Source: Sphingobium fuliginis
Lineage (GTDB): Bacteria; Pseudomonadota; Alphaproteobacteria; Sphingomonadales; Sphingomonadaceae
Direction of reading: 5' to 3'
DNA: 64,000 bases
NCBI RefSeq assembly: GCF_004152845.1
Contig: NZ_SEON01000008.1
Coordinates: 62,001-126,000 of the forward strand
The notes below the pieces were generated by a model. That model saw only the letters and a program-made list of their open reading frames with translations. It was not told the DNA's origin and did not search any database. A program made the translations under genes and the position numbers. How positions within the stretch are numbered: position 1 is the stretch's first letter; every line of letters begins with the position of its first letter. Of the stretch, positions 1 through 64,000 are shown one piece after another.

Positions 1-2
1 GC

Positions 3-695
3 CACTATTACGATGGCAAGGGCCCGCTGCCGCCGTCGATCCGTGCCAAGATCGCCGCGGACCACGATCTGGGAATGTGGAACTATTACGGTGCGCTGTA
101 CGGCCCGCCGCCGGTGATCGAGAACAACTGGAAGGTGGTGGAGGATGCCTTGATGAGCATTCCCGGCGCCAAGGTCCATTTCGATCGCAAGAACGATCCG
201 GCCTGGGACTATCGCGTACGGCTGATGCGCGGCGAGCCGAACATGACCGAATTCAGCATCATGAACTGGATCGGCGGCGGCGGGCACATCAACTTTTCGC
301 CGATCTCGGCGCCCAGTGGTTCCGAAGCACTTGCCCAATACAAGCTGATCAAGCAGCGCTGCAACGATCACGGCTTCGACTACATCGGCGAATTCCTGGT
401 CGGCTGGCGCGACATGCATCACATCCTGATGATCATGTACGACCGCGCCGACGAGACGATGCGCAAGAGCGCCTACGACCTGTTCGGCCTGCTGGTTGAC
501 GAGGCTGCGGAGGCGGGGTTCGGCGAATACCGCACGCACCTCGCCTTCATGGATCAGATCGCCAGGACCTACAAACACAACGACGGCGCACTCTGGGATC
601 TCCACCACCGCCTCAAGGATGTTCTCGATCCCAACGGCATTCTCTCTCCGGGCAAGCAGGGCATCTGGCCGAAGGCGATGCGCACAAGCGCGTAA
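3..695 (+). CDS. 4-cresol dehydrogenase/vanillyl-alcohol oxidase family flavoprotein, C-terminal part
   Basis: The reading frame is open from the first bases, so the N-terminal FAD-binding half lies left of the window. About 230 residues are visible. They match the cap and C-terminal region of the p-cresol methylhydroxylase flavoprotein family: 'NWIGGGGHINFSPIS', 'FDYIGEFLVGWRDMHHI' and the closing 'DPNGILSPGKQGIWP'. Such enzymes oxidise a para-alkyl or para-hydroxymethyl phenol through a quinone methide, passing electrons to a c-type cytochrome or to oxygen. It heads a run of genes for aldehyde dehydrogenase, UbiD decarboxylase, a second flavoprotein and a cytochrome, which supports a phenol-oxidising role. 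The exact substrate cannot be read from the sequence. Confidence 0.85.
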   Translation, partial: HYYDGKGPLPPSIRAKIAADHDLGMWNYYGALYGPPPVIENNWKVVEDALMSIPGAKVHFDRKNDPAWDYRVRLMRGEPNMTEFSIMNWIGGGGHINFSPISAPSGSEALAQYKLIKQRCNDHGFDYIGEFLVGWRDMHHILMIMYDRADETMRKSAYDLFGLLVDEAAEAGFGEYRTHLAFMDQIARTYKHNDGALWDLHHRLKDVLDPNGILSPGKQGIWPKAMRTSA

Positions 696-729
696 CGGCG
701 CCGGATTCAGACCCAAGGAAAGCAGCAAG

Positions 730-2175
730 ATGAAGAACCTCGATCACTGGATTGGCGGCTTGGCGGTAGCGCCTGGAAGTGGCACCTATTTCGACGACCT
801 TAATCCGGTCGACGACAGCGTCTACGCCAGGGTTGCGGCGGGCACCGCCGCCGACGTCGATCATGCTGTCGAGACCGCCGACAAGGCGTTTCGCCAGCAC
901 CGCGATCTGCCCGCTGCGGTGCGCGAAGGCTGGATGGTCAAGGCCGCTGAAATCATGGAGCGCGACGCCGCGCTGTTCAGCGAGGTATTGATCGACGAAA
1001 TCGGTTCGCCCGCTGCCAAGGCCGGGTTCGAGACGCGGTTCGCGTTGAGCTTCCTGCGCGCCGCCGCCGGGGTGCCGCGGCGGGTCCGCGGCGAGACAAT
1101 TCCCTCCGACACGCCGGGACGCTTCAGCATGAGCCTCCGTCAGCCGGTGGGGGTAGTCGCCGGGATTACCCCGTTCAACGTGCCGCTGATCAAGGGCATC
1201 AAGCAATCTGCGATGGCACTGGCGACCGGCAACGCCTTCGTTCTGCTGCCGTCCGAAGCCGCACCCAAGGTCGCCGATCTGCTCGCCGCCTTGTGGCGCG
1301 AGGCCGGCGTGCCCGATGGGCTGTTCAACATCGTCTACGGCAATGGCGCGGAAATCGGAGATGCCCTGACCGGCCATCCCAAGGTTGCCTCGATAACCTT
1401 CACCGGGTCGTCGCGAGTCGGCAAACACATCGCCGGGATCGCCGCCCGGAACCTCAAGAAGTACACACTCGAACTTGGCGGCAAGAGCCCGTTGATCGTG
1501 TGCGCCGATGCCGATCTCGAAAAGGCCGTCGGTGCCGCGCTGTTTAGCATCTTCATGTATCAGGGCCAGGTCTGCATGGGGGCATCGCGGATCTACGTCG
1601 AACGACCGATCTTCGACGCCTTTGCCAAGGCCTTCGCCGCCGCGACGGCCAAGGCCAAGGGCGGCGACCTGCGCGAGCCCACCACCATGCTCGGACCGAT
1701 CATTTCCGAACGCCAACGCGATCGCGTCCGCCGGCATATCGACGACGCCCGCACCAAGGGCGCTGCAGTTCTCGCAGGTGCGGAATGGAATGGCAACAGT
1801 TGCTCCGCCACGGTGCTGAGCGGCGTGACGCCAGAGATGACGGTCTTTGCCGAAGAAACCTTCGGCCCGGTCACTTCGCTCTATCCATTCGACTCGCTCG
1901 ACGAAGCGATCGACCTGGCGAACGACACCGAATACGGCCTGAGCGCGTCGATCTTCACCCGCGATATCGACAAGGCCCTGCGCTTTGCCCAGCAGGCCGA
2001 AGCGGGAATGGTCCATATCAACGCTCCGACCCTGCACGACGAACCGCACGTCCCGTTTGGCGGCACCAAGGCTTCGGGGTTCGGGCGCGAAGGCACCGAG
2101 GCCGATCTGGAAATCATGACCGAGTGGAAATGGGTGACCGTCCAGACGGCCACCGCCGGCCACGGCGGCCATTGA
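730..2175 (+). CDS. NAD(P)-dependent aldehyde dehydrogenase
   Basis: This 481-residue protein has the standard length of the aldehyde dehydrogenase superfamily. The general base Glu is at about residue 248 in 'LELGGKSP' and the nucleophile Cys at about 282 in 'GQVCMGAS', the usual 34-residue spacing. The nucleotide-binding 'FTGSSRVGKHI' and the 'FGPVTSLYPF' and 'PFGGTKASGFGREG' blocks are present. I chose the ATG at 730 because a purine-rich AAGGAAAG lies just before it and the family N-terminus starts there; the frame is open further upstream but that part has no family resemblance. It probably oxidises the hydroxybenzaldehyde made by the neighbouring flavoproteins to the hydroxybenzoate used by the next gene. 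Confidence 0.93.
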   Translation: MKNLDHWIGGLAVAPGSGTYFDDLNPVDDSVYARVAAGTAADVDHAVETADKAFRQHRDLPAAVREGWMVKAAEIMERDAALFSEVLIDEIGSPAAKAGFETRFALSFLRAAAGVPRRVRGETIPSDTPGRFSMSLRQPVGVVAGITPFNVPLIKGIKQSAMALATGNAFVLLPSEAAPKVADLLAALWREAGVPDGLFNIVYGNGAEIGDALTGHPKVASITFTGSSRVGKHIAGIAARNLKKYTLELGGKSPLIVCADADLEKAVGAALFSIFMYQGQVCMGASRIYVERPIFDAFAKAFAAATAKAKGGDLREPTTMLGPIISERQRDRVRRHIDDARTKGAAVLAGAEWNGNSCSATVLSGVTPEMTVFAEETFGPVTSLYPFDSLDEAIDLANDTEYGLSASIFTRDIDKALRFAQQAEAGMVHINAPTLHDEPHVPFGGTKASGFGREGTEADLEIMTEWKWVTVQTATAGHGGH

Positions 2176-2198
2176 GCTGGTCTGACTGAAGGGAACTG

Positions 2199-3656
2199 AT
2201 GATGCAGGATCTGGCCAAGCGATCGCGGTCAATCACCTCGCTGCGGGACTTCCTCGAACTGCTAGGCGATGCGGGCCAGGCGATCACCTGGAGCGAGCGG
2301 GTGATGCCCGAGCCCGACGTGCGCAACATCGCGGTCGCCGCATCGCGCGACGCCAACGGTGCGCCAGCGATCGTGTTCGACAATATTGCCGGATACCCCG
2401 GAAAGCGCACCGCGGTCGGCGTGCACGGTTCGTGGGATAATATTGCGCTGTTGCTCGGCCGCCCCAAAGGCACGACAATCCGCGAATTGTTCTTCGAGAT
2501 CGCCGGCCGCTGGGGCGATGCGGCGGCGCAGATCAGCATCGTTCCCGAAGGCCAAGCGCCGGTTCACGAATGCCGGATCGAAAGCGGGATCAACCTCTAC
2601 GACGTGCTGCCGGTCTTCCGCATCAACGAATACGATGGCGGCTTCTACCTCGGCAAGGCGTCGGTGGCGTCGCGCGATCCGGAAGACCCGGACAATTTCG
2701 GCAAGCAGAACGTCGGCATCTACCGGCTGCAACTGCAAGGTCCCGACAGCTTCACCCTGATGACCATCCCGTCGCACGACATGGGCAGGCAGATCATGGC
2801 GGCCGAACGTACCGGCCTGCCGCTCAAGATCGCGGTCATGCTGGGCAACCATCCGGGCTTGGCGGTGTTCGCGGCGACACCGATCGGTTACGAAGAATCG
2901 GAATATTCCTATGCCTCGGCGATGATGGGCGCGCCGATCCGGCTGACCAAGTCGGGCAATGGCATCGACATCCTCGCCGACAGCGAAATCGTGATCGAAG
3001 CCGAAATGCAACTGGGCGAACGGGTCCTGGAAGGTCCGTTCGGAGAGTTTCCCGGTTCCTACAGCGGGGTCCGCAAGGCGCCGATCTTCAAGGTGACGGC
3101 CATCTCGCACCGCAAGAACCCGATCTTCGAGAACATCTATATCGGCCGCGGCTGGACCGAACACGATACCTTGATCGGCCTGCATACCTCGGCGCCGATC
3201 TATGCGCAGCTGCGCCAGAATTTTCCGGAAGTCACCGCGGTCAACGCGCTGTACCAGCACGGGCTGACCGGGATCATTTCGGTCAAGAACCGGATGGCGG
3301 GCTTTGCCAAGACCGTCGCGCTGCGCGCGCTGAGCACTCCGCACGGGGTGATGTATCTCAAGAACCTGATCATGGTCGATGCCGATGTCGATCCGTTCGA
3401 TCTCAACCAGGTGATGTGGGCGCTTTCCACCCGCACCCGCGCCGACGACATCATTGTCCTGCTCAACATGCCGGCGGTGCCGATCGACCCCTCGGCCGTC
3501 GTTCCCGGCAAGGGTCACCGCCTGATCATCGACGCGACCAGCTACCTGCCCCCCGACCCCGTCGGCGAAGCCCATCTGGTCACCCCTCCGACCGGGCCGG
3601 ACATCGACGAGCTGAGCAAGAAGATCCGGGCCATGCAACTGGGAGCTTTGCAATGA
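2199..3656 (+). CDS. UbiD family (de)carboxylase, hydroxyarylic acid decarboxylase subunit C type
   Basis: This 485-residue protein is full length for the UbiD family of prenyl-FMN-dependent reversible decarboxylases. Glu278 and Glu283 in 'EGPFGEFPGSYSG' fit the two catalytic glutamates of the E-R-E triad at conserved spacing. 'LMTIPSHDMGRQI' and 'RIGRGWTEHDT'-like blocks follow family order (here 'IGRGWTEHDT'). Because the next gene encodes the small D subunit, this resembles the BsdC/VdcC/ShdC group that decarboxylates 4-hydroxybenzoate, vanillate or protocatechuate, rather than the ubiquinone-pathway enzyme. It overlaps the D-subunit gene by four bases (ATGA), implying translational coupling. 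No UbiX/BsdB prenyltransferase is visible in the window, so prenyl-FMN must come from elsewhere. Confidence 0.9.
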   Translation: MMQDLAKRSRSITSLRDFLELLGDAGQAITWSERVMPEPDVRNIAVAASRDANGAPAIVFDNIAGYPGKRTAVGVHGSWDNIALLLGRPKGTTIRELFFEIAGRWGDAAAQISIVPEGQAPVHECRIESGINLYDVLPVFRINEYDGGFYLGKASVASRDPEDPDNFGKQNVGIYRLQLQGPDSFTLMTIPSHDMGRQIMAAERTGLPLKIAVMLGNHPGLAVFAATPIGYEESEYSYASAMMGAPIRLTKSGNGIDILADSEIVIEAEMQLGERVLEGPFGEFPGSYSGVRKAPIFKVTAISHRKNPIFENIYIGRGWTEHDTLIGLHTSAPIYAQLRQNFPEVTAVNALYQHGLTGIISVKNRMAGFAKTVALRALSTPHGVMYLKNLIMVDADVDPFDLNQVMWALSTRTRADDIIVLLNMPAVPIDPSAVVPGKGHRLIIDATSYLPPDPVGEAHLVTPPTGPDIDELSKKIRAMQLGALQ

Positions 3657-3877
3657 GCAAGACGGTCTGTCCGCGCTGCGCGACCGGCGGCGCCCTCGAT
3701 GACTATCAAGGCAAGGAAGGCGGCAAGGTGGTGTGGACCATCCACCGCTGCCCGACTTGCTGTTTTTCGTGGCGCGACAGCGAACCGGCCAGCGCCATCG
3801 GCATCGGGATTCGTTCGGCGGACTTTGCCGTCGATGCAGCCAATCTCGATCGTTACGTGAAGATTCTCCAGCAATAG
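3653..3877 (+). CDS. hydroxyarylic acid decarboxylase small subunit D
   Basis: This 74-residue protein has two CxxC pairs (Cys6/Cys9 in 'CPRC' and Cys33/Cys36 in 'CPTC') that can form a zinc ribbon. The 'HRCPTCCFSWRDSEP' stretch is typical of subunit D of non-oxidative hydroxyarylic acid decarboxylases (BsdD/VdcD/ShdD). These small proteins always accompany the UbiD-like C subunit, as here with a 4-bp overlap. Their exact role is unsettled; they are needed for activity in the characterised systems. The gene is short but its context makes the assignment firm. Confidence 0.85.
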   Translation: MSKTVCPRCATGGALDDYQGKEGGKVVWTIHRCPTCCFSWRDSEPASAIGIGIRSADFAVDAANLDRYVKILQQ

Positions 3878-3895
3878 ACAGGCGGAACAGGACCC

Positions 3896-5362
3896 ATGAC
3901 AGACCAAGCTCGCCAGATGGCCGCGCTGACCGCGGTGGAAGCTGCGATCGGCGCTGCGGCAGTCGATCGCACCCCTCAGGCGCTGGCCCGCTTTGCAATC
4001 AGCGGCGCGGCACCGCTTGGCATCGTGTTGCCGGCGGATGAAACCCAGCTCGCCAAGGCGCTGGAGGCGGCGCGAACCGCCGGCGGTGTGCTGCAACCCG
4101 TGTGCAACGGCGCCCACGGCCTCGAAAAGGCCGGGCTGGACAAGGTCATCATCCTCGATCTGCAGCGCATGAACAAAATTCTCGAGGTCAACGAGGCCCT
4201 GGCCTATTGCCTGGTCGAACCTGGGGTGACCTTCCACCAGCTCGATGCCCATATCAAGGAAAAGGGCATCAAGCTGTGGATCGACCATTGTGGCAATCCC
4301 GACGCCAGCGTGGCCGCAAGTTTCGTCCAGCGTCAGCCCGGCTATACGCCCTATTCCGACCACTTCCTGATGCAGTGCGGGCTCGAAGTCATGCTTGCGG
4401 ACGGAAAGCTGGTGCGGACCGGCATGGGCGCCATGCCCAAGAGCACCTGCTGGCAACTGTTCAAGTTCGGCTATGGCCCCTGGGTCGATGGCCTGTTCAC
4501 GCAATCGGATTTCGCCGTGCCGACCAAGGTCGGCATGTGGATGATGCCGCAACCGCCGGCCCACCAGACCTTCATGGTCACCGTGCCCAAGGAAGACCAG
4601 CTGGCCGATCTGCTCGACGTGCTCGGGCCGCTCAAGCTCAACATGGTCGTGGCCAATGGCGTCGCGGTCGGCAGCGCGCTGCACGAAACCGCCCTGCTCG
4701 GAAAGAAGCGCGGCGACTATGATGGCAAGGGACCGATGGCGGCCAGCGCGGTAGCCGCTGCTGGCGAGGCGCTGGGCCTGGGCCACTGGAATCTCTATGG
4801 CGCGCTCTATGGCTTGCCAGGCAATGTCCCGATCCTGTGGGATATGGTCAAGGGAGCGTTTTCGTCGATCTCCGGTGCGCGGGTGATCGCCGACGGCAAG
4901 GGCATCGATCCCCGCCTGTGGGCGTGGCGCATGGGCGCGATGACCGGCGTGGTGGCCGATGCGCCAGCATTCGTTCCGGCATGGAGCGGCGATCAGGCGG
5001 TTGCCGCCAACCCGGTGAGCCCCGTAGACGGTGAGGAGGCGATGCGGCTCTACGAACTGTCGCGCGACATCTGCGCCAAGCATGAATTCGACTATCTCGG
5101 CGAAACCGTCGCGATCTGGCGTTCGGCCAATCATCGCCAGCTTTTGCCTTTTTCCACCGCGCAGTCTGAAAGCGCTGCCCTAGCACGCGCGTGTGCCGCT
5201 GCGCTTATCGCGGGCCAGGCCGAAGCTGGTTTCGGACAGGCAGTCGCAGAACCCGGAATGCGTGAAGCGGTTGGCAAGACCTTCGAAACCAAGGGGCTTT
5301 CAACCTTGCATGAGCGAGTCAAGAAGGCGCTCGACCCGACGGCCCTGTTCGCATCCGCCTGA
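3896..5362 (+). CDS. second 4-cresol dehydrogenase-like FAD-linked oxidase
   Basis: This 488-residue protein has an N-terminal PCMH-type FAD-binding domain ('LQPVCNGAHGLEKAGLDKVIILDLQRMNKI', here split for reading; then 'VEPGVTFHQLDAHIKEKG') and a C-terminal cap. It is related to the truncated flavoprotein at the left edge but diverged. The family block around 'GFDYIGEFLVGWRDMHH' reads 'FDYLGETVAIWRSANHR', and the protein ends at 'ALDPTALFASA', lacking the 'LSPGKxGI' tail. It sits between the decarboxylase genes and the cytochrome gene. It may be a non-catalytic or differently specific partner, or an oxidase acting on another phenolic substrate. Family assignment is firm; function is inferred. 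Confidence 0.85.
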   Translation: MTDQARQMAALTAVEAAIGAAAVDRTPQALARFAISGAAPLGIVLPADETQLAKALEAARTAGGVLQPVCNGAHGLEKAGLDKVIILDLQRMNKILEVNEALAYCLVEPGVTFHQLDAHIKEKGIKLWIDHCGNPDASVAASFVQRQPGYTPYSDHFLMQCGLEVMLADGKLVRTGMGAMPKSTCWQLFKFGYGPWVDGLFTQSDFAVPTKVGMWMMPQPPAHQTFMVTVPKEDQLADLLDVLGPLKLNMVVANGVAVGSALHETALLGKKRGDYDGKGPMAASAVAAAGEALGLGHWNLYGALYGLPGNVPILWDMVKGAFSSISGARVIADGKGIDPRLWAWRMGAMTGVVADAPAFVPAWSGDQAVAANPVSPVDGEEAMRLYELSRDICAKHEFDYLGETVAIWRSANHRQLLPFSTAQSESAALARACAAALIAGQAEAGFGQAVAEPGMREAVGKTFETKGLSTLHERVKKALDPTALFASA

Positions 5363-5394
5363 GCCGTCCCGCAATTATTCAAGTTGGAGACACG

Positions 5395-5757
5395 ATGAAA
5401 AAGCTAGCTGTCTTATCGCTCCTCGCTGTCCTCGGTGCTTGCAGCAAGGCAAATGCCGAAAAGCCCGATGGCGCTGAGAATTACGTCCTCAAGTGCGCTG
5501 GGTGCCATAATCCAGGGCCCGGCCATCCCGGCACGATGTTGCTCAAGCAGCTAGGACGTCCGGTCCCGGCACTGATCGGCCGCAAGGATCTTGAGCTCGA
5601 CTACCTGAAGGCAGTGGTGCGCCAGGGTCTGATCGAAATGCCGCCATTTCGTCCGACCGAACTGAGCGACGACGAGATCGCGGAAATCTACGCGTACATC
5701 AAGGATGCGAAACCGCCCGCGCAGACCCCGGCAATGCCGGCTAAGGAAGCGCCCTGA
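5395..5757 (+). CDS. small c-type cytochrome, likely electron acceptor of the flavoprotein
   Basis: This 120-residue exported protein has an N-terminal signal 'MKKLAVLSLLAVLGACSKANA'-like segment. The LGAC16 box suggests a lipoprotein, though cleavage after 'ANA' is also possible. It has one haem c motif, 'CAGCH' (Cys34, Cys37, His38), and Met in 'IEMPPF' is a candidate sixth ligand. It resembles cytochrome subunits such as PchC that take electrons from p-cresol methylhydroxylase flavoproteins. It lies 32 bp after the flavoprotein gene, ideal for a periplasmic flavocytochrome system, although no obvious export signal is seen on the flavoproteins. Its last bases overlap the converging gene on the other strand. 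Confidence 0.88.
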   Translation: MKKLAVLSLLAVLGACSKANAEKPDGAENYVLKCAGCHNPGPGHPGTMLLKQLGRPVPALIGRKDLELDYLKAVVRQGLIEMPPFRPTELSDDEIAEIYAYIKDAKPPAQTPAMPAKEAP

Positions 5758-6253
5758 CGATCAGCTGCACAAGCGGCACGGCGGCGGCATCGGGCGCTTC
5801 AAGGAACTGCCGGTATCGCTCCAGGCTTGCCCTCGCCGCGGCTTGAGGCGTTGGCATTTCATCGACTCGCGCCAAACCTGGCCTTAATGCTTCCACCAGC
5901 GCCGCCTGGACAAGACGTTCGGCGTTCAATTCCACTTGCTTGAGAGCTCCGTAAAGCTTGTATCGCGCAGTTTCGATAACGGGATCGGAGGGCTTGGCCC
6001 AGCGCCTGACCCGGCGCAGCGGCTGCACCAGGTTGTCGTTGAGCGGCGCGACGGCTTCGCGCAGTTCACGAATCCGTTCGGCATCAAGCGCCTTCCGCTG
6101 CGTCTCCGCCACCCACAGGCCCAGCAGCAGCAGATTGACGTCGAAACCGTATTCGTCCTGTAGGGCAATGCACAGTTCCGCCACCTGCGGCTTGGCATAG
6201 ACCTCAAGCGAAAACGCCCAGAAGGCTTCGGCATCGGTTGCTGATTCATTCAT
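5741..6253 (-). CDS. TIGR02444/DUF2390 family protein
   Basis: This protein of about 170 residues starts 'MNESATDAEAFWAFSLEVYA' and carries the typical 'YGFDVNLLLLGLWVAETQR' block of the TIGR02444 family, whose function is unknown. It is mostly helical, with no signal peptide or membrane segment. The chosen ATG at 6253 matches the family start; the frame is open about 34 codons further. It is transcribed against the cytochrome gene and their 3' ends overlap by 17 bp. It looks like a housekeeping gene caught within the catabolic island rather than a pathway enzyme. Confidence 0.75.
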   Translation of the reverse strand: MNESATDAEAFWAFSLEVYAKPQVAELCIALQDEYGFDVNLLLLGLWVAETQRKALDAERIRELREAVAPLNDNLVQPLRRVRRWAKPSDPVIETARYKLYGALKQVELNAERLVQAALVEALRPGLARVDEMPTPQAAARASLERYRQFLEAPDAAAVPLVQLIVRALP

Positions 6254-6373
6254 GCGCGGCACCTTCAAACGGAAAGGGTGGCCAGACAAGACGCCCGACC
6301 ACCCCTTCACTTCCTTGGTTGCCCAGCCCGGCTCTGCAAAGCAAGCGCTCGGCACTTATGCCGCCGCCTGCGC

Positions 6374-7234
6374 TCAGAACGAACGCGCGCCGAAGTGAAT
6401 CTCCAGCATCGGTCGCATCACATCCCAGCGTTCGAGCTGCGACCAGTGGCCGGAGCGATCGAGCACGTAGAGCTCGGCATGCTTGAGGTGTTCGATCAGG
6501 TAGAGGCTGGTATCGAGCGGAACGATACGATCCTGCCGGCCGTGGAAGATCAGCACCCTGTGCGGCAGCTTGCACAGGATCGACGGCGGCATGTTGAGCG
6601 TATCAACACCCTGCTTCATCGAATCGATCATCTTGACCGCGGTCTTCATGATCTCGGGATCGGTGGCGATCTTGTAGCGATTCTTGACGATTTCTTCCAT
6701 GCCTTCGAACTTGTCGGGGTCATAGGCGAAACTGTGCATCAGCTGGCGATAGCGCGAGGGCCGCGGATCGGAATAGAACGACAGCAGCCGCACCAGTTCG
6801 GGCGTCTTCGGGCCCGGCGCACCGATCGAGCCCATCAGCACCACCCGGTCGATCCGGTCAGGCTCCTCGCTCATCATCTGCAGGGTCAGCGCACCGCCCA
6901 TCGAATTGCCGACAACATGGGCTTTATCGATGCCCAGCGTGTCCAGCAGCCCGAAGCACTGGTCCACCCGTGTACCGATCCAGGCCATGACATTGTCGGG
7001 CCAGGGTTCGGGGATGACCGACTGTCCGAAGCCGATCAGGTCCGGTGCGATCACGAAGAAGTTTTCCGCCAGGTCGGGCATCAGGTGCAGCCAGTTCGAT
7101 CCGGCATGGGCTCCCGGTCCTGCCCCGTGCAGCAGCAGCACCGCCGGCTTGCTCGGATCGCCGGCCAGAAGGGTATGCGAAGTCAGGCCTCGCCCCATAA
7201 TCTTTTCTTCCCGCACGCTTGTGTCGATGGTCAT
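6374..7234 (-). CDS. alpha/beta hydrolase, meta-cleavage product hydrolase type
   Basis: This 286-residue alpha/beta hydrolase carries the full triad: Ser111 in the nucleophile elbow 'GNSMGG', Asp235 in 'HGRQDRIVP' and His263 in 'SGHWSQLE'. The oxyanion block 'LLHGAGPGAHAGSNW' is characteristic of carbon-carbon bond hydrolases such as DmpD, XylF, BphD and MhpC, which split 2-hydroxy-6-oxo-dienoates made by extradiol ring cleavage. The gene is divergent from the 2-oxo-dienoate hydratase gene, which would take its product. The 149-bp intergenic region contains the shared 25-bp operator candidate. No extradiol dioxygenase is present in the window. Confidence 0.87.
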   Translation of the reverse strand: MTIDTSVREEKIMGRGLTSHTLLAGDPSKPAVLLLHGAGPGAHAGSNWLHLMPDLAENFFVIAPDLIGFGQSVIPEPWPDNVMAWIGTRVDQCFGLLDTLGIDKAHVVGNSMGGALTLQMMSEEPDRIDRVVLMGSIGAPGPKTPELVRLLSFYSDPRPSRYRQLMHSFAYDPDKFEGMEEIVKNRYKIATDPEIMKTAVKMIDSMKQGVDTLNMPPSILCKLPHRVLIFHGRQDRIVPLDTSLYLIEHLKHAELYVLDRSGHWSQLERWDVMRPMLEIHFGARSF

Positions 7235-7335
7235 CCTCTATCTCCGCAGGTTTGCTCTTGTGCCTATTCGCCGCCGCCTTTGCGATCAAGGCAGGGGTCG
7301 TTGGGAGGGCGCAGGATGTGGTAGACGACCATTCG

Positions 7336-7360
7336 TTATTGTGCAATGCATTTGGCATAT
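7336..7360 (+). promoter_or_regulatory. candidate operator shared with the transporter gene
   Basis: A 25-bp element reads TTATTGTGCAA-T-GC-A-TT-TG-GCAT-AT. A second copy at 11546-11570 has the same frame of conserved bases with five differences, all in inner or near-terminal positions. It lies in the divergent region between the hydrolase and hydratase genes. Its placement before pathway and transporter promoters suggests binding by the nearby IclR regulator; that pairing is inference. Confidence 0.5.
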
Positions 7361-7383
7361 AGGTTAAGGTGTGGGGAGAGGAT

Positions 7384-8232
7384 ATGACAAGCCCGAATCG
7401 CGGCGCTCGACCCGGTCAATCGCAACCAACGCTTGATCCTGCTCTAGTCGCGGAGCTCGCGCGGGAACTCGATGCCGCCGAGCAGAACCGCAAGCCAATC
7501 CGCCAGTTCACCGCCCGCTATCCGGACATGACGATTGCCGATGGCTATCGGATCAGTAAGCAATGGGTCGATCTCAAGCTCGCGCGCGGGCGGACGGTCC
7601 ATGGCCACAAGATCGGCCTCACCTCGCGCGCCATGCAGCAGGTCGCAGGCATCACCGAGCCGGATTATGGCACCTTGCTCGACGACATGGTGTTCGAACA
7701 GGGCGGCGACATCCCTTGCGACCGTTTCATCACCCCCAAGGTCGAGGTCGAACTGGCCTTTGTCCTGGCCCGCCGGATCGAAGGCCCGAATGTCACCGTG
7801 TTCGACGTCCTGCGGGCAACCGAATATGTCATCCCTTCGGTTGAAATCATCGACAGCCGCACGACAGTGGTGGATGCCGAGACCGGCGCCCGCCGCAAGG
7901 TGCAGGACACGATCAGCGACAATGCGGCCAACGCCGGCATCATCGTTGGCGGCCTGCCGATGCGGCCCGAAAAGGTCGACATGCGCTGGATCGGCGCGAT
8001 GCTGAGCCGCAACGCGGTGGTCGAGGAAACCGGGATCGCGGCGGGCGTGCTCAACAACCCCGCCAATGGCATCGCCTGGCTGGCCAACCGGCTGGCGCCC
8101 TGGGGCGAGGCGCTCGAACCCGGCGAGGTCGTGCTGGGCGGCTCGTTCACCCGTCCGGTCGAAGCGCGGCCGGGCGACGTTTTCAACGCCGATTTCGGGC
8201 CGATGGGCGCGATCGGTTTCCGGTTCGTTTGA
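7384..8232 (+). CDS. 2-oxo-hepta-3-ene-1,7-dioate hydratase / 2-oxopent-4-enoate hydratase family
   Basis: This protein of about 282 residues belongs to the HpaH/MhpD/DmpE hydratase family of the FAH superfamily. It shows '[13 protein letters not shown]', the metal-binding region '[11 protein letters not shown]', 'PSVEIIDSR', '[14 protein letters not shown]' and the closing '[16 protein letters not shown]'. '[12 protein letters not shown]' fits the HpaH branch (dicarboxylate chain) best. It adds water to the 2-hydroxy-dienoate from the upstream hydrolase, giving a 4-hydroxy-2-oxo acid for the next gene's aldolase. GGGGAGAGG before 7384 picks that ATG over one five codons earlier. Confidence 0.88.
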
Positions 8233-8245
8233 GGCAGCCACGCAG

Positions 8246-9034
8246 ATGAAAACTCCTGCGAACCGCTTCAAGCAAGGCCTGGGCGAAGGCCCGGTGCAGC
8301 TCGGCTTCTGGCTCGCGCTGGCAAGCCCGAACATCGCCGAAATCTGCACCGGGCTTGGCTACGACTGGCTGCTGGTGGATGCCGAGCACGGCGCCCAGAC
8401 CTTGCCGGGCATCGCCGATCAGCTCCGCGCGGTGGACGCCAATCCGCCCTGCTCGGCGGTCGTGCGCGTTCCGAGCGACGATCCGATCGCGATCCGCCAA
8501 ATTCTCGATCTCGGCGCCCAGACGATCATGGTGCCGATGGTCGAAACCGCAGAACAGGCTGCGGCGATGGTCAAGGCTGCGCGCTATCCACCGCAAGGCG
8601 AGCGCGGTATCGGCGGTGCCCGGGCCGCGCGCTGGGGGCGCTACCCGGCCTATGTCGCCGATGCCAACCGGCAGCTGTGCATCATCGTCCAGATCGAGAC
8701 CGCGCTGGCGCTGGAAAACATCGAGGCGATCGCCTCCGTCGACGGCATCGATGCGCTGTTCGTCGGCCCGGTCGATCTGGCCGCGTCGCTGGGTCTGCTG
8801 GGCGAAAGCAATTTCGCCGCGCTGTACGAAGTGACCGCGGGCGCTCTGGCCCGAATCCGGGCAACCGGCAAACCTTGCGGCATCCTGTCGCGCGACCAGC
8901 GCCTGGTGCAGCAATTCCTCGATGGCGGAGCGCGCTTCATCGCGGTCGGCATCGACGCCTTCGCGATGGCCAAGGCGGCCGGCGACATGGCCAAGGAATG
9001 GGCGGCCCGGATCGCCGGGCAAGCGGTGGACTGA
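8246..9034 (+). CDS. HpcH/HpaI family 4-hydroxy-2-oxo acid aldolase
   Basis: This 262-residue protein is a class II pyruvate aldolase of the HpcH/HpaI family. It shows '[11 protein letters not shown]', 'VVRVPSDDP', '[14 protein letters not shown]' and '[19 protein letters not shown]' with the metal ligand Glu, then '[12 protein letters not shown]'. It would cleave the 4-hydroxy-2-oxo acid from the preceding hydratase to pyruvate and an aldehyde (succinic semialdehyde in the homoprotocatechuate case). The ATG at 8246 lies 13 bp after the hydratase stop; the frame is open further upstream inside the hydratase gene, but family similarity starts here. Confidence 0.9.
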
Positions 9035-9038
9035 AGCG

Positions 9039-10220
9039 ATGACGACGACAGGATGGCAGAGGCAATCTCCCGCCGACGGCATGGCCAAGCCGCTGAGCGG
9101 GGTTCGCGTGCTGGAGCTGGCCCGGATCCTGGCCGGCCCATGGTGCGGACAGCTGCTGGCCGATCTTGGCGCCGAAGTGATCAAAATTGAGCGGCCGGTC
9201 AGCGGCGATGATACCCGTCACTGGGGCCCGCCATTTGTCATCTCGGAAAACGGCGAAAACCTCGGCGCGGCCTATTACCACTCCACCAACCGCGGCAAGC
9301 GATCGATTGCGATCGATATCGCCAGCCCGGCCGGACAGCGGTTTGTCCGCGAACTGGCCGCCTCGGCCGATGTCGTGATCGAAAACTACAAGGTCGGCGG
9401 GCTGAAGAAATACGGGCTCGATCATCCCGCGTTGAGCGCGCTCAACCCTCGACTGATCACCTGCTCGATCACCGGCTTCGGCCAGACCGGGCCCTATGCC
9501 CACCGTCCCGGCTATGACTATATCGCCCAGGCCTTGGGCGGCTTGATGTCGATGACCGGAGAAGCCGGGCGCCAGCCGCAGAAGGCCGGGATCGCCGTGG
9601 CCGACCTATGCACCGGGGTCTACAGCGCAGTCGCGATCCTGGCCGCAATCAACCGGCGGCACGAAGCCGGACTGGGCGCCCATATCGACATGGCCCTGCT
9701 CGATACCCAGGTAAGCGTCATGGCGAACCAGGCGCTGAACTGGATGACCTCGGGTACCGTGCCGCGCCGGGTCGGCAACGGCCACGCCAATCTGGTGCCC
9801 TATCAGGCCTTCCCGACCAGCGACGGGGATCTGGTCATCGCAGTGGGCAACGATGGCCAGTTCGCCAGCCTGTGCCGGGTGCTCAGCACCGGGCTTGATA
9901 GCGAAGCCCGCTTTGCCACCAACCCAGGCCGGGTTCGCCACCGCGAGGACTTGCTCGCCGCGCTCGAAGCGCTGACCGCAACCTGGACCCGGCAGGAGCT
10001 GGCCGACGCGCTCGAGGACGCCGGCGTTCCGGCGGGTCCGATCAACGAACTCAACGATGTCTTCGCCAACCCGCAGGTCGTCGCGCGGGGCATGGCAATC
10101 ACGCGCGACCAGCGCACGGGAGTCGCCAGTCCGATCGTGATCGACGGGGTGCGGATGGTCTCGGATATTGCGGCGCCCGGCATCCCCGAAACGCTTGAGA
10201 AGCCATTGACCTCGTCCTGA
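9039..10220 (+). CDS. family III CoA-transferase (CaiB/Frc type)
   Basis: This 393-residue protein has the CaiB/BaiF fold signature: 'LSGVRVLELARILAGPWCGQLLADLGAEVIKIE' near the N-terminus (shown as one motif block; conserved from Leu to the terminal Glu), 'TNRGKRSIAID', 'VIENYKVG' and 'GFGQTGPYAHRPGYD'. The expected catalytic Asp is at about residue 189 in 'GIAVADLCTG'. Such enzymes move CoA between carboxylic acids. It follows the aldolase gene by 4 bp and closes the same transcription unit. It may activate a pathway acid or move CoA to an end product; nothing in the sequence fixes the substrate. ATG 9081 is an alternative start. Confidence 0.88.
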   Translation: MTTTGWQRQSPADGMAKPLSGVRVLELARILAGPWCGQLLADLGAEVIKIERPVSGDDTRHWGPPFVISENGENLGAAYYHSTNRGKRSIAIDIASPAGQRFVRELAASADVVIENYKVGGLKKYGLDHPALSALNPRLITCSITGFGQTGPYAHRPGYDYIAQALGGLMSMTGEAGRQPQKAGIAVADLCTGVYSAVAILAAINRRHEAGLGAHIDMALLDTQVSVMANQALNWMTSGTVPRRVGNGHANLVPYQAFPTSDGDLVIAVGNDGQFASLCRVLSTGLDSEARFATNPGRVRHREDLLAALEALTATWTRQELADALEDAGVPAGPINELNDVFANPQVVARGMAITRDQRTGVASPIVIDGVRMVSDIAAPGIPETLEKPLTSS

Positions 10221-10229
10221 GGCAAGCGT

Positions 10230-11465
10230 CTATCGGCTCGACGGATTGAGGCGCTGGAACAGCTTGCCCCGTTCGCTATAAAGCACAAGGGCCAAGGTCA
10301 GCGACCCGACCAGGACCAGCGCAATCGCGAGCGGCCGCGGTGTGCCATCGTAGACATAACCGATTAGGCCGCCCAGCCCTGCCCCCAGAACCAGCCGGAA
10401 GAATGCCTGGACCGATGCGGCCGCGCCGGCAATATGCCCGAAAGGCTGCAAGGCAATTGCAGTGAAATTGACGAAGACGGTGATCAGCAGGCACATATTG
10501 AGAGACATGAGGACGACAAACTGGACCAGGGTTTCGCCGGGAGCAGAGGCCAAGAGCAATTGTCCCACCGATGCCGCAAGGTGGCAGAAAATTGCGGCAT
10601 GGCCGATCCGCCGGGTGCCGAAGCGCTCGACGATAGCCGAATTGACCAGGCTGGCCAGCGCCATGGTCGCTGCCATCGAGCCGAAGATCAGTGGATAGGC
10701 CGAGCCTGCGCCGAAATGTTCGCCAATCAGTTGCTGCGAACTGTTGATGAACCCGAAGTGCCCGCCGAAAATCAGCGACATGCCAATGACATAGCCGATC
10801 GACGCCCGGTTCCCGAGCACGGTCGCGACGTTGCCCAGCAAGTTGCCCGAGCGCTGCGCTTGCCGGTTCTGCTTCGGATTGGTTTCCTCCATTCTGAGCA
10901 GGAACCAGCCGGTCACTGCCAGCGCCAAAGCACCGATCACCAGGAAGATCGCGCGCCATCCCGCAAACTCGAGGATCGCATAGCCAAGGCTGGGCGCGAA
11001 GGTCGGCACCGCCATGAACAGCATCGCCACCACCGCCTGCAGCTTGGCCATGCCGGCACCTTCATAGCGATCGCGGATGATCGCCAACGGCAGCACCGTC
11101 AGCCCGGACGACGCGAACCCCAGTATCGCGCGCAGCGCCAGAAGCACGTGGAAGTCGCGCACCAGAGCTGACACCGCATTGACGGCCACGAACAACGCCA
11201 TGTAGCCGAGCAGGACCGGCTTGCGCCCATAGCGATCGGAGATTGTACCGGGAACCAGCGAACTCAATCCCGAACTCACCAGGAAAACGCTGATGATCAG
11301 TTGGCGCTGGTTCGACTGAGCAACCTCAAAATCGGCAGCGATATGTCCGAGCGCCGGCAGCAGCGAGGTGAAGGCCAGCGACTGTAGCGCCTGTATCATC
11401 GCCATCATGGCGATGAATTCCCGTCGGCCTATGCCGGATTCCGTCGCGGGATTTTGAAGGTTCAC
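10230..11465 (-). CDS. MFS transporter, Bcr/CflA-like drug:H+ antiporter group
   Basis: This protein of about 411 residues has some 12 hydrophobic helices and MFS loop signatures ('DRYGRKPVLLGY' between helices 2 and 3; 'RAILGFASSGLTVLPLAIIRD'). It falls nearest the Bcr/CflA group. I take the GTG at 11465 because an AGGAG lies 11 bp upstream; the in-frame GTG at 11516 is an alternative. It converges with the CoA-transferase gene. Lying between pathway genes and the IclR regulator, and sharing a 25-bp upstream motif with the hydrolase/hydratase pair, it probably imports or exports a pathway compound. Substrate unknown. Confidence 0.82.
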   Translation of the reverse strand: MNLQNPATESGIGRREFIAMMAMIQALQSLAFTSLLPALGHIAADFEVAQSNQRQLIISVFLVSSGLSSLVPGTISDRYGRKPVLLGYMALFVAVNAVSALVRDFHVLLALRAILGFASSGLTVLPLAIIRDRYEGAGMAKLQAVVAMLFMAVPTFAPSLGYAILEFAGWRAIFLVIGALALAVTGWFLLRMEETNPKQNRQAQRSGNLLGNVATVLGNRASIGYVIGMSLIFGGHFGFINSSQQLIGEHFGAGSAYPLIFGSMAATMALASLVNSAIVERFGTRRIGHAAIFCHLAASVGQLLLASAPGETLVQFVVLMSLNMCLLITVFVNFTAIALQPFGHIAGAAASVQAFFRLVLGAGLGGLIGYVYDGTPRPLAIALVLVGSLTLALVLYSERGKLFQRLNPSSR

Positions 11466-11545
11466 TGAACCGCGCTCTCCTGAAGCTGCCACAGGGCCGG
11501 ATCGAACCCACAACACACTGTCAGGAGTTAAGGAAGTCGCAGCCC

Positions 11546-11570
11546 TTATTGTGCAACGCGTTACGCATTT
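11546..11570 (-). promoter_or_regulatory. candidate operator before the MFS transporter
   Basis: This is the second copy of the 25-bp motif at 7336-7360: TTATTGTGCAA-C-GC-G-TT-AC-GCAT-TT, read on the + strand. Its centre AACGCGTT is palindromic with outer TGC and GCA. It lies about 80 bp before the transporter start and 13 bp beyond the 3' end of the IclR gene. See the findings for the comparison. Confidence 0.5.
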
Positions 11571-11582
11571 CGATACAAAGGG

Positions 11583-12374
11583 TCAAGCTGGGCCTGGCCA
11601 ACCGATCGCTTCGCCTGCTTGCTGCGCCACCTTTACAATTTGTGCGATCTTTGCTTGGCTAAAATAAGCCTTGTCCTGTGAACGGGCAAGAACGCTCATC
11701 GTTGCGACTAAGCAATTCTGCGAGTCGAAAACCGGAACTGACACTGCTGCAAGACCTGGCACTACCGAGCCGTATGTTCTCGCATATCCAAGTTTGCGCA
11801 CAGATTCGATTTCCTTGGATAGATCAGCATCTTTAACGATTATCCCCTCGGCTCTTTCCCTCTCAATACGCCCTCTAGTCTGCGCAGGTGGGCAATAGGT
11901 TAGGAAAAGACTGCCGGTAGACGAGCCCTGCAACGGCAAAATAGATCCAACATGCATTGAAGTAAATAGTGGGATGCCACCGTCAATCCAGCGAATCACC
12001 GTGGGCCCATAGTCGCCCCAAACGCTGAGTAACCCGGTCGTGTGCAACTCCTTCAGCAGTCCCTCAAGGTGTCTGGTGGCGATTCGCACAGGGTCGAGCG
12101 TTGCAATCGCCGCCAGCCCCAAGCGTACTGCAAGTGTACCAAGTGAATACCGCCCGCTGGACGCATCCTGCTCAACCATTCCGGCATTGACGAAGGCAAG
12201 CAAATATCGATGTGCTTGACTGCGGGAGAGCCCAGAATGGGACGCAACATCGCGAAGAAAAGATCCACCAGGATCTGTTTTCAATAGAGAAATTAGGACC
12301 CGTGCACCAATTTCTACGGATTGAATTGATTTCCTTTGGCTAATAACCTCCGGCATGTCGCCACCCGACACCAT
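11583..12374 (-). CDS. IclR family transcriptional regulator
   Basis: This protein of about 263 residues has an N-terminal winged helix ('GARVLISLLKTDPGG', 'LRDVASHSGLSRSQAHRYL', 'GMVEQDASSGRYSLG') and a C-terminal IclR effector domain ('TTGLLSVWGDYGPTVIRWI', 'GYARTYGSVVPGLAAVSVP'). IclR proteins commonly control aromatic catabolism as effector-responsive repressors or activators. It lies directly beyond the transporter gene on the same strand and probably controls the island. Its start is uncertain: in-frame ATGs occur at 12356, 12374 and 12464, and the N-terminal extension of the longest form shows no family similarity. Confidence 0.88.
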   Translation of the reverse strand: MVSGGDMPEVISQRKSIQSVEIGARVLISLLKTDPGGSFLRDVASHSGLSRSQAHRYLLAFVNAGMVEQDASSGRYSLGTLAVRLGLAAIATLDPVRIATRHLEGLLKELHTTGLLSVWGDYGPTVIRWIDGGIPLFTSMHVGSILPLQGSSTGSLFLTYCPPAQTRGRIERERAEGIIVKDADLSKEIESVRKLGYARTYGSVVPGLAAVSVPVFDSQNCLVATMSVLARSQDKAYFSQAKIAQIVKVAQQAGEAIGWPGPA

Positions 12375-12617
12375 ATTCCGGTCAGTTTCTTGCAAACTCA
12401 ATTTTTTCACCTTTTCATATGAATATCGACCGTTGTCCTGAGGCCACGCTAGGGAGCGAGCCACGATTTTGCAAGCGATATGGAACCGCCCCTAGCTGTC
12501 TGGTTGCGACCCGTCACTGGGACATGGTAAGCTGCGCCATCGCCGATTAGGCGTGACGCTTTGTCGCTGTCGCGCCTGAGGTTTGGTGACAGTGCAGATA
12601 CAGGCCAAGCCGGAACC

Positions 12618-12767
12618 ATGCCTGCTGTGCGGGCGGAAATTGTCCTTTCTGCCGAGCTGGCCAGTCTCGCGGCCAAACGCTGTGGCATGAGCGACGAGAC
12701 GGTCCGCAAGTGGCGCAAGCGCGGCGAGTAGGCTGTGCAGGATCGATCATGCTGCCCCACATCCTGA
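12618..12767 (+). pseudogene. IS481-type transposase N-terminal remnant
   Basis: Translation from 12618 gives 'VRAEIVLSAEL' then 'AAKRCGMSDETVRKWRKRGE', a stop at 12729-12731, and in the same frame 'AVQDRSCCPTS'. This is the helix-turn-helix and 'VQDRSHTPHRL'-like segment that opens many IS481-family transposases. An internal stop and loss of everything after about 50 codons make it a dead fragment. It marks the right edge of the catabolic island. Confidence 0.6.
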
Positions 12768-13191
12768 ACGAGGAAGGTTAGCGTCCGCGCACGTAGTGTA
12801 ATTTCCGGTGCAGATTGAGGAGATCACATGGGGTGGGGCATGCCTCACCCCATGGAATTTCGATCTCGGTGGCCACCGGGCTCATCGGTAAGGTGGAGTT
12901 ACCACACTTCACAGCCCACCGACGAGTTGATCCCGATGACCGACAACAGATTTATGATATGCCACATAGCGATCGCCCGCATCCGTAGTCAGCGGCCTCT
13001 CACTCAAACCGAGTGATCATGAAGGGGGCAGGTCAGTGAGACAGCCAAAGGGGCATCCGGATGTGTGACTTTCCCAATTGGGATCGCGTTTCGGGAACGG
13101 CCCCCCTTCCTGATCGACGCCTATGCCTGCCTTCGGATATTCACTTGCTCGCGGGCATGGCAGGCTAGGACGGTTCTGCTATCAATCCGGG
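12768..13191. other. gene-free stretch between IS remnant and ABC1/UbiB gene
   Basis: About 420 bp without a convincing gene. The only structure I see is the long palindrome at 12827-12854. Short open frames here have no recognisable family content. Confidence 0.6.
12827..12854. repeat. 28-bp near-perfect palindrome
   Basis: The arms are CATGGGGTGGGGCA and TGCCTCACCCCATG; 13 of 14 pairs match around a central GCATGC. It stands alone in gene-free DNA between an IS remnant and the ABC1/UbiB gene, so it could be an operator, a transposon end or a transcription stop without a U-run. Confidence 0.6.
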
Positions 13192-14718
13192 ATGATCAAG
13201 ATGCTTCTGCTCGCCGGTCGGGACCGAAACCGCCTTGGGGAGATCCTTCATGTCGCCTCCCGTTTCGGACTCGGCGTCATCCTCCAGCGACTGGGAATCG
13301 AAAGGAGTGCGGATGTCAGAGACGATGGCCCCGACGCGGACGCGATGCCCCTGCCGCGGCGCACGCGGCTTGCGCTCGAGGAACTCGGGCCGACCTTCGT
13401 CAAACTTGGGCAAATCCTGGCGACGCGGGGCGACCTGTTGCCCGAGGATTGGATCACCGAACTGGAGCAGTTGCACAGCCGCGCACCGACCGTGGCGTTC
13501 GAGCACTTGCGCCCCGCGGTCGAAGATGCGCTCGGCCAACCGCCGGAAACAGCCTTCGCCAGGTTTGATCCCGCGCCCCTCGCGGCCGCCTCGATGGCGC
13601 AAGTCCACCGTGCCACCCTGACGGATGGGCGCGAGGTGGTGCTCAAGATCCGGCGCCCCGGCATCCGTCCGCGTATGGAGGCCGACCTGCGTCTGATCGC
13701 GCAACTGGCGGCGATCGTCGAGAAGGCCAGTGCGGAAGCGCGCCGTTTCGCGCCGACCGCGATGATGCGACAGCTTGCGGAAGCCATATCGGAGGAATTG
13801 GACTTCACCACCGAGGGTCGGAACGCCGATCGGCTCCGCGCGGACTTCGCACATGAGGCACGCGTGGTAGTCCCCGACATCCACTGGGCCTGGACGTCCG
13901 AAACACTGTTGGTGATGGACTACATAGACGGCGTCCCGCCCCGCGATCGGGAGGAGTTGCGCGCCTCGGGGATCGATCCCGCCGCGATCGCGGCGCTCGG
14001 TGCCGATATGGTTCTCGACATGGTTCTGATGAACGGCCGGTTCCACGGCGATCCCCATCCCGGCAACCTGTTATGCGTGGCCGGCAACCGGATCGCGCTC
14101 CTCGATCTGGGCATGATCGGCCACGTATCGCCACGTCGACGAGAAGAGTTCATCAGCTTCGTCCAGGCCCTGAACGCAGGCGATCCTGCACAGCTAGCCG
14201 ACGTTATCGCGACGTGGTCGGCGGGCAGCGGCACGTCGCGCGAGCAGATCCAGGCTGCTGCCGAGCGGCTTATCGTCCGGCATGGCGGCGGGCGACTGGT
14301 ATTGAGCGCGATGGTGGCTGACTTTTTTCCGCTTTTGCGGGAGGAAGGCATGACGATGCCCGCCGACCTTCTGCTAATATTCAAGGCACTGGTCACGGTC
14401 GATGGCGTTCTGTCGCGTATCGAGCCGGACTTCGATTTATCGGCCGCCATGCAACGATCCTCGGTTCGGATACTCGCGGCGAGGCTGGCGCCCGATTATT
14501 GGACGCCAACGCTACAGGCACTGGCGTGGGAACTCGGCAAGATCGGTGACGATGCCCCCCGGCTGCTGCGCGCGGCGATACGTCGCCTTGAGGACGCGCG
14601 CCCGACAAGGTCACCAAACAACGGACAGGCCGACGCCATCTTGACCTCCGGCCATCGGATAGCCGCTGCGATTATCGCCGGATCGCTGCTGATCGCCGGC
14701 GCGCGCTTCCTGGCATAG
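13192..14718 (+). CDS. ABC1/AarF/UbiB family atypical kinase-like protein
   Basis: This protein of about 508 residues has the hallmarks of the UbiB/ADCK family: the KxGQ extension 'GPTFVKLGQILATRGDLLP', the Ala-rich loop 'APLAAASMAQVHRA' in place of the glycine-rich loop, Lys in 'EVVLKIRRPGI', 'EELDFTTEGRNA', the catalytic 'FHGDPHPGNLL' and the metal-binding 'LLDLGMIGHVS'. A single hydrophobic C-terminal helix may anchor it in the membrane. Chromosomal UbiB supports ubiquinone synthesis; this copy sits alone among mobile DNA remnants, so it is more likely an accessory paralogue. I chose the ATG at 13192 by alignment of the N-terminus; the frame is open from 13123. Confidence 0.87.
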   Translation: MIKMLLLAGRDRNRLGEILHVASRFGLGVILQRLGIERSADVRDDGPDADAMPLPRRTRLALEELGPTFVKLGQILATRGDLLPEDWITELEQLHSRAPTVAFEHLRPAVEDALGQPPETAFARFDPAPLAAASMAQVHRATLTDGREVVLKIRRPGIRPRMEADLRLIAQLAAIVEKASAEARRFAPTAMMRQLAEAISEELDFTTEGRNADRLRADFAHEARVVVPDIHWAWTSETLLVMDYIDGVPPRDREELRASGIDPAAIAALGADMVLDMVLMNGRFHGDPHPGNLLCVAGNRIALLDLGMIGHVSPRRREEFISFVQALNAGDPAQLADVIATWSAGSGTSREQIQAAAERLIVRHGGGRLVLSAMVADFFPLLREEGMTMPADLLLIFKALVTVDGVLSRIEPDFDLSAAMQRSSVRILAARLAPDYWTPTLQALAWELGKIGDDAPRLLRAAIRRLEDARPTRSPNNGQADAILTSGHRIAAAIIAGSLLIAGARFLA

Positions 14719-14798
14719 CCTCCGCTCGGGGCAGTCTGATGGTGAAGATAGGTAAAGGATAGCCGCATTCCCGCTGGGATAGTATTCCGGGAAAGGTG

Positions 14799-14972
14799 AC
14801 GACTTATCCATTTTTCCAATCGCTCCACGATCGTCACGAGCATTCGCGCCTCATCGTCGCTGATATGTCGCAGGATGTATTTGCGAACAGCGTCCGCATG
14901 GATCGGTCGTGCCCTATCCACCCGCTCCTTCCCTTCCGACGACGATTGCACCGTAACTCCGCGCCGGCGTCC
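14799..14972 (-). pseudogene. MarR family regulator, C-terminal fragment
   Basis: The minus strand encodes 'RRRGVTVQ' then 'EGKERVDRARPIHADAVR' and 'ISDDEARMLVTIVERLEKW'. This matches the wing and C-terminal dimerisation helix of MarR-type regulators. The DNA-binding half is missing: upstream, the sequence switches to a plasmid RepA N-terminus in another frame. The natural stop also appears lost. A recombination scar, not a working gene. Confidence 0.55.
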
Positions 14973-15178
14973 AGCTTCGCCAGCAAAAGGCTCGCGATAT
15001 AACGCAGAACCTCCTTGTCGTAGATCGAAACCGTGTCGGTCTTGTAGGCGAGCGGCTTGGTCCCCTTGCCCTTGCTCAAGAAGGGGAACGCCATCAACGA
15101 ACGCTCGCCACGAACCCCAGTCAGCAACGGGCTGTCGAGGGCGAACAGGTCGCCTTGGGTCAAGGCAGGCTCGCTCAC
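14960..15178 (-). pseudogene. plasmid replication initiator RepA (RPA-type), N-terminal fragment
   Basis: The minus strand from ATG 15178 reads 'ALTQGDLFALDSPLL', 'GERSLMAFPFLSKGKGTKPL' and 'VSIYDKEVLRYIASLL'. This resembles the N-terminus of the replication initiator protein A family of alphaproteobacterial plasmids. After about 73 codons it breaks into a MarR C-terminus in a different frame. It suggests a second plasmid recombined here. It is distinct from the intact Rep gene at 24.7-25.9 kb. Confidence 0.6.
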
Positions 15179-15511
15179 GCGGCCCCCGATCGGGGCTCAT
15201 GCGGTTCAGTCGCCGAAGGCACGAAGATGGGGCGATCGCGGCCCGCTCTATAAGGGAAAGCGCCGATCGGAGGCGGGGGCGTTCGTGCTTTCGGCGACCC
15301 TACGCCGCCAGCTCTCCGGCATGTCTCGCAAACGATCGTTCTGTGGACGCTCTGAAGGGCGACTGCTTCACCCCTTCCATATCCGTTCTCACACTATGTT
15401 TCTTTACTCCTCGCTGTCCATAGGCGCAGATGAACTTTTTTGGACGGGAATCGGCATGACAAAGAGCAAGAAACAACCCAGCATATACGATCAACCTCGG
15501 TCGCGGTGCCT
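15179..15511. other. gene-free stretch with no recognised feature
   Basis: About 330 bp between the RepA fragment and the Tn3 transposase tail. I see no conserved coding content. It may include the upstream control region of the former repA gene, but no iterons or DnaA boxes are evident. Confidence 0.5.
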
Positions 15512-15646
15512 GATGATCTCTCCGCCCATACGTCTCCGGTAGGCTGGGAGCATATTGCATTCTCCGGCGATTTCCTATGGAAGCGAGCCGCCGCTTCCGC
15601 TGGCAGCAAGGCCCTCAATCTGCCGAAAGATAGCCGCGCCGCGTAA
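15512..15646 (+). pseudogene. Tn3-family transposase C-terminal remnant
   Basis: The frame encodes 'DDLSAHTSPVGWEHIAFSG' followed by 'DFLWKRAA' and a natural stop at 15646. 'LSPLGWEHINLTGDYLW'-type sequence is the conserved C-terminus of Tn3-family transposases. Only about 45 codons remain and the element's upstream body is missing. It abuts the IS256-type remnant. Confidence 0.7.
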
Positions 15647-15695
15647 GCGTTCGCCGATTGTTCGCCCTTAGCTTATTTAGCGTACTTTCCACACT

Positions 15696-15820
15696 ATGCC
15701 CTCAGGGAACGAAGATTTCCTGCGTACGATCGCAGAGAGCGTATGCAGATCATCATAGAGGCCGATGTCGACGGCATCGTCTGCGCTGGCCGGCATGAGC
15801 GTTCCGGGGACCTGCCGACC
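15696..15820 (+). pseudogene. IS256-family (Mutator) transposase fragment, left part
   Basis: From ATG 15696 the translation 'NEDFLRTIAESV' continues, after a one-base frameshift near 15742, as 'MQIIIEADVDGIVCAGRHER' and 'SGDLPT'. This is the N-terminal region of IS256-type transposases. It stops exactly where the IS5-type element begins and resumes at 17991. Confidence 0.65.
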
Positions 15821-15883
15821 TAAGGTTTGTGGGGATTTAGGATTCCCATTTTGCTGGAGTTGTGATTCACACTCCGGACGGAA

Positions 15884-16201
15884 CGCTTTGTCCTGACGGA
15901 AGCGCAATGGGCGCAGATAAAACCACACTGCCTAGGGAAGATCAGCGATCCCGGACGCAGTGGCAGGAACAACCGGCTATTCATGGAGGCGGTGCTGTGG
16001 ATTGTCCGAACGGCCAGTCCATGGCGCGACCTGCCGGCGATGTTCGGCAACTGGAGCACGGCGTTCCGGCGGTTTCGTGATTGGCGAGAAACCGATGTTT
16101 TCAAGCGGATTTTCGATGCCCTGTCGGACGAACCGGACATGGAATACGCAATGATTGACGCTACCATCGTCAAGGTTCACCGGCACGGCCAGGGCGCAAA
16201 C
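15884..16201 (+). pseudogene. IS5-family transposase, 5' half
   Basis: Conceptual translation gives 'ERFVLTEAQWAQIKPHCLGK', 'NNRLFMEAVLWIVRTASPWR', 'DLPAMFGNWSTAFRRFRDW' and 'EPDMEYAMIDATIVKVHRHG', the N-terminal domain and first catalytic Asp region ('IDATIVKVH'). No start codon remains at the expected place, and the frame is cut after 'GQGA' by the IS110-type element. The matching 3' half is at 17546-17974. Confidence 0.8.
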
Positions 16202-16447
16202 GTATGGCCCGCCCCGTCGGCAAGAGGGTTACGATCGATGGTCTGATCAGTCTGCGAAAACGTATCCGGCCTTTGGGCACCGACCCTCGGCCAAGATGGA
16301 GATCCGCGCGTCCTGGTCCTCATAAAGGAGCCGGCATCGAGTGCCATTTTGCGCCATAGGGTTCCGGGACACCGGTTGACTGTCAGGCCATCTATCGCTC
16401 GCCCCCCGCAGACATCTGGGACCAGCATTTATCGCCGATCGATCTTC
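16202..16447 (-). ncRNA. candidate bridge/seek RNA region of the IS110-type element
   Basis: Members of the IS110 family use a structured non-coding RNA from the longer non-coding end of the element to recognise target and donor DNA. In the IS1111 group it lies downstream of the transposase gene. This 246-bp stretch is that end. I have not folded it; location and length are the only support. Confidence 0.3.
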
Positions 16448-17476
16448 TTAGGCCGACAGTGCCGGCATGTGGTAGGTACGCTCGTGGCGCAGCAGAGCCC
16501 AAACGATCCGAGCGAGTTTGGCGGCAAGCGCGACCACAGCGGTATTGGGATGCGCGCGGGCGAGCAGGCCGCGCAACCAGGCGCCGAGCCGGGTATCAGT
16601 CTTGCGCAGCGTCGGCATGGCTGATCTGGCGCCCTGGATCAGGAGCTTACGCAGGTAGCGGCTGCCGCGCTTGGTGATGCCGAGAAGCTTGGGCTTGCCG
16701 CCCGTCGTCGCCTGGCGTGGCACGAGGCCGAGCCAGGCGGCGAGATCACGACCACGCGCGAATGTGCCGGCATCGCCGACCGCGGCCACCAGCGCGGTTG
16801 CGTTGAGTGCGCCGATCCCGGGAATGGTCAGCAGTCGGCGCGCCTGCCCGTCCTGTTCCGCGGCTTGGGCAAACTCGCGGTCGAAGGTGGCGATCCTCTC
16901 ATCCAGCGATCGCCAACGGTCACGCATATCGCCGACCAGCATCGCCATGCGCGTGCTCAGCCTCGGCTCCAGGCCGTCCAGCAGGTCGACCAGCGCTGCC
17001 GCCAGTCGAGCGCGTCCCTGGGGGACAACATGACCGCGCTCGAGCAACAGGCTTCGGATCTGGTTCATCAGCGAGGTGCGTTCGGCGACGAGCCGGTCAC
17101 GCACGCGGTGCAACGTCTGCATGTCGAGTTGCTCCTCACTCTTGAGCGTTACAAACCGCATCGTCGGCCGTGTTGCCGCCTCCGCAATCGCCTCTGCATC
17201 GCGGTCGTCGTTCTTCTGCGCCTTCACGTAGGGCCGGACATATTCCGGCGACATCAGTCGGACCTCGTGTCCCTGGCCTGCCAGGATGCGCCCCATATGA
17301 TGCGCCCCACAACAGGCCTCCATGGCGACCACGCAGGTCGGCAACTTGCCGGCGAACGCGATCACCGTCTCGCGCCGCATCCGGCGGCGAAGCACTACCT
17401 TGCCAGCCTCATCCAGCCCGACCAGGCTGCAGCTGTTCTTCCCCAAATCCACACCGAGCATCGCAATACGCATCAT
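16448..17476 (-). CDS. IS110-family transposase (DEDD recombinase)
   Basis: This 342-residue protein begins 'MMRIAMLGVDLGKNSCSLVG' with the first Asp of the RuvC-like DEDD site. It continues through 'VVAMEACCGAHHMGR', 'KNDDRDAEAIAEAATRP' (third/fourth acidic residues) and 'VRDRLVAERTSLMNQIRSLL'. The C-terminal Tnp_20 domain is 'LLTIPGIGALNATALVAAVG' followed by 'FARGRDLAAWLGLVPRQ'. It is full length and uninterrupted, so probably active. I chose the start at 17476 because family similarity begins there; the frame is open 61 codons further into IS5 sequence. Confidence 0.92.
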   Translation of the reverse strand: MMRIAMLGVDLGKNSCSLVGLDEAGKVVLRRRMRRETVIAFAGKLPTCVVAMEACCGAHHMGRILAGQGHEVRLMSPEYVRPYVKAQKNDDRDAEAIAEAATRPTMRFVTLKSEEQLDMQTLHRVRDRLVAERTSLMNQIRSLLLERGHVVPQGRARLAAALVDLLDGLEPRLSTRMAMLVGDMRDRWRSLDERIATFDREFAQAAEQDGQARRLLTIPGIGALNATALVAAVGDAGTFARGRDLAAWLGLVPRQATTGGKPKLLGITKRGSRYLRKLLIQGARSAMPTLRKTDTRLGAWLRGLLARAHPNTAVVALAAKLARIVWALLRHERTYHMPALSA

Positions 17477-17545
17477 CCGTCCCTCCAAGTCAGCCAGATC
17501 GCAGCGTACTGCACCTAGCTTCGGTAAGGGGCGGGCCATCCATAA

Positions 17546-17974
17546 CGGGGGACTCAGAGCCAGGCCATTGGTCGTTCCAAAGGGGGCATGACGACCAAGA
17601 TCCTGGCCCTTACCGATGCGCTGGGCAATCTTGTCCGCTTCCGCCTGATGCCCGGCCATCGCTTCGACACGGTTGGCGTTGCTCCACTCATCAAAGGTGT
17701 CGAGTTCGGCGCACTGCTGGCTGACAAGGCTTTCGCCAGCAACGTTATCGTCGCCGATCTCAACAAGCGGGGCGCAAAAGTCGTCATCTCACAGCACCCG
17801 CGACGCGCCAAACCCATTCCGCTCGACGCAGAAATGTACAAATGGCGCCACCTCATCGAGAACTTCTTCTGCAAGCTCAAGGAATTCAAACGCTTCGCCA
17901 TGCGCGCCTGCAAAACAGACCGCAGCTTCGAGGCCATGATCTACCTCGCCGCAGCCATCATCAATTCCCGATGA
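17546..17974 (+). pseudogene. IS5-family transposase, 3' half
   Basis: This continues the half at 15884-16201: 'TQSQAIGRSKGGMTTKILAL', 'VRFRLMPGHRFDTVGVAPL', 'ALLADKAFASNVIVADLNKR' with the second catalytic Asp, and 'YKWRHLIENFFCKLKEFKRF' with the Glu of the Y-x2-R-x3-E motif. It ends at a natural stop at 17974, 16 bp from the right terminal repeat. The half itself shows no further damage, so the gene was intact when the IS110-type element entered. Confidence 0.85.
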
Positions 17975-17990
17975 ATTCCCACAAACCTTA

Positions 17991-18065
17991 GCGCAATGGC
18001 TATCGCGACCGCAGCCTCGACACCCGGCTCGGCAGGCTCAATCTGAAGATCCCAAAGCTGCGGAC
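17991..18065 (+). pseudogene. IS256-family transposase fragment, right part
   Basis: The sequence directly beyond the IS5 right end reads 'RNGYRDRSLDTRLGRLNLKI' then 'PKLRTG', the most conserved N-terminal block of IS256-type transposases. It joins in register with the fragment ending at 15820. Similarity ends near 18065, just before the recombinase gene. Confidence 0.75.
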
Positions 18066-18089
18066 CGGCGCCTGCGATCTCCATGCGGA

Positions 18090-19343
18090 TCACTCCAACT
18101 TACTTGACAGGCGACCCACTGCCCCCGCCTCAGCGGCGAGATTGCGATTGTAGCTCAACGGCATCCGCGGACTTTTCCAGCGGAGCGCATCCATGATGCC
18201 GGCGAGATCCTCCCCAACCACGAAGAGATCCTGGTTGAGCCCCACCCTCGTCGAATGCGCGCTTATTCCCTTCAGCAAGCGGGCCAGATCTTCTTTCGCA
18301 AGGTCCGGCAGCGCGTCGCGATCAAATGCCCGCTGGATGATCGATCGCCAGATCGGTCCGATGGAGCCGGGATGTAGAGCAGCCGTCCCAATGTCATATT
18401 CTGTGCGAGCCGAAATAGCCTTCTTCGGCAGTGTCTTACGCAAATCCCACTTCTCTCGTGAGGAAATACTGTCGATCGACCGCCCCTTGACGGCTGCTCG
18501 TGCCTTGTATCGTCGAACCTGCACCCTGCGAAACAACACTCCTTCCTCTATGCCGGCGGCCTCCATCCAGGCTGCGACCGCCCGAACCGACCGCGGCGAC
18601 AGAAAGGCCGTAGCTCCCTCACCTTTCTGGTCGCTTTTGCTTCGCGGAATCGCCAGCAAGCGCGCTTCAGGATCAAGCGCACCCTGAATTTGCCCGACCT
18701 CAATCGCCACCAGCTCCGAGGCCCGCAGCCCGCTGTCATAGGCGACCGACAACAGCGCTCGGTCCCGCAACCCCGGCAAGTCATCCGAGCAAGCCTCCAG
18801 GAGTGCCTTGACGTTGATCCCACGGGGTTTATCGTGCTCGACGTCCTTCACCGGCCCCTTGAAGCGCAGCGGGCGCGCCTGCGCCTGGGCAGTGCCCTTC
18901 TCGCGGCGAATGGCGCGCAGCCGCAGCTTGACCAGCTCGGCCTGCGTGGGGTCCTTCAGGTCGAGCAGCTGGTGGATCTTAGCGATCGATGCCTTGTAGC
19001 GGCCGAGAGAAGCAGGCTTGGCCCCCTGCTCTGATCGTGCATCGAGGTAGCCGGCGACGATCTCCGGCGTTGCTGGTAACGCGATCCGCTTCGTGCGTCG
19101 GCACCACAGGTCGAAGGCCTCAAGATCGGATTTCAGCGCGCGGATCGAATGCGGCGAGCTGGCGGCCTGGTAAGCGGCGATCAGTTCCGCATTGACGACG
19201 ATGTGGGTCTCCGTCCGCATCTGTGTTGCTGTCCAGGCAAGCTCGGGCATGGTCGCCGGTGGCAAGGTCGCCGTCACCGCGGCAGCGGCGTTGAAATCGC
19301 CGTTTTCAAGGCTTTTTTGCCCGGCTGATGCACTGGCTTCCAT
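18090..19343 (-). CDS. tyrosine recombinase/integrase
   Basis: This protein of about 417 residues has an N-terminal core-binding domain ('HSIRALKSDLEAFDLWCRR', 'PASLGRYKASIAKIHQLLD') and a C-terminal catalytic domain. Visible residues are Arg in 'YDSGLRASELVAIEVGQ', Lys in 'IPRSKSDQKGEGA', His and Arg in 'SAHSTRVG', Trp in 'ALRWKSPRMPLSY' in place of the second His, and Tyr in 'SYNRNL'. It resembles recombinases carried by sphingomonad plasmids rather than phage integrases. No tRNA gene or att duplication is visible next to it. The start at 19343 has a GGTGGAG upstream; ATG 19364 and TTG 19379 are alternatives. Confidence 0.87.
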   Translation of the reverse strand: MEASASAGQKSLENGDFNAAAAVTATLPPATMPELAWTATQMRTETHIVVNAELIAAYQAASSPHSIRALKSDLEAFDLWCRRTKRIALPATPEIVAGYLDARSEQGAKPASLGRYKASIAKIHQLLDLKDPTQAELVKLRLRAIRREKGTAQAQARPLRFKGPVKDVEHDKPRGINVKALLEACSDDLPGLRDRALLSVAYDSGLRASELVAIEVGQIQGALDPEARLLAIPRSKSDQKGEGATAFLSPRSVRAVAAWMEAAGIEEGVLFRRVQVRRYKARAAVKGRSIDSISSREKWDLRKTLPKKAISARTEYDIGTAALHPGSIGPIWRSIIQRAFDRDALPDLAKEDLARLLKGISAHSTRVGLNQDLFVVGEDLAGIMDALRWKSPRMPLSYNRNLAAEAGAVGRLSSKLE

Positions 19344-19387
19344 GCCGCCGCTGTACTCCACCATACAATGAGGTGTCAATTTCGCTT

Positions 19388-19411
19388 ATGTGATAACTGC
19401 AATTATCACAT
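19388..19411. promoter_or_regulatory. perfect inverted repeat in a divergent promoter region
   Basis: ATGTGATAA and TTATCACAT, nine perfect pairs around six bases (CTGCAA), lie between the recombinase gene and the divergent hypothetical gene. The position suits an operator controlling both, or a recombinase binding site. Confidence 0.5.
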
Positions 19412-19471
19412 GTTCGTTCACCAACCACCTGAGTAGTTGTGCAGTGTTTTGGCATTCACTACACATCCGGC

Positions 19472-20638
19472 ATGGAGCGCTTCCATCCCCTCGCCGCCGA
19501 CACCGACGTCCCACCCGAGGAGCTCGCCCTCGCGCAAGGCGAATGCGCGCTGGCGCTCGGCCGGCTCGACGGGCTCCTCGCCAGCCTCACCGATATCGAA
19601 AAACGGCTGTTCTGCGTAGGGCTGCTGCGGGAGGTGTTGCTTTCATCCCTGGCGCAAGCGGGATTTGCGGACGCCGAACACCGGTTCAACGCCTGGTTCG
19701 CCGGGCTCGACCGCGGCCCCCAAGAGACACCCCTCACCGGCTGCTCCGCCTATGCCGTGGTCCGCGCCCTGCTCGGCGAACTCAGCCGTCATCCGTGGGA
19801 ACCGCTCGCCGATGCCGCGCAGACCATCGCTCTGGCCGCTCGCTTCGGGGCCGACCGCCCGATGCAAGCCGAAGACGCGCTGGCGGAGGAAGCGATCGGC
19901 AGGGCGATCACGCTAATGAAACAGGCCGGCGCGGATGACGAGACCCCCCTGCCCTTCGCGGGTCTGGCCCGCCTGCACGCGCTGCTGCGCGCCGATCCGC
20001 GGTTCGCGCCGCTGGAGCGCGCGGTGCAAATCCGTTCGTTTGGGAACCGCGCGGTGGCGATCGAGCAGGCCGCCACGCGCACCCCGCTCTGGGCGGTCGA
20101 TGCCGCGCTGGGGCGGCTGCTGACCGCGTCCGGCGCGTGGGCCCGCGCCCTCCCCTGCCCCGGCGCGGTGACGGCGCAAACGCTGCAGCCGCAGCTCTGG
20201 CCGGGCGAACGCGCCATGCTGGCGGCCCGCAGCCTCCAGCGCAGCGTGACCCGGCTTGCCGAGCTGGTCGCGCAAGCGCGGCGGCGCGCGGTGCTGATGC
20301 GCGAGCAGTTGGGGCACCTGCGCTCGAGCGCGCGGGCACCGCAGGTGTGGATCCTGCTCGCTGGTTTTGCGCCACTCGGGCTCGATCAGATCACCTGGGC
20401 GTTCGGGATCAGTCGGCGCGGCACCTATGCGATCGGCGACGCCCTTGTGGCGGCGCGCATGGCACGGCGGGAGACGGTCAAGGGGAAGGCCCTGCTGGTC
20501 GTCGAAGAACCGGGAAGGGATGGGCAGCCGGCGTCTTTGGACCAGGCTACCGCCCTCCCCCATGCGGCTCTTGCCGAGTTCGACGCGGCGATGGGTGAGA
20601 TCGACCGGCTGCTCGCCGGCAGTTCTGGCCATCCCTGA
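19472..20638 (+). CDS. hypothetical protein, helical, possible C-terminal helix-turn-helix
   Basis: I do not recognise this 388-residue protein. It is rich in Ala, Leu and Arg and predicted to be helical. The middle carries 'SVTRLAELVAQARRRAVLMR' coiled-coil-like sequence. The C-terminal third, 'APLGLDQITWAFGISRRGTY' then 'AIGDALVAARMARRETVKGK', looks like a winged helix-turn-helix. Its coding character is strong. It is divergent from the recombinase and precedes the toxin-antitoxin pair, as for many plasmid accessory genes of the DUF1612/RHE_PE00001 kind, but I cannot confirm that family. A GTG at 19439 is an alternative start. Confidence 0.65.
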   Translation: MERFHPLAADTDVPPEELALAQGECALALGRLDGLLASLTDIEKRLFCVGLLREVLLSSLAQAGFADAEHRFNAWFAGLDRGPQETPLTGCSAYAVVRALLGELSRHPWEPLADAAQTIALAARFGADRPMQAEDALAEEAIGRAITLMKQAGADDETPLPFAGLARLHALLRADPRFAPLERAVQIRSFGNRAVAIEQAATRTPLWAVDAALGRLLTASGAWARALPCPGAVTAQTLQPQLWPGERAMLAARSLQRSVTRLAELVAQARRRAVLMREQLGHLRSSARAPQVWILLAGFAPLGLDQITWAFGISRRGTYAIGDALVAARMARRETVKGKALLVVEEPGRDGQPASLDQATALPHAALAEFDAAMGEIDRLLAGSSGHP

Positions 20639-20682
20639 CGCGGCATCGCGCGCATTCGGCGTGTATGAAAACTGATCTCTTC

Positions 20683-20710
20683 TTGACGTTATGTACAGAT
20701 ATCATACATA
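20683..20710 (+). promoter_or_regulatory. promoter and operator of the RES-Xre pair
   Basis: A -35-like TTGACG (20683-20688) and a -10-like TACATA (20705-20710) are 16 bp apart. TATGTA (20690-20695) and TACATA (20705-20710) form an inverted repeat across the spacer, well placed for autorepression by the Xre-type antitoxin. The antitoxin start is 25 bp downstream after AAGGAG. Confidence 0.55.
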
Positions 20711-20734
20711 GACAGAGAAAGAAGGAGATGGCCA

Positions 20735-21133
20735 ATGGCCACAACTGCCCATTCCGGCGTCCCCGCCAAAGCGCCCAGCCGCAAGGATCTGAGCGGTCCG
20801 GCGCTGCGCACCTTTTTCCGCATTGCCGACGCCTGGGACCTCAAGGAAGCCGAGCAGATGAAGCTTCTCGGGCTCGACAGCCGCTCGACCTTCCAGACCT
20901 GGAAGCGCGGCGCGGTCGCGGCGATTCCCAAGGATGCGCTGGAGCGCATCTCCTATGTCATGGGGATCTACAAGGGGCTGAAGATGCTCCTGCCCCGTAC
21001 CGCCAACGAATGGGTACGCAAACCCAATGAGGCGCCGCTGTTCGCCGGACGCCCGGCGATCGAGCGGATGGCCTCGGGCAATGTTGCCGATCTCTACGTG
21101 GTGCGTCAATATATCGACGCGCAGCGCGGCTGA
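20735..21133 (+). CDS. Xre/MbcA/ParS-type antitoxin (DUF2384)
   Basis: This 132-residue protein has an N-terminal helix-turn-helix-like segment ('LKEAEQMKLLGLDSRSTFQT' then 'WKRG') and a C-terminal toxin-binding domain ending 'FAGRPAIERMASGNVADLYV' and 'VRQYIDAQRG'. This layout defines antitoxins of RES-Xre systems. It overlaps the RES toxin gene by one base (TGATG), the usual tight arrangement. It neutralises the toxin and probably represses the pair's promoter through the inverted repeat upstream. Confidence 0.9.
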   Translation: MATTAHSGVPAKAPSRKDLSGPALRTFFRIADAWDLKEAEQMKLLGLDSRSTFQTWKRGAVAAIPKDALERISYVMGIYKGLKMLLPRTANEWVRKPNEAPLFAGRPAIERMASGNVADLYVVRQYIDAQRG

Positions 21134-21816
21134 TGGATGCCATTGCGACGACGCAAGTGCGGTGGCAACCGTGCTACCGGATCGTCGCAAGCCGGTTCCC
21201 GCCCATATCGCTGTTTGAGGATGTCGCGGATCCGGCCGACCTGGAAGCGGTCTATGCGATCGAGGCGATGACCAACGACCGGCTTCGCGACGAGGTCGGG
21301 GACCTCGCCCTCGTCCCACCGGAGGACCGCGTATCGGGACCCGGAACATCGGCGATCATGGCAGCGTTCACCCACCTAAATCCCGATGGCAGCCGGTTCT
21401 GTGACGGCAGTTTCGGGCTGTTCTACGCTGCCAGCACCATCGAGACTGCGGTTGCCGAGACGCGCCATCACCGAACCCGCTTCATGGCGTACACCCACGA
21501 ACCGGCGCAGGAACTCGACATGCGCGTCTACGCGGTCGACCTGGACGCCATGCTCCACGATATTCGCGGCCTGCGCGATGAACGCCCTGCCCTCTACGCC
21601 CCGGACAGCTATGCCGCCGGCCAGGCGCTTGGCCGGCACCTGCGTGAGCAAGGTTCGGATGGCATCGTGTACCAAAGCGTGCGCGACGCCGACGGCGAGT
21701 GCGCCGCGGTGTTCCGCCCTCGCCTACTCGCCAACAGCCGACAGGAGCGGCACCTGTGCTACGTTTGGGATGGCCGGGCGATTGTCACCGTCTACGAGAA
21801 GAAGACATTCGCCTAA
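21133..21816 (+). CDS. RES domain toxin (NAD+ phosphorylase type)
   Basis: This 227-residue protein contains the RES domain: an Arg near the start in 'CYRIVASRFPP', 'CDGSFGLFYAASTIETAVAE' with the central Glu, and a later Ser-rich block 'GSDGIVYQSVRDADGECAAV' followed by 'FRPRLL'. RES toxins deplete NAD+ by phosphorolysis, as shown for MbcT. The paired Xre-type antitoxin is directly upstream. The pair probably stabilises this replicon in the population. Confidence 0.9.
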   Translation: MDAIATTQVRWQPCYRIVASRFPPISLFEDVADPADLEAVYAIEAMTNDRLRDEVGDLALVPPEDRVSGPGTSAIMAAFTHLNPDGSRFCDGSFGLFYAASTIETAVAETRHHRTRFMAYTHEPAQELDMRVYAVDLDAMLHDIRGLRDERPALYAPDSYAAGQALGRHLREQGSDGIVYQSVRDADGECAAVFRPRLLANSRQERHLCYVWDGRAIVTVYEKKTFA

Positions 21817-21860
21817 AGGTCCTGCGGACAAGCTAACCTTTCGGCCTTGAGTGACGCCTG

Positions 21861-22232
21861 TCAGGAATAGACCCCGGCAGCCATACGATCGAGATCTTCC
21901 ATGACGATATCGATATCGCCATTCGCAACCAATTCCGCGGCCGTTTTCCCAACTCCAGAAATGGGTTGATGCTTGAACCAGATAACCGCCTTGCCTTCTT
22001 CGCCTGCAAGTTCTGCCGCTCGCGTTATAACTCGGGCTATTTCCTCCAGTTTAATCTGCACGGTCGGGGCGGAGGGATACAGAGTCATGGCCTTAGGATC
22101 CAGGCGAGCAACGCGAGCCAAATGCGCCATGGAGAAGCGCAGGCGCTCCGCCAGACGACGGGGCGAGATGATCTCATTCTCGCGAATGTCATCCTGGAAG
22201 GCTGCAGTCATAGGGCAGTCCATATTCAACAT
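21861..22232 (-). CDS. second MbcA/ParS/Xre antitoxin-like protein, no toxin partner seen
   Basis: This 123-residue protein has a helix-turn-helix-like N-terminus ('ENEIISPRRLAERLRFSMAH', 'LARVARLDP') and a C-terminal 'WFKHQPISGVGKTAAELVAN' and 'GDIDIVMEDLDRMAAGVYS', the signature of the DUF2384 toxin-binding domain. It lies downstream of parB on the same strand, 44 bp away, and faces the RES gene. No second RES gene adjoins it. It may be a degenerate antitoxin, an anti-addiction factor against related toxins, or a regulator of the partition operon. Confidence 0.75.
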   Translation of the reverse strand: MLNMDCPMTAAFQDDIRENEIISPRRLAERLRFSMAHLARVARLDPKAMTLYPSAPTVQIKLEEIARVITRAAELAGEEGKAVIWFKHQPISGVGKTAAELVANGDIDIVMEDLDRMAAGVYS

Positions 22233-22275
22233 GTGAAGACAAAACTCTCACGTCTCAGAACCGCTGAAGATTGTC

Positions 22276-23292
22276 CTAGCTCCAATGCTGATCGAGCAGC
22301 GCTTTCAACGCGGCCTCCGCTTCAGCCCGCGTACCACCGGCATGCGGGAGCAAGGTAAGTTTGAGACCCTTACGATCCACCGCCTCCACTTTCAGCAATG
22401 GTTTCCCCCCTTCGGACACGATCGTTTCCGGCTTTCCTGACTTCTTGGGGGATCCTGACCTCTTGGGGGGATCGGCGGCCAGAGCGAGCGCGCGTATGAT
22501 ATCGGGGACCGGCATCGGTGCTGCGCGATCGGACTGCACCTGAGCGAGACGTCCCGCCTCGGCGAACACACGCTGCCGCCGATCCTCCGGTTTCAAGAGA
22601 GGCTTGATCGCGGTGACATGCTTGATCCTGAGATCCTGCGGAAGGGCGAAGGCCGCCATCAGTTCCGCCGGCAGCCGGGCAAGGTCGAGATAGCGGCTGA
22701 GCCAGCTTTCCGTGACATTGATCCGCTCGGCCATCACCTTCTGGCGCCCCTCATAATAGGCGTCGAGCGCGCGCAGATAGTCGCGCGCGCGCTCCAGATC
22801 GGTGAGATCGTCGCGCGCCCGATTCTCGAGGTCAGCGAGACGGAAGGCCTCCTCGTCGGTAAGGCTACGGATATCGACGAGAAAGCGGAAATCCGGATAG
22901 TTGTGGGCGCGCAGCCAACTGATCGTCCAATGCCGGCGCGCGCCGCAAATCACCTCGAAATCGAAGGCAGGATCGTCCTTCACGCGGCGAACGATGGCGG
23001 GCATTTCTTGCTTGCCCTGCGCCTTGATGCTCTCGATGAGGTCGGCGCACCGCTCCTCATTGAGGAGCGCATATTCGCGGTTATGCCCCGCCCACATTCG
23101 GCAGCGCGCGGGATCGACAAGCTCATGGGTGCGCGAGACGACGCTGCCCGTCGCCAATTCGGCAAGCCGGCTTTCCCGGCCCGCCAGCACGCTCGCACCG
23201 ATGCCAGGGCGCCGCGCCGCTGGGGCTTGCGCCCCCGGGTCGATTCCGGCGACCAGATCAGCCGCGAAGTTGGCGTTCTTCTTGCTCATCAT
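22276..23292 (-). CDS. parB: ParB/RepB-type plasmid partition protein
   Basis: This 338-residue protein has the ParB N-terminal nuclease-like/CTPase domain ('NEERCADLIESIKAQGKQEM', 'FEVICGARRHWTISWLRAHN') with the 'GARRH' box. A helix-turn-helix centre follows ('KVMAERINVTESWLSRYLDL', 'ARLPAELMAAF'), then a basic linker ('PPKRSGSPKKSGKPE') and a C-terminal dimerisation region. It follows parA by 44 bp, and that gap contains one of two identical palindromic cores, a candidate parS. It binds the centromere and recruits ParA for segregation. Confidence 0.92.
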   Translation of the reverse strand: MMSKKNANFAADLVAGIDPGAQAPAARRPGIGASVLAGRESRLAELATGSVVSRTHELVDPARCRMWAGHNREYALLNEERCADLIESIKAQGKQEMPAIVRRVKDDPAFDFEVICGARRHWTISWLRAHNYPDFRFLVDIRSLTDEEAFRLADLENRARDDLTDLERARDYLRALDAYYEGRQKVMAERINVTESWLSRYLDLARLPAELMAAFALPQDLRIKHVTAIKPLLKPEDRRQRVFAEAGRLAQVQSDRAAPMPVPDIIRALALAADPPKRSGSPKKSGKPETIVSEGGKPLLKVEAVDRKGLKLTLLPHAGGTRAEAEAALKALLDQHWS

Positions 23293-23309
23293 CCACCCCT
23301 TCTACCCGG

Positions 23310-23327
23310 AATTGCACCGGTGCAATT
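23310..23327. repeat. candidate parS site 1 (palindrome)
   Basis: AATTGCACC-GGTGCAATT, an 18-bp perfect palindrome in the parA-parB gap. The same core occurs before parA at 24708-24733 and, as far as I can see, nowhere else in the window. Confidence 0.65.
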
Positions 23328-23336
23328 TTGCTCGCA

Positions 23337-24578
23337 TCAGGCGAGTCCCTCCTTGCGAAGCCGCGTCAAATGGCTCGGCCACATCGACCGAATGTCGACC
23401 TCAATTTCACTGTTCACGCCATCAAGATAGGCAAGGCAGCGGTTGCGCACCGTCGAACTGGTGACCGGGCCGTCCAGCTCGTAGACGGTCATCAGCCGCG
23501 CCGTTGCATTGTCGATTTCGGCCGAATCCTTGAGCGGCGTACGGACGATCGCGTGACCGAAAAGGGTCCGCATCAGGTTCAGCAGTTCCTTCTGCATCGA
23601 CTTATTCTCATCGACCTTGGACGCCACAAAGCGCAGGAACTGCAGCGACGGCGCCAAGCCGCGATCGGCCAGCGTCTCTATTGTCTCATCGAGCATGGCG
23701 AGGAAGGCCGCCGTCGACGAGAAGTCCATCACCGTCGGCGGAACCGGCACCACCAGCGCATTGGCCGCGCGCAGCACCGAAAGCGAGATCGCGCCGAGCG
23801 CCGGAGGCGGATCGAGAACCACCACATCGAACCGATCGGCAATGCTCGCGATGCCTTGCGCCATGCGGTCGATCAGGTTCCCCTGCCCCCGCGCCATGCG
23901 CGCTGCGATTTCATATTCCGACTGGAACAGCCGCAGATTGGCCGGAACAAGCTCGAGGCCGTCGAAGTGGGTCTTGCGCAGGGCATAGTCGAGCGACTCC
24001 ATGTCGTCGTGCCGCAGGAATGGATAGAGCGTGTCCTCCTCGGTCAGGTCGAGGTCGGGCACATAGCCGAATAGCGTGGTTGCCGACGCTTGGCTGTCGC
24101 AATCGATGAGAGCCACCCGGTAGCCCTTGATCGCGAGATATTGGGCCAGGTGCACCGAAAGAGTCGATTTCCCCACCCCGCCCTTGAAGTTCTGCACCGC
24201 GATAACGCAGCAGGGATCGGTTGCGGCCCGCCAGGGCCGGGTGCCGAACAGTCCGCGCATGTCGTTGAGCTGCGCCAGGGTATAGCCGACACGCCGATTA
24301 TTCTCGGTTCGCGGAGGCGGCGGCAAGCGGCCGTCCTTCTCGGCCTCGCGAATGGCCGCCGCGGTTCGGCCGACCAGTTCCGCGGCCTTGCCAATCGGGA
24401 ACGTCGGCTCGCGCCGCTCGTCCGCCCGGGCACTCCGCGCGGAGTCGCGGAGCCGCTCGAGGACAGAGCTGGTCCGTTGTGCGAGCGTCGAGACGGACAG
24501 CAGGTCCTGCGTGCCCTCAATGTCGAGTGATGCAGCCAAGAGAGGCCCCCTTGCGAAACTAGAGGGGGCATAGCTCAA
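23337..24578 (-). CDS. parA: ParA-type partition ATPase with N-terminal helix-turn-helix
   Basis: This 413-residue protein has an N-terminal MerR-like DNA-binding region ('FPIGKAAELVGRTAAAIREA', 'RRVGYTLAQLNDMRGLFG') typical of type Ia ParA/RepA partition ATPases. The deviant Walker A 'KGGVGKST' (residues 132-139), Walker A' 'ALIDCDSQASAT' and Walker B 'DVVVLDPPPALG' follow. The N-terminal domain lets such proteins repress their own operon. It lies between the replication gene and parB, all on one strand, forming rep-parA-parB. Confidence 0.93.
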   Translation of the reverse strand: MSYAPSSFARGPLLAASLDIEGTQDLLSVSTLAQRTSSVLERLRDSARSARADERREPTFPIGKAAELVGRTAAAIREAEKDGRLPPPPRTENNRRVGYTLAQLNDMRGLFGTRPWRAATDPCCVIAVQNFKGGVGKSTLSVHLAQYLAIKGYRVALIDCDSQASATTLFGYVPDLDLTEEDTLYPFLRHDDMESLDYALRKTHFDGLELVPANLRLFQSEYEIAARMARGQGNLIDRMAQGIASIADRFDVVVLDPPPALGAISLSVLRAANALVVPVPPTVMDFSSTAAFLAMLDETIETLADRGLAPSLQFLRFVASKVDENKSMQKELLNLMRTLFGHAIVRTPLKDSAEIDNATARLMTVYELDGPVTSSTVRNRCLAYLDGVNSEIEVDIRSMWPSHLTRLRKEGLA

Positions 24579-24707
24579 TTTGCACTTTTAGGTCAATCGA
24601 AGGCTGATTTTCGCAAGTCGGCCCAGCCCGAAGGGCGAAACTTGCCCAATCTGCGCCGCAGACCTTTTGCGCCCCCTCGCAACCTGACCCCTTGGGGGCA
24701 GTTCACC

Positions 24708-24733
24708 CCGAAATTGCACCGGTGCAATTTCGG
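24708..24733. repeat. candidate parS site 2 (26-bp palindrome)
   Basis: CCGAAATTGCACC and GGTGCAATTTCGG, 13 perfect pairs. It lies directly beyond the 3' end of the replication gene and about 130 bp before the parA start. It shares its 18-bp core with the site at 23310-23327. It may serve both as centromere and as operator for parA. Confidence 0.65.
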
Positions 24734-24734
24734 C

Positions 24735-25898
24735 TCAGGGGCGCCCGCGTCGTGCCAGGAAACTCTCGCAGAAGCCGGTCCAGGATGCGATCAGCTTGGC
24801 GCCCTTGAGCTTCGCCAGCCTTTCGCCCATCTGCGCGCGATAGGCATCGGCAATGAGATCGATGTCCCAACCGCCGCCAGCCGAACGGCCGATGGCCGCG
24901 AGCGTGTCCGAGCCAAAGCGGATCGTGCCGTTCGGGAAGGTGACCTCCCCTGCCCCAGCCTTATCCTTTGACACCAAGGCCGCCACCGCCGCCTGTGTGA
25001 CAGCCTCGACGGCAACGGTCTCCACCTCGTCCTCGCGCCGCGCCTTTCTGCCCGCAGAGTGCCGACCGATCTCATCCACGGTCGCGATTTGGGCCGGAGC
25101 ATCCTTGGGCTCAAAGCGGAATTCGATTTCGGTGACAGTTCTGCCCTGGCGGATCTCCCGCCACTCCACGCGAAAATGGGCGAGCTGGTCGATTTCGGCC
25201 TTCGCCTTTTCGAGAACTTTGCGGCGCAGCTGCGCGAAATCCTTGTAGACGTCCGGCGCGATGCCGAGCAGCGCACGCAGCGCCGTCATGTCGCCCTTCC
25301 AGAGCGACTGGCGCCTATGCAGCCTCAGCGCCCCGATCTCGTACAGCTTGAGCGCATAGGTTGATCGGAAGCCGAGCACCGCCTGGCGGTTCAGGACCGC
25401 ATAGGTCTCCGATTCCTGGATCAGCTTTCGGGCTTCGGGCGTGAACTCCCACTCGATCCACCCAGCGTCCGCGCCCTCTTCGTCTTCCGCTTCTTCGCGC
25501 GACGACGAGATAAGCGAAAAGCGCAGCGTCGCCTTCTTGCCGCGCCAGGACTTGTCGTCGACCGCGAAAAGCGTGCGGTGCAATTCCTCAAGCATATCCG
25601 AGATGCGCTCATTGCCCTTGTGGCCGCGGCGAATGTCCGCCTTTCGCATCTTGTGCGGGCGGTCCTCCCAGGCATCACCGCCCGCGGTCAAAATCATCAG
25701 CGCAAGCAAACGCGAAGCAGTCAGGCTAAGCGACTGGCCTTTGACGAACTTGACCTCGACGATGCTGCCGGGCTTGGCGAACTCGTCACCGCCCTTTGCC
25801 TGCAGGGCGGCAGCCACCCGCATCGCCCGTCCCGGAGAAGCGTCATCGCCGGTGGGGGAGGGCGTTACAGCGTGATCTAGGGCTTGCTCGTCATCCAT
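24735..25898 (-). CDS. Rep_3-type plasmid replication initiator
   Basis: This 387-residue protein has the two winged-helix domains of Rep_3 superfamily initiators: 'GQSLSLTASRLLALMILTAG', 'SDMLEELHRTLFAV', 'FRSTYALKLYEIGALRLHRR', 'DMTALRALLGI' and 'YKDFAQLRRKVLEKAKAEID', then 'VTEIEFRFEP'. The last 100 residues form an extension ending 'WTGFCESFLARRGRP'. These proteins bind iterons in the origin, and a row of iterons lies immediately upstream (26158-26263). With parA and parB it forms an autonomous replication and stability module. Confidence 0.88.
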   Translation of the reverse strand: MDDEQALDHAVTPSPTGDDASPGRAMRVAAALQAKGGDEFAKPGSIVEVKFVKGQSLSLTASRLLALMILTAGGDAWEDRPHKMRKADIRRGHKGNERISDMLEELHRTLFAVDDKSWRGKKATLRFSLISSSREEAEDEEGADAGWIEWEFTPEARKLIQESETYAVLNRQAVLGFRSTYALKLYEIGALRLHRRQSLWKGDMTALRALLGIAPDVYKDFAQLRRKVLEKAKAEIDQLAHFRVEWREIRQGRTVTEIEFRFEPKDAPAQIATVDEIGRHSAGRKARREDEVETVAVEAVTQAAVAALVSKDKAGAGEVTFPNGTIRFGSDTLAAIGRSAGGGWDIDLIADAYRAQMGERLAKLKGAKLIASWTGFCESFLARRGRP

Positions 25899-26334
25899 GC
25901 CATGAAGTCTGCGCCGATTCGTCCAGCGTGGGAGAAAATCTGCCTGACCTGTCCTTACGCGTCAAGTCAGGGCAGGATAGACACCGGATTCGGCCCCCAA
26001 GAGGTCAGGATGGAACTTCGCTCCGAAGCAGCAAACCATGAGGAAGTGCGGCGAGTCGCGTTTCCAAGCGCCCGGACCCGCGCAAACGGCAGCGCGGACG
26101 CCGAAGAAAGTCCCTGACGAACGCTATGGCGAGCGAATCACTCCAGCAGGAAGCTGTCCCCCATACGGTCAGGAAGGCCCCAGCAGGTCAGGTTGCATCC
26201 CCCGATCGGTCAGGGAAGCGCCCCCGGAAGGGCAGGCAAAATCCCCCGTCCGGTCAGGATAAGCTTGCTCAAACCCGCAGAAATGCTGTGCTTTCGGCCT
26301 CCTGAATCTGAATCCTTTTGAATCGGAAAAGCTT
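25899..26334. other. replication origin region (oriV)
   Basis: This region between the replication gene and the divergent ssb gene has no convincing gene. It holds a proximal GGTCAGG iteron-like copy at 26003-26009, inverted copies near 25941, and the main iteron row at 26158-26263. An AT-richer stretch follows (26300-26380). Position and repeats fit an iteron-controlled plasmid origin. Confidence 0.7.
26158..26263 (+). repeat. row of five iterons, about 22-bp period
   Basis: The unit is CCCCC-N4-GGTCAGG. The GGTCAGG (or GGGCAGG) cores are at 26167, 26186, 26208, 26230 and 26252, giving steps of 19, 22, 22 and 22 bp. A sixth matching unit, CCCCCAAGAGGTCAGG, is at about 25994-26009. Two helical turns per step is typical of initiator binding sites in Rep_3 plasmids. 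Confidence 0.75.
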
Positions 26335-26370
26335 CCGCTGCGAGCAGCGGCGTTTTGATTCTTTTTATTT
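26335..26370 (+). terminator. hairpin followed by T-rich DNA
   Basis: CCGCTGC-GA-GCAGCGG (seven perfect pairs) is followed by CGTTTTGATTCTTTTTATTTT-like T-rich sequence. It could be a rho-independent terminator on the + strand or part of the AT-rich unwinding region of the origin. Confidence 0.45.
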
Positions 26371-26489
26371 TGAGAAAGAGATCGGCGTCGCGCCTGATGC
26401 AATCGTTCAATCCCCCCGCCTGGAGGGATACGCGAAGTTAGCCGCCTACGATAGGCTGCCGGCCAAATGACCTTGCGCATGGAGGGTGC

Positions 26490-26816
26490 ATGATCAACTT
26501 CGCCAAGTTCGAGATCATCGGCCGGATCGGGGAAATCGACGCGCGGCCGAAAGTCACCCTGCTGTCGGTCTGCGCGAATTATCGCCGCAAGGGTGACGAT
26601 AACGAATGGCAGGAAGACAGCCACTGGAACCGCGTGAGCGTCTTCAGCGAAGGCCAGCGAAAACATATCGCCGACCGGGCTCAAGTCGGGGATCTCGTGC
26701 GCATAGCCGGACGGCTCAAGGACAACTCCTATGAACGCGACGGCGCGACGCACTACACAACCGATCGCATCGTCGAGGAATTCGGGATCCTGGCACCCAA
26801 AGGCATGCCGGGGTGA
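26490..26816 (+). CDS. single-stranded DNA-binding protein (first copy)
   Basis: This 108-residue OB-fold protein shows 'FEIIGRIGEIDARP' at the start, 'SHWNRVSVFSEGQRKHIADR' and 'VGDLVRIAGRLKDNSYERDG' in SSB order. It lacks the acidic 'DDEIPF' tail that recruits partners and is shorter than housekeeping SSB. GGAGG lies 8 bp before the ATG. It heads the rightward backbone operon next to the origin, so it probably protects plasmid single strands during replication or transfer. A second, tailed SSB is at 41.2 kb. Confidence 0.88.
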   Translation: MINFAKFEIIGRIGEIDARPKVTLLSVCANYRRKGDDNEWQEDSHWNRVSVFSEGQRKHIADRAQVGDLVRIAGRLKDNSYERDGATHYTTDRIVEEFGILAPKGMPG

Positions 26817-26822
26817 AATATC

Positions 26823-26836
26823 GGGGAGGGGAGGGC
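26823..26836 (+). repeat. GGGGAGGG leader element, copy 1
   Basis: GGGGAGGGGAGGGC lies just after the ssb stop and about 40 bp before the primase-like gene. It is one of five similar elements, each placed between backbone genes. Confidence 0.5.
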
Positions 26837-26877
26837 GCAATCAGCAGCGGCGCTCCACCACTTCCGAGGATTAGTCG

Positions 26878-27744
26878 ATGCCCATACCTGCTCCCCATCG
26901 CGCCAAAGCCATTGTCGAAGCCCTGGGTGGGATCTGGCGCGGTACGCGCGGCGAATGCCGGTGCCCGGCACATAACGATCATGGTCCCAGCCTGTCGGTA
27001 CGCCTGGGCGAGCGGGCGATCCTGTTCCACTGCTTTGCCGGCTGCGACACGCGCGATGTTCTGGCTGCTTTGCGCCGGCGCAAACTTCACGATGCGGAGC
27101 CGCTCACAATGCCGCGCCCGAAGGCGGCCGCGGACCATCGCGCTCTTGCACTTCGCCTATGGAAGGCGAGCCAGCCCATCGCCGGATCTCCAGCGGCCGA
27201 TTATCTGGCGGCGCGCGGTCTGCCGCCTCCCTATCCGCGTTGCCTGCGCTACAACCCGCGCACCATCGTCGGGGCCGGTGAGCGCCGCCGGTTCTTTCCG
27301 GCGATGATCGCCGCGGTCGAGAATGATCTGGGGGTTGTCGCCGTCCAGCGGACCTGCCTCGATCTCGCCGACATCCTGCACAAACCCATGCCAAAGCCGA
27401 AGATTGCCCTTGGCCTTCTCGGCGACGCGGCCATTCGTCTGGCGCCGGCCGGCGAGGAGCTTGGCCTTGCCGAAGGCATCGAGGACGCCCTTTCAGCAAT
27501 GGCCTGGTTCGGAACGCCCACCTGGGCGCTGGGCGGGGTCGAACGCCTTGGGCTTGTCGCCATCCCCGAACGGGTCAAGCGTATCATCGTCTATGGCGAT
27601 CGCGGTGCCGCCGCTGCCGCCATGCTCAAAAAAGCCCGCCCCCATCTCACAGCCAATGGACGCGAACTGGTGCTCCGGCTGCCGGAACGGCACGCGGACT
27701 GGAATGATGCTTGGCGTGTCCGCCGGGCCGCCGAGGCGGCCTGA
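26878..27744 (+). CDS. plasmid primase-like protein: CHC2-type zinc finger plus Toprim domain
   Basis: This 288-residue protein has an N-terminal zinc-finger set Cys-x-Cys-x2-His...Cys-x3-Cys ('CRCPAHNDHGPSLSV', 'ILFHCFAGCDTRDVL'), as in DnaG-type primases. A DUF7146-like middle follows ('AADYLAARGLPPPYPRCLRY'), then a C-terminal Toprim domain ('EELGLAEGIEDALSAMAWFG' with its Glu, and 'RIIVYGDRGAAAAAM' with its acidic residue). Such proteins accompany conjugative or phage-like elements and probably prime complementary strand synthesis. It lies in the ssb-primase-helicase run. Confidence 0.82.
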   Translation: MPIPAPHRAKAIVEALGGIWRGTRGECRCPAHNDHGPSLSVRLGERAILFHCFAGCDTRDVLAALRRRKLHDAEPLTMPRPKAAADHRALALRLWKASQPIAGSPAADYLAARGLPPPYPRCLRYNPRTIVGAGERRRFFPAMIAAVENDLGVVAVQRTCLDLADILHKPMPKPKIALGLLGDAAIRLAPAGEELGLAEGIEDALSAMAWFGTPTWALGGVERLGLVAIPERVKRIIVYGDRGAAAAAMLKKARPHLTANGRELVLRLPERHADWNDAWRVRRAAEAA

Positions 27745-27746
27745 AA

Positions 27747-27758
27747 GGGGAGGGAGCC
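27747..27758 (+). repeat. GGGGAGGG leader element, copy 2
   Basis: GGGGAGGGAGCC follows the primase stop; between it and the next ATG is a seven-pair hairpin, ACCTGGC (27771) and GCCAGGT (27784). Confidence 0.5.
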
Positions 27759-27810
27759 TTCCGGCTGATGACCTGGCGCTGATGCCAGGTGTCAGACCTG
27801 GAGATGCCCC

Positions 27811-30800
27811 ATGGCCACACACCCCCTCGCGCTCACGCTGCCGCTCGATGATCCCGCCCGTACCGCTGCTCAAGGCATAGCCGACCGGCTGTCCGAAGGA
27901 TGTCCGGTTGCACGTAACGACCTCCTTGCCGAAATGACCTCCGCTTTCGGTGGCTCGAGCGCCGATGGCCTGTGGTCATTGCGCGACGCCTACGATGTGC
28001 TCGAACTCGCGCAGGTCCTCCATCTGAAGAACGCGACGCTCCCGGCAGATGCGAATGCGCGGCTCGCCCAGCGGATCGCTATGACGGCGGCGCTTCCCAC
28101 GCAAAGCGTGCGTAGCGAAACGCAGATCGCGTTCCAGCAATTCTCGACACCGGCGCCGATCGGCTTCCTTGCCGCCAAGGCAGCCGCGATCACGGCACAC
28201 GATATCGTGCTCGAGCCCTCGGCCGGGACCGGCCTCCTGGCCGTACACGCCCATCTCGCCGGCGCGCGCCTCCTTCTCAATGATATCGATGCCTGGCGCA
28301 CGCGTTTGCTGCGTCACGCCTTTCCCGAAGGCAGGCTGAGCACGCATGATGGCGAACTGATCGACGATATGCTCGATCCGCAACTGGTGCCGAGCGTCGT
28401 GCTCCTCAATCCGCCCTTCTCGCGAAGCCAGGGGCGCGCGCGCGATCGCCATGCCGCGCTTCGCCATTTGCGCTCCGCGCTGTTGCGGCTTGCTCCAGGC
28501 GGGCGCTGCGCCGTTATTCTCCCCGACCGCATCGAGACGGAGGACGCGGATTGGCTGCACGCCACTGCGGGCGCGCATGCCCGGCTGCATCTCGACCTGC
28601 CGCCCGATGCCTATGCCAAGCACGGCACCGGCCAGGCAGTCCAGCTCATACTCCTCGAAAAGGACGGGGCAGGGGGCTCGGTCCCGCGCCAGACCTGCAC
28701 GACGCTCGGCGCTGCGCTTGCGGCCATCGATGCGATGGCGACCCCATGCGCGCCGCAGCCGCAGCCGATCTCCCGCCCCAGCGGATTGTTCCGGGGCCTC
28801 ACGCGGCGGACCCGCCCCGTCTGCTCGCGTGCGGCGGTGACCCTGCCCACGACCCGCGCGGTCGCCTATCACCGTCTCGACGCGCCCGCACCCGCGGGCG
28901 AACCGCAAGGGATTTACCTGCCCTATCGGCCGAGCCGTCTGCTGATTGCCGATGCTCGTGAGCACCCAAGCGCGCTGGTCGAATCGCAGGCAATGGGATC
29001 GATTGCCGCACCCCCGGTCGCTTATGAACCCGTGCTGCCGGCCAGGATCCTGGACGACGGCCTGCTCTCGGACGCGCAGCTCGAAACGCTGATCTACGCT
29101 GGCGCGGCGTTCGAGCGCGATCTTCCCGGGCGGTTCATATCCAGCGAGGAGGGTCTTTCGCTGTCGCCGGCAGAGGCCGGTAACGCCTATCGGACCGGCT
29201 TTTTCCTTGGCGATGGCACGGGCGCCGGCAAGGGGCGGCAGGTGGCAGGCGTCATCCTCGACCAGTGGTTGCGTGGCAACCGCCGCCACCTCTGGATATC
29301 CAAGAGCGAGACGCTGGTCGAAGACGCTCGCCGGGACTGGTCGGCGCTTGGCGGCTTGCCGCTCGACATCCAGCATCTCAACCAGTGGAAGCTCGGCACC
29401 CCGATCGCGCTGGGCGATGGGATCCTCTTCCTGACCTATGCCACCCTGCGCTCCAACCGCGGCGACAGGGGCACGCGGCTGCGCCAGCTGATCGAATGGA
29501 TGGGTGAGGATTTCAGCGGCGTCATCGTTTTCGACGAGGCGCATGAAATGGCCGGGGTGGCCGGCGGCGAGGGCCGGTTCGGCGCCACGAAAGGGTCCGA
29601 GCAGGGCATTGCCGGCGTCCGCCTGCAAAATCTCGCTCCGCGCGCCCGGATTCTCTACGCCTCGGCGACGGGCGCCTCGGATGTCAACAATCTTGCCTAT
29701 GCGACACGCCTCGGATTGTGGGGACCGCAGACGGCCTTCGCCGACCGGCGGGCCTTCGTGGAATCCCTGCGCCGAGGCGGCATCGCGGCGATGGAGTTGA
29801 TCGCCCGCGACCTCAAAGCGCAGGGCCTCTATGCCGCGCGGGCGCTCAGCTTCGCCGGCGTCGAATATGACATCCTCGAGCATCGGCTCAGCGAAGAACA
29901 GATCGCCGTCTACAATGCCTATGCCGATGCCTGGGCGATCATTCACAACAATCTGCAGGCCGCGCTCGCCGCCACGCGCGTCACCGACGGCTTCAGCGGT
30001 GCCACCTATAATAGCGGCGCGAAGGCCGCGGCATTGTCGATCTTCGAATCGACCAAGCAACGCTTCTTCGGCCAGATCCTGCTGTCGATGAAGCTGCCCT
30101 CGCTGATCCCGGCGATCGCCGCCGATCTCGCGCGCGGCGACTGCGCCGTCGTCCAGCTCGTGTCGACCTCGGAAGCGATGCTCGATCGTGCCCTTGCCGA
30201 CCTGTCCCCCGAGGAGCGCGCCTGGCTCGATATCGAGCTGTCCCCGCGCGAATTCCTGGTCGATTATCTGACCGCGGCCTTTCCCGTGCGCCAGATGCGC
30301 ACCTATACCGACGATAGCGGCACGGTGCGCTCGGAACCGATGATCGACGAGGCCGGGCAGCCCGTGCTGTGCCGGGAAGCGATGGCCATGCGCGACCAGC
30401 TCCTCGAGCAACTCTGTGCGCTGCCGGTCGTCGGCTCGGCGCTCGATCACATAATCGGGCATTTCGGGACGGAGGCTGTGGCCGAGGTGACGGGCCGCAG
30501 CCGGCGGATCGTCGTCGATGCCGACGGCCGTCAGCGGATCGAACGGCGCAGCGCGCGCACGAACCTCGCGGAGACCGACATCTTCATGCGCGGCGAAAAG
30601 CGCATCCTGATCTTCTCCGACGCCGGCGGCACGGGGCGGAGTTACCACGCCAGCCTCGACGCGCCCAATCAGAGCCGCCGCATTCACTATCTCCTCGAGC
30701 CCGGTTGGCGCGCGGACGCGGCGATCCAGGGGCTGGGCCGCACGCACCGCACCCACCAAGCCTGCCCGCCCTTGTTTCGGCCCGTTTCCACCGATTGCCG

Positions 30801-32010
30801 TGGCGAACGGCGGTTCATCTCGACCATCGCCCGGCGCCTCGACAGCCTGGGCGCGCTGACCCGTGGCCAACGCCAGACCGGCGGGCAGGGACTTTTCGAC
30901 CCCCGCGACAATCTGGAGTCCGACTTCGCGCGGGAATCGCTCGACCAGTGGTTTCGCCTGCTGTTCCAGGCAAAACTCCAATCGGTCCACTTCGATCAGT
31001 TCCAGGCGCTCACCGGTTTGAACCTGGCCGGGGAGGGCGGGGGGCTCACCGAGACCTTGCCCACGATCCAGCGGTGGTTGAACCGCATCCTGGCGCTGCG
31101 CATCGACCTGCAGAACGCGATCTTCGACGAATATCTCGGCTTGATCGAAGCACGGGTGGAAAAGGCACGCGAGGCCGGCACCCTCGATCTTGGCGTCGAA
31201 ACGATCGCGGCCGACCGTATTTCGATCCTCGACCGGACGGTGATCCGGCGCGATCCCGTGAGCGGCGCCGAAACCGAGATCCTGCGTATCGAAACCGAGG
31301 AGCGATATCGGCCGCTGACCCTGGAGCGAGCGCATTGGCTTCTGGCCGACCCGGAAGCGCGCGGGTTGATCAACCCGCGTTCCGGCAAGGCCGCCATTTG
31401 CCGGCCGACCTTCTCGCTGACGGACGAAGAGGGGCGGACCGTGCGCCGCTATGAGCTGGTGCGGCCGACGCGCACCGAACGGCACCGGCAGGACCTCTTC
31501 GCCGAAACCCATTGGACCGACGTGGACCGGGCGAGCTTCGACGAAGCCTGGCAGGCCGAATGCGACGCAATGGCGGCGCAGACGCGCACGCAGATCATCT
31601 ATCTGGTCACTGGCCTGCTGCTTCCGGTGTGGGGCAAGCTGCCCGACGATCATGTCCAGGTCTGGCGGCTGACGAGCGATGACGGCCAGTCGCTTCTCGG
31701 GCGTCTTATTCCGGCGCCGCTGGTTGAGCGGATTGCCAGCGCATTCGGCATCGCGGCCCATGTCGAGATCGACCTCGGCGCGCGGGTCGAGCACGTCCGC
31801 ACCTCGGGCGAGATCATGCCGATCGGAGCGCTGCGGCTGAAGCGCGCCTTGGTCGCCGGCGATCAACGCCTCGAATTGCTGGACTGGAAGCCCGAGGCGC
31901 TGCCGCATCTCAAGGCGGCGGGCTGCTTCACCGAGATCATCCAGCACCGCACGCGGCTGTTCGTTCCCCCGAGCCGCGCCCTCGAGATCCTCGCCAGGAT
32001 CACGGACTGA
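27811..32010 (+). CDS. strawberry-notch family helicase-like protein with N-terminal methyltransferase domain
   Basis: This giant protein (1399 residues) combines two parts. Residues 100-300 resemble an N6-adenine-type methyltransferase: 'DIVLEPSAGTGLLAVHAHLA' (SAM pocket) and 'NPPF' at residues 200-203. Residues 420-1250 form a strawberry-notch superfamily 2 ATPase: 'FLGDGTGAGKGRQVAGVILD' (Walker A-like, about 465-485), 'DEAH' at 575-578, 'ARILYASATGASDVNNLAYA', and a helicase C region with 'RSYHASLDAPNQSRRIHYLL' and 'AAIQGLGRTHRTHQ' (arginine motif). Such fusions are common on alphaproteobacterial plasmids and phages; their role is unproven (DNA modification, antirestriction or replication). 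The + strand is certainly coding, although a long open frame also exists opposite. Confidence 0.87.
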   Translation: MATHPLALTLPLDDPARTAAQGIADRLSEGCPVARNDLLAEMTSAFGGSSADGLWSLRDAYDVLELAQVLHLKNATLPADANARLAQRIAMTAALPTQSVRSETQIAFQQFSTPAPIGFLAAKAAAITAHDIVLEPSAGTGLLAVHAHLAGARLLLNDIDAWRTRLLRHAFPEGRLSTHDGELIDDMLDPQLVPSVVLLNPPFSRSQGRARDRHAALRHLRSALLRLAPGGRCAVILPDRIETEDADWLHATAGAHARLHLDLPPDAYAKHGTGQAVQLILLEKDGAGGSVPRQTCTTLGAALAAIDAMATPCAPQPQPISRPSGLFRGLTRRTRPVCSRAAVTLPTTRAVAYHRLDAPAPAGEPQGIYLPYRPSRLLIADAREHPSALVESQAMGSIAAPPVAYEPVLPARILDDGLLSDAQLETLIYAGAAFERDLPGRFISSEEGLSLSPAEAGNAYRTGFFLGDGTGAGKGRQVAGVILDQWLRGNRRHLWISKSETLVEDARRDWSALGGLPLDIQHLNQWKLGTPIALGDGILFLTYATLRSNRGDRGTRLRQLIEWMGEDFSGVIVFDEAHEMAGVAGGEGRFGATKGSEQGIAGVRLQNLAPRARILYASATGASDVNNLAYATRLGLWGPQTAFADRRAFVESLRRGGIAAMELIARDLKAQGLYAARALSFAGVEYDILEHRLSEEQIAVYNAYADAWAIIHNNLQAALAATRVTDGFSGATYNSGAKAAALSIFESTKQRFFGQILLSMKLPSLIPAIAADLARGDCAVVQLVSTSEAMLDRALADLSPEERAWLDIELSPREFLVDYLTAAFPVRQMRTYTDDSGTVRSEPMIDEAGQPVLCREAMAMRDQLLEQLCALPVVGSALDHIIGHFGTEAVAEVTGRSRRIVVDADGRQRIERRSARTNLAETDIFMRGEKRILIFSDAGGTGRSYHASLDAPNQSRRIHYLLEPGWRADAAIQGLGRTHRTHQACPPLFRPVSTDCRGERRFISTIARRLDSLGALTRGQRQTGGQGLFDPRDNLESDFARESLDQWFRLLFQAKLQSVHFDQFQALTGLNLAGEGGGLTETLPTIQRWLNRILALRIDLQNAIFDEYLGLIEARVEKAREAGTLDLGVETIAADRISILDRTVIRRDPVSGAETEILRIETEERYRPLTLERAHWLLADPEARGLINPRSGKAAICRPTFSLTDEEGRTVRRYELVRPTRTERHRQDLFAETHWTDVDRASFDEAWQAECDAMAAQTRTQIIYLVTGLLLPVWGKLPDDHVQVWRLTSDDGQSLLGRLIPAPLVERIASAFGIAAHVEIDLGARVEHVRTSGEIMPIGALRLKRALVAGDQRLELLDWKPEALPHLKAAGCFTEIIQHRTRLFVPPSRALEILARITD

Positions 32011-32037
32011 CCCGCGGCCGCGCCAAGCGACCGAAGA

Positions 32038-32051
32038 GAGGGGAGGGGGCC
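32038..32051 (+). repeat. GGGGAGGG leader element, copy 3
   Basis: GAGGGGAGGGGGCC lies 27 bp after the helicase stop, followed by GGCCTTCGGCC hairpin sequence and then the ParB-like gene. Confidence 0.5.
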
Positions 32052-32121
32052 TTCGGCCGGGTGGGCCTGAGTGGCTCAAGCCGGCCGACGAGGTCGGCGC
32101 AACCCTCGAAGGAGACAACCG

Positions 32122-34134
32122 ATGATCCAGTCCGTGAAGGTCAAGAACCTCTCGCTCTCGAAGGACAATGTCCGCAAATCCAATCGCGATGCCGACCTCG
32201 ACAGCCTCGCCGACAATATCGCCGCGCATGGCCTGTTGCAGAATCTCGTGGTCACGCCGCTCAAGAAGGCAGGACATTTCACCGTCAAGGCGGGTGGCCG
32301 CCGCTTGCGGGCGCTCCAGCGGCTGATCGATTCAGGTCGGCTTGCCGGGGACCATGAGGTTCAGGTGCTGGTGCTCGAGGATGATGCTGGATCGGCCGAA
32401 GCGAGCCTTGCCGAGAATTTCCACCGCGTCGCGATGAACCCGGCGGATGAGTGCTCGGCTTTCAAGCACTTCCTCGACAAGGGCGCGAGTGCCGAGGATG
32501 TGGCGAAACGTTTCGGCGTCACGACCCGCTTCGTTGAGCAGCGGGTACGGCTTGCCGAACTGGCTCCTCTCGTATTCGCGGCGCTGGCGGCGGGCGAGAT
32601 CACGCTGGGGGTCGCCCAGGCTTATGCCGTCACGCCCGACGTCGATCGCCAGGCGCGCGTGTTCGAGAGCATGAGCCGGTCCTATTATGGCGACAATCCC
32701 GACAATATCCGCCGTGCGCTCCTCAACGGAACGGTCAAGGCGACCGACGCCAAGGCACGGTTCGTCGGCCGCGAGGCCTATGTCGGCGCGGGCGGCCGGA
32801 TCGAGCGCGACCTGTTCGGTGAAGATGTGGACGAGAGCTGGATCGACGTGGAGCTCATCGAGCAGCTGGCCGCCCAGAAGCTTGAAGCGGCCGCGGAAGC
32901 GCTCGCTGCCGAACAGAAGCTGGCGTTCGTGACGCCGGTTCTCGCGACGCATGTGCCCTATGATACGGAGTGCCAGCTCCACGAATATCATCCGCCGCTG
33001 CGCGAATTGAGTGAGGACGAGCAGGAGCGCGTCGATAGTCTCTCGGATGAGGGCGACGCGCTCATCCGCGAACTTGAGACCGAACTCGAGGACGGCACGC
33101 CCGAGGCCGAGGCGGCTTCGGCGCGTCTCGCCGACATCGAGCGGGAACTCGATACGATCGAGGCGTCGCGCACTATGGTCGACGATGCGATCAAGGACCA
33201 GCTGGGCACCTTCATCTATCTGGCGCCCGATGGCAGTCCGCGGGTGCACAGCCGCATGTTCAGTGAGCGCGCCATTCGGCAGGCGGGCGAGGACGCAGAA
33301 CCCGAAGCACCGTCCGGCAAGGTCGCGGCCTCCCGGCTCAGCGCGACGCTGGTTGACGAACTCGCGACCCAGCGCCGGCAGATCCTGGCGGCCCATGTCG
33401 CCTCGGATGCCGGGTTCGCGCTCGATCTCACGATATTCCTGATGGCGCACCGGACGGTGTTCGCCAGCAGCTATGTCCGGGACCACGCGACGCTGCAGGC
33501 GGCCGCCGCGAGCTTCCCGATCGCCAGCTTCCGCGATGAAGGCAGCGCGGCGAGCAATGTCCTGACCGAACAGCGCCAGGCGCTCGATGTGAGCTGGGCA
33601 GGCGGGAACACGCTGTCGTCGCGTTTCGATGCCTTCCGGCAACTGGATGAACAGGCGCGCGCCGATTGGCTCGCCCATGTCATGGCGCAGACGCTGGAGC
33701 CGACACTCAACGTCGACGATGGCGGGCGCCGCAACGGCTTCCACGATCATCTCGGACGGCTGCTCGACATTGATGTCGCGCAATGGTGGCGGCCCGATGC
33801 CCAGAACTTTTTCGGGCGGGTGAAGAAGGACGTCATGCTCGAAGCGCTCGACGAGATCGGCGGGCCGGTGCTGCGCGGCCGATACAAGGACGCCAAGAAG
33901 GGTGACCTTGCCAATGCCTGCGCTGCGCTCTGTTCGGGGCAGGGCATCGTCGAGGCCGAAGTCCGGGAAAAGGCGCTCTCCTGGCTGCCCGACGAGATGC
34001 GGTTCGGCGCGATCGAAAAGCCCGAAAGCTTCCGGAGCTATTCCGCTTTCCTCAGCGATGAAGACGACAGCGACGGCGGGGCAGGGGAGATCGCCCCCGA
34101 TGGCGATGCTGGCGACTTCGAACAGGCCGCCTGA
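32122..34134 (+). CDS. large ParB/Spo0J-like nuclease-domain protein
   Basis: This 670-residue protein starts with a ParB N-terminal domain: 'LSLSKDNVRKSNRDADLDSL', 'ADNIAAHGLLQNLVVTPLKK', the 'GGRRLRALQRL' box, and 'ASLAENFHRVAMNPADECSA'. A KorB-like helix-turn-helix follows ('GASAEDVAKRFGVTTRFVEQ', 'RVRLAELAP'). The long remainder holds an acidic coiled coil (about residues 285-360) and a C-terminal domain ending in an acidic tail. It is twice the length of true ParB and has no ParA beside it. It may be a plasmid regulator or DNA-processing factor; it follows the methyltransferase-helicase gene as in related replicons. GAAGGAGA precedes ATG 32122. Confidence 0.83.
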   Translation: MIQSVKVKNLSLSKDNVRKSNRDADLDSLADNIAAHGLLQNLVVTPLKKAGHFTVKAGGRRLRALQRLIDSGRLAGDHEVQVLVLEDDAGSAEASLAENFHRVAMNPADECSAFKHFLDKGASAEDVAKRFGVTTRFVEQRVRLAELAPLVFAALAAGEITLGVAQAYAVTPDVDRQARVFESMSRSYYGDNPDNIRRALLNGTVKATDAKARFVGREAYVGAGGRIERDLFGEDVDESWIDVELIEQLAAQKLEAAAEALAAEQKLAFVTPVLATHVPYDTECQLHEYHPPLRELSEDEQERVDSLSDEGDALIRELETELEDGTPEAEAASARLADIERELDTIEASRTMVDDAIKDQLGTFIYLAPDGSPRVHSRMFSERAIRQAGEDAEPEAPSGKVAASRLSATLVDELATQRRQILAAHVASDAGFALDLTIFLMAHRTVFASSYVRDHATLQAAAASFPIASFRDEGSAASNVLTEQRQALDVSWAGGNTLSSRFDAFRQLDEQARADWLAHVMAQTLEPTLNVDDGGRRNGFHDHLGRLLDIDVAQWWRPDAQNFFGRVKKDVMLEALDEIGGPVLRGRYKDAKKGDLANACAALCSGQGIVEAEVREKALSWLPDEMRFGAIEKPESFRSYSAFLSDEDDSDGGAGEIAPDGDAGDFEQAA

Positions 34135-34147
34135 GGCGAACGCCTAA

Positions 34148-34177
34148 CGGCGGGCGGCGCTTTCGTGTCGCCCGCCG
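34148..34177 (+). terminator. GC-rich hairpin after the ParB-like gene
   Basis: CGGCGGGCG (34148) and CGCCCGCCG (34169) pair perfectly over nine bases with a 12-base loop. The U-run is weak (CCCTTCATT), so it may be an attenuating structure in the ardC leader rather than a full terminator. Confidence 0.4.
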
Positions 34178-34226
34178 CCCTTCATTGGCGGCGCTGAGAC
34201 AGCCGCTCTTTCGCGGAGTATCCACC

Positions 34227-35150
34227 ATGACCCAATCATCGGGCCGGCCTTCGCCGGCCGAGACCATCACGCGCGCCATCATCGACCGGCTCGAGGCCGG
34301 TGTGCGTCCCTGGGTACGGCCCTGGCGATCATGCGCCGCGCAAGGGCGCCCGCTGCGCGCCAATGGCGAGCCCTATCGCGGCATGAACACCTTTTGGCTA
34401 TGGCTGGCCGCCGAGCAGTGCGGCTATCGGTCTCGCTACTGGATGACCTATCGGCAAGCACAAAGCCTCGGCGGGCAGGTCCGTGCCGGTGAGCAGTCGC
34501 AATTTGCGATCTTCTACAAAGCCTATTCGAAGAAGGTCGATTCATACGAACGTCCGGGTGAGCTCGTCGATGAGCAGCGCCGGGTCATGCGGTCCTATGC
34601 GGTCTTCAATGCCGATCAGATCGATACACTGCCGGGCGATTTCTATCCCGAAGCCCTCTCCCTCGTCCCGCCGGGCGACCGCCTCGGTCCGCGGGCGGCG
34701 CGCTTCGTCGATCGGCTGCCCGCGCGGCTGCGCAGCGGCGGCGATCGTGCTTATTACGATCTGCGCGCGGACGTCATCACCATGCCGCCGATCGAGCAGT
34801 TCGACACGCGCGCCGCCTGGGCAGCCACCATCGCGCATGAGGCCGGCCACTGGACAGGGCATCCAACCCGTCTCGCTCGATCGTTTGGGAAGCGCTTCGG
34901 CGATCACGCTTACGCTTTCGAGGAGTTGGTCGCCGAACTGACAGCAGCGCTGGTTGGCGCCGATGTGGGTCTCCCAACCACCCATCTCGACGATCACGCG
35001 GCTTATATCGGATCCTGGCTCGCCATTTTGCGCAAGGATAATCGCGCATTGCTGACGGCGGCTGCGCGAGCGGAGGAAGCCGCCGGATTTCTGCTGCGGG
35101 CAACCGATCTCGCTTGCGAGGATGATCTGGACGAGCAGGCGGCTGCTTGA
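34227..35150 (+). CDS. ArdC-type antirestriction protein (ssDNA-binding domain plus zincin protease)
   Basis: This 307-residue protein has the ArdC N-terminal ssDNA-binding domain ('AIIDRLEAGVRPWVRPWRS', 'PYRGMNTFWLWLAAE', 'YWMTYRQAQSLGGQVRAGEQ') and a C-terminal metalloprotease-like domain with zinc motif 'HEAGHWTGH' and downstream Glu in 'FEELVAELTAAL'. ArdC proteins protect incoming single-stranded plasmid DNA from host restriction during conjugation. It follows the ParB-like gene and precedes the arsenic operon. I use ATG 34227; the frame is open 14 codons more. Confidence 0.9.
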   Translation: MTQSSGRPSPAETITRAIIDRLEAGVRPWVRPWRSCAAQGRPLRANGEPYRGMNTFWLWLAAEQCGYRSRYWMTYRQAQSLGGQVRAGEQSQFAIFYKAYSKKVDSYERPGELVDEQRRVMRSYAVFNADQIDTLPGDFYPEALSLVPPGDRLGPRAARFVDRLPARLRSGGDRAYYDLRADVITMPPIEQFDTRAAWAATIAHEAGHWTGHPTRLARSFGKRFGDHAYAFEELVAELTAALVGADVGLPTTHLDDHAAYIGSWLAILRKDNRALLTAAARAEEAAGFLLRATDLACEDDLDEQAAA

Positions 35151-35167
35151 TCTCTCCATGTCGCCGA

Positions 35168-35209
35168 TTGCACCATATCCATATATCCGCTATCGTGGAT
35201 ATATGGATA
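35168..35209 (+). promoter_or_regulatory. arsR promoter with a 13-bp-arm operator covering the start codon
   Basis: TATCCATATATCC (35176-35188) and GGATATATGGATA (35197-35209) form a perfect inverted repeat. A weak -35 TTGCAC (35168) and a -10 TATCGT (35191) are 17 bp apart, which would put transcription start at about 35203, the A of the ATG. The repeat covers the spacer, the -10 flank and the start codon, so a bound ArsR would block the polymerase. Confidence 0.6.
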
Positions 35210-35541
35210 ACGAATCTGTCATCGTCGCGTTGGGCGCGCTTGCCCAAGCCACGCGCCTCGACGCCTTCCGCCTTCTGGTGCGTCACGAACCCGAAGGCCT
35301 TCCCGCCGGCGAGGTCGCCAAGGCGCTGGATGTCCCGCAGAACACGATGTCGGTGCATTTGGCGACCCTGGCGCGTGCCGGCCTGGTCACATCCGAGCGG
35401 CGTAGCCGGATCATCAACTACCGCGCCGATCTCGATGCGCTCCGCTCCGTGATGCTGTTCCTCGTCAAGGACTGCTGTGGAGGCCGGGCCGAGCTCTGCC
35501 ATCCACTTGCGGATGAACTGCTTGCCTGTCGTGCTGCCTGA
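35203..35541 (+). CDS. arsR: ArsR family arsenite-responsive repressor
   Basis: This 112-residue winged-helix repressor has a recognition helix at 'LPAGEVAKALDVPQNTMSVH' and 'LATLARAGLVTSERRSR'. Near the C-terminus Cys91, Cys92 and Cys99 ('KDCCGGRAELC') are spaced like the As(III) site known from Acidithiobacillus ferrooxidans ArsR, rather than the ELCVC site of classic ArsR. Metalloid binding should release it from the inverted repeat overlapping its own start. It leads the ars operon. There is no Shine-Dalgarno before 35203, consistent with a leaderless message. Confidence 0.9.
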   Translation: MDNESVIVALGALAQATRLDAFRLLVRHEPEGLPAGEVAKALDVPQNTMSVHLATLARAGLVTSERRSRIINYRADLDALRSVMLFLVKDCCGGRAELCHPLADELLACRAA

Positions 35542-35553
35542 AAGGACATCAAC

Positions 35554-36090
35554 ATGACGGATCGCCTGTTGAACGTACTGTTTCTTTGCACGGGCAATTC
35601 CGCCCGTTCCATCATGGCCGAGGCGATCCTCAGCCGTGAAGGGCTAGGCCGTTTCAAATCGTTCAGCGCCGGCAGCCAGCCCAAGGGCGAGGTCCATCCG
35701 TTCACCATTCATCTCTTGGAGAAGCTGAACTACGACGCAAGCCGGTTCCGCTCGAAGAGTTGGGAAGAGTTTTCCGGCCCCGATGCGCCGTCCTTGGATT
35801 TCGTGTTTACGGTCTGCGACAATGCCGCCAACGAGCTTTGCCCGGTTTGGCCGGGGTAGCCGCTGACCGCCAATTGGGGGGTGCCCGATCCGGCCGTTAT
35901 CGAGGACAGCGAAACGGTGCAGCACGCGGCCTTCTTCGATACTTACAGGATGCTGTTCAACCGCATCTCGCTGTTCACCAACCTGCCGTTCGAAGGCCTC
36001 GACAAGATGAGTCTGCAGAACCGGCTGAACCGGATCGGCAAGGAACAGGGCCGCGCCGACCTCCCAAGCGAAAAGGCACCCAGCGCATGA
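35554..36090 (+). pseudogene. arsC: thioredoxin-type arsenate reductase gene broken by an amber codon
   Basis: The frame starts well: the P-loop 'LFLCTGNSARSIMAEAIL' of the low-molecular-weight phosphatase-type ArsC, and 'FVFTVCDNAANELCPVWPG'. Then TAG stands at 35857-35859. Without any frame change the sequence continues 'PLTANWGVPDPAVIEDSE', 'YRMLFNRISLFTNLPFEGLD' and ends at a natural stop at 36090. The family usually has Gln here, so one C-to-T change (CAG to TAG) explains it. The product would be a 101-residue fragment lacking the C-terminal helix and probably inactive unless the stop is read through. Confidence 0.88.
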
Positions 36091-36527
36091 GCAATGCCGC
36101 AATCGATATCGTCATCTATCACAATCCCGAGTGTGGGACGTCGCGCAACACGCTGGCGATGATCCGCAACGCCGGGATCGAGCCGCATGTGATCGAATAT
36201 CTCAAGACGCCGCCCAACCGCCCGCGCTTGGTTTCGCTCATCGCCCGCATGGGCATCAGCGCACGCCAGTTGCTCCGCGAGAAGGGCACGCCCTTCGCCG
36301 AGCTGGGTCTTGCCGATCCGACGCTCAGCGATGACCAGCTCATTGATGCGATGATCGAGCATCCGATCCTCATCAACCGGCCAATCGTTGTGTCGCCGCT
36401 CGGCGTGAAACTCTGCCGTCCATCGGAAGAGGTGCTCGATTTTCTCCCGTCCGCCCAGCGCGGGGCTTTCACCAAGGAAGATGGCGAGCAGGTCATCGAC
36501 GCCGCCGGCAAGAGGATCGGGGCGTGA
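36087..36527 (+). CDS. arsC: glutaredoxin-dependent arsenate reductase
   Basis: This 146-residue protein is the ArsC of the Spx/glutaredoxin-coupled family. 'YHNPECGTSRNTLAMIRNAG' contains catalytic Cys16, and arginines in 'YLKTPPNRPRL' and 'LINRPIVVSPLGVKLCRPSE' line the site. It reduces arsenate to arsenite for export by the next gene. Its ATG overlaps the stop of the broken first arsC (ATGA), and its end overlaps acr3. With the first arsC broken, this is the only intact arsenate reductase in the operon. Confidence 0.93.
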   Translation: MSNAAIDIVIYHNPECGTSRNTLAMIRNAGIEPHVIEYLKTPPNRPRLVSLIARMGISARQLLREKGTPFAELGLADPTLSDDQLIDAMIEHPILINRPIVVSPLGVKLCRPSEEVLDFLPSAQRGAFTKEDGEQVIDAAGKRIGA

Positions 36528-37591
36528 ACGCGACCGTCGCGGCGCGACCCAAGCCGGCGATCAACAGCTTCGAACGCTATTTGAGCGTCTGGGTGGCGCT
36601 CTGCATCGCTGTCGGCATCGCGCTTGGCTATTCGCTGCCGAATCTGTTCGCAGCCATCGCATCGGCCGAGATCGCGCGCGTGAACCTGGTCGTGGCTGTG
36701 CTGATCTGGCTGATGATCGTCCCCATGCTGCTCAAGATCGACCTCGGCGCGTTGGGGTCGGTTCGCCAACACTGGAAGGGCGTCGGTGTCACCCTCTTCA
36801 TCAACTGGGCGGTGAAGCCCTTTTCAATGGCGCTGCTCGGCACGCTGTTCCTGGGATGGCTCTTCCGCCCGTTGCTGCCGCAGGGCGAGATCAACGCCTA
36901 TATCGCCGGGCTCATCCTGCTCGCCGCGGCCCCCTGCACGGCGATGGTGTTCGTCTGGTCGAACCTCTGCGAGGGTGAGCCGACCTATACGCTGAGCCAG
37001 GTGGCGCTCAACGACGTGATCATGGTCTTCGCCTTCGCGCCGCTGGTCGGACTGCTGCTCGGGGTCGCCTCGATCACGGTGCCCTGGGCCACGCTGCTCA
37101 TCTCGGTCCTGCTCTATATCGTCGTGCCCGTCATCGTCGCGCAGGTCATCCGTCGGGCGCTGCTATCGTCAGGCGGGCAACCGGCGCTCGATCGGCTGCT
37201 GGCGACGCTCGGGCCGCTGTCGCTGGTTGCGCTGCTGACGACGCTCGTCCTCCTGTTCGGCTTCCAAGGCCCGGCGATCCTGGCTCATCCGCTGGTCATC
37301 GCACTGATTGCCATTCCCATCCTCATCCAGGTCTACTTCAATGCGGGCCTGGCTTATTGGCTCAGCCGGCGCTTCGGCGTGGCCTGGTGCGTCGCCGCTC
37401 CGGCCGCGCTGATCGGCGCGTCCAATTTCTTCGAGCTTGCGGTTGCAGCCGCCATCAGCCTGTTCGGCCTCAATTCCGGGGCCGCGCTCGCGACTGTCGT
37501 GGGCGTCCTGGTCGAGGTGCCGGTAATGCTGTCTGTCGTCAGCATCGTGAAGAAGACGCGGCCCTGGTACGAGCAACGTGTTCCTGCATGA
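36524..37591 (+). CDS. acr3: ACR3-type arsenite efflux permease
   Basis: This 355-residue protein has about ten hydrophobic helices and the ACR3 signatures 'WLMIVPMLLKIDLGAL', 'INWAVKPFSMALLGTLF' and 'AAAPCTAMVFVWSNLCEGEP', with the conserved thiolate Cys of helix 4. A second hallmark is 'SNFFELAVAAAISLFGLNSG'. It exports As(OH)3 across the inner membrane. The start is a GTG overlapping the arsC stop by four bases, and its stop overlaps arsN2: a fully coupled operon. Confidence 0.93.
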   Translation: MNATVAARPKPAINSFERYLSVWVALCIAVGIALGYSLPNLFAAIASAEIARVNLVVAVLIWLMIVPMLLKIDLGALGSVRQHWKGVGVTLFINWAVKPFSMALLGTLFLGWLFRPLLPQGEINAYIAGLILLAAAPCTAMVFVWSNLCEGEPTYTLSQVALNDVIMVFAFAPLVGLLLGVASITVPWATLLISVLLYIVVPVIVAQVIRRALLSSGGQPALDRLLATLGPLSLVALLTTLVLLFGFQGPAILAHPLVIALIAIPILIQVYFNAGLAYWLSRRFGVAWCVAAPAALIGASNFFELAVAAAISLFGLNSGAALATVVGVLVEVPVMLSVVSIVKKTRPWYEQRVPA

Positions 37592-38019
37592 TCGCTACAC
37601 TGCTGGATCCCAGGTCGCTTTCCGACCTGATGGCGGAGCTGAGCGCGGCGGGTCTGCCTGCCAGTGATCTCGCCGAGGCGGGACGCCGCTTCTTTCGGTT
37701 CGAGGATGATGTTGGCCTTGTCGGTTATGGCGGGATCGAAGGCGACGGCTCCGACCGCCTGCTGCGCTCGCTGGTCGTGAAGGCCGATCGGCGCGGATGC
37801 GGATTGGGCGGTGCCATTCTCACTTCGGTCGAATGCGTTGCAGCTGATGAGGGCGCGACTAGCCTGTACCTGCTCACCACGACCGCCGAGCCCTTCTTTC
37901 GCCGTCACGGCTATGAAACAGCCGAACGGACCGACGTTCCTGCCGTCATCGCGCGATCGGCCGAGTTCCGATCGCTATGCCCGGCGAGCGCCGCCCTTTT
38001 GTATAAATGGATTGCCTGA
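37588..38019 (+). CDS. arsN2: ArsN2-like GNAT acetyltransferase
   Basis: This 143-residue protein of the GNAT fold shows '[20 protein letters not shown]' and '[20 protein letters not shown]' (acetyl-CoA loop of R-x-x-G-x-G type), then '[20 protein letters not shown]'. This matches ArsN2 proteins found in ars operons, often fused to or beside arsenate reductase. ArsN-type enzymes have been linked to acetylation of organoarsenical antibiotics, but ArsN2 has a less certain substrate. It overlaps acr3 and arsH at ATGA and TGATG junctions. Confidence 0.82.
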
Positions 38020-38759
38020 TGTCGCGTCTTCGTATCCTTCCCGAACCCGATCACATGCCCGCGCTGGACCGTGCAATGATCCGGCTCGATCTCGCCGCCG
38101 GGCTCGGCGCGCTCGAGCCGAAACCTCGCATCCTCCTCCTCTACGGCTCGCTGCGCGAGCGGTCGTTCAGTCGTTTCGCGGTCGAGGAAGCGGCCCGGCT
38201 GCTCATCCTCTTCGGCGCCGAAGTGCGGATCTTCGATCCGGCCGATCTCCCGCTCCCCGACCAGATCAAGGACGATGATCACCCGGCGGTGCATGAGCTT
38301 CGCGAGCATGCGCTCTGGTCCGAAGGCATGGTCTGGTGCAGCCCTGAACGGCACGGCCAGATCACCGGCATCATGAAAGCGCAGATCGACCATTTGCCGC
38401 TCGAATTCGGCGGCATGCGTCCGACCCAGGGCCGGACCCTGGCCGTCATGCAGGTTTCGGGCGGATCGCAGTCGTTCAACGCGGTCAACACGTTGCGGCT
38501 GCTCGGGCGGTGGATGCGCATGTTCACCATCCCCAACCAGTCGAGCATCGCGATGGCGTTCAAGGAGTTCGACGAGGACGGCCGTCTCAGAGCCTCAAGC
38601 TATTATGACCGGATCGTCGACGTCATGGAGGAGCTGGTGCGCTTCACGGTGCTGACACGTCGCCATGCCGATCAGCTCGTGGATCGCTATTCGGAACGCA
38701 AGGCGGCAGCCGCCAAGCGCGACGCGGCCCAAGATCTGGCCTCACGGTCGACAGCCTGA
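38019..38759 (+). CDS. arsH: ArsH NADPH-dependent FMN reductase
   Basis: This 246-residue protein carries the flavodoxin-like FMN site '[20 protein letters not shown]', '[20 protein letters not shown]' and '[20 protein letters not shown]', all typical of ArsH. ArsH oxidises trivalent organoarsenicals with NADPH and flavin. Its start shares bases with the arsN2 stop (TGATG). It closes the operon; the following 347 bp hold no gene. Confidence 0.92.
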
Positions 38760-39106
38760 CGGCCCGGTGCTTGCGATGCGACGCGCTTTCATGCCGTCCT
38801 GTGCGTATCGGGAGATCGGGTTGCGGGTGCCCTTCTTAAGGTCCTCCGCGCCATGAATGCCTGACGCGACAGGGCCTCCGCGCCTTTCGCCAGAGGATGC
38901 AGCACATGGGCCACCGCGCTGGCGGCGGCAACCCGAACGCTCCGGCCGTGTTGGCGCGCCGAGGCGCGCCTGCCCGCACCACCCGGACCTTATCGGGTTC
39001 CCCTTGGGCGTTGCCCGGCGGTGCCGCCGCCGCTTTTTCGATGGCCCGGAGGGTGCGCATCCGGCGGAAAGGCCGCCGGCCCTGCGACACGGAAAGGCAA
39101 TCCCTC
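38760..39106 (+). other. long GC-rich leader before the DUF2493 gene
   Basis: No gene is evident in these 347 bp. The stretch has GGCGCGCC-GA-GGCGCGCC (38953-38970), then CTGCCCGCACCACCC (38970-38984) and GGGTTCCCC (38995-39003), both also found in the leader at 41107-41139. A CGGCGG-type hairpin with TTTTT at about 39032 follows. It looks like a structured 5' leader. Confidence 0.5.
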
Positions 39107-40048
39107 ATGACCAGCTCCCTTTCAGCAGTGCTCCAAGCACTCGAACTCGGCCATCTCGACCTGATGGGCGACCAACGCTCGATGGAAGCGCCGCCACCGG
39201 CCGAAGCGCTCGAACAGACCGTCAGCGCCATCTGGAGCGATCTCTTCGCGCTCTTCCCCTTCACCGCGCTCGAACGCGACATCGAGGATCTGGGCTGGGG
39301 CTTCGTCAATCTCTTCCACCGCGCGGCCGCCAAGAAGCATCAGCTGATCGATCGCCTGACCGACGAGATCCGGCTCCTGCTCGCCGAGCAGGACGGGTCG
39401 GAGATCGCGACCGCCGACCTCGAGGACAAGATCGATCTCGCCCGCAAGGTCGAGCAGTCCGCCCAGGCCTATGAGGGGATGCGCGACACCGCGGCGCGTC
39501 ACTATCTGCACGAGACCGGCCGCTCCTGGGTGCCCGCGACCGGCAACCGCATCTCGCTCGGCACGACCGCTGCGATCGTCGATGGCCGGGCCTATTTGCA
39601 GGCGCGGCGCGAACGGGTGCGCGATGCCAATATGGTCCATGGCACGCCCGTGGTCTTCGCCGGCGGGCGCCTTCGCTTCGCCAGCGACGACGAGGCCAAG
39701 CAGTTTGCCGACAATCTGCTGCGGACCCTCAAGGCCGTGCGCGAACGTGTGGGCGACATGTATCTCGTCCATGGCGGCGACATGAAGGGCATCGAGCGTC
39801 TTGCAGCATCCTGGGCCGAGCAGAACGGCATCCAGCAGCTGCGGTTCGGACTTGATCGCAAGCTTGGCGATCGTGCCGGCTTTCGGCGCAACGAGCAGAT
39901 GCTCTCGGTCAAGCCGCGCTACGTCATCGCCTTCCAGGGCAACGGTGTCACCGAACGGCTGGTGATCGAGGCCAAGGCGCGCGGCATCCATGTCGTCGAT
40001 CGCCGCGGACCGCTCGGAACGCCGCCGGCGGCTTTATCCCGCGGCTGA
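39107..40048 (+). CDS. DUF2493 (SLOG/YspA-like) domain protein
   Basis: This 313-residue protein has a helical N-terminal half ('LEQTVSAIWSDLFALFPFTA', 'AAKKHQLIDRLTDEIRLLLA') and a C-terminal Rossmann-like DUF2493 domain of the SLOG superfamily: 'VVFAGGRLRFASDDEAKQFA', 'MYLVHGGDMKGIERLAASWA', 'RNEQMLSVKPRYVIAFQGNG'. SLOG domains bind nucleotides or related ligands, but the role of this plasmid-borne family is unknown. GGAAAGG precedes the ATG at 39107. It is followed directly by a strong terminator. Confidence 0.82.
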   Translation: MTSSLSAVLQALELGHLDLMGDQRSMEAPPPAEALEQTVSAIWSDLFALFPFTALERDIEDLGWGFVNLFHRAAAKKHQLIDRLTDEIRLLLAEQDGSEIATADLEDKIDLARKVEQSAQAYEGMRDTAARHYLHETGRSWVPATGNRISLGTTAAIVDGRAYLQARRERVRDANMVHGTPVVFAGGRLRFASDDEAKQFADNLLRTLKAVRERVGDMYLVHGGDMKGIERLAASWAEQNGIQQLRFGLDRKLGDRAGFRRNEQMLSVKPRYVIAFQGNGVTERLVIEAKARGIHVVDRRGPLGTPPAALSRG

Positions 40049-40055
40049 CCGCCGT

Positions 40056-40083
40056 GCCGGCCGCTTCGGCGGCCGGCTTTTCT
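40056..40083 (+). terminator. rho-independent terminator with UUCG loop
   Basis: GCCGGCCGC-TTCG-GCGGCCGGC followed by TTTTCTC: nine perfect GC-rich pairs, a stable tetraloop and a T-run, 8 bp after the DUF2493 gene. Confidence 0.85.
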
Positions 40084-40105
40084 CAATCTCGCGGATTCCG
40101 GTGCC

Positions 40106-40120
40106 GGAGGGGAGGGGGCG
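40106..40120 (+). repeat. GGGGAGGG leader element, copy 4
   Basis: GGAGGGGAGGGGGCG lies between the terminator and the hypothetical gene at 40161. Confidence 0.5.
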
Positions 40121-40160
40121 GGGCGGACGCGTCCCTTGTTCCCTTTGGAGGTTCCGCATC

Positions 40161-40829
40161 ATGTTCATGCCCGATCGCGCCAGTGCGTGCGTGCTCCTTG
40201 CATTCCGCGCTGTGCATGGCCGCCACTGGAAGGCGAAGCTGCTGTCGTTATGGTCGACGGGCCGCGATGTGGACGAAGCCGATGGCGCTCACTTACGACA
40301 TCTGCGCAACCAGGCCGGTCCTTCCTGGCTCGGCCAGCTGACGCCGCGCCGCTGGCGCGCGATCGAAAGATTGGCGGCGCCCGGCGACCCGGTGCTTGCA
40401 GCGGTGTTTCTCGATCGTGCGCGCGAATTTCATCGCGGCGCGCAGATTGGCGCGCCTATTGCGCCCGCGCCGGCACTGCACTTGCTCGCGATCTCCTGCG
40501 AACTGGGTTTGAAGGCGCATCTTTTGGGTCATGGCTGGACGGACGATGCGCTGGCCCGCGATCCCCGTCATGACCTTGTCCGCGCCCTCGACGAGGCGCG
40601 GCAGCTAGGCCTGCCGGCGCCCGGTCGTCCCCTGGCCGATTTCATCAAGAACCTCGGCCCGGCCTATGCCGTGCATCGGATCGACGCGCTGGTGGCAGGT
40701 GGCTATGCCTGCGACATCGGCGCCGTGCTTTGCGAGACCACGCAGCTCCTCGATGCCGTGGCGGCCTGCCTGAGCCCAGCCATGCCAGGCGCCGCCACCT
40801 TGCCCACCTCCTCTTCCCCCTCCGCGTGA
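40161..40829 (+). CDS. hypothetical protein, possible HEPN-like C-terminal half
   Basis: This 222-residue protein is of unknown function. Residues 1-75 ('ASACVLLAFRAVHGRHWKAK', 'LRHLRNQAGPSWLGQLTPRR') look like a small basic DNA-binding-type module. Residues 95-215 ('APALHLLAISCELGLKAHLL', 'GWTDDALARDPRHDLVRALD') resemble helical HEPN-type proteins, though I do not see the RNase motif R-x4-H. TTTGGAGG precedes the start. Composition and context support a real gene of the backbone. Confidence 0.65.
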   Translation: MFMPDRASACVLLAFRAVHGRHWKAKLLSLWSTGRDVDEADGAHLRHLRNQAGPSWLGQLTPRRWRAIERLAAPGDPVLAAVFLDRAREFHRGAQIGAPIAPAPALHLLAISCELGLKAHLLGHGWTDDALARDPRHDLVRALDEARQLGLPAPGRPLADFIKNLGPAYAVHRIDALVAGGYACDIGAVLCETTQLLDAVAACLSPAMPGAATLPTSSSPSA

Positions 40830-41236
40830 TCGTGCAACGGACGTCGTGTCGAGCCCACGAGTGGCCATGCGAAGGATCTACAATCCCGTCCCGCGGCTCA
40901 AGGGACGGGCAGATAAGGCACGCGCGTAAGGTCCGCGAGATGCCGGACCGGCGAGCTCAGCAAAGCCGGCAATATCGGCGGCTTCGATGGGTGGGCTCCG
41001 GTCATGGGCCAAGCGACGCACCGTCCTTCTCCTCATCTGACCCCTAAGCCGGCCGTCCGACCCATCCAACCCGCGAGCCATCGGGCCGAGTTGCCGTGTG
41101 CCACGGCTGCCCGCACCACCCCTTGTCTCGGGGTTCCCCGGCGCTGCGCTGCCGGTGGATGGGCCGTCCTGTCCGCCTTGGCCGGGGATCAGTCGAAGGG
41201 ACGGCCCCTTGGACCCACATCGAAGGAACCCAGACC
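40830..41236 (+). other. long leader before the second ssb
   Basis: No gene in these 407 bp. There is a hairpin CCCGTCCC (40885) and GGGACGGG (40902), then CTGCCCGCACCACCC (41107-41121) and GGGTTCCCC (41131-41139), shared with the leader at 38970-39003. A translation-regulating RNA structure is possible. Confidence 0.5.
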
Positions 41237-41644
41237 ATGCAGAACCTCGTCATCCTCGCCGGCAATGTCGGTGGCACGCCGGAAACCCGCACCACCCAGG
41301 GCGGCACCCGCATCACCCATTTCAGCCTCGCCACCTCGCGCCCGAAGCGCGACAGCAACGGCAAGATCCTGCGCGACGACAACAATCACCGCCTCGAGGA
41401 CACCGAATGGCACCGGATCACCTGCTTCAACGGCGTCGGCAAGACGGTCGAGCAATATGTCGACAAGGGCATGAAGGTCATGGTCCGAGGCCGTATCCAC
41501 TACACCCGCTGGACCGACAGCGAGAACATCGAACGCTACGGCGTCGAGATCATCGCCGACGAGGTTACCTTCCTCACTCGCGCCAAGTCGAACGAGAATA
41601 GCGGCGGCGGCAACGAGCCCGAGGACGATGAAATCCCCTTCTGA
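41237..41644 (+). CDS. ssb: single-stranded DNA-binding protein (second copy, with acidic tail)
   Basis: This 135-residue SSB has a full OB-fold ('NLVILAGNVGGTPETRTTQG', 'ITHFSLATSR', 'EDTEWHRITCFNGVGKTVEQ', 'YVDKGMKVMVRGRIHYTRW') and ends in a short acidic tail 'EDDEIPF', the conserved partner-recruiting tip. AAGGAAC precedes the ATG. Together with the tail-less SSB at 26.5 kb the replicon has two different SSBs, perhaps one for replication and one for entry of transferred DNA. Confidence 0.93.
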   Translation: MQNLVILAGNVGGTPETRTTQGGTRITHFSLATSRPKRDSNGKILRDDNNHRLEDTEWHRITCFNGVGKTVEQYVDKGMKVMVRGRIHYTRWTDSENIERYGVEIIADEVTFLTRAKSNENSGGGNEPEDDEIPF

Positions 41645-41657
41645 GGTCGGACAGGGC

Positions 41658-41686
41658 GGCCCGGCGGCATCGCCGCCGGGCCTTTT
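41658..41686 (+). terminator. strong rho-independent terminator after ssb
   Basis: GGCCCGGCGGC-ATC-GCCGCCGGGCC followed by TTTT: eleven perfect pairs, 14 bp after the ssb stop. Confidence 0.88.
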
Positions 41687-41719
41687 ATCCTGTTCAGGCG
41701 CGGCATGATCCCAAGCGGA

Positions 41720-42154
41720 TCAGCGGGATCGGCATCGCCCCTTGGCATAGCGCTCCCAGCGTAGCACGGTGCCGGTAGCGATCATCGCGCAGCTGAGATC
41801 GCCGATGCCGGGCGCGCTGCACCAGGCGCCGGTCCGGTTGCCCTTGGCTTCGCCGGTCGAGACGCAGCGCATGGTGGGGCCAGCCACCCGAATATGCCCG
41901 GTGGATGTCTGGCCGCGCGGTCCGCCAAGCAGGCGCACCAACGCATCGCGGGCGGCCGGGCCACTTGCTCTCGGAGAGGGCTGGCCGGGGCGGCAGCTGT
42001 TGTCGATCTCGCGCGCGGCAATGCCGGCGAGCCGCACATGGGTGCCCTCGCGGCACCAGATCGGGCCATCGCCATCCCAGACGCGCGTCGGTGTGCAGGC
42101 GAAGGTCTGACCATTGGGGACCACGGCGGCGGCAAGCAGGAGCGGGAACAGCAT
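41720..42154 (-). CDS. secreted thermonuclease-like (SNase family) protein
   Basis: This 144-residue protein has a short N-terminal signal ('MLFPLLLAAAVVPNGQTFAC'). An SNase-like core follows: 'TRVWDGDGPIWCREGTHVRL' and 'AGIAAREID', matching the 'V-x-D-G-D-T' and 'R-L-x-G-I-x-A-x-E' blocks of staphylococcal nuclease homologues. Disulphide-type cysteines are frequent. It is short of the later catalytic block, so activity is uncertain. Plasmid-borne SNase-like proteins are common in sphingomonads near transfer genes. It converges with ssb and is transcribed away from the leader at 42.2 kb. Confidence 0.75.
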   Translation of the reverse strand: MLFPLLLAAAVVPNGQTFACTPTRVWDGDGPIWCREGTHVRLAGIAAREIDNSCRPGQPSPRASGPAARDALVRLLGGPRGQTSTGHIRVAGPTMRCVSTGEAKGNRTGAWCSAPGIGDLSCAMIATGTVLRWERYAKGRCRSR

Positions 42155-42459
42155 CCGGCGGGGCTAACCAACAAGCGGCGGCCTGTCATCCGGCCCCCGC
42201 TGGATGGAGCGGCAGGCAGGGCAAGGGGCGGGGCGCGACATCGGCGGGGACCTGGCCTCCTGGCCGGCGGGTTCGCCCGCTCTCAATCGGCGCGATCCTT
42301 GGTCCACCCGGTGCCCTTTGCGATCAACCCGCAAGGGGTCCGGTCGCTTCGCTACGGCTTTTTGGGCCTCCAGCCAAAAAAGTGATCGCGGCCACCGGCC
42401 GGACACATCGGGCGCCTGTCGAGCGGGACGAACCCGCCGGCGCGCAAAGGAGCCTCGAC
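42155..42459. other. divergent intergenic region before two small genes
   Basis: 305 bp without a recognised gene. It should hold the promoters of the nuclease gene (leftward) and of the small gene at 42460 (rightward). A GGCTTTTTGGGC and GCCAAAAAAG pairing at about 42356-42383 could form a hairpin. Confidence 0.45.
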
Positions 42460-42624
42460 ATGTTCACCGACATCGCAATCGCTCGCCGCCACGCCTTCAG
42501 CCTCTCGCGCAGCCTCATGGTGGTAACCTTCGTCATCGCGATCGGGCAGCATTATGGCGTCATCACCGCCGAAGACGCCGACGGCAGCGTCGCCATCGTC
42601 ACCGAATTCGATCCCTTTGCCTGA
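42460..42624 (+). CDS. small hypothetical protein (54 aa)
   Basis: This protein reads 'MFTDIAIARRHAFSLSRSLM', then 'VVTFVIAIGQHYGVITAEDA' and 'DGSVAIVTEFDPFA'. AAAGGAGCC is an excellent ribosome-binding site at the right distance, and a terminator follows immediately, so I accept it as a gene. The middle is hydrophobic but short for a membrane helix. No family recognised. Confidence 0.65.
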   Translation: MFTDIAIARRHAFSLSRSLMVVTFVIAIGQHYGVITAEDADGSVAIVTEFDPFA

Positions 42625-42632
42625 CGGCTCGG

Positions 42633-42659
42633 CCGGGAGCCGCTCGGCTCCCGGTTATT
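42633..42659 (+). terminator. rho-independent terminator
   Basis: CCGGGAGCC-GCTC-GGCTCCCGG followed by TTATT: nine perfect pairs, 8 bp after the 54-residue gene. Confidence 0.75.
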
Positions 42660-42731
42660 CCCCTCGCTTCGCTCGCGGCTTGCGCCGAAGATGGGAACCG
42701 ATTGTTCAGATGCCGCGACTATGCTGCGATA

Positions 42732-43253
42732 ATGACGATTGAGGCTGAGATAGCGAATGCCGGCGATGATGCCCTGTGGGCGCGCGTCACCCAGGAGGTG
42801 AACGCCTGGCGCGGTGCCTGTCTGCAATGCTTCGCCTCGGTGGAGGTGGCCGTTACCGAGACTTTGCTGCATCTGAGCGCTCACCCGGGACGAGGACAGT
42901 CGGTGAAGCTACGGCATTTGGTCGGGCAACGGCTCGATGACCTTGCTGCACTCGTCAATGAGGGCGGCCCCTTTTCCGTGGAGGGAAAGGGTGTCGCGAG
43001 CCTGCTGGCGGAATTTAGGCACCAGGAAGGGCTGCGCACGATGCTCGCCCATGGTCAGGCGAAGCTGACAGTCGAACGGACCAGTCGATGGGCCGCCATC
43101 TTTCGTGTGATCGCGATCCGGGCACGGCAGGCTGATCGTTCGACGCTCGTGATCGAAGAGAGCGAGGCGGCGGAGAGGCTTCAGCAGCTCCGTAAGGTAT
43201 CGCAGAAATTGTGCTCTGCTCTTGGCAATCTGCGACGGGCGGTTGCCGTCTGA
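42732..43253 (+). CDS. hypothetical helical protein
   Basis: This 173-residue protein is not recognised. It is helical ('DDALWARVTQEVNAWRGACL', 'QCFASVEVAVTETLLHLSAH', 'EFRHQEGLRTMLAHGQAKLT') with charge patterning like HEPN or AbiV-type proteins; 'RHQEGLRTMLAHG' recalls an 'RN-x4-H'-like position but is not the canonical motif. The gene stands between small backbone genes. Its base composition and codon pattern match its neighbours. Confidence 0.6.
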   Translation: MTIEAEIANAGDDALWARVTQEVNAWRGACLQCFASVEVAVTETLLHLSAHPGRGQSVKLRHLVGQRLDDLAALVNEGGPFSVEGKGVASLLAEFRHQEGLRTMLAHGQAKLTVERTSRWAAIFRVIAIRARQADRSTLVIEESEAAERLQQLRKVSQKLCSALGNLRRAVAV

Positions 43254-43390
43254 AAGTCGGATTTCTGTGCATCTATGCGCTGAGAATGGCGGCTCCGGCG
43301 CGGCCGGACCGGGCTCTAGGCTTCGCCCTGAGCCTTGTGCCAAGTCTCAGCCCATTCGGGTGACGATCCCTGCCGTGGCTGCTCGCACTT

Positions 43391-43741
43391 TCAACCCTGC
43401 GCGCAAACGATGGCCCGGCCGGTCGCGCCGCGCGCTGGAGGGCAGTTGGCCAGGCCCGCGCGCAGGTGCTCATCGTGCAGCAATATGTGCCAGGGACGGT
43501 CATGGCCGCGCGCCGCGAGATAATAAGCCGCGCCGTCGCAGCCGACCATGCGGCATCGGGCCTGCCGATCTATGAGGCTGGCGCCTGCTCCATGGAGCCC
43601 GATAAGGGCATCGACATCCTCGCGCATCAACCCGCCGCAGCGGCGGCATTGCGATCGGACGAGGATTTGGCGCAGCCGCATCGCCAGGAGTGACGTGGTC
43701 CAGGCCGGGGCAAGGCGGAAGAGAGTGGCGCTGCTCGTCAT
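43391..43741 (-). CDS. small zinc-ribbon-like hypothetical protein
   Basis: This protein of about 116 residues has Cys pairs 'SQCRRCGG' and 'RCRMVGCDG' that could bind zinc, and the phrase 'GAAYYLAARGHDRPWHILLH', which looks conserved. No strong ribosome-binding site is visible. It is the only gene on the minus strand between the nuclease gene and the dpd operon. I judge it probably real from the cysteine pattern, but coding on this strand is not certain. Confidence 0.45.
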   Translation of the reverse strand: MTSSATLFRLAPAWTTSLLAMRLRQILVRSQCRRCGGLMREDVDALIGLHGAGASLIDRQARCRMVGCDGAAYYLAARGHDRPWHILLHDEHLRAGLANCPPARGATGRAIVCAQG

Positions 43742-44000
43742 AATGAGCGGAGGATAGCGCCGGGCTCTCCGCGGAGCCAGAGAATCAGGACACCGCGATC
43801 ATCTCTTCGCGATCCTGCCCGCCAAGACCTTCCTCCTGTCGGCTCGCCTGGCCGGCGCGCGCGCCCGTGCAAGCCCGCTCCGCGCGCTTCTCCACTGCCG
43901 TTGCGACCCTGCGGGTGCTCGGCCGCGCTCTGCCGCCGGCCCTTGGCACGCCTGTCGGAAGGCCCCGGCGGGCGGGGCCGGACAGATCAGGAGCGTTCTC

Positions 44001-44393
44001 ATGTCCCAATCCTCCCCGAATGCGATGAGCCAGGCCGAGCGGATCGCCCGCGTCGCCGAACTCAATGACGCGCTTCGCCGGTCCATCCATAGCCCGGGCC
44101 GCAACCAGATCGTGATGACTGCGGGCGTTGCGGCGCTGATCGGCGACGTCGCCCTGTTCCGCGGCTTTCGCCGCCGCGCGGAGATCCTCCGGATCGTGCG
44201 CGACTATGACAGCTTCACGCCCGACAACGATCCGATCGGCGAGCATGATTTCGGCCGCTTCGAGTTCGAGGATGCGATCCTCTACTGGAAGATCGACTAT
44301 TATGATCTCGAGCTCGCCTATGGCTCGGCGGATGCCGCGAACCCCGAGGTCACGACGCGCGTGCTCACCATCCTGCTGGCCGACGAATATTGA
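44001..44393 (+). CDS. DUF3768 family protein
   Basis: This 130-residue protein matches the DUF3768 family: 'RIARVAELNDALRRS', 'NQIVMTAGVAALIGDVALFR', 'IVRDYDSFTPDNDPIGEHDF' and 'GRFEFEDAILYWKIDYYDLE', ending 'VLTILLADEY'. Family function is unknown; members are common on alphaproteobacterial plasmids and integrative elements. CAGGAGC lies 7 bp before the ATG. Confidence 0.88.
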   Translation: MSQSSPNAMSQAERIARVAELNDALRRSIHSPGRNQIVMTAGVAALIGDVALFRGFRRRAEILRIVRDYDSFTPDNDPIGEHDFGRFEFEDAILYWKIDYYDLELAYGSADAANPEVTTRVLTILLADEY

Positions 44394-44403
44394 TCTGGCG
44401 CAG

Positions 44404-44427
44404 CCATCCCCCCGACCGGGGGGATGG
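44404..44427 (+). terminator. hairpin after the DUF3768 gene
   Basis: CCATCCCCCC-GACC-GGGGGGATGG, ten perfect pairs, 10 bp after the stop. No T-run follows, so it may act with rho or as RNA stabiliser. Confidence 0.45.
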
Positions 44428-44435
44428 CCCGCCCA

Positions 44436-44453
44436 AGTCTGCTTGAGCAGACT
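44436..44453. promoter_or_regulatory. AGTCTGC-N4-GCAGACT operator candidate, copy 1
   Basis: AGTCTGC-TTGA-GCAGACT: seven perfect pairs, upstream of the small membrane protein and parA-parB genes. An identical pair of arms recurs at 46625-46642 before mobC. Confidence 0.55.
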
Positions 44454-44485
44454 ATGCGGGCAACGGACGCCGCGTCCGCAAATGC

Positions 44486-44500
44486 GGGAGGGGAGGGCGC
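44486..44500 (+). repeat. GGGGAGGG leader element, copy 5
   Basis: GGGAGGGGAGGGCGC lies about 85 bp before the small membrane protein gene; it closely matches copy 1. Confidence 0.5.
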
Positions 44501-44584
44501 GGGTCTGAGATGCCGCGCGATTGCGCGTGGCCGGCGCCAGTGGCGCCGTTCGTTTGCCCTTCACTGGCTCCAAGGAGACTTATC

Positions 44585-44761
44585 ATGGCCGCATATTTCG
44601 CCGCGCATCCCGATCACGCGTTTCTCTTCGCGTTCGGCTGCTTCGCCCTCACCGTCTATCTGTTCCGCTATGTCGGTCCCGGCATTGGCGGTGGCGGCGA
44701 CTGGTCCTCGCGCGATCATTATGAGCGCAACCTGCGCGATGGTCCGGACGACTATTGCTGA
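44585..44761 (+). CDS. small membrane protein (58 aa)
   Basis: Starts 'MAAYFAAHPDHAFLFAFGCF' and continues 'ALTVYLFRYVGPGIGGGGDW' before a hydrophilic tail 'SRDHYERNLRDGPDDYC'. One membrane helix (about residues 12-32) is predicted. CAAGGAGAC is a good ribosome-binding site and the stop lies 12 bp before parA, so it probably belongs to the parA-parB operon. Function unknown. Confidence 0.65.
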   Translation: MAAYFAAHPDHAFLFAFGCFALTVYLFRYVGPGIGGGGDWSSRDHYERNLRDGPDDYC

Positions 44762-44773
44762 GGTGCCGCGGTC

Positions 44774-45538
44774 ATGAAGACGATCGTCGTCAGCCTACTC
44801 AAGGGCGGGGTCGGCAAGACCTTCATCGCCACTCATCTCGCCTGGTATCTCGCCGGACCGCCTGAGCGCCGCGTCGCCTTCGTCGATCTCGATCCCCAGG
44901 GCAGCTCGACGCGGCGCCTGGGCGCCGAGCGGCAGGGCGGGTTTTCCGCCGATCTGTTCGATCCTGCCGCTACCCTGTGCGCCGACGGGCAGGCCGGGCT
45001 GACCGTGCTCGGCGCCGATCCCCGCCTGCAGATGGTCAAGGCGGCGCAGGATGTGCGCGACTTCATCGGGCGCTTCCCGGCGCTCCGCCCGCATTTCGAC
45101 TATTGCGTCATCGACACGGGGCCGAAGTGGGACGAGCTCACCTTGAGCGCGATGGCGGTGGCCGACGCCGTGATCGCGCCGGTGCAGGTGGCTGAGGATT
45201 CGGTCGAATGCGCCAAGATGCTGCTGACCGCGCTGCGCAAGGCCGAGGCCGCGCGCGCCGGTCGCAAGATCGCTTTCCTCGGGCTCCTCCCCTCGATGGT
45301 CAATCCGTTCGACCGGCGCGAGATGGAGAATGCGGTGAAGCTCGCGCATGCGGTCGGCGAGAAGCTCATGTTCCCGGCCTTCATCAAGGCGCGGCCGACC
45401 TACAAGCATGCCGCGGAAAATCATCGTCCGGTATGGCTGGAGACCGGCAGCGGCGCCAAGGCGGCGGCCGAGGAGATCCGCGCGGTGCTCGCCGAGATCG
45501 AGCGGCGCATGACAAGCCAGGAGGTCGCGGCCGCCTGA
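44774..45538 (+). CDS. ParA-like ATPase (second system)
   Basis: This 254-residue MinD/ParA-superfamily ATPase has the deviant Walker A 'LLKGGVGKTFIATHLAWYLA', 'VAFVDLDPQGSSTRRLGA' and 'YCVIDTGPKWDELTLSAMAV'. Unlike the parA at 23.3 kb it has no N-terminal DNA-binding domain (type Ib-like or IncC-like). It overlaps the following ParB gene by one base (TGATG). The pair may segregate the plasmid, position the transfer apparatus, or act as a regulatory IncC/KorB-like pair; it lies just before the mobilisation genes. Confidence 0.9.
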   Translation: MKTIVVSLLKGGVGKTFIATHLAWYLAGPPERRVAFVDLDPQGSSTRRLGAERQGGFSADLFDPAATLCADGQAGLTVLGADPRLQMVKAAQDVRDFIGRFPALRPHFDYCVIDTGPKWDELTLSAMAVADAVIAPVQVAEDSVECAKMLLTALRKAEAARAGRKIAFLGLLPSMVNPFDRREMENAVKLAHAVGEKLMFPAFIKARPTYKHAAENHRPVWLETGSGAKAAAEEIRAVLAEIERRMTSQEVAAA

Positions 45539-46485
45539 TGGGCAAGTTCGACGAGCGCATCGAGGAGTTCGGACTTCTTGTCGGCGACCATGAACGGGCG
45601 CGCCGGGTCGAGGATATCGAACTTGCGTGCATCCTGCCCGACCCCGGCAATCCCCGGCGCAGCTTCGACGATGACGCGCTCGCCGAGCTGGCCGCCTCGA
45701 TCGCGTCGCGCGGCGTGCTGCAGCCGATCACGGTCACGCCGCCCGACGCGAACGGCATGCACCGGATAAGTCTGGGCGAGCGCCGCTTCCGCGCATCGCA
45801 GCTGGCGGGCCTTGCCACGATCCCCGCGATCGTCGTGCCGGTCGGCGAGGGGGTGCAACTGCTGGCCGACCAGATCGTCGAGAACGACCAGCGCGCCAAT
45901 CTGTCGTCGGTCGAGCTCGCCCATGCGATCGCCCGGATGCTGAAGGGCGGGATGAACCAGGTCGAGATCGCGGCGGCACTCGGCCGATCCAAGCAGTTCG
46001 TCTCGCTCTATGCCGCCTATGGCGACATGCCGGCCTATCTCAAGGCGGCCCTGCCGTTTGCGCCTATTCGCCTTCTCTATGATCTGCACCGGACGGCGAG
46101 GGACTACCCTGCCGAGGTCGAGGCATATGTCGCCAGCTGGGGCGACGCCGGCGCAACGCTCGCCGCAGGATCGCGCTTCATCGCCGAACTCAAGCAGACG
46201 CACCCGGCGCCGGTCCCTCCGCGGGCGCCTGTGGCACAGCCATTGGCCCCCACCGACCGCGATCCGGTTCGATCGGGCCTCACGGACAAACCCTCCGCGC
46301 CGATCCGATCTCCTAGACTACCGGTCTTGGTCGACGGCTTCCCTGCGTGGCTCCCGCTGGCGCCTTTGGTCACGGTGATTTTCGAGGATGGCCGCGAGCG
46401 TGAAGTCGCTGCCTCGTCGATCGGTCCGACCGGCGAGAGAAGCGAGGCCTTGCCAACAACTGACCCGCCTCCTCCGCGTTCGTAG
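45538..46485 (+). CDS. ParB-like protein (second system)
   Basis: This 315-residue protein has a ParB N-terminal domain ('LACILPDPGNPRRSFDDDAL', 'AELAASIASRGVLQPITVTP', 'ISLGERRFRASQLAGLATIP') with the 'GERRFRA' box, 'IVENDQRANLSSVELAHAIA', and a helix-turn-helix ('MNQVEIAAALGRSKQFVSLY'). A Pro-rich linker and a C-terminal domain ('VTVIFEDGREREVAAS') follow; KorB-type proteins have a similar SH3-like end. It is distinct from the other two ParB-domain proteins in the window. A terminator follows 20 bp later. Confidence 0.9.
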   Translation: MGKFDERIEEFGLLVGDHERARRVEDIELACILPDPGNPRRSFDDDALAELAASIASRGVLQPITVTPPDANGMHRISLGERRFRASQLAGLATIPAIVVPVGEGVQLLADQIVENDQRANLSSVELAHAIARMLKGGMNQVEIAAALGRSKQFVSLYAAYGDMPAYLKAALPFAPIRLLYDLHRTARDYPAEVEAYVASWGDAGATLAAGSRFIAELKQTHPAPVPPRAPVAQPLAPTDRDPVRSGLTDKPSAPIRSPRLPVLVDGFPAWLPLAPLVTVIFEDGREREVAASSIGPTGERSEALPTTDPPPPRS

Positions 46486-46505
46486 TTTATCTTGCACGAT
46501 GGTTT

Positions 46506-46536
46506 GGGCCGTACCCTTCGGGGTGCGGCCCTTTTC
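46506..46536 (+). terminator. rho-independent terminator after parB
   Basis: GGGCCGTACCC and GGGTGCGGCCC pair (one internal wobble or mismatch each side) around TTCG and are followed by TTTTC. Confidence 0.82.
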
Positions 46537-46549
46537 GTGTCGATGGGCG

Positions 46550-46574
46550 GGGGCGGCGCCGAAGGCGCCGCCCC
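46550..46574. repeat. perfect GC hairpin upstream of mobC, possible oriT element
   Basis: GGGGCGGCGCC-GAA-GGCGCCGCCCC: eleven perfect pairs, no T-run. It lies in the 167-bp gap before the mobilisation genes, where an origin of transfer would be expected. Confidence 0.5.
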
Positions 46575-46622
46575 TTGCTGCGGACGATCGGTGTTCGAGA
46601 GGGGTTCGCTGGCCGAAGAACA

Positions 46623-46644
46623 ATAGTCTGCCCAAGCAGACTAT
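46623..46644. promoter_or_regulatory. AGTCTGC-N4-GCAGACT operator candidate, copy 2
   Basis: ATAGTCTGC-CCAA-GCAGACTAT, nine perfect pairs, 9 bp before the mobC start. Same seven-base arms and same spacing as the copy at 44436-44453. Confidence 0.6.
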
Positions 46645-46652
46645 AAGATGAG

Positions 46653-47252
46653 TTGAGTAAAGATGAGGGCCGGATAGGCTTGGCGCCGGGGATGTATGAC
46701 AATAGCGTTGGGGACATGCCCGTCCTCACCTTTCGGCTCGACGATGATGTCGCCCAGCGCTTCGCCGCGCTCGCGGCGGTATCGGGCGGCCGCTCGGCGC
46801 TGCTGCGCCGCTTGATCGGTGACGCCTTGGCCATGGAGGCGGGGGAGGGGCATCAGGCGCCGCGCGCCCGCCAGCGCGCAACCTGCCGGGTCGAGGTTCG
46901 GCTGATCCCGGAAGAGATCGCCGCGCTCGACCGCGCGGCGGATGTGCTGGGGATGAAGCGTACCGACTGGATCACCACGTTGCTGGCGCGGCGCTTGCGT
47001 GCAAACGCGCCCTTGCCGCGCGAGGAGCGGGCGGCCATCGCGCAGGCGTGGCGCGAGCTCAATCGGATCGGGATCAACCTCAACCAGGCGACCCGCGCGC
47101 TCAACGCCTCGGTGATGGTCGAATCCGGCCTCGACGTCGCGCGGGAAGCGGCCAGGGTCGCAAGCTTTAGGTCCGAGATCGTCGATGCGCTCGCCGGTCT
47201 CGGGGCCGCGCTCAAGGGCGATCTTCGCTACTGGGACACGGCCGATGCGTGA
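46653..47252 (+). CDS. mobC: MobC-like relaxosome accessory protein
   Basis: This protein of up to 199 residues has an N-terminal ribbon-helix-helix-like region ('MPVLTFRLDDDVAQRFAALA', 'AVSGGRSALLRRLIGDALAM'). The MobC signature follows: 'VEVRLIPEEIAALDRAADVL', 'GMKRTDWITTLLARRLRANA' and 'RELNRIGINLNQATRALNAS'. Such proteins melt and bind oriT to help the relaxase. The start may be TTG 46653 or the ATGs at 46692 or 46716. It overlaps the relaxase gene by eight bases. Confidence 0.83.
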   Translation: MSKDEGRIGLAPGMYDNSVGDMPVLTFRLDDDVAQRFAALAAVSGGRSALLRRLIGDALAMEAGEGHQAPRARQRATCRVEVRLIPEEIAALDRAADVLGMKRTDWITTLLARRLRANAPLPREERAAIAQAWRELNRIGINLNQATRALNASVMVESGLDVAREAARVASFRSEIVDALAGLGAALKGDLRYWDTADA

Positions 47253-48366
47253 GGAGGAGGGGGTTCTCCCGCTTCCCAGCCTGATGGAGGCCTGGCGGTC
47301 GCCGGCAGGCGGCAAGCGGACCCTGCGCGGCGCTTATGTTCGGATCAAACCGGGCGGAAGCGGGGGCGGGGCCGCCCGGCCGATGTCGATGGACCAGGCC
47401 GAGGCGCGCGCCAAGCTCGAGCGGATCGTGCGCAAGGCGCCCGAGGTGATGGTGAAGGTCTCCGGCAAGCAATATGGCGCTCATCATGTCGCCGAGCATT
47501 TCGGCTATGTGGCGCGCCACGGGAAGCTCGCCGTCCGATCGAGCGAGGGCGAGATTGTCACCGAGCCGGATCGGCTCAAGGCCATCGCTCAGGACTGGGC
47601 GATGCTCGACGAGGCCATGAACGAACATGGCCGGGAGCGGCCGACGTCGATGTCGCTCGTGCTCTCGATGCCCGGGGGATCGACCGACGCTGAGACGCTT
47701 CATGATGCGGCGCAGGCATTCGCGCGGATCCTGTTCGAGGGGAACCATGCCTATATGCTGGCACTCCATACCGACACCGATCATCCCCACGTCCATCTGA
47801 CGGTGGCGACCGAAGGGGCGGACGGAACCCGCTTCAATCCGCGCAAGGCGGATCTCCATCATATGCGTGAGACCTTCGCGCATGAGCTGCGCGCGCGCGG
47901 TGTCGCGGCCGAAGCCACCCCCCGGCGCGCGCGCGGCCATGTCCAGAAGCGGGTCCGTTCGTCCGCGCTCCATCTCGATGCCCGGCTTGGGGGCGAGGGG
48001 CGCAGGCTCAATCTCGCGCAGCTCAACGAACTGCGAGCGCAAAGCTTCGTGCGTGCGGCCGACCAGGAGCGCCGGGCAGAAGATGTCATGGCGCTTTCGC
48101 GCCAGAAGCAGATCCGCGGCGCCTATGCCGAGGCAGCGGTCGCGCTCGCCGGCACCGGGAAACCGGAAGATCGTGCCTTGGGGCAGGAAATCGCCGGCTT
48201 TCTGGCGGCGATGCCGCCGGCGGTGTCGCGGCGGCTCGCGCGCGCACGGGAGATACTGCAATCCGAACGGCCGCCGCAGGAGCGCCGAAACGAGCCGGAG
48301 GGCGTTTCGCCGCCCACAGGTGCGGACGAGGGGCGGCCATCGCCTCACCGGGATCGGGAACGATGA
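47245..48366 (+). CDS. mobA: MobA/VirD2-like relaxase (MOBP type)
   Basis: This 373-residue relaxase shows the three-His metal motif 'HTDTDHPHVHLTVATEG' (His175, His180, His182, His184), a plausible nicking Tyr in 'HVAEHFGYVARHGK', and 'SLVLSMPGGSTDAETLHDAA' and 'FEGNHAYMLALHTD', typical of MobA/VirD2 relaxases. It nicks oriT and leads the strand into a conjugative pore. No mating-pair formation genes are present in the window, so as seen the element is mobilisable. The ATG overlaps mobC. Confidence 0.88.
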   Translation: MREEEGVLPLPSLMEAWRSPAGGKRTLRGAYVRIKPGGSGGGAARPMSMDQAEARAKLERIVRKAPEVMVKVSGKQYGAHHVAEHFGYVARHGKLAVRSSEGEIVTEPDRLKAIAQDWAMLDEAMNEHGRERPTSMSLVLSMPGGSTDAETLHDAAQAFARILFEGNHAYMLALHTDTDHPHVHLTVATEGADGTRFNPRKADLHHMRETFAHELRARGVAAEATPRRARGHVQKRVRSSALHLDARLGGEGRRLNLAQLNELRAQSFVRAADQERRAEDVMALSRQKQIRGAYAEAAVALAGTGKPEDRALGQEIAGFLAAMPPAVSRRLARAREILQSERPPQERRNEPEGVSPPTGADEGRPSPHRDRER

Positions 48367-48478
48367 TGGCCGGCGCTGTCGGCCGGCTTGCCTGTGCGGC
48401 TTGGGCATCCTATGTGGATGAAATGTCAAAATACCGCGAAAAATAGCTGATTTAGGCGCTGATGCGCGCTTCTGGCTT

Positions 48479-48506
48479 GTTAGAAAAAAGCGTGCTATTA
48501 TCTAAC
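48479..48506. promoter_or_regulatory. operator candidate of the AbiEi gene
   Basis: GTTAGAAAAAAGCG and TGCTATTATCTAAC form a 28-bp imperfect palindrome (matching GTTAGA/TCTAAC ends and AGC/GCT centre). It lies 17 bp before the AbiEi start. AbiEi-type antitoxins are known to repress their own promoter through inverted repeats. Confidence 0.5.
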
Positions 48507-48523
48507 GGGTAGGAGCACAGTCA

Positions 48524-49132
48524 ATGTCTGCGGTAGCCGCTCGGATCATGAAGCGCGTGCGCGGCAAGGGCCGTGGCTGGGTGTTCACGCCCAAGAGCTT
48601 CGTCGACTTCGGGACGCGTGGGTCGGTCGACATGGCGCTGTCGCGCCTCGCGACCGCCGGCGACATCCGGCGCATCGGCCGGGGTCTTTATGACTATCCG
48701 CGCCAGCATGACAAGCTCGGTGCGCTCAGTCCCGATCCCGCCAATGTCGCCAAGGCCCTCTCGACGCAGAGCGGGGACAAGCTCGCGCCGTCGGGCGCGG
48801 CGGCGGCGAACAGGCTCGGGCTATCGACCCAGGTTCCCGCCCGGGCCAGCTATGCCACGACCGGGCGGACCCGGGTCCGACAAGCGGGCGGGCGCAGCCT
48901 GACGCTCAAGCACAGCCGCGCACCGGTGCTCGACAATGCGCCTGACTCGGTCAACGCGGTTCTGCAGGCGCTCGCGCATCTGGGGAAGGACAATATCGAC
49001 AGCGACAAGATCCGGCACTTCGCCGCCCGCCTCGATGATCGCGACATGCGGATGCTCGCCCAGGCCCGGGCCGAGATGCCCGGATGGATGGGCGACGTCG
49101 TCTTAAAGATCGGTGCTGCCCGTCATGGATGA
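48524..49132 (+). CDS. AbiEi-like antitoxin (DUF6088)
   Basis: This 202-residue protein has a winged-helix N-terminus ('GWVFTPKSFVDFGTRGSVDM', 'ALSRLATAGDIRRIGRGLYD') and the DUF6088/AbiEi C-terminal antitoxin domain ('LAPSGAAAANRLGLSTQVPA', 'LDNAPDSVNAVLQALAHLGK'). In type IV AbiE systems it pairs with the nucleotidyltransferase toxin AbiEii, whose gene overlaps the antitoxin stop. Here only the first 16 codons of that partner remain, so the antitoxin is orphaned. Confidence 0.85.
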   Translation: MSAVAARIMKRVRGKGRGWVFTPKSFVDFGTRGSVDMALSRLATAGDIRRIGRGLYDYPRQHDKLGALSPDPANVAKALSTQSGDKLAPSGAAAANRLGLSTQVPARASYATTGRTRVRQAGGRSLTLKHSRAPVLDNAPDSVNAVLQALAHLGKDNIDSDKIRHFAARLDDRDMRMLAQARAEMPGWMGDVVLKIGAARHG

Positions 49133-49175
49133 GTTCGCGCGCAGACCGGCCGAGGAAGATATCAAGAGAGATTAG
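49125..49175 (+). pseudogene. stub of an AbiEii nucleotidyltransferase toxin gene
   Basis: ATG 49125 overlaps the AbiEi stop as in intact AbiE operons and encodes 'MDEFARRPAEEDIKRD' before a stop at 49173. 'MDEFARxPAxER' is a usual beginning for AbiEii proteins of alphaproteobacteria. The homology stops after about 11 codons, exactly where base composition changes, so DNA to the right replaced the rest of the toxin gene. Confidence 0.6.
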
Positions 49176-49214
49176 TAAGTTTACAGAAAAAACATAAACT
49201 GCCATAACCTCGCT

Positions 49215-50390
49215 ATGGACGCTCGTAGGAACCCCTTCGCGCCAGGCGCAGGCACGCCGCCGCCTGAACTCGCGGGACGCGGTGCATTGCTGGAACGCAA
49301 CGCCGTAGCTCTTGACCGGATCCGCATGGCGCGCGCAGCCCGACCGAGCATCCTGTACGGTTTGCGAGGGGTAGGAAAAACCGTTCTTCTCGCCACCATG
49401 CGGGATGCTGCGGAGCGCGAAGGGATGGCCGTAGTCGCGATAGAAGCTCCTGAAAACCGATCGTTGCCGGGGATATTGGTTCCTGCGTTACGGGCGGCGC
49501 TGCTGCGCCTCGATCGGTTAAAACAAGCTTCGGCCGGCGTGAAGCGCGCTCTGCAGGCGCTGGCGGGATTCGCGAAGCTCAAGGTCAAATATGATGACCT
49601 TGAGGTCGCGCTGGATTTCGAACCCGAGCCGGGCCTTGCGGATAGTGGCGACCTCGAGGCGGACTTGGCCGATCTGATTGTCGCCGTGGGAGAGGCCGCC
49701 CAGGAACGAAAAACTGCGGTCGTCCTGGTGATCGACGAATTGCAATATGTGCCAGAGGAACAGCTCGCGGCATTGATTAGCGCGCTCCATCGAGCCAGTC
49801 AGAGACAGCTACCGGTAACCATGCTGGCAGCTGGCTTGCCTCAGCTTCTGGGGCAAATGGGGCGAGCAAAATCCTATGCAGAGCGTCTGTTTGAATTCAT
49901 CGCCGTAGGTCCGCTGGATGACGAGGCGGCGCGGGACGCCATCCGTCTGCCAATCGCGCGCGAAAAGGAGTCCATCGAAAATGCGGCTTTGGATGCAATT
50001 TTGGCGCAAACCCAGGGGTATCCGTATTTCCTTCAGGAGTGGGGAAAGCATGGGTGGGATGTTGCTGATGCTTCACCGATCACCGCCGCCGATATCGCAG
50101 TTGCTACAAAAAGCGCACTGGCTGAACTGGACGCGAGCTTCTTCCGTGTGCGATTTGACAGGCTGACGCCGGCAGAAAAGCGATATCTTCGCGCCATGGC
50201 AAGCTTGGGTCCTGGTCCGCATCGATCAGGCGATGTCGCTGAAGCTATGGGGGTGAAAGTCTCGAGCGTCGCACCGACCCGCAACAGTCTGATTGCAAAG
50301 GGGATGCTCTATAGTCCTGCTCATGGGGACACGGCGTTCACAGTGCCGTTATTCGATACCTACATGAAAAGAGTGATGCCTGAAGCTTAG
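49215..50390 (+). CDS. AAA family ATPase with C-terminal winged helix
   Basis: This 391-residue protein has Walker A 'GLRGVGKT' (residues 49-56), Walker B 'AVVLVIDELQYVPEEQLAAL', an arginine-finger region 'RLFEFIAVGPLDDEAARDAI', and a C-terminal winged helix ('GPHRSGDVAEAMGVKVSSVA', 'NSLIAKGMLYSPAHGD'). It resembles ORC/Cdc6-like AAA_16 ATPases commonly found alone on mobile elements and in defence islands. It begins right after the AbiEii stub and converges on the dpd operon. A link with dpd is possible but unproven. Its base composition is lower in G+C than its left neighbours. Confidence 0.8.
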   Translation: MDARRNPFAPGAGTPPPELAGRGALLERNAVALDRIRMARAARPSILYGLRGVGKTVLLATMRDAAEREGMAVVAIEAPENRSLPGILVPALRAALLRLDRLKQASAGVKRALQALAGFAKLKVKYDDLEVALDFEPEPGLADSGDLEADLADLIVAVGEAAQERKTAVVLVIDELQYVPEEQLAALISALHRASQRQLPVTMLAAGLPQLLGQMGRAKSYAERLFEFIAVGPLDDEAARDAIRLPIAREKESIENAALDAILAQTQGYPYFLQEWGKHGWDVADASPITAADIAVATKSALAELDASFFRVRFDRLTPAEKRYLRAMASLGPGPHRSGDVAEAMGVKVSSVAPTRNSLIAKGMLYSPAHGDTAFTVPLFDTYMKRVMPEA

Positions 50391-50524
50391 TCTTGGCAGA
50401 TGATGGCTACCTGCTTGTGGAGGTGCGGCCATAAGTGATTGTTATACAACGATAAAAATCTGATAATAAAGATTATGTTAAATCGTAAGTGATATGAACT
50501 CTGGGTTGTCAGCGCGGGCGCTCA

Positions 50525-52657
50525 TCACGAGCGGAGAAAATCCTCAATTGCTCGAAGCATGCTCGAGAAGCCTTTACCCTGTGAGTAGATCAATGGCCGA
50601 TTGCCGCGATGCGTGCGTATGAAATCGGTGGCGGCGTGCTTCGCCGACAACCATGTCATCACAAACAGATCGCTGTTTTCCGCAAGCGCACGCAATCGGG
50701 CGCTGCCGCTATGGTCGGCATTGATATCGACCGTCACGGACGACGAGATTTCCTCGAGCGCTGCCTTGGCCTGTCGGCTCGAAGACTCTGTCAGCGAATA
50801 AATAGTTATGCGCATGCCAGCCAATCGACTCGCGAGACCATCGTCCGTCGGCGCGACATCGCTTGTCGGCGATACCGGCAATTCCCAGCCAAGCTCGCGC
50901 GACAACAGGGTGACGGCGATCCGCTGCAGGCGGGTCAAACGCCCGATTATGGGCGCGATGCGGGCTAGGATACGGTGAAGGAATGCCTCGCGCGCGTCCG
51001 CATCAGGCGTCGCGGAATTCATGAAGTTCTCGACGAGTTCTAGGACCCAATAGATCATGTCAACGCCGAAGCCGTCGCCCGCGATCTCGTCGGTGTCGGC
51101 AATCAGGTCACGATAGGCCTTTTGGTCAAGTCCACCCGCGAGAAGCGCTCCGACCAGCACCTGGCTCGATTCATAGACGGTCGCGCCTCGCGCGCTGCCA
51201 AGCGCAAACAGGGTTAGCAATTCGCCATAGATCGGTGACAGCGCAGCGCATGGGAAGTCCTTGTCGCGCTGCAGCCAAGCGACAAGGTATGGCAGGGCTT
51301 GGGTCGTGCGCTCTGCGGCGAGCGGATCGCCTTGCACTTTCTCGAGTGCTGCGACGAGGGTGTGTACCGCGACCGGGTCAGCCGTCGAAGCCCCGATCGC
51401 CCATTCGTCCTTTCCGCGCCGCGCGATCTCGAGTGCATCAGCGAACGCCGGTTCGGCCGTGCGGTCGAGCCACGCCACCCAAGAAGTTGGCGGCGCGATG
51501 CTGGCCAGGTTGTCGGTTACCTGCACGATTGGCCGGAACGGCATCGTTTCGCGTAGAAGCTCAAGTTCTTCAGGACTGAGGCGCGCCATCGCCGCCATTG
51601 CATCCGCCAGAAGGTCGACGCTGTCGACCGCCCCCGCTTGGATCAACGCGCCTCGAGCGACATCGATCGGCGCCGCGACCTCTACCTGTTGCGGCTCGAT
51701 GGAGGCTTGAACCGGCAGAAGGTCTGCTATCCAGCCAAGGTCCGGCGCCTGGTCTGATAAGGCGGCGCGCCAGTCCTGACGGCCGGGATCGTCAAGGATC
51801 TCCAGACCAAGCAGGCGCCATCCCCCCGCCCCCAACGCTGGTGGCGGCGCAGTAATTCCCATCGACTGTACGAAGCCCTGAACGTCTCGCGTATATGACG
51901 AGCGCGTACCTGTGGCATCTCCATTGTCGAATGGACCAGCAATGTAAGTTCGATACAGCGCCTCGAGGAGTATCGCTGTGATCGCTGGGGTGCGCCGTGC
52001 GACGCATAAACTCGGAAATTCAGGAAGTGCGACGATCGACCTCCAATCCTCGAACGCCGCGAGCAATTGGACTTCGAGGAATTTAACGTTGAGCGCATCA
52101 AGTCGGAGTTCGCTGCGCAGCCGTTCGAGTATCCCGGTGGCACCGTCGCGGCGTCCGACATTGAGAAAATCTTGGAACCGTGCCAGCAGCCAAGAGGTAG
52201 GGACTGGGGCTGAGCGCTGTAATTCGGGAGCACGGGCCAGCGTATCGCGTGCGCGTAAGACGGCACGCAAGGCCGCAACGCGAGCACGGTCATCGCCCGG
52301 CAGGCGCATGATTGCGGTGACGGCTGGCGCGGCAAGTTGAAGACGGGCACCTACGGGATCGGAGGCGGCAAACGATTCCGGCAAGCCGTCGAACCCGGTG
52401 AGCGTCGGCCCGGCAAAGGCCAGCAGGACTGGCTTAAGCCGGCGCCAGTCCGACATGGTCGCCGCCGCAACGTCAATCTGCATTGCCCCGGCGCTATCGA
52501 TGACGGGAACCAATGCACCGGGGAACGTCTCGGATATCACTGACTGGGATACATCCGCGCAAAGCGCCGCAATGTCCGAAGGCACGCCCGCGCATGGCCG
52601 AAGCGCGGTCAGATCTTCAAGCACGGTCCGCGCCGCATCAAGGTCCGTGCCGATCAT
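50525..52657 (-). CDS. DpdD-like protein, last gene of the dpd operon
   Basis: This 710-residue protein is mostly helical, with a distinct C-terminal alpha/beta domain: 'GMRITIYSLTESSSRQAKAA', 'SVTVDINADHSGSARLRALA', 'NSDLFVMTWLSAKHAATDFI' and 'PLIYSQGKGFSSMLRAIEDF'. This alternation resembles a small Rossmann-like (DUF2325-like) sensor fold. It overlaps dpdK by four bases (ATGA), so it belongs to the same operon. By size and company I read it as DpdD, whose biochemical role is unknown, but I recognise it through context more than through motifs. Alternatively it is an extra effector. Confidence 0.55.
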   Translation of the reverse strand: MIGTDLDAARTVLEDLTALRPCAGVPSDIAALCADVSQSVISETFPGALVPVIDSAGAMQIDVAAATMSDWRRLKPVLLAFAGPTLTGFDGLPESFAASDPVGARLQLAAPAVTAIMRLPGDDRARVAALRAVLRARDTLARAPELQRSAPVPTSWLLARFQDFLNVGRRDGATGILERLRSELRLDALNVKFLEVQLLAAFEDWRSIVALPEFPSLCVARRTPAITAILLEALYRTYIAGPFDNGDATGTRSSYTRDVQGFVQSMGITAPPPALGAGGWRLLGLEILDDPGRQDWRAALSDQAPDLGWIADLLPVQASIEPQQVEVAAPIDVARGALIQAGAVDSVDLLADAMAAMARLSPEELELLRETMPFRPIVQVTDNLASIAPPTSWVAWLDRTAEPAFADALEIARRGKDEWAIGASTADPVAVHTLVAALEKVQGDPLAAERTTQALPYLVAWLQRDKDFPCAALSPIYGELLTLFALGSARGATVYESSQVLVGALLAGGLDQKAYRDLIADTDEIAGDGFGVDMIYWVLELVENFMNSATPDADAREAFLHRILARIAPIIGRLTRLQRIAVTLLSRELGWELPVSPTSDVAPTDDGLASRLAGMRITIYSLTESSSRQAKAALEEISSSVTVDINADHSGSARLRALAENSDLFVMTWLSAKHAATDFIRTHRGNRPLIYSQGKGFSSMLRAIEDFLRS

Positions 52658-53181
52658 GCCATCTGGCCTTCCCAGCGCGTCTCGAGTTCGATCGATTGCT
52701 CGGCGATCGCTGCCGGGTCCGTCCTCAACACAAGATGCTCGCCATTGATCGAGATGCCATTGAGGGTGAGGTTCATCGAACCGCTTAGGAAATAGTCGGC
52801 GCCGAGCAGACCCTTAGCGTGGAAGCTCTTCTCAACGGTCCATTTGATCTGGTCGCCGTAGCGCGCCTTAAGCATCTGAAGGCGGGCGATAAAATAGTCG
52901 TTGTGGCCATCCGCGCGGATCACCAGCCGAATCTCGACACCGCGCGCGAGTAGGGCACGCAAGGCTTGAGACAAGCGGATCGGCGCGGCCGGCCAGTCGG
53001 GTTCGAGTGCCGCGAACTCTCGCGCCGAATTGTCGATGATCTCGACATCGCTGATCCAGGCAAAGAAAAGCCACAGCTTCGGACTGGGATGGATGAGTTC
53101 GGCAACGAACAGACTCTGAAACAGGTCGCGGACCGCGCGCGACTGCGCTGGACCATGAAGATCGCGTGAGGGATAATGCAT
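52654..53181 (-). CDS. dpdK: DpdK-like phospholipase D family protein
   Basis: This 175-residue protein has one PLD-type active site in its C-terminal part: 'KSFHAKGLLGADYFLSGSMN' followed by 'LTLNG' (HxK with downstream G-S-x-N). A single copy implies a dimer, as in nuclease members of the family. In the Dpd system DpdK is the PLD-like candidate nuclease of the restriction arm. Its ATG shares a base with the stop of the helicase gene dpdJ, and its end overlaps the next gene. Confidence 0.78.
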   Translation of the reverse strand: MHYPSRDLHGPAQSRAVRDLFQSLFVAELIHPSPKLWLFFAWISDVEIIDNSAREFAALEPDWPAAPIRLSQALRALLARGVEIRLVIRADGHNDYFIARLQMLKARYGDQIKWTVEKSFHAKGLLGADYFLSGSMNLTLNGISINGEHLVLRTDPAAIAEQSIELETRWEGQMA

Positions 53182-56100
53182 CAGACCTGCTCCCTCAGTG
53201 TCAGCGTAGCGAAGATTCTGCCGTCGGCGCGTTCGACGCGCTCGATGGCGGGAAAAAATTGGAGGACGCCGACACTAACGGGTGCCGCCGAAAGCCTGAC
53301 GAGTGCCGCGCGGAACAGTCGTGCCTCGCCGGCATCGGCGACAAGCCGGGCTGTCCCCTGGGCTTCAAACGCGGTCGCAAGCTGCCTTTCCCAATCGGGA
53401 TCGCCAAAGGCAATTGTCGCAATTGCCCGGCAAAGCAGTAGATGACGCACGACCGCAGGATCGGTCGAGCGTGTCTGGCGGAACGGATTGTAAGACTGAA
53501 GGACGCGTTGGCGTACTTCGTTGGCGCGGGGCCACATCAGGCTGGTAATCGCCGACAGGACTGTCACATGCGCGATCGCGGCCGCAGGTAGCGTCGCGGC
53601 AAGGAACGCGCGAACGGCGCTGGACAAAGTTGCGTCGCAACTCGCGATATAGGCATATTCGCGCAATCCGATGGCGATGCCGAACCGGCCCTGGGTCGCG
53701 TCCCAATGAGTCTGCAGGTCGAGCAGCAACTGATCGAGTTGGGGGCCGGAACCGGCGCGAAGCAAGCGATTGTTGAGTGAAACTGAAAGCGCGTGGCTCA
53801 GATCGATGCCGCCGCGCTGTGCGAGGCTGTGCGACAGTGCCCGCCATAGGGCCGCACGCTCGCTGTGCGAGCTTGTCGCACGCAGTAGCGCGACTTGGTC
53901 ACCGATCGCGACATCGTTGATGCTGAGCGCCAGGATCTCGCGCAAACTACTGTCGACGAGTTCGAGGTCGCTGGGCGCCAACGCCGCATCGAGGGCGGAA
54001 AAAAACAGGCGTGGTTCGGAAGCAAAGCGGTCGGCAAAGGCTTCGAGCACACCAGCGCCGCCTAGCGTCGTTTCGCTGATCCAGACGCTTGCAACATCGG
54101 AAGTCGCATCATCGCGGATATCAACGAGGAGCGTCTCGACGGTCGCTTGCTTCGGTGCCGCTGCAATGCATGCCTGCAGCATCGCCTCACCGAGCGTTTC
54201 AAGGATCAGGCGCCGAAGCCACAGGCTGAACATCGCGGGATCCACCGCGACCAGTTGCGCGGCGAGTGCGCGCAATCGGTCCCGGACGATTGGACGGCCG
54301 ATCTGCTGGAGCAGCGCTTGCTGCAAGCGCCCTCCCCCGGTTGCACCACCCGCGCCAACCGGCCCCCCGGAAGGGTACCCGCCATCGGCAACGTCGTCGG
54401 CATCGCTGTCTTGGGTATCATCGCTATCGGGCTGCGTCGGGGGCATCGCACCGAACACCTCGTCCATGACAGCACGGAACACGCCTTCGATCCGGTCGTC
54501 GTCGAGCAGATCGGCAATCGTCTCGGCAAGCGGCCGATCGTGGGCCGCGGCATCAGCCAGCAACGCCGACAACAGGAACTGGACCAGCCACTCACGCTGA
54601 AACTGGTTCAGGTCGTCGGGCAGTTCCGGGTCGAGTCGGATCTGATCGCGAATATAAGCCAGCCTGTTGGCGGCTAGGACATCGGGAGGCAAGCGGTCGC
54701 CGCTCAGCATTTCTGCATGCGGCAGGGCGAGATCGAGCCGGAAACCGTCAACCTCGAGTTCGAACCCGACTGCGGCAGGTCGATCGTCGTCGCTAGTGAA
54801 TGCCAGCGTGACGGGAAAATCGTCCTGCAGCGTTCGGATATTCGCCTGAGCGATCCCTGCAAAGCGGCGCACGCTGACGCTCGAGCGAAACCGGTGCAGA
54901 TGAAAGTCGATCGCGCGGACGTAGTGGCGCCACTCCGATCGCGTCGGGACCGGCACGCCCAGCGCATCGCCATTTGCGACGATGTCGGATTGCCAGAGGA
55001 GTCGGGCATTGCTGCTCGGTAGCGCTTCGGTTCGGGCGGCGCGCTCAAGGCGAACGGCCCAAGGTCGAAAGACAAGCAGCGGCGGTCCGCCGACATGATC
55101 ATTGAGGCTGCCGGAAAAGACGCCGACGAACTCATGCTCGAGCGCATAGTCGCTGATACGACGGTCCTGCTCCGGAAGAGCCGGATCGACCGGAATCCAG
55201 TGCGACAGCGCGCCACGTTCATGCGCGAACCGGCGGGTCACGCGCCCAGGCACGAACTGATTAAGCGCTTGGAGGATCGGCATTTGCTCGACCCGTTCCT
55301 CGTGATTTACCGTCGCAGGCGGAATGATGACCCGCACTTCGGGTAGACTCAAGTCGCTGAACAGGTTGCGTGGCACGAAGTCTGGCAGCGGGTGATGATC
55401 GACCTGCCGATCGAGTGGCGCGCCGGCGTTGGGAATTGCAAGTTGCCAGCCCCGGAACAGCCGCCGGACTAAGGTCGGCACCGCCTCGAGCAGAAGCGAG
55501 CGCGGGGCTTCCCACAACAATGTCTCAGCCGCCGAATGATCGATCCCGAGCGCGCCCATGAGGTAGTTGCGCAGGTCGTCGATGATCGCGGCGTCGCCCT
55601 GCACCAGTTGGGTTAGCTTGGCTCGGGTGCGGTCGAGGACGGCGCGCTCGGCGGGGCTTGCGTGCGGCAACGGGCGGCTCAGCAAATTCCACTGCCAGGC
55701 CTTTTCATAGCCGGCGGTGGTCGCCGCGAGCCAGTCGAAGAGCGCGAACACTGCCTGAATCTTCATCACATAGGGATTGCGGATCGGGAGATATTGCGGC
55801 TCGAGCGATGGATCGAACAGGTGCTCGAACGCCTGGTAGAAGGCGCGGTCGCGGCCATAGTCCGACAGGACGGTCAGCGTGATCGGGCGCATCGCGCGGT
55901 CGCGGCCGGCACGTCCCTTGCGTTGCAGGAACGATGCCATGCCGCGCGGTGCCTTGTGCTGGATGACCGCACCGACGAGCGGATCGTTGAACCCGACCTC
56001 AAGCGCCGCGGTCGCAACCACGATATTGGCAGATTGATTGACGCCGGCATCCTGCGAGGTGGTACGACCAACGATCAGGCGGCGATCGAGCGGATGGCCG

Positions 56101-57761
56101 ATATCCTCGCAGATCCGCCATCGCTGGCCTTCGACATCGCGAACCGCGGCATCGGGCCCGGCACGACGAATATTCGCCAGCGGCGTGCGCGCCGCATCGG
56201 GCCGACCAAAAATCGTGAAGGCCTCGGCGTCGCGCAGATCGTCATAGAGGCGATTGGTGACATCGAGGTCGTCGGTGAACAGGAAGGCGCGTCGGCCGAA
56301 GGTGCCGGACGCGTTGCTCGCGCCGGGCGGATCGAGCAGCCGGGGCAGTAGCATCGAGGTCTGGATCGTGGTCGAGAGTAGCGACGCGCGCGACGCCGGA
56401 TCACCGCGGAGCAGGATCTGATATTCAGCGCCTTGTTCTTCGAACTCCTCGATCGTTGGCGTGATCTCGACCACATCGTCGAGCGCTGCACCGGTGAGAT
56501 CCGAGAAGAAGCGCGCGGCATCGCCGAGCGTGGCTGAAAGGCCTACCCAGGAGATCGGCGCCGCCAGCAAGTGCCGCCACCGGCGTAGGGTGAGCGCAGC
56601 TTGCGCGCCTGTTCCGCCCTCATAGGTGTGCACCTCGTCGAGCAGGGCAAGCAAGGGCTTGCGCGTCGCCGCCAGCCCGACACCGAACAGGCCGCGCATC
56701 CAGTGATCGGACAGGCGTTGGTTCAAGATCTCGGTCGTGGTGAACAGGATGTCGGGCGGATTGCGCTGTAGCCGGGTCCGGGTCAGCACGATCAGATCGT
56801 CGCCGATGGTCTGGCCGCAGCTTGGTTGGACGCAGGCAAGCCGTTCGGTGCCCGACGCGATATCGGCACCGCGCCAGACGAGCTCGCCCTCGCAGCGCGG
56901 ACAGCGCATCCACGGGCAGACGAAGTCCTCACCGCGTCGAACCCAACTCTTTTCTGTCAATTCCTGGCGGGTCGCACGGGTCGGTGTCTTTCCGAACAAA
57001 GCGCCGATGATCAGCGGCCGGCGCCCATGCGCGGCAAGTGTCTGATCGATTGTTCGCGCCATGCGAAACGCTTCAGCGAACTGGTCCTTGAGCAGTTCGA
57101 TTCGCGGGTAGATCGCGATCGCCTTGACCCAGTGATCGGCGCCGATCGCTTCGCCGATACGGATCATGCCGGGCAGGTAGAAGGCGATGGTCTTGCCGCT
57201 GCCGGTGCCCGCGGTGACGATCGTGCCGCCATCGTCGGTTGCGGCCGACAGACGCAGCGCGGCGCGCTCCTGAAAGCCTGCGAGTTTCATGCCGTCGCGC
57301 GAGGTCAATGCCCGCCATAGGTCCAGGCGCAGTTGTGACCCGCCCAGTACCGACGCATGCTCGGCGAGGATATCGGCGGGCAAACGCTGTCGTTTGGGGA
57401 AGCGTCGCGGTCGGCAGTCGACTCGAAAGTCGGCGACGAGCGACGGCGCACCTTGCCAGGGCTTGTTGGGGAAGAGTTGACGGTTGGCAGCCAGGAGCCG
57501 CATCATTTCGGCAAAGCGCGACCGGATCCGGACGTCGCCGCCGACGCTGGCCATCTCGAAGATCAGCTTGGCATCGATGAGTTCCTCGACGAGGTCCTGC
57601 CCGTCAGTGCTACTGACTCCTGCCGCAGCGCATACCTGATCGCCGAGTTCGAAGGCTTCATCCTCGCTCAGCGAGCCATCGGTGAATCCCCATTCGAGGG
57701 AGCGCATTTCAATGGCTTCGATGCGGTCGAGCACCGCGAGGGCGTGGTTAGACACGGGCAT
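53181..57761 (-). CDS. dpdJ: DpdJ-like DEAD/DEAH-box helicase
   Basis: This protein of about 1526 residues has a superfamily 2 helicase core near the N-terminus: Walker A 'TAGTGSGKT' (residues 183-191), 'KAIAIYPRIELLKDQFAEAF', 'LLALLDEVHTYEGG', 'WVGLSATLGDAARFF', 'IVVATAALEVGFNDPLVGAV' and 'FLQRKGRAGRDRAMRPI'. A zinc-finger-like insert ('CPRCEGELVW', 'CVQPSCGQTI') sits between motifs I and II. The long C-terminal half has no known domain. Size and neighbours match DpdJ. I chose ATG 57761 because GAGGTAGG precedes it and it follows the dpdI stop by 8 bp; the frame is open 20 codons more. Confidence 0.82.
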   Translation of the reverse strand: MPVSNHALAVLDRIEAIEMRSLEWGFTDGSLSEDEAFELGDQVCAAAGVSSTDGQDLVEELIDAKLIFEMASVGGDVRIRSRFAEMMRLLAANRQLFPNKPWQGAPSLVADFRVDCRPRRFPKRQRLPADILAEHASVLGGSQLRLDLWRALTSRDGMKLAGFQERAALRLSAATDDGGTIVTAGTGSGKTIAFYLPGMIRIGEAIGADHWVKAIAIYPRIELLKDQFAEAFRMARTIDQTLAAHGRRPLIIGALFGKTPTRATRQELTEKSWVRRGEDFVCPWMRCPRCEGELVWRGADIASGTERLACVQPSCGQTIGDDLIVLTRTRLQRNPPDILFTTTEILNQRLSDHWMRGLFGVGLAATRKPLLALLDEVHTYEGGTGAQAALTLRRWRHLLAAPISWVGLSATLGDAARFFSDLTGAALDDVVEITPTIEEFEEQGAEYQILLRGDPASRASLLSTTIQTSMLLPRLLDPPGASNASGTFGRRAFLFTDDLDVTNRLYDDLRDAEAFTIFGRPDAARTPLANIRRAGPDAAVRDVEGQRWRICEDIGHPLDRRLIVGRTTSQDAGVNQSANIVVATAALEVGFNDPLVGAVIQHKAPRGMASFLQRKGRAGRDRAMRPITLTVLSDYGRDRAFYQAFEHLFDPSLEPQYLPIRNPYVMKIQAVFALFDWLAATTAGYEKAWQWNLLSRPLPHASPAERAVLDRTRAKLTQLVQGDAAIIDDLRNYLMGALGIDHSAAETLLWEAPRSLLLEAVPTLVRRLFRGWQLAIPNAGAPLDRQVDHHPLPDFVPRNLFSDLSLPEVRVIIPPATVNHEERVEQMPILQALNQFVPGRVTRRFAHERGALSHWIPVDPALPEQDRRISDYALEHEFVGVFSGSLNDHVGGPPLLVFRPWAVRLERAARTEALPSSNARLLWQSDIVANGDALGVPVPTRSEWRHYVRAIDFHLHRFRSSVSVRRFAGIAQANIRTLQDDFPVTLAFTSDDDRPAAVGFELEVDGFRLDLALPHAEMLSGDRLPPDVLAANRLAYIRDQIRLDPELPDDLNQFQREWLVQFLLSALLADAAAHDRPLAETIADLLDDDRIEGVFRAVMDEVFGAMPPTQPDSDDTQDSDADDVADGGYPSGGPVGAGGATGGGRLQQALLQQIGRPIVRDRLRALAAQLVAVDPAMFSLWLRRLILETLGEAMLQACIAAAPKQATVETLLVDIRDDATSDVASVWISETTLGGAGVLEAFADRFASEPRLFFSALDAALAPSDLELVDSSLREILALSINDVAIGDQVALLRATSSHSERAALWRALSHSLAQRGGIDLSHALSVSLNNRLLRAGSGPQLDQLLLDLQTHWDATQGRFGIAIGLREYAYIASCDATLSSAVRAFLAATLPAAAIAHVTVLSAITSLMWPRANEVRQRVLQSYNPFRQTRSTDPAVVRHLLLCRAIATIAFGDPDWERQLATAFEAQGTARLVADAGEARLFRAALVRLSAAPVSVGVLQFFPAIERVERADGRIFATLTLREQV

Positions 57762-57769
57762 GTTTGTGC

Positions 57770-58498
57770 CTACCTCAGCTTGATGCGGAACGCGCCCAGC
57801 AAATTGCGGCTTTCGAGCCACGTCTGCACTTCGGACGTATAAGCACTTAAGAGAGCCTCGCTATTGGCTGCGGAGCGAATGAAAGCGACGACGCTTGAGG
57901 GGATATCGGACGCCGCCAGGGTGTTCCATGCCGCCTCGTGCTGACTGACGAGCGCGTCGAGACTGGTAATCGCCGCCTTGGGGTCCGCGGGCAGGCTAGC
58001 ACCAGAGGCTGCTACCTGGCTTCGAATCTGCCGTATCTTGGCGACGCTCACCCGGAACTGCGGAACCTGGCCGAGAGCGCTCAAGACATCATCGGCGCCA
58101 AAGGCAGCGCGCTTGTCGACATAGGTTTTCCACGCAGCGCTCGCGGCCTTGTGACCCGCGCTGGCGATACCGTTGAGGCGGTCGGTAAAGGCGTGTTTGA
58201 TGTCGAACGGCGGATCGTTGACCTTTGCCGGATCCTCCTTGATCGCTTCGCGCAATGTGCGCGCCTTGTCGGCATAGCCGAGACCGTCGCTTGGTTCGAA
58301 ATCGACCGGGACACCGGCTTCCGCTAGGGCGGTCAGTGTCTCGCGCAGTCCAGCTATTAGCAGCGATGCGGTCTCGAACTGCTTCGCGCGCGTAGCGAAC
58401 TGTTCGGCTTCGGCAGCGCTGTTCTTGAGCTTCTGATAGGTGTTGATCTTGGTCGCGAGCGTGGCGGCGCGGTCAAGCAGCATCGGCTTGCTCCCCAT
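57770..58498 (-). CDS. dpdI: DpdI-like protein
   Basis: This 242-residue, almost wholly helical protein ('NTYQKLKNSAAEAEQFATRA', 'LRETLTALAEAGVPVDFEPS') has coiled-coil tendency and no catalytic motif. It is identified mainly by position between the dpdH-like ATPase gene and the dpdJ-like helicase gene and by fitting size. Its start lies 26 bp inside the end of dpdH. It probably forms a complex with the ATPase; function unknown. Confidence 0.65.
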   Translation of the reverse strand: MGSKPMLLDRAATLATKINTYQKLKNSAAEAEQFATRAKQFETASLLIAGLRETLTALAEAGVPVDFEPSDGLGYADKARTLREAIKEDPAKVNDPPFDIKHAFTDRLNGIASAGHKAASAAWKTYVDKRAAFGADDVLSALGQVPQFRVSVAKIRQIRSQVAASGASLPADPKAAITSLDALVSQHEAAWNTLAASDIPSSVVAFIRSAANSEALLSAYTSEVQTWLESRNLLGAFRIKLR

Positions 58499-61400
58499 CA
58501 GTTGTCGCCATCGCGATCAAATCAGCTTCGATCGCGGTCAGCGAACTTTCGATCTGATCGAGACTGGTCGCCACTGCACCCTGCTTGGCATCCAGACTCT
58601 GACTGGTCGCGCCGATATTGTCGTCAACGGTATCGAGAAAGGCCTGTGCCGCGGCGACCAGAGCGGTCCCCGCGTCGACCGCGCCGCGTCGACCTCGACC
58701 AAAGTGGGGAAGCGCGGCAACCGCATCGCCTTCGCTGCCAAGTGCCCGTGCGGCAGCTAGCGAGTCATCGAAATAGACGGTCCTGAAGCGGTCGAGCGCT
58801 TCGGCCAAAATGCGTCCCGTGGAACTGGTTCCAATACCAGCGTCAGCTACGGCCTGCCGCGCTGCATCAAGCGCCGTTACGATAGTGGCGCGCGTGGCGT
58901 TCACGCCGAACACATCTTGCATCGTATCGAGCCACGATTTGCGGACCGCCATCTCCGAGCTTGCTGCCGTGGGGAGCGCAGCCCTGACCTCCCGATAGAG
59001 TTTGGCGGGCTCTTGAGCCTCACCATCGGGGGGCTCCAAGCGCAACTGCCATTTCGCCTGACGAAATTCGCGGATAGGTCCGATGATGCGGCCGGGATTG
59101 AGCATCGCACCGGCGCGGCCGCCCTTCATGCTCGACATTTGAGATTGCGCGATCCCCACCAGCTTTTCGCGTTGCCTTATCAGCTTGTCGTACAGCGCCT
59201 TCATCTCGGGCGCCGTGCTTGCGCACTCGCTTGCCCATTGTGGGCTGAACGCTGCGTCGATCATGTCGGCGATCTTCGCGTCGGGCTTGATCTTGCCGCC
59301 GATCGCGGCGCCAACACAGAGGAGTTCGACGGCGGCGGCCGCTTGGTTCCACTGTGGCGTTGGCTGGCAGATGTCGCGCAATTGCGCCTCGACGTCCTTT
59401 GCCCAGATCTCGACGCAATCGAGGAAAGCGCCCAACATCTTCTCGCCGTTGGGGAACTCCCAGCGGAACTGATCTTTGCTGGCGCGCAATACGCCCTGGA
59501 GGGCCGCTGCTGCTGTTTCAGGCTGCACTAGGTTGCCTGGGATGACGAGTTTGACCTGCAGGTCGCTGCGCACTTGCGTCGTTTGCCGATCGAAACTGAT
59601 GCTGGCTGTCTGGAACGCTTTACCGGTTCGACCGACGAAACTCGCCTTGGCCAGCCCGACCATGTCCCAATCGATGGCATTGGAGACGGCCGAAAAGACC
59701 AGCAACCTGAGATTGTTTGCAACGGATTGGTCGAGGCCCTGACCGCCGATCCACTGCTCGATCAGGAGATCTTCCTTGCTGGCGGCGTTACGCGGCGGCG
59801 CTTCGGGCGTCGGCGTATCGGCGGTTGGCTCGCTCGGTTTTGCCGCGTCGGCACCCGGTATCTCCGGGACCTCGAACGCCGCGCGAAGGCGCTCGTCGAG
59901 ATTAGCGATCGTGCCGGTGCCGTCATAGAGTTCGAGAAAAGTTGCCCAACGCTGGTAATTTTGGGGATTACGGTTGCGCAGTTCGGCTTGAGCGACGGCG
60001 GGCAGCGCCGTGATGCCGCCGAGTTTCTCAAGCAGCTTGAACGGCGGAAATGTGCCGGTCGCGACCTCCGGCCCGAAGTTATCGAGCACTTCGACTAGGA
60101 GATCGTTCTGAAGGACGCGGGGGTTGAGCCGTTCCGGCATCGAAGCATCGGCGCGCGACGCTGCGTTCCACAAGGCCTGCGAGGTGAACGGATACAAGCC
60201 ATAGCCGTCGACCTCGCCGAATATGGCGTGGCACTCGGTCTGGTGGATGCAGGTGTCGCATTTGGAGAGTGGACTGTCGCCGGGCGCTGCGGCATCGCTC
60301 CACTGGATGATGCCGTCACGGCCAAGTCGTACAGCGTTGAGGTAGCGCGCGGTGAACTGATTGAGCGAGGCCTTGGTGACCGACCGGCCCTCGGCCCTGC
60401 CGGCGGACCGATCCATATCGACGATATGGGTCGTGCGCATATAGGCGGTCTCGGCCACGCTCTGGAAAAAGCCCGTGGTGACCGCGATTGCCGTGCGCAT
60501 CTTACACTGGCGCTCGTCGCCCTGCGAGGTAATCGCCTGCAACAGTGCTCGGTCGATGCCCTGCAAACGTGCGAATTCCTCGACGAGCAGGACGAGTTCC
60601 TGACCCTGCGACTTAAGATAAGTGCGCAGGCGGGTCATCAACTCCTCGATCCGGTCGCCAGAGAAACTCAAGGTGCGCGCTACGGCGCGATCGAGATTGC
60701 GGTTGATAATCCGTATCGCGAGTGGAAGGTGAACCGCTGGGTCCAGTTCGATGAGGTCGATCGCATCGCGCGCGAGGCGCGAGGCGTGCGCGAAGTCCAT
60801 GCCGCCAAGTGGCAAGTCGCCCTCGACGAACACGCGGCGCTTATCGGGACGATCCTTGGCGTTGGACGGCGCGAAGATGTGATCGACAATCTCGGCGATG
60901 ACGGTGTTGTCACCCAGGAAATGCTCTTTGCGCATATGCGGATCTTGGAACAGGTCGGGCAGGCTGCTTGCGAGCCCTTCCTCGATCTCGTCGGCGTCAG
61001 TCGGCAGAACCTCCTCGCGGATAACCTGCGCAAGGTCGTTGAGCAATTGCTGCTTTTGGTCTGCCCTGCTCTGAGTGCCATCGCCCGCCGATTGCAGCGT
61101 TTCGAGAAAACTCGCTTGCTGTTCGGTGGGCAATTCGGCGATGATCATTTTGACGATGTTGCGCAGAGAGGTGCCCGACTTGCGCACCACTAGGACGACG
61201 CGATCCTTCGTCGGCTTGATGTTGAGCCGCATCCAGTGAACGAGATGCGATTTGCCCGAGCCAGTCTCGCCAAGGATCGCCGCCAGGGCATGCGGTCGGT
61301 CCTCGCGCAGGAAATCCGAGAGAAACGCCGGGGGGGTCATATCGGCCCACGAGGCCTCGCCGATCTCCTGGAACGACTTGCCGACCTGCGGGCTGACCTT

Positions 61401-61511
61401 GAGATCCCAGTCGCTATGCACCGCGCGGAACAGGCTATCGCTGATATGTTCGGCAAACGGATTGATCACCTGGCGGACGGCACCGGGATCCCAGCAGAGA
61501 ACGTTGCGCAT
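58473..61511 (-). CDS. dpdH: DpdH-like ATPase
   Basis: This 1012-residue protein begins 'RNVLCWDPGAVRQVINPFAE' and has a P-loop 'GETGSGKSHLVHWMRL' (residues 81-96) and a Walker B candidate 'QELVLLVEEFARLQGID'. A Cys cluster 'CDTCIHQTECHAIFGE' around residue 415 may bind zinc or an iron-sulphur cluster. The C-terminal third is helical. This matches DpdH of Dpd islands, a large ATPase in the restriction arm. Its ATG shares a base with the dpdG stop. Confidence 0.8.
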   Translation of the reverse strand: MRNVLCWDPGAVRQVINPFAEHISDSLFRAVHSDWDLKVSPQVGKSFQEIGEASWADMTPPAFLSDFLREDRPHALAAILGETGSGKSHLVHWMRLNIKPTKDRVVLVVRKSGTSLRNIVKMIIAELPTEQQASFLETLQSAGDGTQSRADQKQQLLNDLAQVIREEVLPTDADEIEEGLASSLPDLFQDPHMRKEHFLGDNTVIAEIVDHIFAPSNAKDRPDKRRVFVEGDLPLGGMDFAHASRLARDAIDLIELDPAVHLPLAIRIINRNLDRAVARTLSFSGDRIEELMTRLRTYLKSQGQELVLLVEEFARLQGIDRALLQAITSQGDERQCKMRTAIAVTTGFFQSVAETAYMRTTHIVDMDRSAGRAEGRSVTKASLNQFTARYLNAVRLGRDGIIQWSDAAAPGDSPLSKCDTCIHQTECHAIFGEVDGYGLYPFTSQALWNAASRADASMPERLNPRVLQNDLLVEVLDNFGPEVATGTFPPFKLLEKLGGITALPAVAQAELRNRNPQNYQRWATFLELYDGTGTIANLDERLRAAFEVPEIPGADAAKPSEPTADTPTPEAPPRNAASKEDLLIEQWIGGQGLDQSVANNLRLLVFSAVSNAIDWDMVGLAKASFVGRTGKAFQTASISFDRQTTQVRSDLQVKLVIPGNLVQPETAAAALQGVLRASKDQFRWEFPNGEKMLGAFLDCVEIWAKDVEAQLRDICQPTPQWNQAAAAVELLCVGAAIGGKIKPDAKIADMIDAAFSPQWASECASTAPEMKALYDKLIRQREKLVGIAQSQMSSMKGGRAGAMLNPGRIIGPIREFRQAKWQLRLEPPDGEAQEPAKLYREVRAALPTAASSEMAVRKSWLDTMQDVFGVNATRATIVTALDAARQAVADAGIGTSSTGRILAEALDRFRTVYFDDSLAAARALGSEGDAVAALPHFGRGRRGAVDAGTALVAAAQAFLDTVDDNIGATSQSLDAKQGAVATSLDQIESSLTAIEADLIAMATTDGEQADAA

Positions 61512-62428
61512 TATGCGGCCTCTCGCAGCGCGATACGGCTGACACGACCTTCGCGCGGTCCAAAATCGAGAATGCGGCCGGGAGCGTCAGCGACGGTCGT
61601 CATGGTCAGGCGCTGGCGGTCAACAAGCCGCTGCAGCGCCAGGCTAGTGGTGATCGACAGTCGCTTATCGCTATCCGCCAGCCGGGTGAGCCGCATAGCT
61701 TCATAGTCCTGGCGAACGCTGCCGGTTTCGAAGACTGGAAAGATTGCTGCCAATCGCGTCATGAATTGCTCGATCGGCATGTCATTGCCTTCGGAAAAGA
61801 TGGCTGGGAGCGCGCTTTCGATGGCCTTGACCGGATCGGGAATCACGCGGCGCGAGGTGAGGTCCTCGGCATCGCTACCGCCACCGACGATGGTCGCGAA
61901 GCCGAGATAGCGGGCCCAGTACAGGAAGTTCTGGTAGCGATTTAGCGAGGTCAATTCCGTTTTCGATGCGTGGTCGCCGATCTGCGCTTTCAGACTGTTT
62001 TGCGGCGGCTCGGAGAAATTCATTGGTCGCAGCGGACTCGAACTCAGAAACCAGGACAGGGCAACCATGAAGCCGGCTTGTTGGGTTTCGGCGGCTCGCG
62101 TCGGATCGAATAGGGTGCGTCGCATGAACGCCAAGAAGAACATCTCGCTGCCCTTGCCCTTTTTCCCGCCGCCGCGCGCATCGGTAGTCAAACGCAACTT
62201 GTCCTCAATCTCTTCGACCAGACCGATCCGCCGTGCTTCGGCAAGCGTGTTGCTGAACAATGTCGTGGTTGACTCGCCATCATCATCGCCGCCGCGGCCG
62301 CTGAGCGACGGCGGCGTTGCCCAGGCCTCGATCCGGTCTTTGACTTCGCCATTCTCGCTGTCGAACAAGGCCGCGTAGATCGCGAACAATCGGCTTGGAA
62401 CAGCTTGGGCAGTTGTAACTATACTCAT
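61511..62428 (-). CDS. dpdG: DpdG-like protein
   Basis: This 305-residue protein starts 'MSIVTTAQAVPSRLFAIYAA' and contains a winged-helix-like beginning, a Gly/Lys-rich loop ('ARGGGKKGKGSEMFFLAFMR') and a central helical block ('ELTSLNRYQNFLYWARYLGF'). No enzyme motif is visible. Its size and place between the RecQ-like helicase and the ATPase fit DpdG. It overlaps dpdF by four bases (ATGA). Confidence 0.7.
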   Translation of the reverse strand: MSIVTTAQAVPSRLFAIYAALFDSENGEVKDRIEAWATPPSLSGRGGDDDGESTTTLFSNTLAEARRIGLVEEIEDKLRLTTDARGGGKKGKGSEMFFLAFMRRTLFDPTRAAETQQAGFMVALSWFLSSSPLRPMNFSEPPQNSLKAQIGDHASKTELTSLNRYQNFLYWARYLGFATIVGGGSDAEDLTSRRVIPDPVKAIESALPAIFSEGNDMPIEQFMTRLAAIFPVFETGSVRQDYEAMRLTRLADSDKRLSITTSLALQRLVDRQRLTMTTVADAPGRILDFGPREGRVSRIALREAA

Positions 62429-64000
62429 TGCGCTACTCTTGCATTAAACTCGTCGAGCGTCAGCGTTCGACCACCAAATACATCTTTCAACCTGCGTCCA
62501 TCCGGAGCCGGCTGGTCGATCGGTGCCAGGAAGATACGGGGATTGTCGGCGCGCGGCGCAAGGTTCTGCGGCTCCAGTATTTGCTTGTCACCGACCATTA
62601 CAAGTTCGGGACCGCGCGGCAGGCGCGACAACGCAAGCGACGATAGATCACTGACGAAGAATGCGCACTTTTCCGCGAATTTGAGCACTCGACCCATGTC
62701 GAACGGTTGCGGGCCCATCGTGATCAGTTTGGCGAGACGCGCTTGTGCCAAACGTTGCAGTGTGTCGCCGAGACGGCGCGACGCATTGCGGGCCAGGTCG
62801 CCTGGATCGTAGCTAACCAGCAGCCGGAGATCGCGGTCGAGAAGGTTCGCGACTAGCGGATGAAGGTCCTCGGTCCAGGGTCCCCGCGGCTCGCCGACCG
62901 CCACGCTATTGAGGCGGCACGTGTCGTCAGAACGGCATCGACTGCATCGGCTGCAGGTTCGTCCGACCCTGTTCGCGCCATAGAGCTCCTCAAGGATCGC
63001 GGCCGGACAGCGATCGTCGCGCAGATACTCGCGCATGAGGTCGAGATTACGCTTGGCGGCAAGCCAACCGACCTGGCGCACGGGTTCGACACGCGACCGC
63101 CAGAGCTCCAAGTCGAGATGGTGGTCGTCGATGATCTCGATCTCGAGCCAGTCCCCCTCCTGTTCGATCCGTGGATAGGGTGTGCCGAGTAACCGCAAAA
63201 TGCCGGCACGCGCCATCAGGGCGACGGTGCGCAAGTTCCAGTCGGTATTGGCATCGCCGAACATGTCAATGTCGTGTTCATCAGTGCCGGGCCGGCCATC
63301 AATCCGCACGGCAAAGCGCCCGTTACCAAGACTGGTCTTGCGGGCGAACATCGTGGACCAGCGATGGTAGCCGCGATCGATGCTGATGACCTGCTGGGCG
63401 TTGATGCGTTCGGCGATCGCCATGTCCTTGCCTGTCGGAACGATCAGTGAAAGCGCGGCCTTGCCGTCACGTCCGCCGCGCCCGACCTCTTGATAGAAGC
63501 GATCGAGCGTCTCGGGGACACAGGCATGGATCACGCTGCGGGCATGGCCATAATCGATGCCAAGCCCAAACGCCGAGGTTCCGACGACGATATCAAGTGC
63601 GCCGTCGCGCCATTGGGCGACAATCTCTTCGCGCTCGGCGCGGCCGGTTTTGCCGTGAAGCTTGCGCACCCGGCGAAATCCCGCCTCGATTAGTCGCGCA
63701 TACCAGGCGTTGGCGGCTGCAACTTCGGTGACATAAAGTACCGCCGGCCGGGGCACGTGATGAAGCGCCTCGAGAACCTGGGCAACGCGGTTGGCCTCGT
63801 TGGTTGACGGCGCGATCCAATAGTCCGGTTCGGGCCGCAGCTGGACCGCCGCAAGGCTTTCGAAATTGCTTTCAGCGCCGAACAGCGAGCGCAAGGTTTC
63901 GAGCGAGGAATCGGTAAGCGTCGCCGACAACATGATGGTGCGCAGCGCTTGGCCGGGGGGAGCCGCTGACAGCAGTTCGCGCCGCAGGCCGCTCAATTCC
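62425..64000 (-). CDS. dpdF: DpdF-like RecQ-type helicase, C-terminal part
   Basis: The gene enters from the right edge; about 525 C-terminal codons are visible. Helicase motifs III to VI are present: 'RTIMLSATLTDSS', 'RPAVLYVTEVAAANAWYARL', 'DIVVGTSAFGLGIDYGHARS' and 'DRFYQEVGRGGRDGKAALS'. A RecQ-like zinc cluster 'CSRCSRCRSDDTCRL' follows. The Walker A and DEAD motifs must lie outside. It is the first visible gene of the leftward dpd operon; any dpdA, dpdB, dpdC or dpdE genes would lie further right. Confidence 0.82.
   Translation of the reverse strand, partial: ELSGLRRELLSAAPPGQALRTIMLSATLTDSSLETLRSLFGAESNFESLAAVQLRPEPDYWIAPSTNEANRVAQVLEALHHVPRPAVLYVTEVAAANAWYARLIEAGFRRVRKLHGKTGRAEREEIVAQWRDGALDIVVGTSAFGLGIDYGHARSVIHACVPETLDRFYQEVGRGGRDGKAALSLIVPTGKDMAIAERINAQQVISIDRGYHRWSTMFARKTSLGNGRFAVRIDGRPGTDEHDIDMFGDANTDWNLRTVALMARAGILRLLGTPYPRIEQEGDWLEIEIIDDHHLDLELWRSRVEPVRQVGWLAAKRNLDLMREYLRDDRCPAAILEELYGANRVGRTCSRCSRCRSDDTCRLNSVAVGEPRGPWTEDLHPLVANLLDRDLRLLVSYDPGDLARNASRRLGDTLQRLAQARLAKLITMGPQPFDMGRVLKFAEKCAFFVSDLSSLALSRLPRGPELVMVGDKQILEPQNLAPRADNPRIFLAPIDQPAPDGRRLKDVFGGRTLTLDEFNARVAQ

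Follow-up and report, generated by a model that had tools for sequence, protein, structure and literature searches.

A sequence-specific 14-mer with consensus AGAGGRGAGGNNGC is located in the leaders of five genes in the 64-kb stretch of DNA analysed here (hereafter, the window), and it precedes the same small gene set on many sphingomonad plasmids. The genes that carry it are toprim, sno, a ParB-like gene, hA, hyp1, hyp59 and, in many plasmids, the ArdC gene. In the reading that we favour, with moderate confidence, the 14-mer belongs to an element that acts in cis from the leader, at the RNA level, and marks a set of probable plasmid establishment genes as a post-transcriptional regulon. It shares with cis-regulatory leader RNAs its occurrence on a single strand, upstream of a start codon, and its conservation across species; no earlier description of it was found among the open-access titles listed.

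The 14-mer and its five copies in the window

An earlier note on this DNA had proposed a recurring element at five gene leaders, lying apart from the ribosome-binding site. These five sites are real: judged by the gene annotation of pSPHCH01, a closely related plasmid, all are intergenic and on the same strand as the following gene, and at each of them the order is motif, spacer, ribosome-binding site. The features, with mismatches counted against the 14-mer consensus that was sharpened by comparison with relatives, are as follows.

26825..26838, + strand: motif copy GGAGGGGAGGGCGC, one mismatch, in the ssb1-toprim gap (26817-26877); matrix score 12.2
26878..27744, + strand: toprim gene (domain matches DUF7146 and Toprim_3), downstream of a motif leader
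27744..27757, + strand: motif copy AAAGGGGAGGGAGC, one mismatch, in the sno leader; matrix score 22.1
27758..27810, + strand: structured spacer of the sno leader; z -3.62 against shuffles
27811..32010, + strand: sno gene, strawberry-notch type (domain matches AAA_34 and Helicase_C_4)
32037..32050, + strand: motif copy AGAGGGGAGGGGGC, no mismatch, in the sno-parB gap (32011-32121); matrix score 28.5, fold z -2.73
32122..34134, + strand: ParB-like gene, 670 aa
34135..34226, + strand: ardC leader, from which the motif is absent in this plasmid (leader comparison)
40106..40119, + strand: motif copy GGAGGGGAGGGGGC, one mismatch, in the DUF2493-hyp1 gap (40049-40160); matrix score 11.3
40161..40829, + strand: hyp1, 222 aa, without a Pfam match
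44487..44500, + strand: motif copy GGAGGGGAGGGCGC, one mismatch, in the DUF3768-hyp59 gap (44394-44584); matrix score 4.6, the lowest of the five
44585..44761, + strand: hyp59, 58 aa, without a Pfam match, directly 5′ of parA and parB2

The distance from the start of the 14-mer to the start codon is 53 nt for toprim, 67 for sno, 85 for parB, 55 for hyp1 and 98 for hyp59. The first base of the sno-leader copy is the final base of the toprim stop codon, and a terminator-like hairpin (40056-40077) precedes the hyp1-leader copy. On a 21-position matrix trained on sno leaders, with a threshold of 14, only the sno and parB copies score above the threshold (2/5), the other three being weak matches. 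For these three, exact copies of the motif were found in the same gaps of related loci: ssb1-toprim in L021 (L021:2287), DUF2493-hyp1 in L022 and L024, and DUF3768-hyp59 in L031 (L031:18993).

The sequence GGGGAGGG, which the earlier note had taken as the defining part of the element, proved to be merely a frequent core, present in 31 of 85 distinct elements. It matches the window 12 times, both strands taken together, against 2.89 expected, a number reached in none of 100 shuffles. Six of these matches represent the five sites (26823 and 26828, which overlap in one site, 27747, 32040, 40109 and 44490); the remaining six are at 25855, 31030 and 46842 on the + strand and at 20148, 20553 and 54330 on the - strand. 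In the 85 elements, a set picked by matrix score, A3, G4, A8 and G9 are invariant in 84-85. The 4.6-Mb genome contains 19 copies of GAGGGGAGGG, four of them at these sites, and none of the remaining 15 has GC at motif positions 13-14.

Occurrence in related plasmids

We compared 80 related loci with a total length of 1.69 Mb and some redundancy among them. The exact consensus has 97 matches there in the orientation of sno and one in the opposite orientation; four letter-permuted control motifs gave 0-4 matches. Ninety-two of the 97 matches on the sno strand are within 200 nt upstream of a called gene. Per 100 kb, leaders contain 96 matrix matches, against 3.3 for the rest of the intergenic DNA and 0.6 and 0.5 for coding DNA in sense and antisense, respectively; these densities rest on codon-scored gene calls, which still misfile some leaders as coding or other intergenic. 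Longest-ORF calling was unsuitable: it picked an antisense ORF of 1433 aa in place of sno. The earlier note had named an equal frequency of the motif in random intergenic DNA as the outcome that would count against it; the density in leaders is far above that level. No leader match in the matrix search is on the strand opposite to sno. The 192 leader matches precede members of six protein clusters and one singleton, and 78 of them precede sno, the family that trained the matrix. The sno leader set covers 77 of the 80 loci, with L042, L054 and L062 omitted as partial matches; the motif was not seen in two of the 77, namely L089 and L084, the latter truncated by the end of its contig.

Searched by pattern alone, without regard to genes, 396 genomes of the order gave 20 sites, all of them located 58-96 nt before a ParB-like (14), sno (5) or hA (1) gene. 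The recurrence of these three families supports the earlier proposal that backbone genes share a control element, in RNA or DNA, with the refinement that it is present at only some of them. The motif is rare or absent before ssb, DUF2493, mobC and relaxase genes: the two ssb families mostly lack it (2/11 leaders for one, 0/8 non-redundant leaders for ssb2), and in the other non-redundant control leaders it was found in 0/3 for arsR, 0/4 for hyp2, 0/2 for parA, 0/4 for mobC and 0/3 for relaxase. In ardC leaders elsewhere, the motif is present at two or fewer mismatches in 16 of 29 (non-redundant). Four of seven parB2 leaders also gave the motif; these are probably cross-matches to the larger ParB-like gene, of a kind seen in the pattern search.

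Folding of the leaders

The spacers between the 14-mer and the start codon fold more stably than their shuffles and than controls: the mean z is -1.99 for 55 leaders, and 200 control leaders reach only -0.57 (p 1e-10). Within the window, the hairpins previously described after three of the copies can be upheld for sno and parB, whose z values are given above, whereas the toprim (-1.27), hyp1 (-0.97) and hyp59 (-1.45) spacers are unexceptional. In predicted folds, the median unpaired value of the Shine-Dalgarno sequence is 0.26 vs 0.41 in 287 control leaders (p 1e-4), and this sequence is more paired than with shuffled spacers (p 1e-4), most strongly for hA and toprim. Little Shine-Dalgarno occlusion is predicted for the sno and parB leaders; in the fold predicted for the sno leader of the window, its ribosome-binding site (CUGGAG) is base-paired. 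In the predicted folds of three window leaders, the 14-mer pairs downstream and the ribosome-binding site is left free.

A covariance model (R1) built without the window sequence recognised the sno leader (E 1.7e-8) and the parB leader (E 2.2e-4) of the window. It did not recognise the window copies of toprim, hyp1 and hyp59 (E 3.3-10), which points to a common 14-mer rather than to one structure. Compensatory covariation of the leader structure is weak: a single pair showed a double change, a result matched by 324 of 500 shuffles, and the covariation score was reached by 23 of 500. Four RNAalifold runs on MAFFT alignments gave 1, 0, 0 and 4 double-change pairs and no strong covariation; part of the reason is that alignment by sequence does not bring the hairpins into register.

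Proposed mechanism and alternative readings

Considering these results, we propose a unit composed of the sequence-specific 14-mer, a folding spacer of approximately 25-85 nt and the start codon, in which the spacer of many copies is predicted to pair with some of the Shine-Dalgarno bases. The most likely mechanism is that one factor common to all copies, be it a protein that binds RNA or the 30S subunit, would bind the purine 14-mer; its binding would shift the leader fold and make the ribosome-binding site more or less accessible. The genes of the regulon, which sit in the probable establishment region of the plasmid, might thereby be switched together. A more specific version is tentative, namely that a putative trans-acting RNA-binding factor recognises one RNA leader and switches the translation of toprim, sno, ParB-like and ArdC genes together at the entry into a new cell, and that GA-rich leaders elsewhere are relatives of it.

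Different GA-rich leaders are present in plasmids of other alphaproteobacterial orders.

Three further candidates were considered. For a CsrA/RsmA target, PF02599 gave no match in the own genome (the control search was positive in 3 of 14 named genomes). For an antisense RNA partner, a search for exact matches found no complement of the 14-mer consensus in the genome besides the parB element itself. A leader peptide with the purine tract as its ribosome-binding site was rejected: the start codons after the tract, inspected by eye, differ in place between families.

It is unlikely, though the least so among the rivals, that the purine 14-mer simply resembles a Shine-Dalgarno sequence and gives the 30S subunit an additional place to land before a structured start, without a dedicated regulator. 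The start region downstream of the motif is indeed structured, and the pairing of 54 distinct 14-mers with the 16S tail has a mean of -13.2 kcal/mol, vs -11.0 for permuted 14-mers. Nevertheless, on average 23 percent of the permutations of each motif pair with the tail equally well or better, and the fixation of A3, G4, A8 and G9 exceeds the need of a Shine-Dalgarno mimic. Moreover, the tract is not unusually unpaired (the single-strandedness of the 14-mer does not exceed that obtained when the spacers are shuffled, p 0.42), and other backbone genes manage without it. Structured ribosome standby sites (PMC3936740) likewise combine upstream ribosome binding with a structured start region; the present element differs in its fixed 14-letter sequence, which unrelated genes of one plasmid type have in common.

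It is rather improbable that the motif serves as a signal in single-stranded DNA during transfer, i.e., as an Frpo/ssi-type promoter or priming site on the transferred strand used at recipient entry. The ssb, toprim, ArdC and sno genes lie on one strand and read toward the mobC-relaxase end, which fits a leading region (oriT was not located), and structured promoters of leading-region genes, with structured elements before establishment genes on one strand, are described in the sections of Samuel et al. 2024 (PMC11541004) considered here. According to the same sections, Frpo candidates hold a -35/-10 consensus within a hairpin; here, such content does not exceed that of shuffles. The sigma70-like score near the 85 elements was not above that of shuffles (6.42 observed vs 6.49 shuffled), and positions 26500-46400 contain one promoter-like site, against 2.5 in shuffles, with none in the motif leaders. 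The motif is rich in G and does not resemble a promoter, pairing of the Shine-Dalgarno sequence goes beyond chance, and the ssb families mostly lack the motif, although one Frpo in those sections of PMC11541004 precedes an ssb gene.

The 5′ boundary of the element is abrupt: in five gene families, the 5 nt upstream of the motif have a mean pairwise identity of 0.23-0.36, compared with 0.88-1.0 for the first 5 nt within it. That a plasmid-encoded regulator uses the motif as an operator or promoter element in double-stranded DNA is very doubtful. A short conserved sequence before several genes has the usual look of an operator, and KorA/KorB-type circuits are known in other plasmids. However, the motif is not palindromic and has a single orientation. 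Additionally, at two window sites a stop codon stands immediately before it; upstream, no promoter is conserved, and 3′ of it, the stop-to-start gaps of 61 and 66 nt leave too little space for one.

Still less probable is an RNA processing or stability signal, by which cleavage near the motif would give each cistron its own 5′ end, shielded by the downstream hairpin. The abrupt boundary and the structured downstream stretch would fit a processed 5′ end; however, RNase E sites prefer AU-rich sequence, which the motif is not, and processing leaves the sequence specificity of the 14-mer unexplained. FtsK orienting sequences (KOPS, consensus GGGNAGGG) can practically be dismissed: GGGGAGGG fits this consensus and the five window sites point in one direction, but just 38 of 85 distinct elements contain GGGNAGGG, many carrying AGAGGAGAGGAGG instead, and the sites are concentrated in the leaders of few genes.

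Comparison with known RNA elements

The earlier judgement that this is not a known feature type is supported: no Rfam family reached its threshold in these leaders, and among the titles listed in an open-access literature search, with subscription journals mostly outside, no account of the element was found. The radC RNA motif precedes genes for DNA-handling and antirestriction proteins. Like the leader element that we favour, it is a candidate cis-regulatory RNA in Proteobacteria, according to the passages of Weinberg et al. 2010 (PMC2864571) that concern it. A scan of the own genome with its model (RF01754), in which 150 of 469 candidates were scored, gave five matches with E values of 10 or less, none over the cut-off and none on C20, the contig of the window, and radC was also absent among sub-threshold Rfam matches. 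STAXI (RF01728) occurs near ssb, topoisomerase and antirestriction genes, and its authors raised a single-stranded DNA alternative; as outlined in the pertinent part of PMC2864571, it is a pseudoknot arranged in tandem, two or three times, whereas here a single 14-mer is combined with a fold that varies from gene to gene. None of the five window leaders has tandem copies, and the STAXI model gave one match in the own genome (E 0.32, below the cut-off, contig C18).

Significance

A short, strongly conserved and easily mutated element tags a defined, establishment-type gene set in sphingomonad plasmids, whose closest records include isolates from soil, sludge and sediment. It offers an annotation signature for genes without a Pfam match (hA, hyp1 and hyp59) and a bait for finding the regulator. 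If it acts in RNA, as we propose, it would allow coordinated control of plasmid establishment at the post-transcriptional level to be tested directly, beyond the enteric models.

Genomic setting of the five sites

The window spans positions 62001-126000 of a contig 235 kb long that belongs to a 4.6-Mb genome. The backbone at 26-49 kb of the window is 98.4% identical to the Sphingobium chlorophenolicum plasmid pSPHCH01, and other plasmids of that type are similar. Its rightward genes are, in order, ssb, toprim, sno (strawberry-notch type), the ParB-like gene (parB), ArdC, the arsenic operon, DUF2493, hyp1, ssb2, two small genes, DUF3768, hyp59, parA, parB2 (distinct from the larger ParB-like gene), mobC and relaxase; the row is interrupted by two small hypothetical genes of opposite orientation. 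The gene hA (211 aa), found downstream of ArdC in related plasmids, such as the stretch L022, is absent from the window. The candidate establishment genes lie on one strand and point to the mobilisation genes, like the leading-region organisation described by Samuel et al. (PMC11541004); a review of polyvalent proteins (PMC5512222) provides background. We infer that this backbone segment may be a leading region.

An earlier note had proposed a shared RNA or DNA control element before five of these genes. Our analysis bore out all five sites, each located in a gap and reading in the same direction as the next gene:

26825, forward strand, motif in the leader of toprim
27744, forward strand, motif in the leader of sno
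32037, forward strand, motif in the leader of parB
40106, forward strand, motif in the leader of hyp1
44487, forward strand, motif in the leader of hyp59

The window holds 12 matches to GGGGAGGG against 2.89 expected, six further ones falling outside the five leaders. The whole genome contains 19 copies of GAGGGGAGGG, four of which belong to the claimed sites, and none of the remaining 15 has the GC of motif positions 13-14.

Other repeats were observed in the same region. A tandem array at 26197-26258 (period 22, approximately 2.8 copies of ATCCCCCGAACGGTCAGGCAAA, 65% matches) sits in the gap 5′ of ssb, near a Rep3-type initiator gene, and perhaps represents the iterons of a replication origin. 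The palindromic AGTCTGNNNNNNCAGACT occurs at 44436-44453, before hyp59-parA-parB2, and at 46625-46642, before mobC, as a candidate operator or centromere site. The long motif-less leaders of DUF2493 (38760-39106) and ssb2 (40830-41236) share CTGCCCGCACCACCC, which may mark a second type of leader in this region.

Conservation and gene specificity of the motif

We compared pSPHCH01, 12 more plasmid stretches and 80 sno-encoding loci from other genomes, the best 80 of at least 563 relatives. One of these loci, L089, from a record titled Bacillus sp. 2B10, is 54% identical to the sphingomonad one, and its label is doubtful; in L026, L029 and L032, which are among the plasmids compared, trios of integrase genes split sno or come after it. 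Sno leaders from 77 of the 80 loci served to train a matrix, which found a site scoring at least 10.3 in 75 of the 77; counted by mismatches, 80 of 87 sno leaders were within two of the consensus. Scanning 94 sources at a threshold of 14 gave 96 matches per 100 kb in leaders (192 matches) versus 0.6 in sense coding (11) and 0.5 in antisense coding DNA (9), with 3.3 in other intergenic DNA (14); several matches filed outside leaders are leaders misassigned by the gene caller. The genes behind the 192 leader matches were sno (78), ParB-like (62), toprim (19), ArdC (15), hA (14), hyp1 (3) and one other. In the window, only the sno and parB copies passed the threshold, toprim, hyp1 and hyp59 scoring 12.2, 11.3 and 4.6, respectively.

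Gene specificity was counted over non-redundant leaders, allowing up to two mismatches within 200 nt upstream (plus 20). The motif was present for sno (34/41), toprim (33/41), ParB-like (27/29), ArdC (16/29), hA (11/15), hyp1 (5/5) and hyp59 (4/4), and for ssb1 (2/11), DUF2493 (2/17) and DUF3768 (2/6). The matches of parB2 (4/7) are probably cross-hits to the ParB-like gene. No leader had it for ssb2 (0/8), arsR (0/3), hyp2 (0/4), parA (0/2), mobC (0/4) or relaxase (0/3), nor did the ArdC leader of the window; the antisense control over all these rows gave three in total.

Eighty-five non-redundant elements yielded the consensus A G A G G R G A G G N N G C; in 84-85 of them A3, G4, A8 and G9 are fixed, figures inflated by the choice of elements by matrix score. 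In 1.69 Mb, the sno strand carried 97 copies of the exact consensus and the opposite strand a single one, counts that include close relatives and hence are not independent events; four permuted versions gave 0-4 matches each. Ninety-two of the 97 copies lay within 200 nt upstream of a called gene that reads in the same direction.

A gene-blind search used an 18-letter pattern whose GCYTTC end biases it to the form of the element that precedes sno, ParB-like and hA genes. Searching 396 genomes of the order gave 20 sites, spread over 18 genomes (reversed-pattern control, 2); in a draw of 385 genomes from the class, the own genome alone had a match (control, 1). All 20 sites were 58-96 nt upstream of sno (5), ParB-like (14) or hA (1); the set contains the parB site of the window and several near-identical to it, and some genomes may share species with the 80 sno loci.

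Leader structure

The stretch following the motif folds more stably in 55 non-redundant leaders (mean z -1.99) than in 200 control leaders of the same loci (-0.57; p 1e-10). Pairing of the Shine-Dalgarno region exceeds that seen in 287 control leaders and that obtained when the spacers are shuffled (p ~1e-4 in both comparisons); the excess is very clear for hA and toprim and weak for sno and parB. The 14-mer itself shows no gain in openness over versions with a shuffled spacer (p 0.42). For one sno subfamily, pairing is kept in 100% of cells of the apical hairpin and in 82% of those of the outer hairpin, with double changes not above shuffles. A covariance model of this subfamily, built with no window sequence, found the sno (E 1.7e-8) and parB (E 2.2e-4) leaders of the window and nothing else below E 0.2 among the 150 of 6504 whole-genome candidates scored; the toprim, hyp1 and hyp59 leaders gave E 3.3-10. 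The predicted folds of the window leaders are mixed.

Occurrence beyond the order and known families

Eight plasmid loci (L115-L122) of Hyphomicrobiales (Rhizobiales), Rhodobacterales and Rhodospirillales provided 60 leaders. Fourteen of these contain GAGAGA or AGAGAG words in sense, 39 in all, against one such word in antisense; across the complete loci, GAGAGAG occurred 16 times in sense and five in antisense. A radC leader of Haematobacter and a sno leader of Thioclava each have a single mismatch to the motif. The GA-rich leaders, which may or may not represent the same element as the sphingomonad motif, precede genes for sno, radC, DUF6878, antirestriction and ParB with strong sense bias, and in the Phaeobacter locus L119, AAAGCRGGCTTT is present in three leaders.

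Eight related loci contained no match at the gathering score of any Rfam family, and none of seven sub-threshold matches in the window overlaps the five leaders. In the genome, neither the radC nor the STAXI covariance model gave anything over cut-off, and no description of the element was found among the titles listed from the open-access literature.

Proposed mode of action

Across five gene families, mean pairwise identity rises from background (0.23-0.36) in the 5 nt upstream of the motif to 0.88-1.0 over its first five bases, an edge not due to score selection since the matrix is blind to the upstream side. The sigma70-like content of the elements is no higher than in shuffles, the sole promoter-like site in 26500-46400 lies outside these leaders, and the stop-to-start gaps at two window sites (61 and 66 nt) are too short for a promoter 3′ of the motif. 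The boundary and promoter evidence speaks for an element located within a longer transcript. Upstream of the hyp1 copy, at 40056-40077, is a terminator-like hairpin, so hyp1 may require read-through or its own start.

CsrA, as a candidate binder, is absent from the own genome; no other exact complement of the 14-mer was found, and the sequence of the motif is tuned only slightly to pairing with the anti-Shine-Dalgarno. On balance, we favour an element that works as RNA. This candidate leader RNA is unusual in how clearly it is distributed over several genes. In the proposed scheme, it is a cis-acting leader in which binding of the purine 14-mer would be coupled to access of the ribosome-binding site, a coupling that would group the carrier genes into one regulon.
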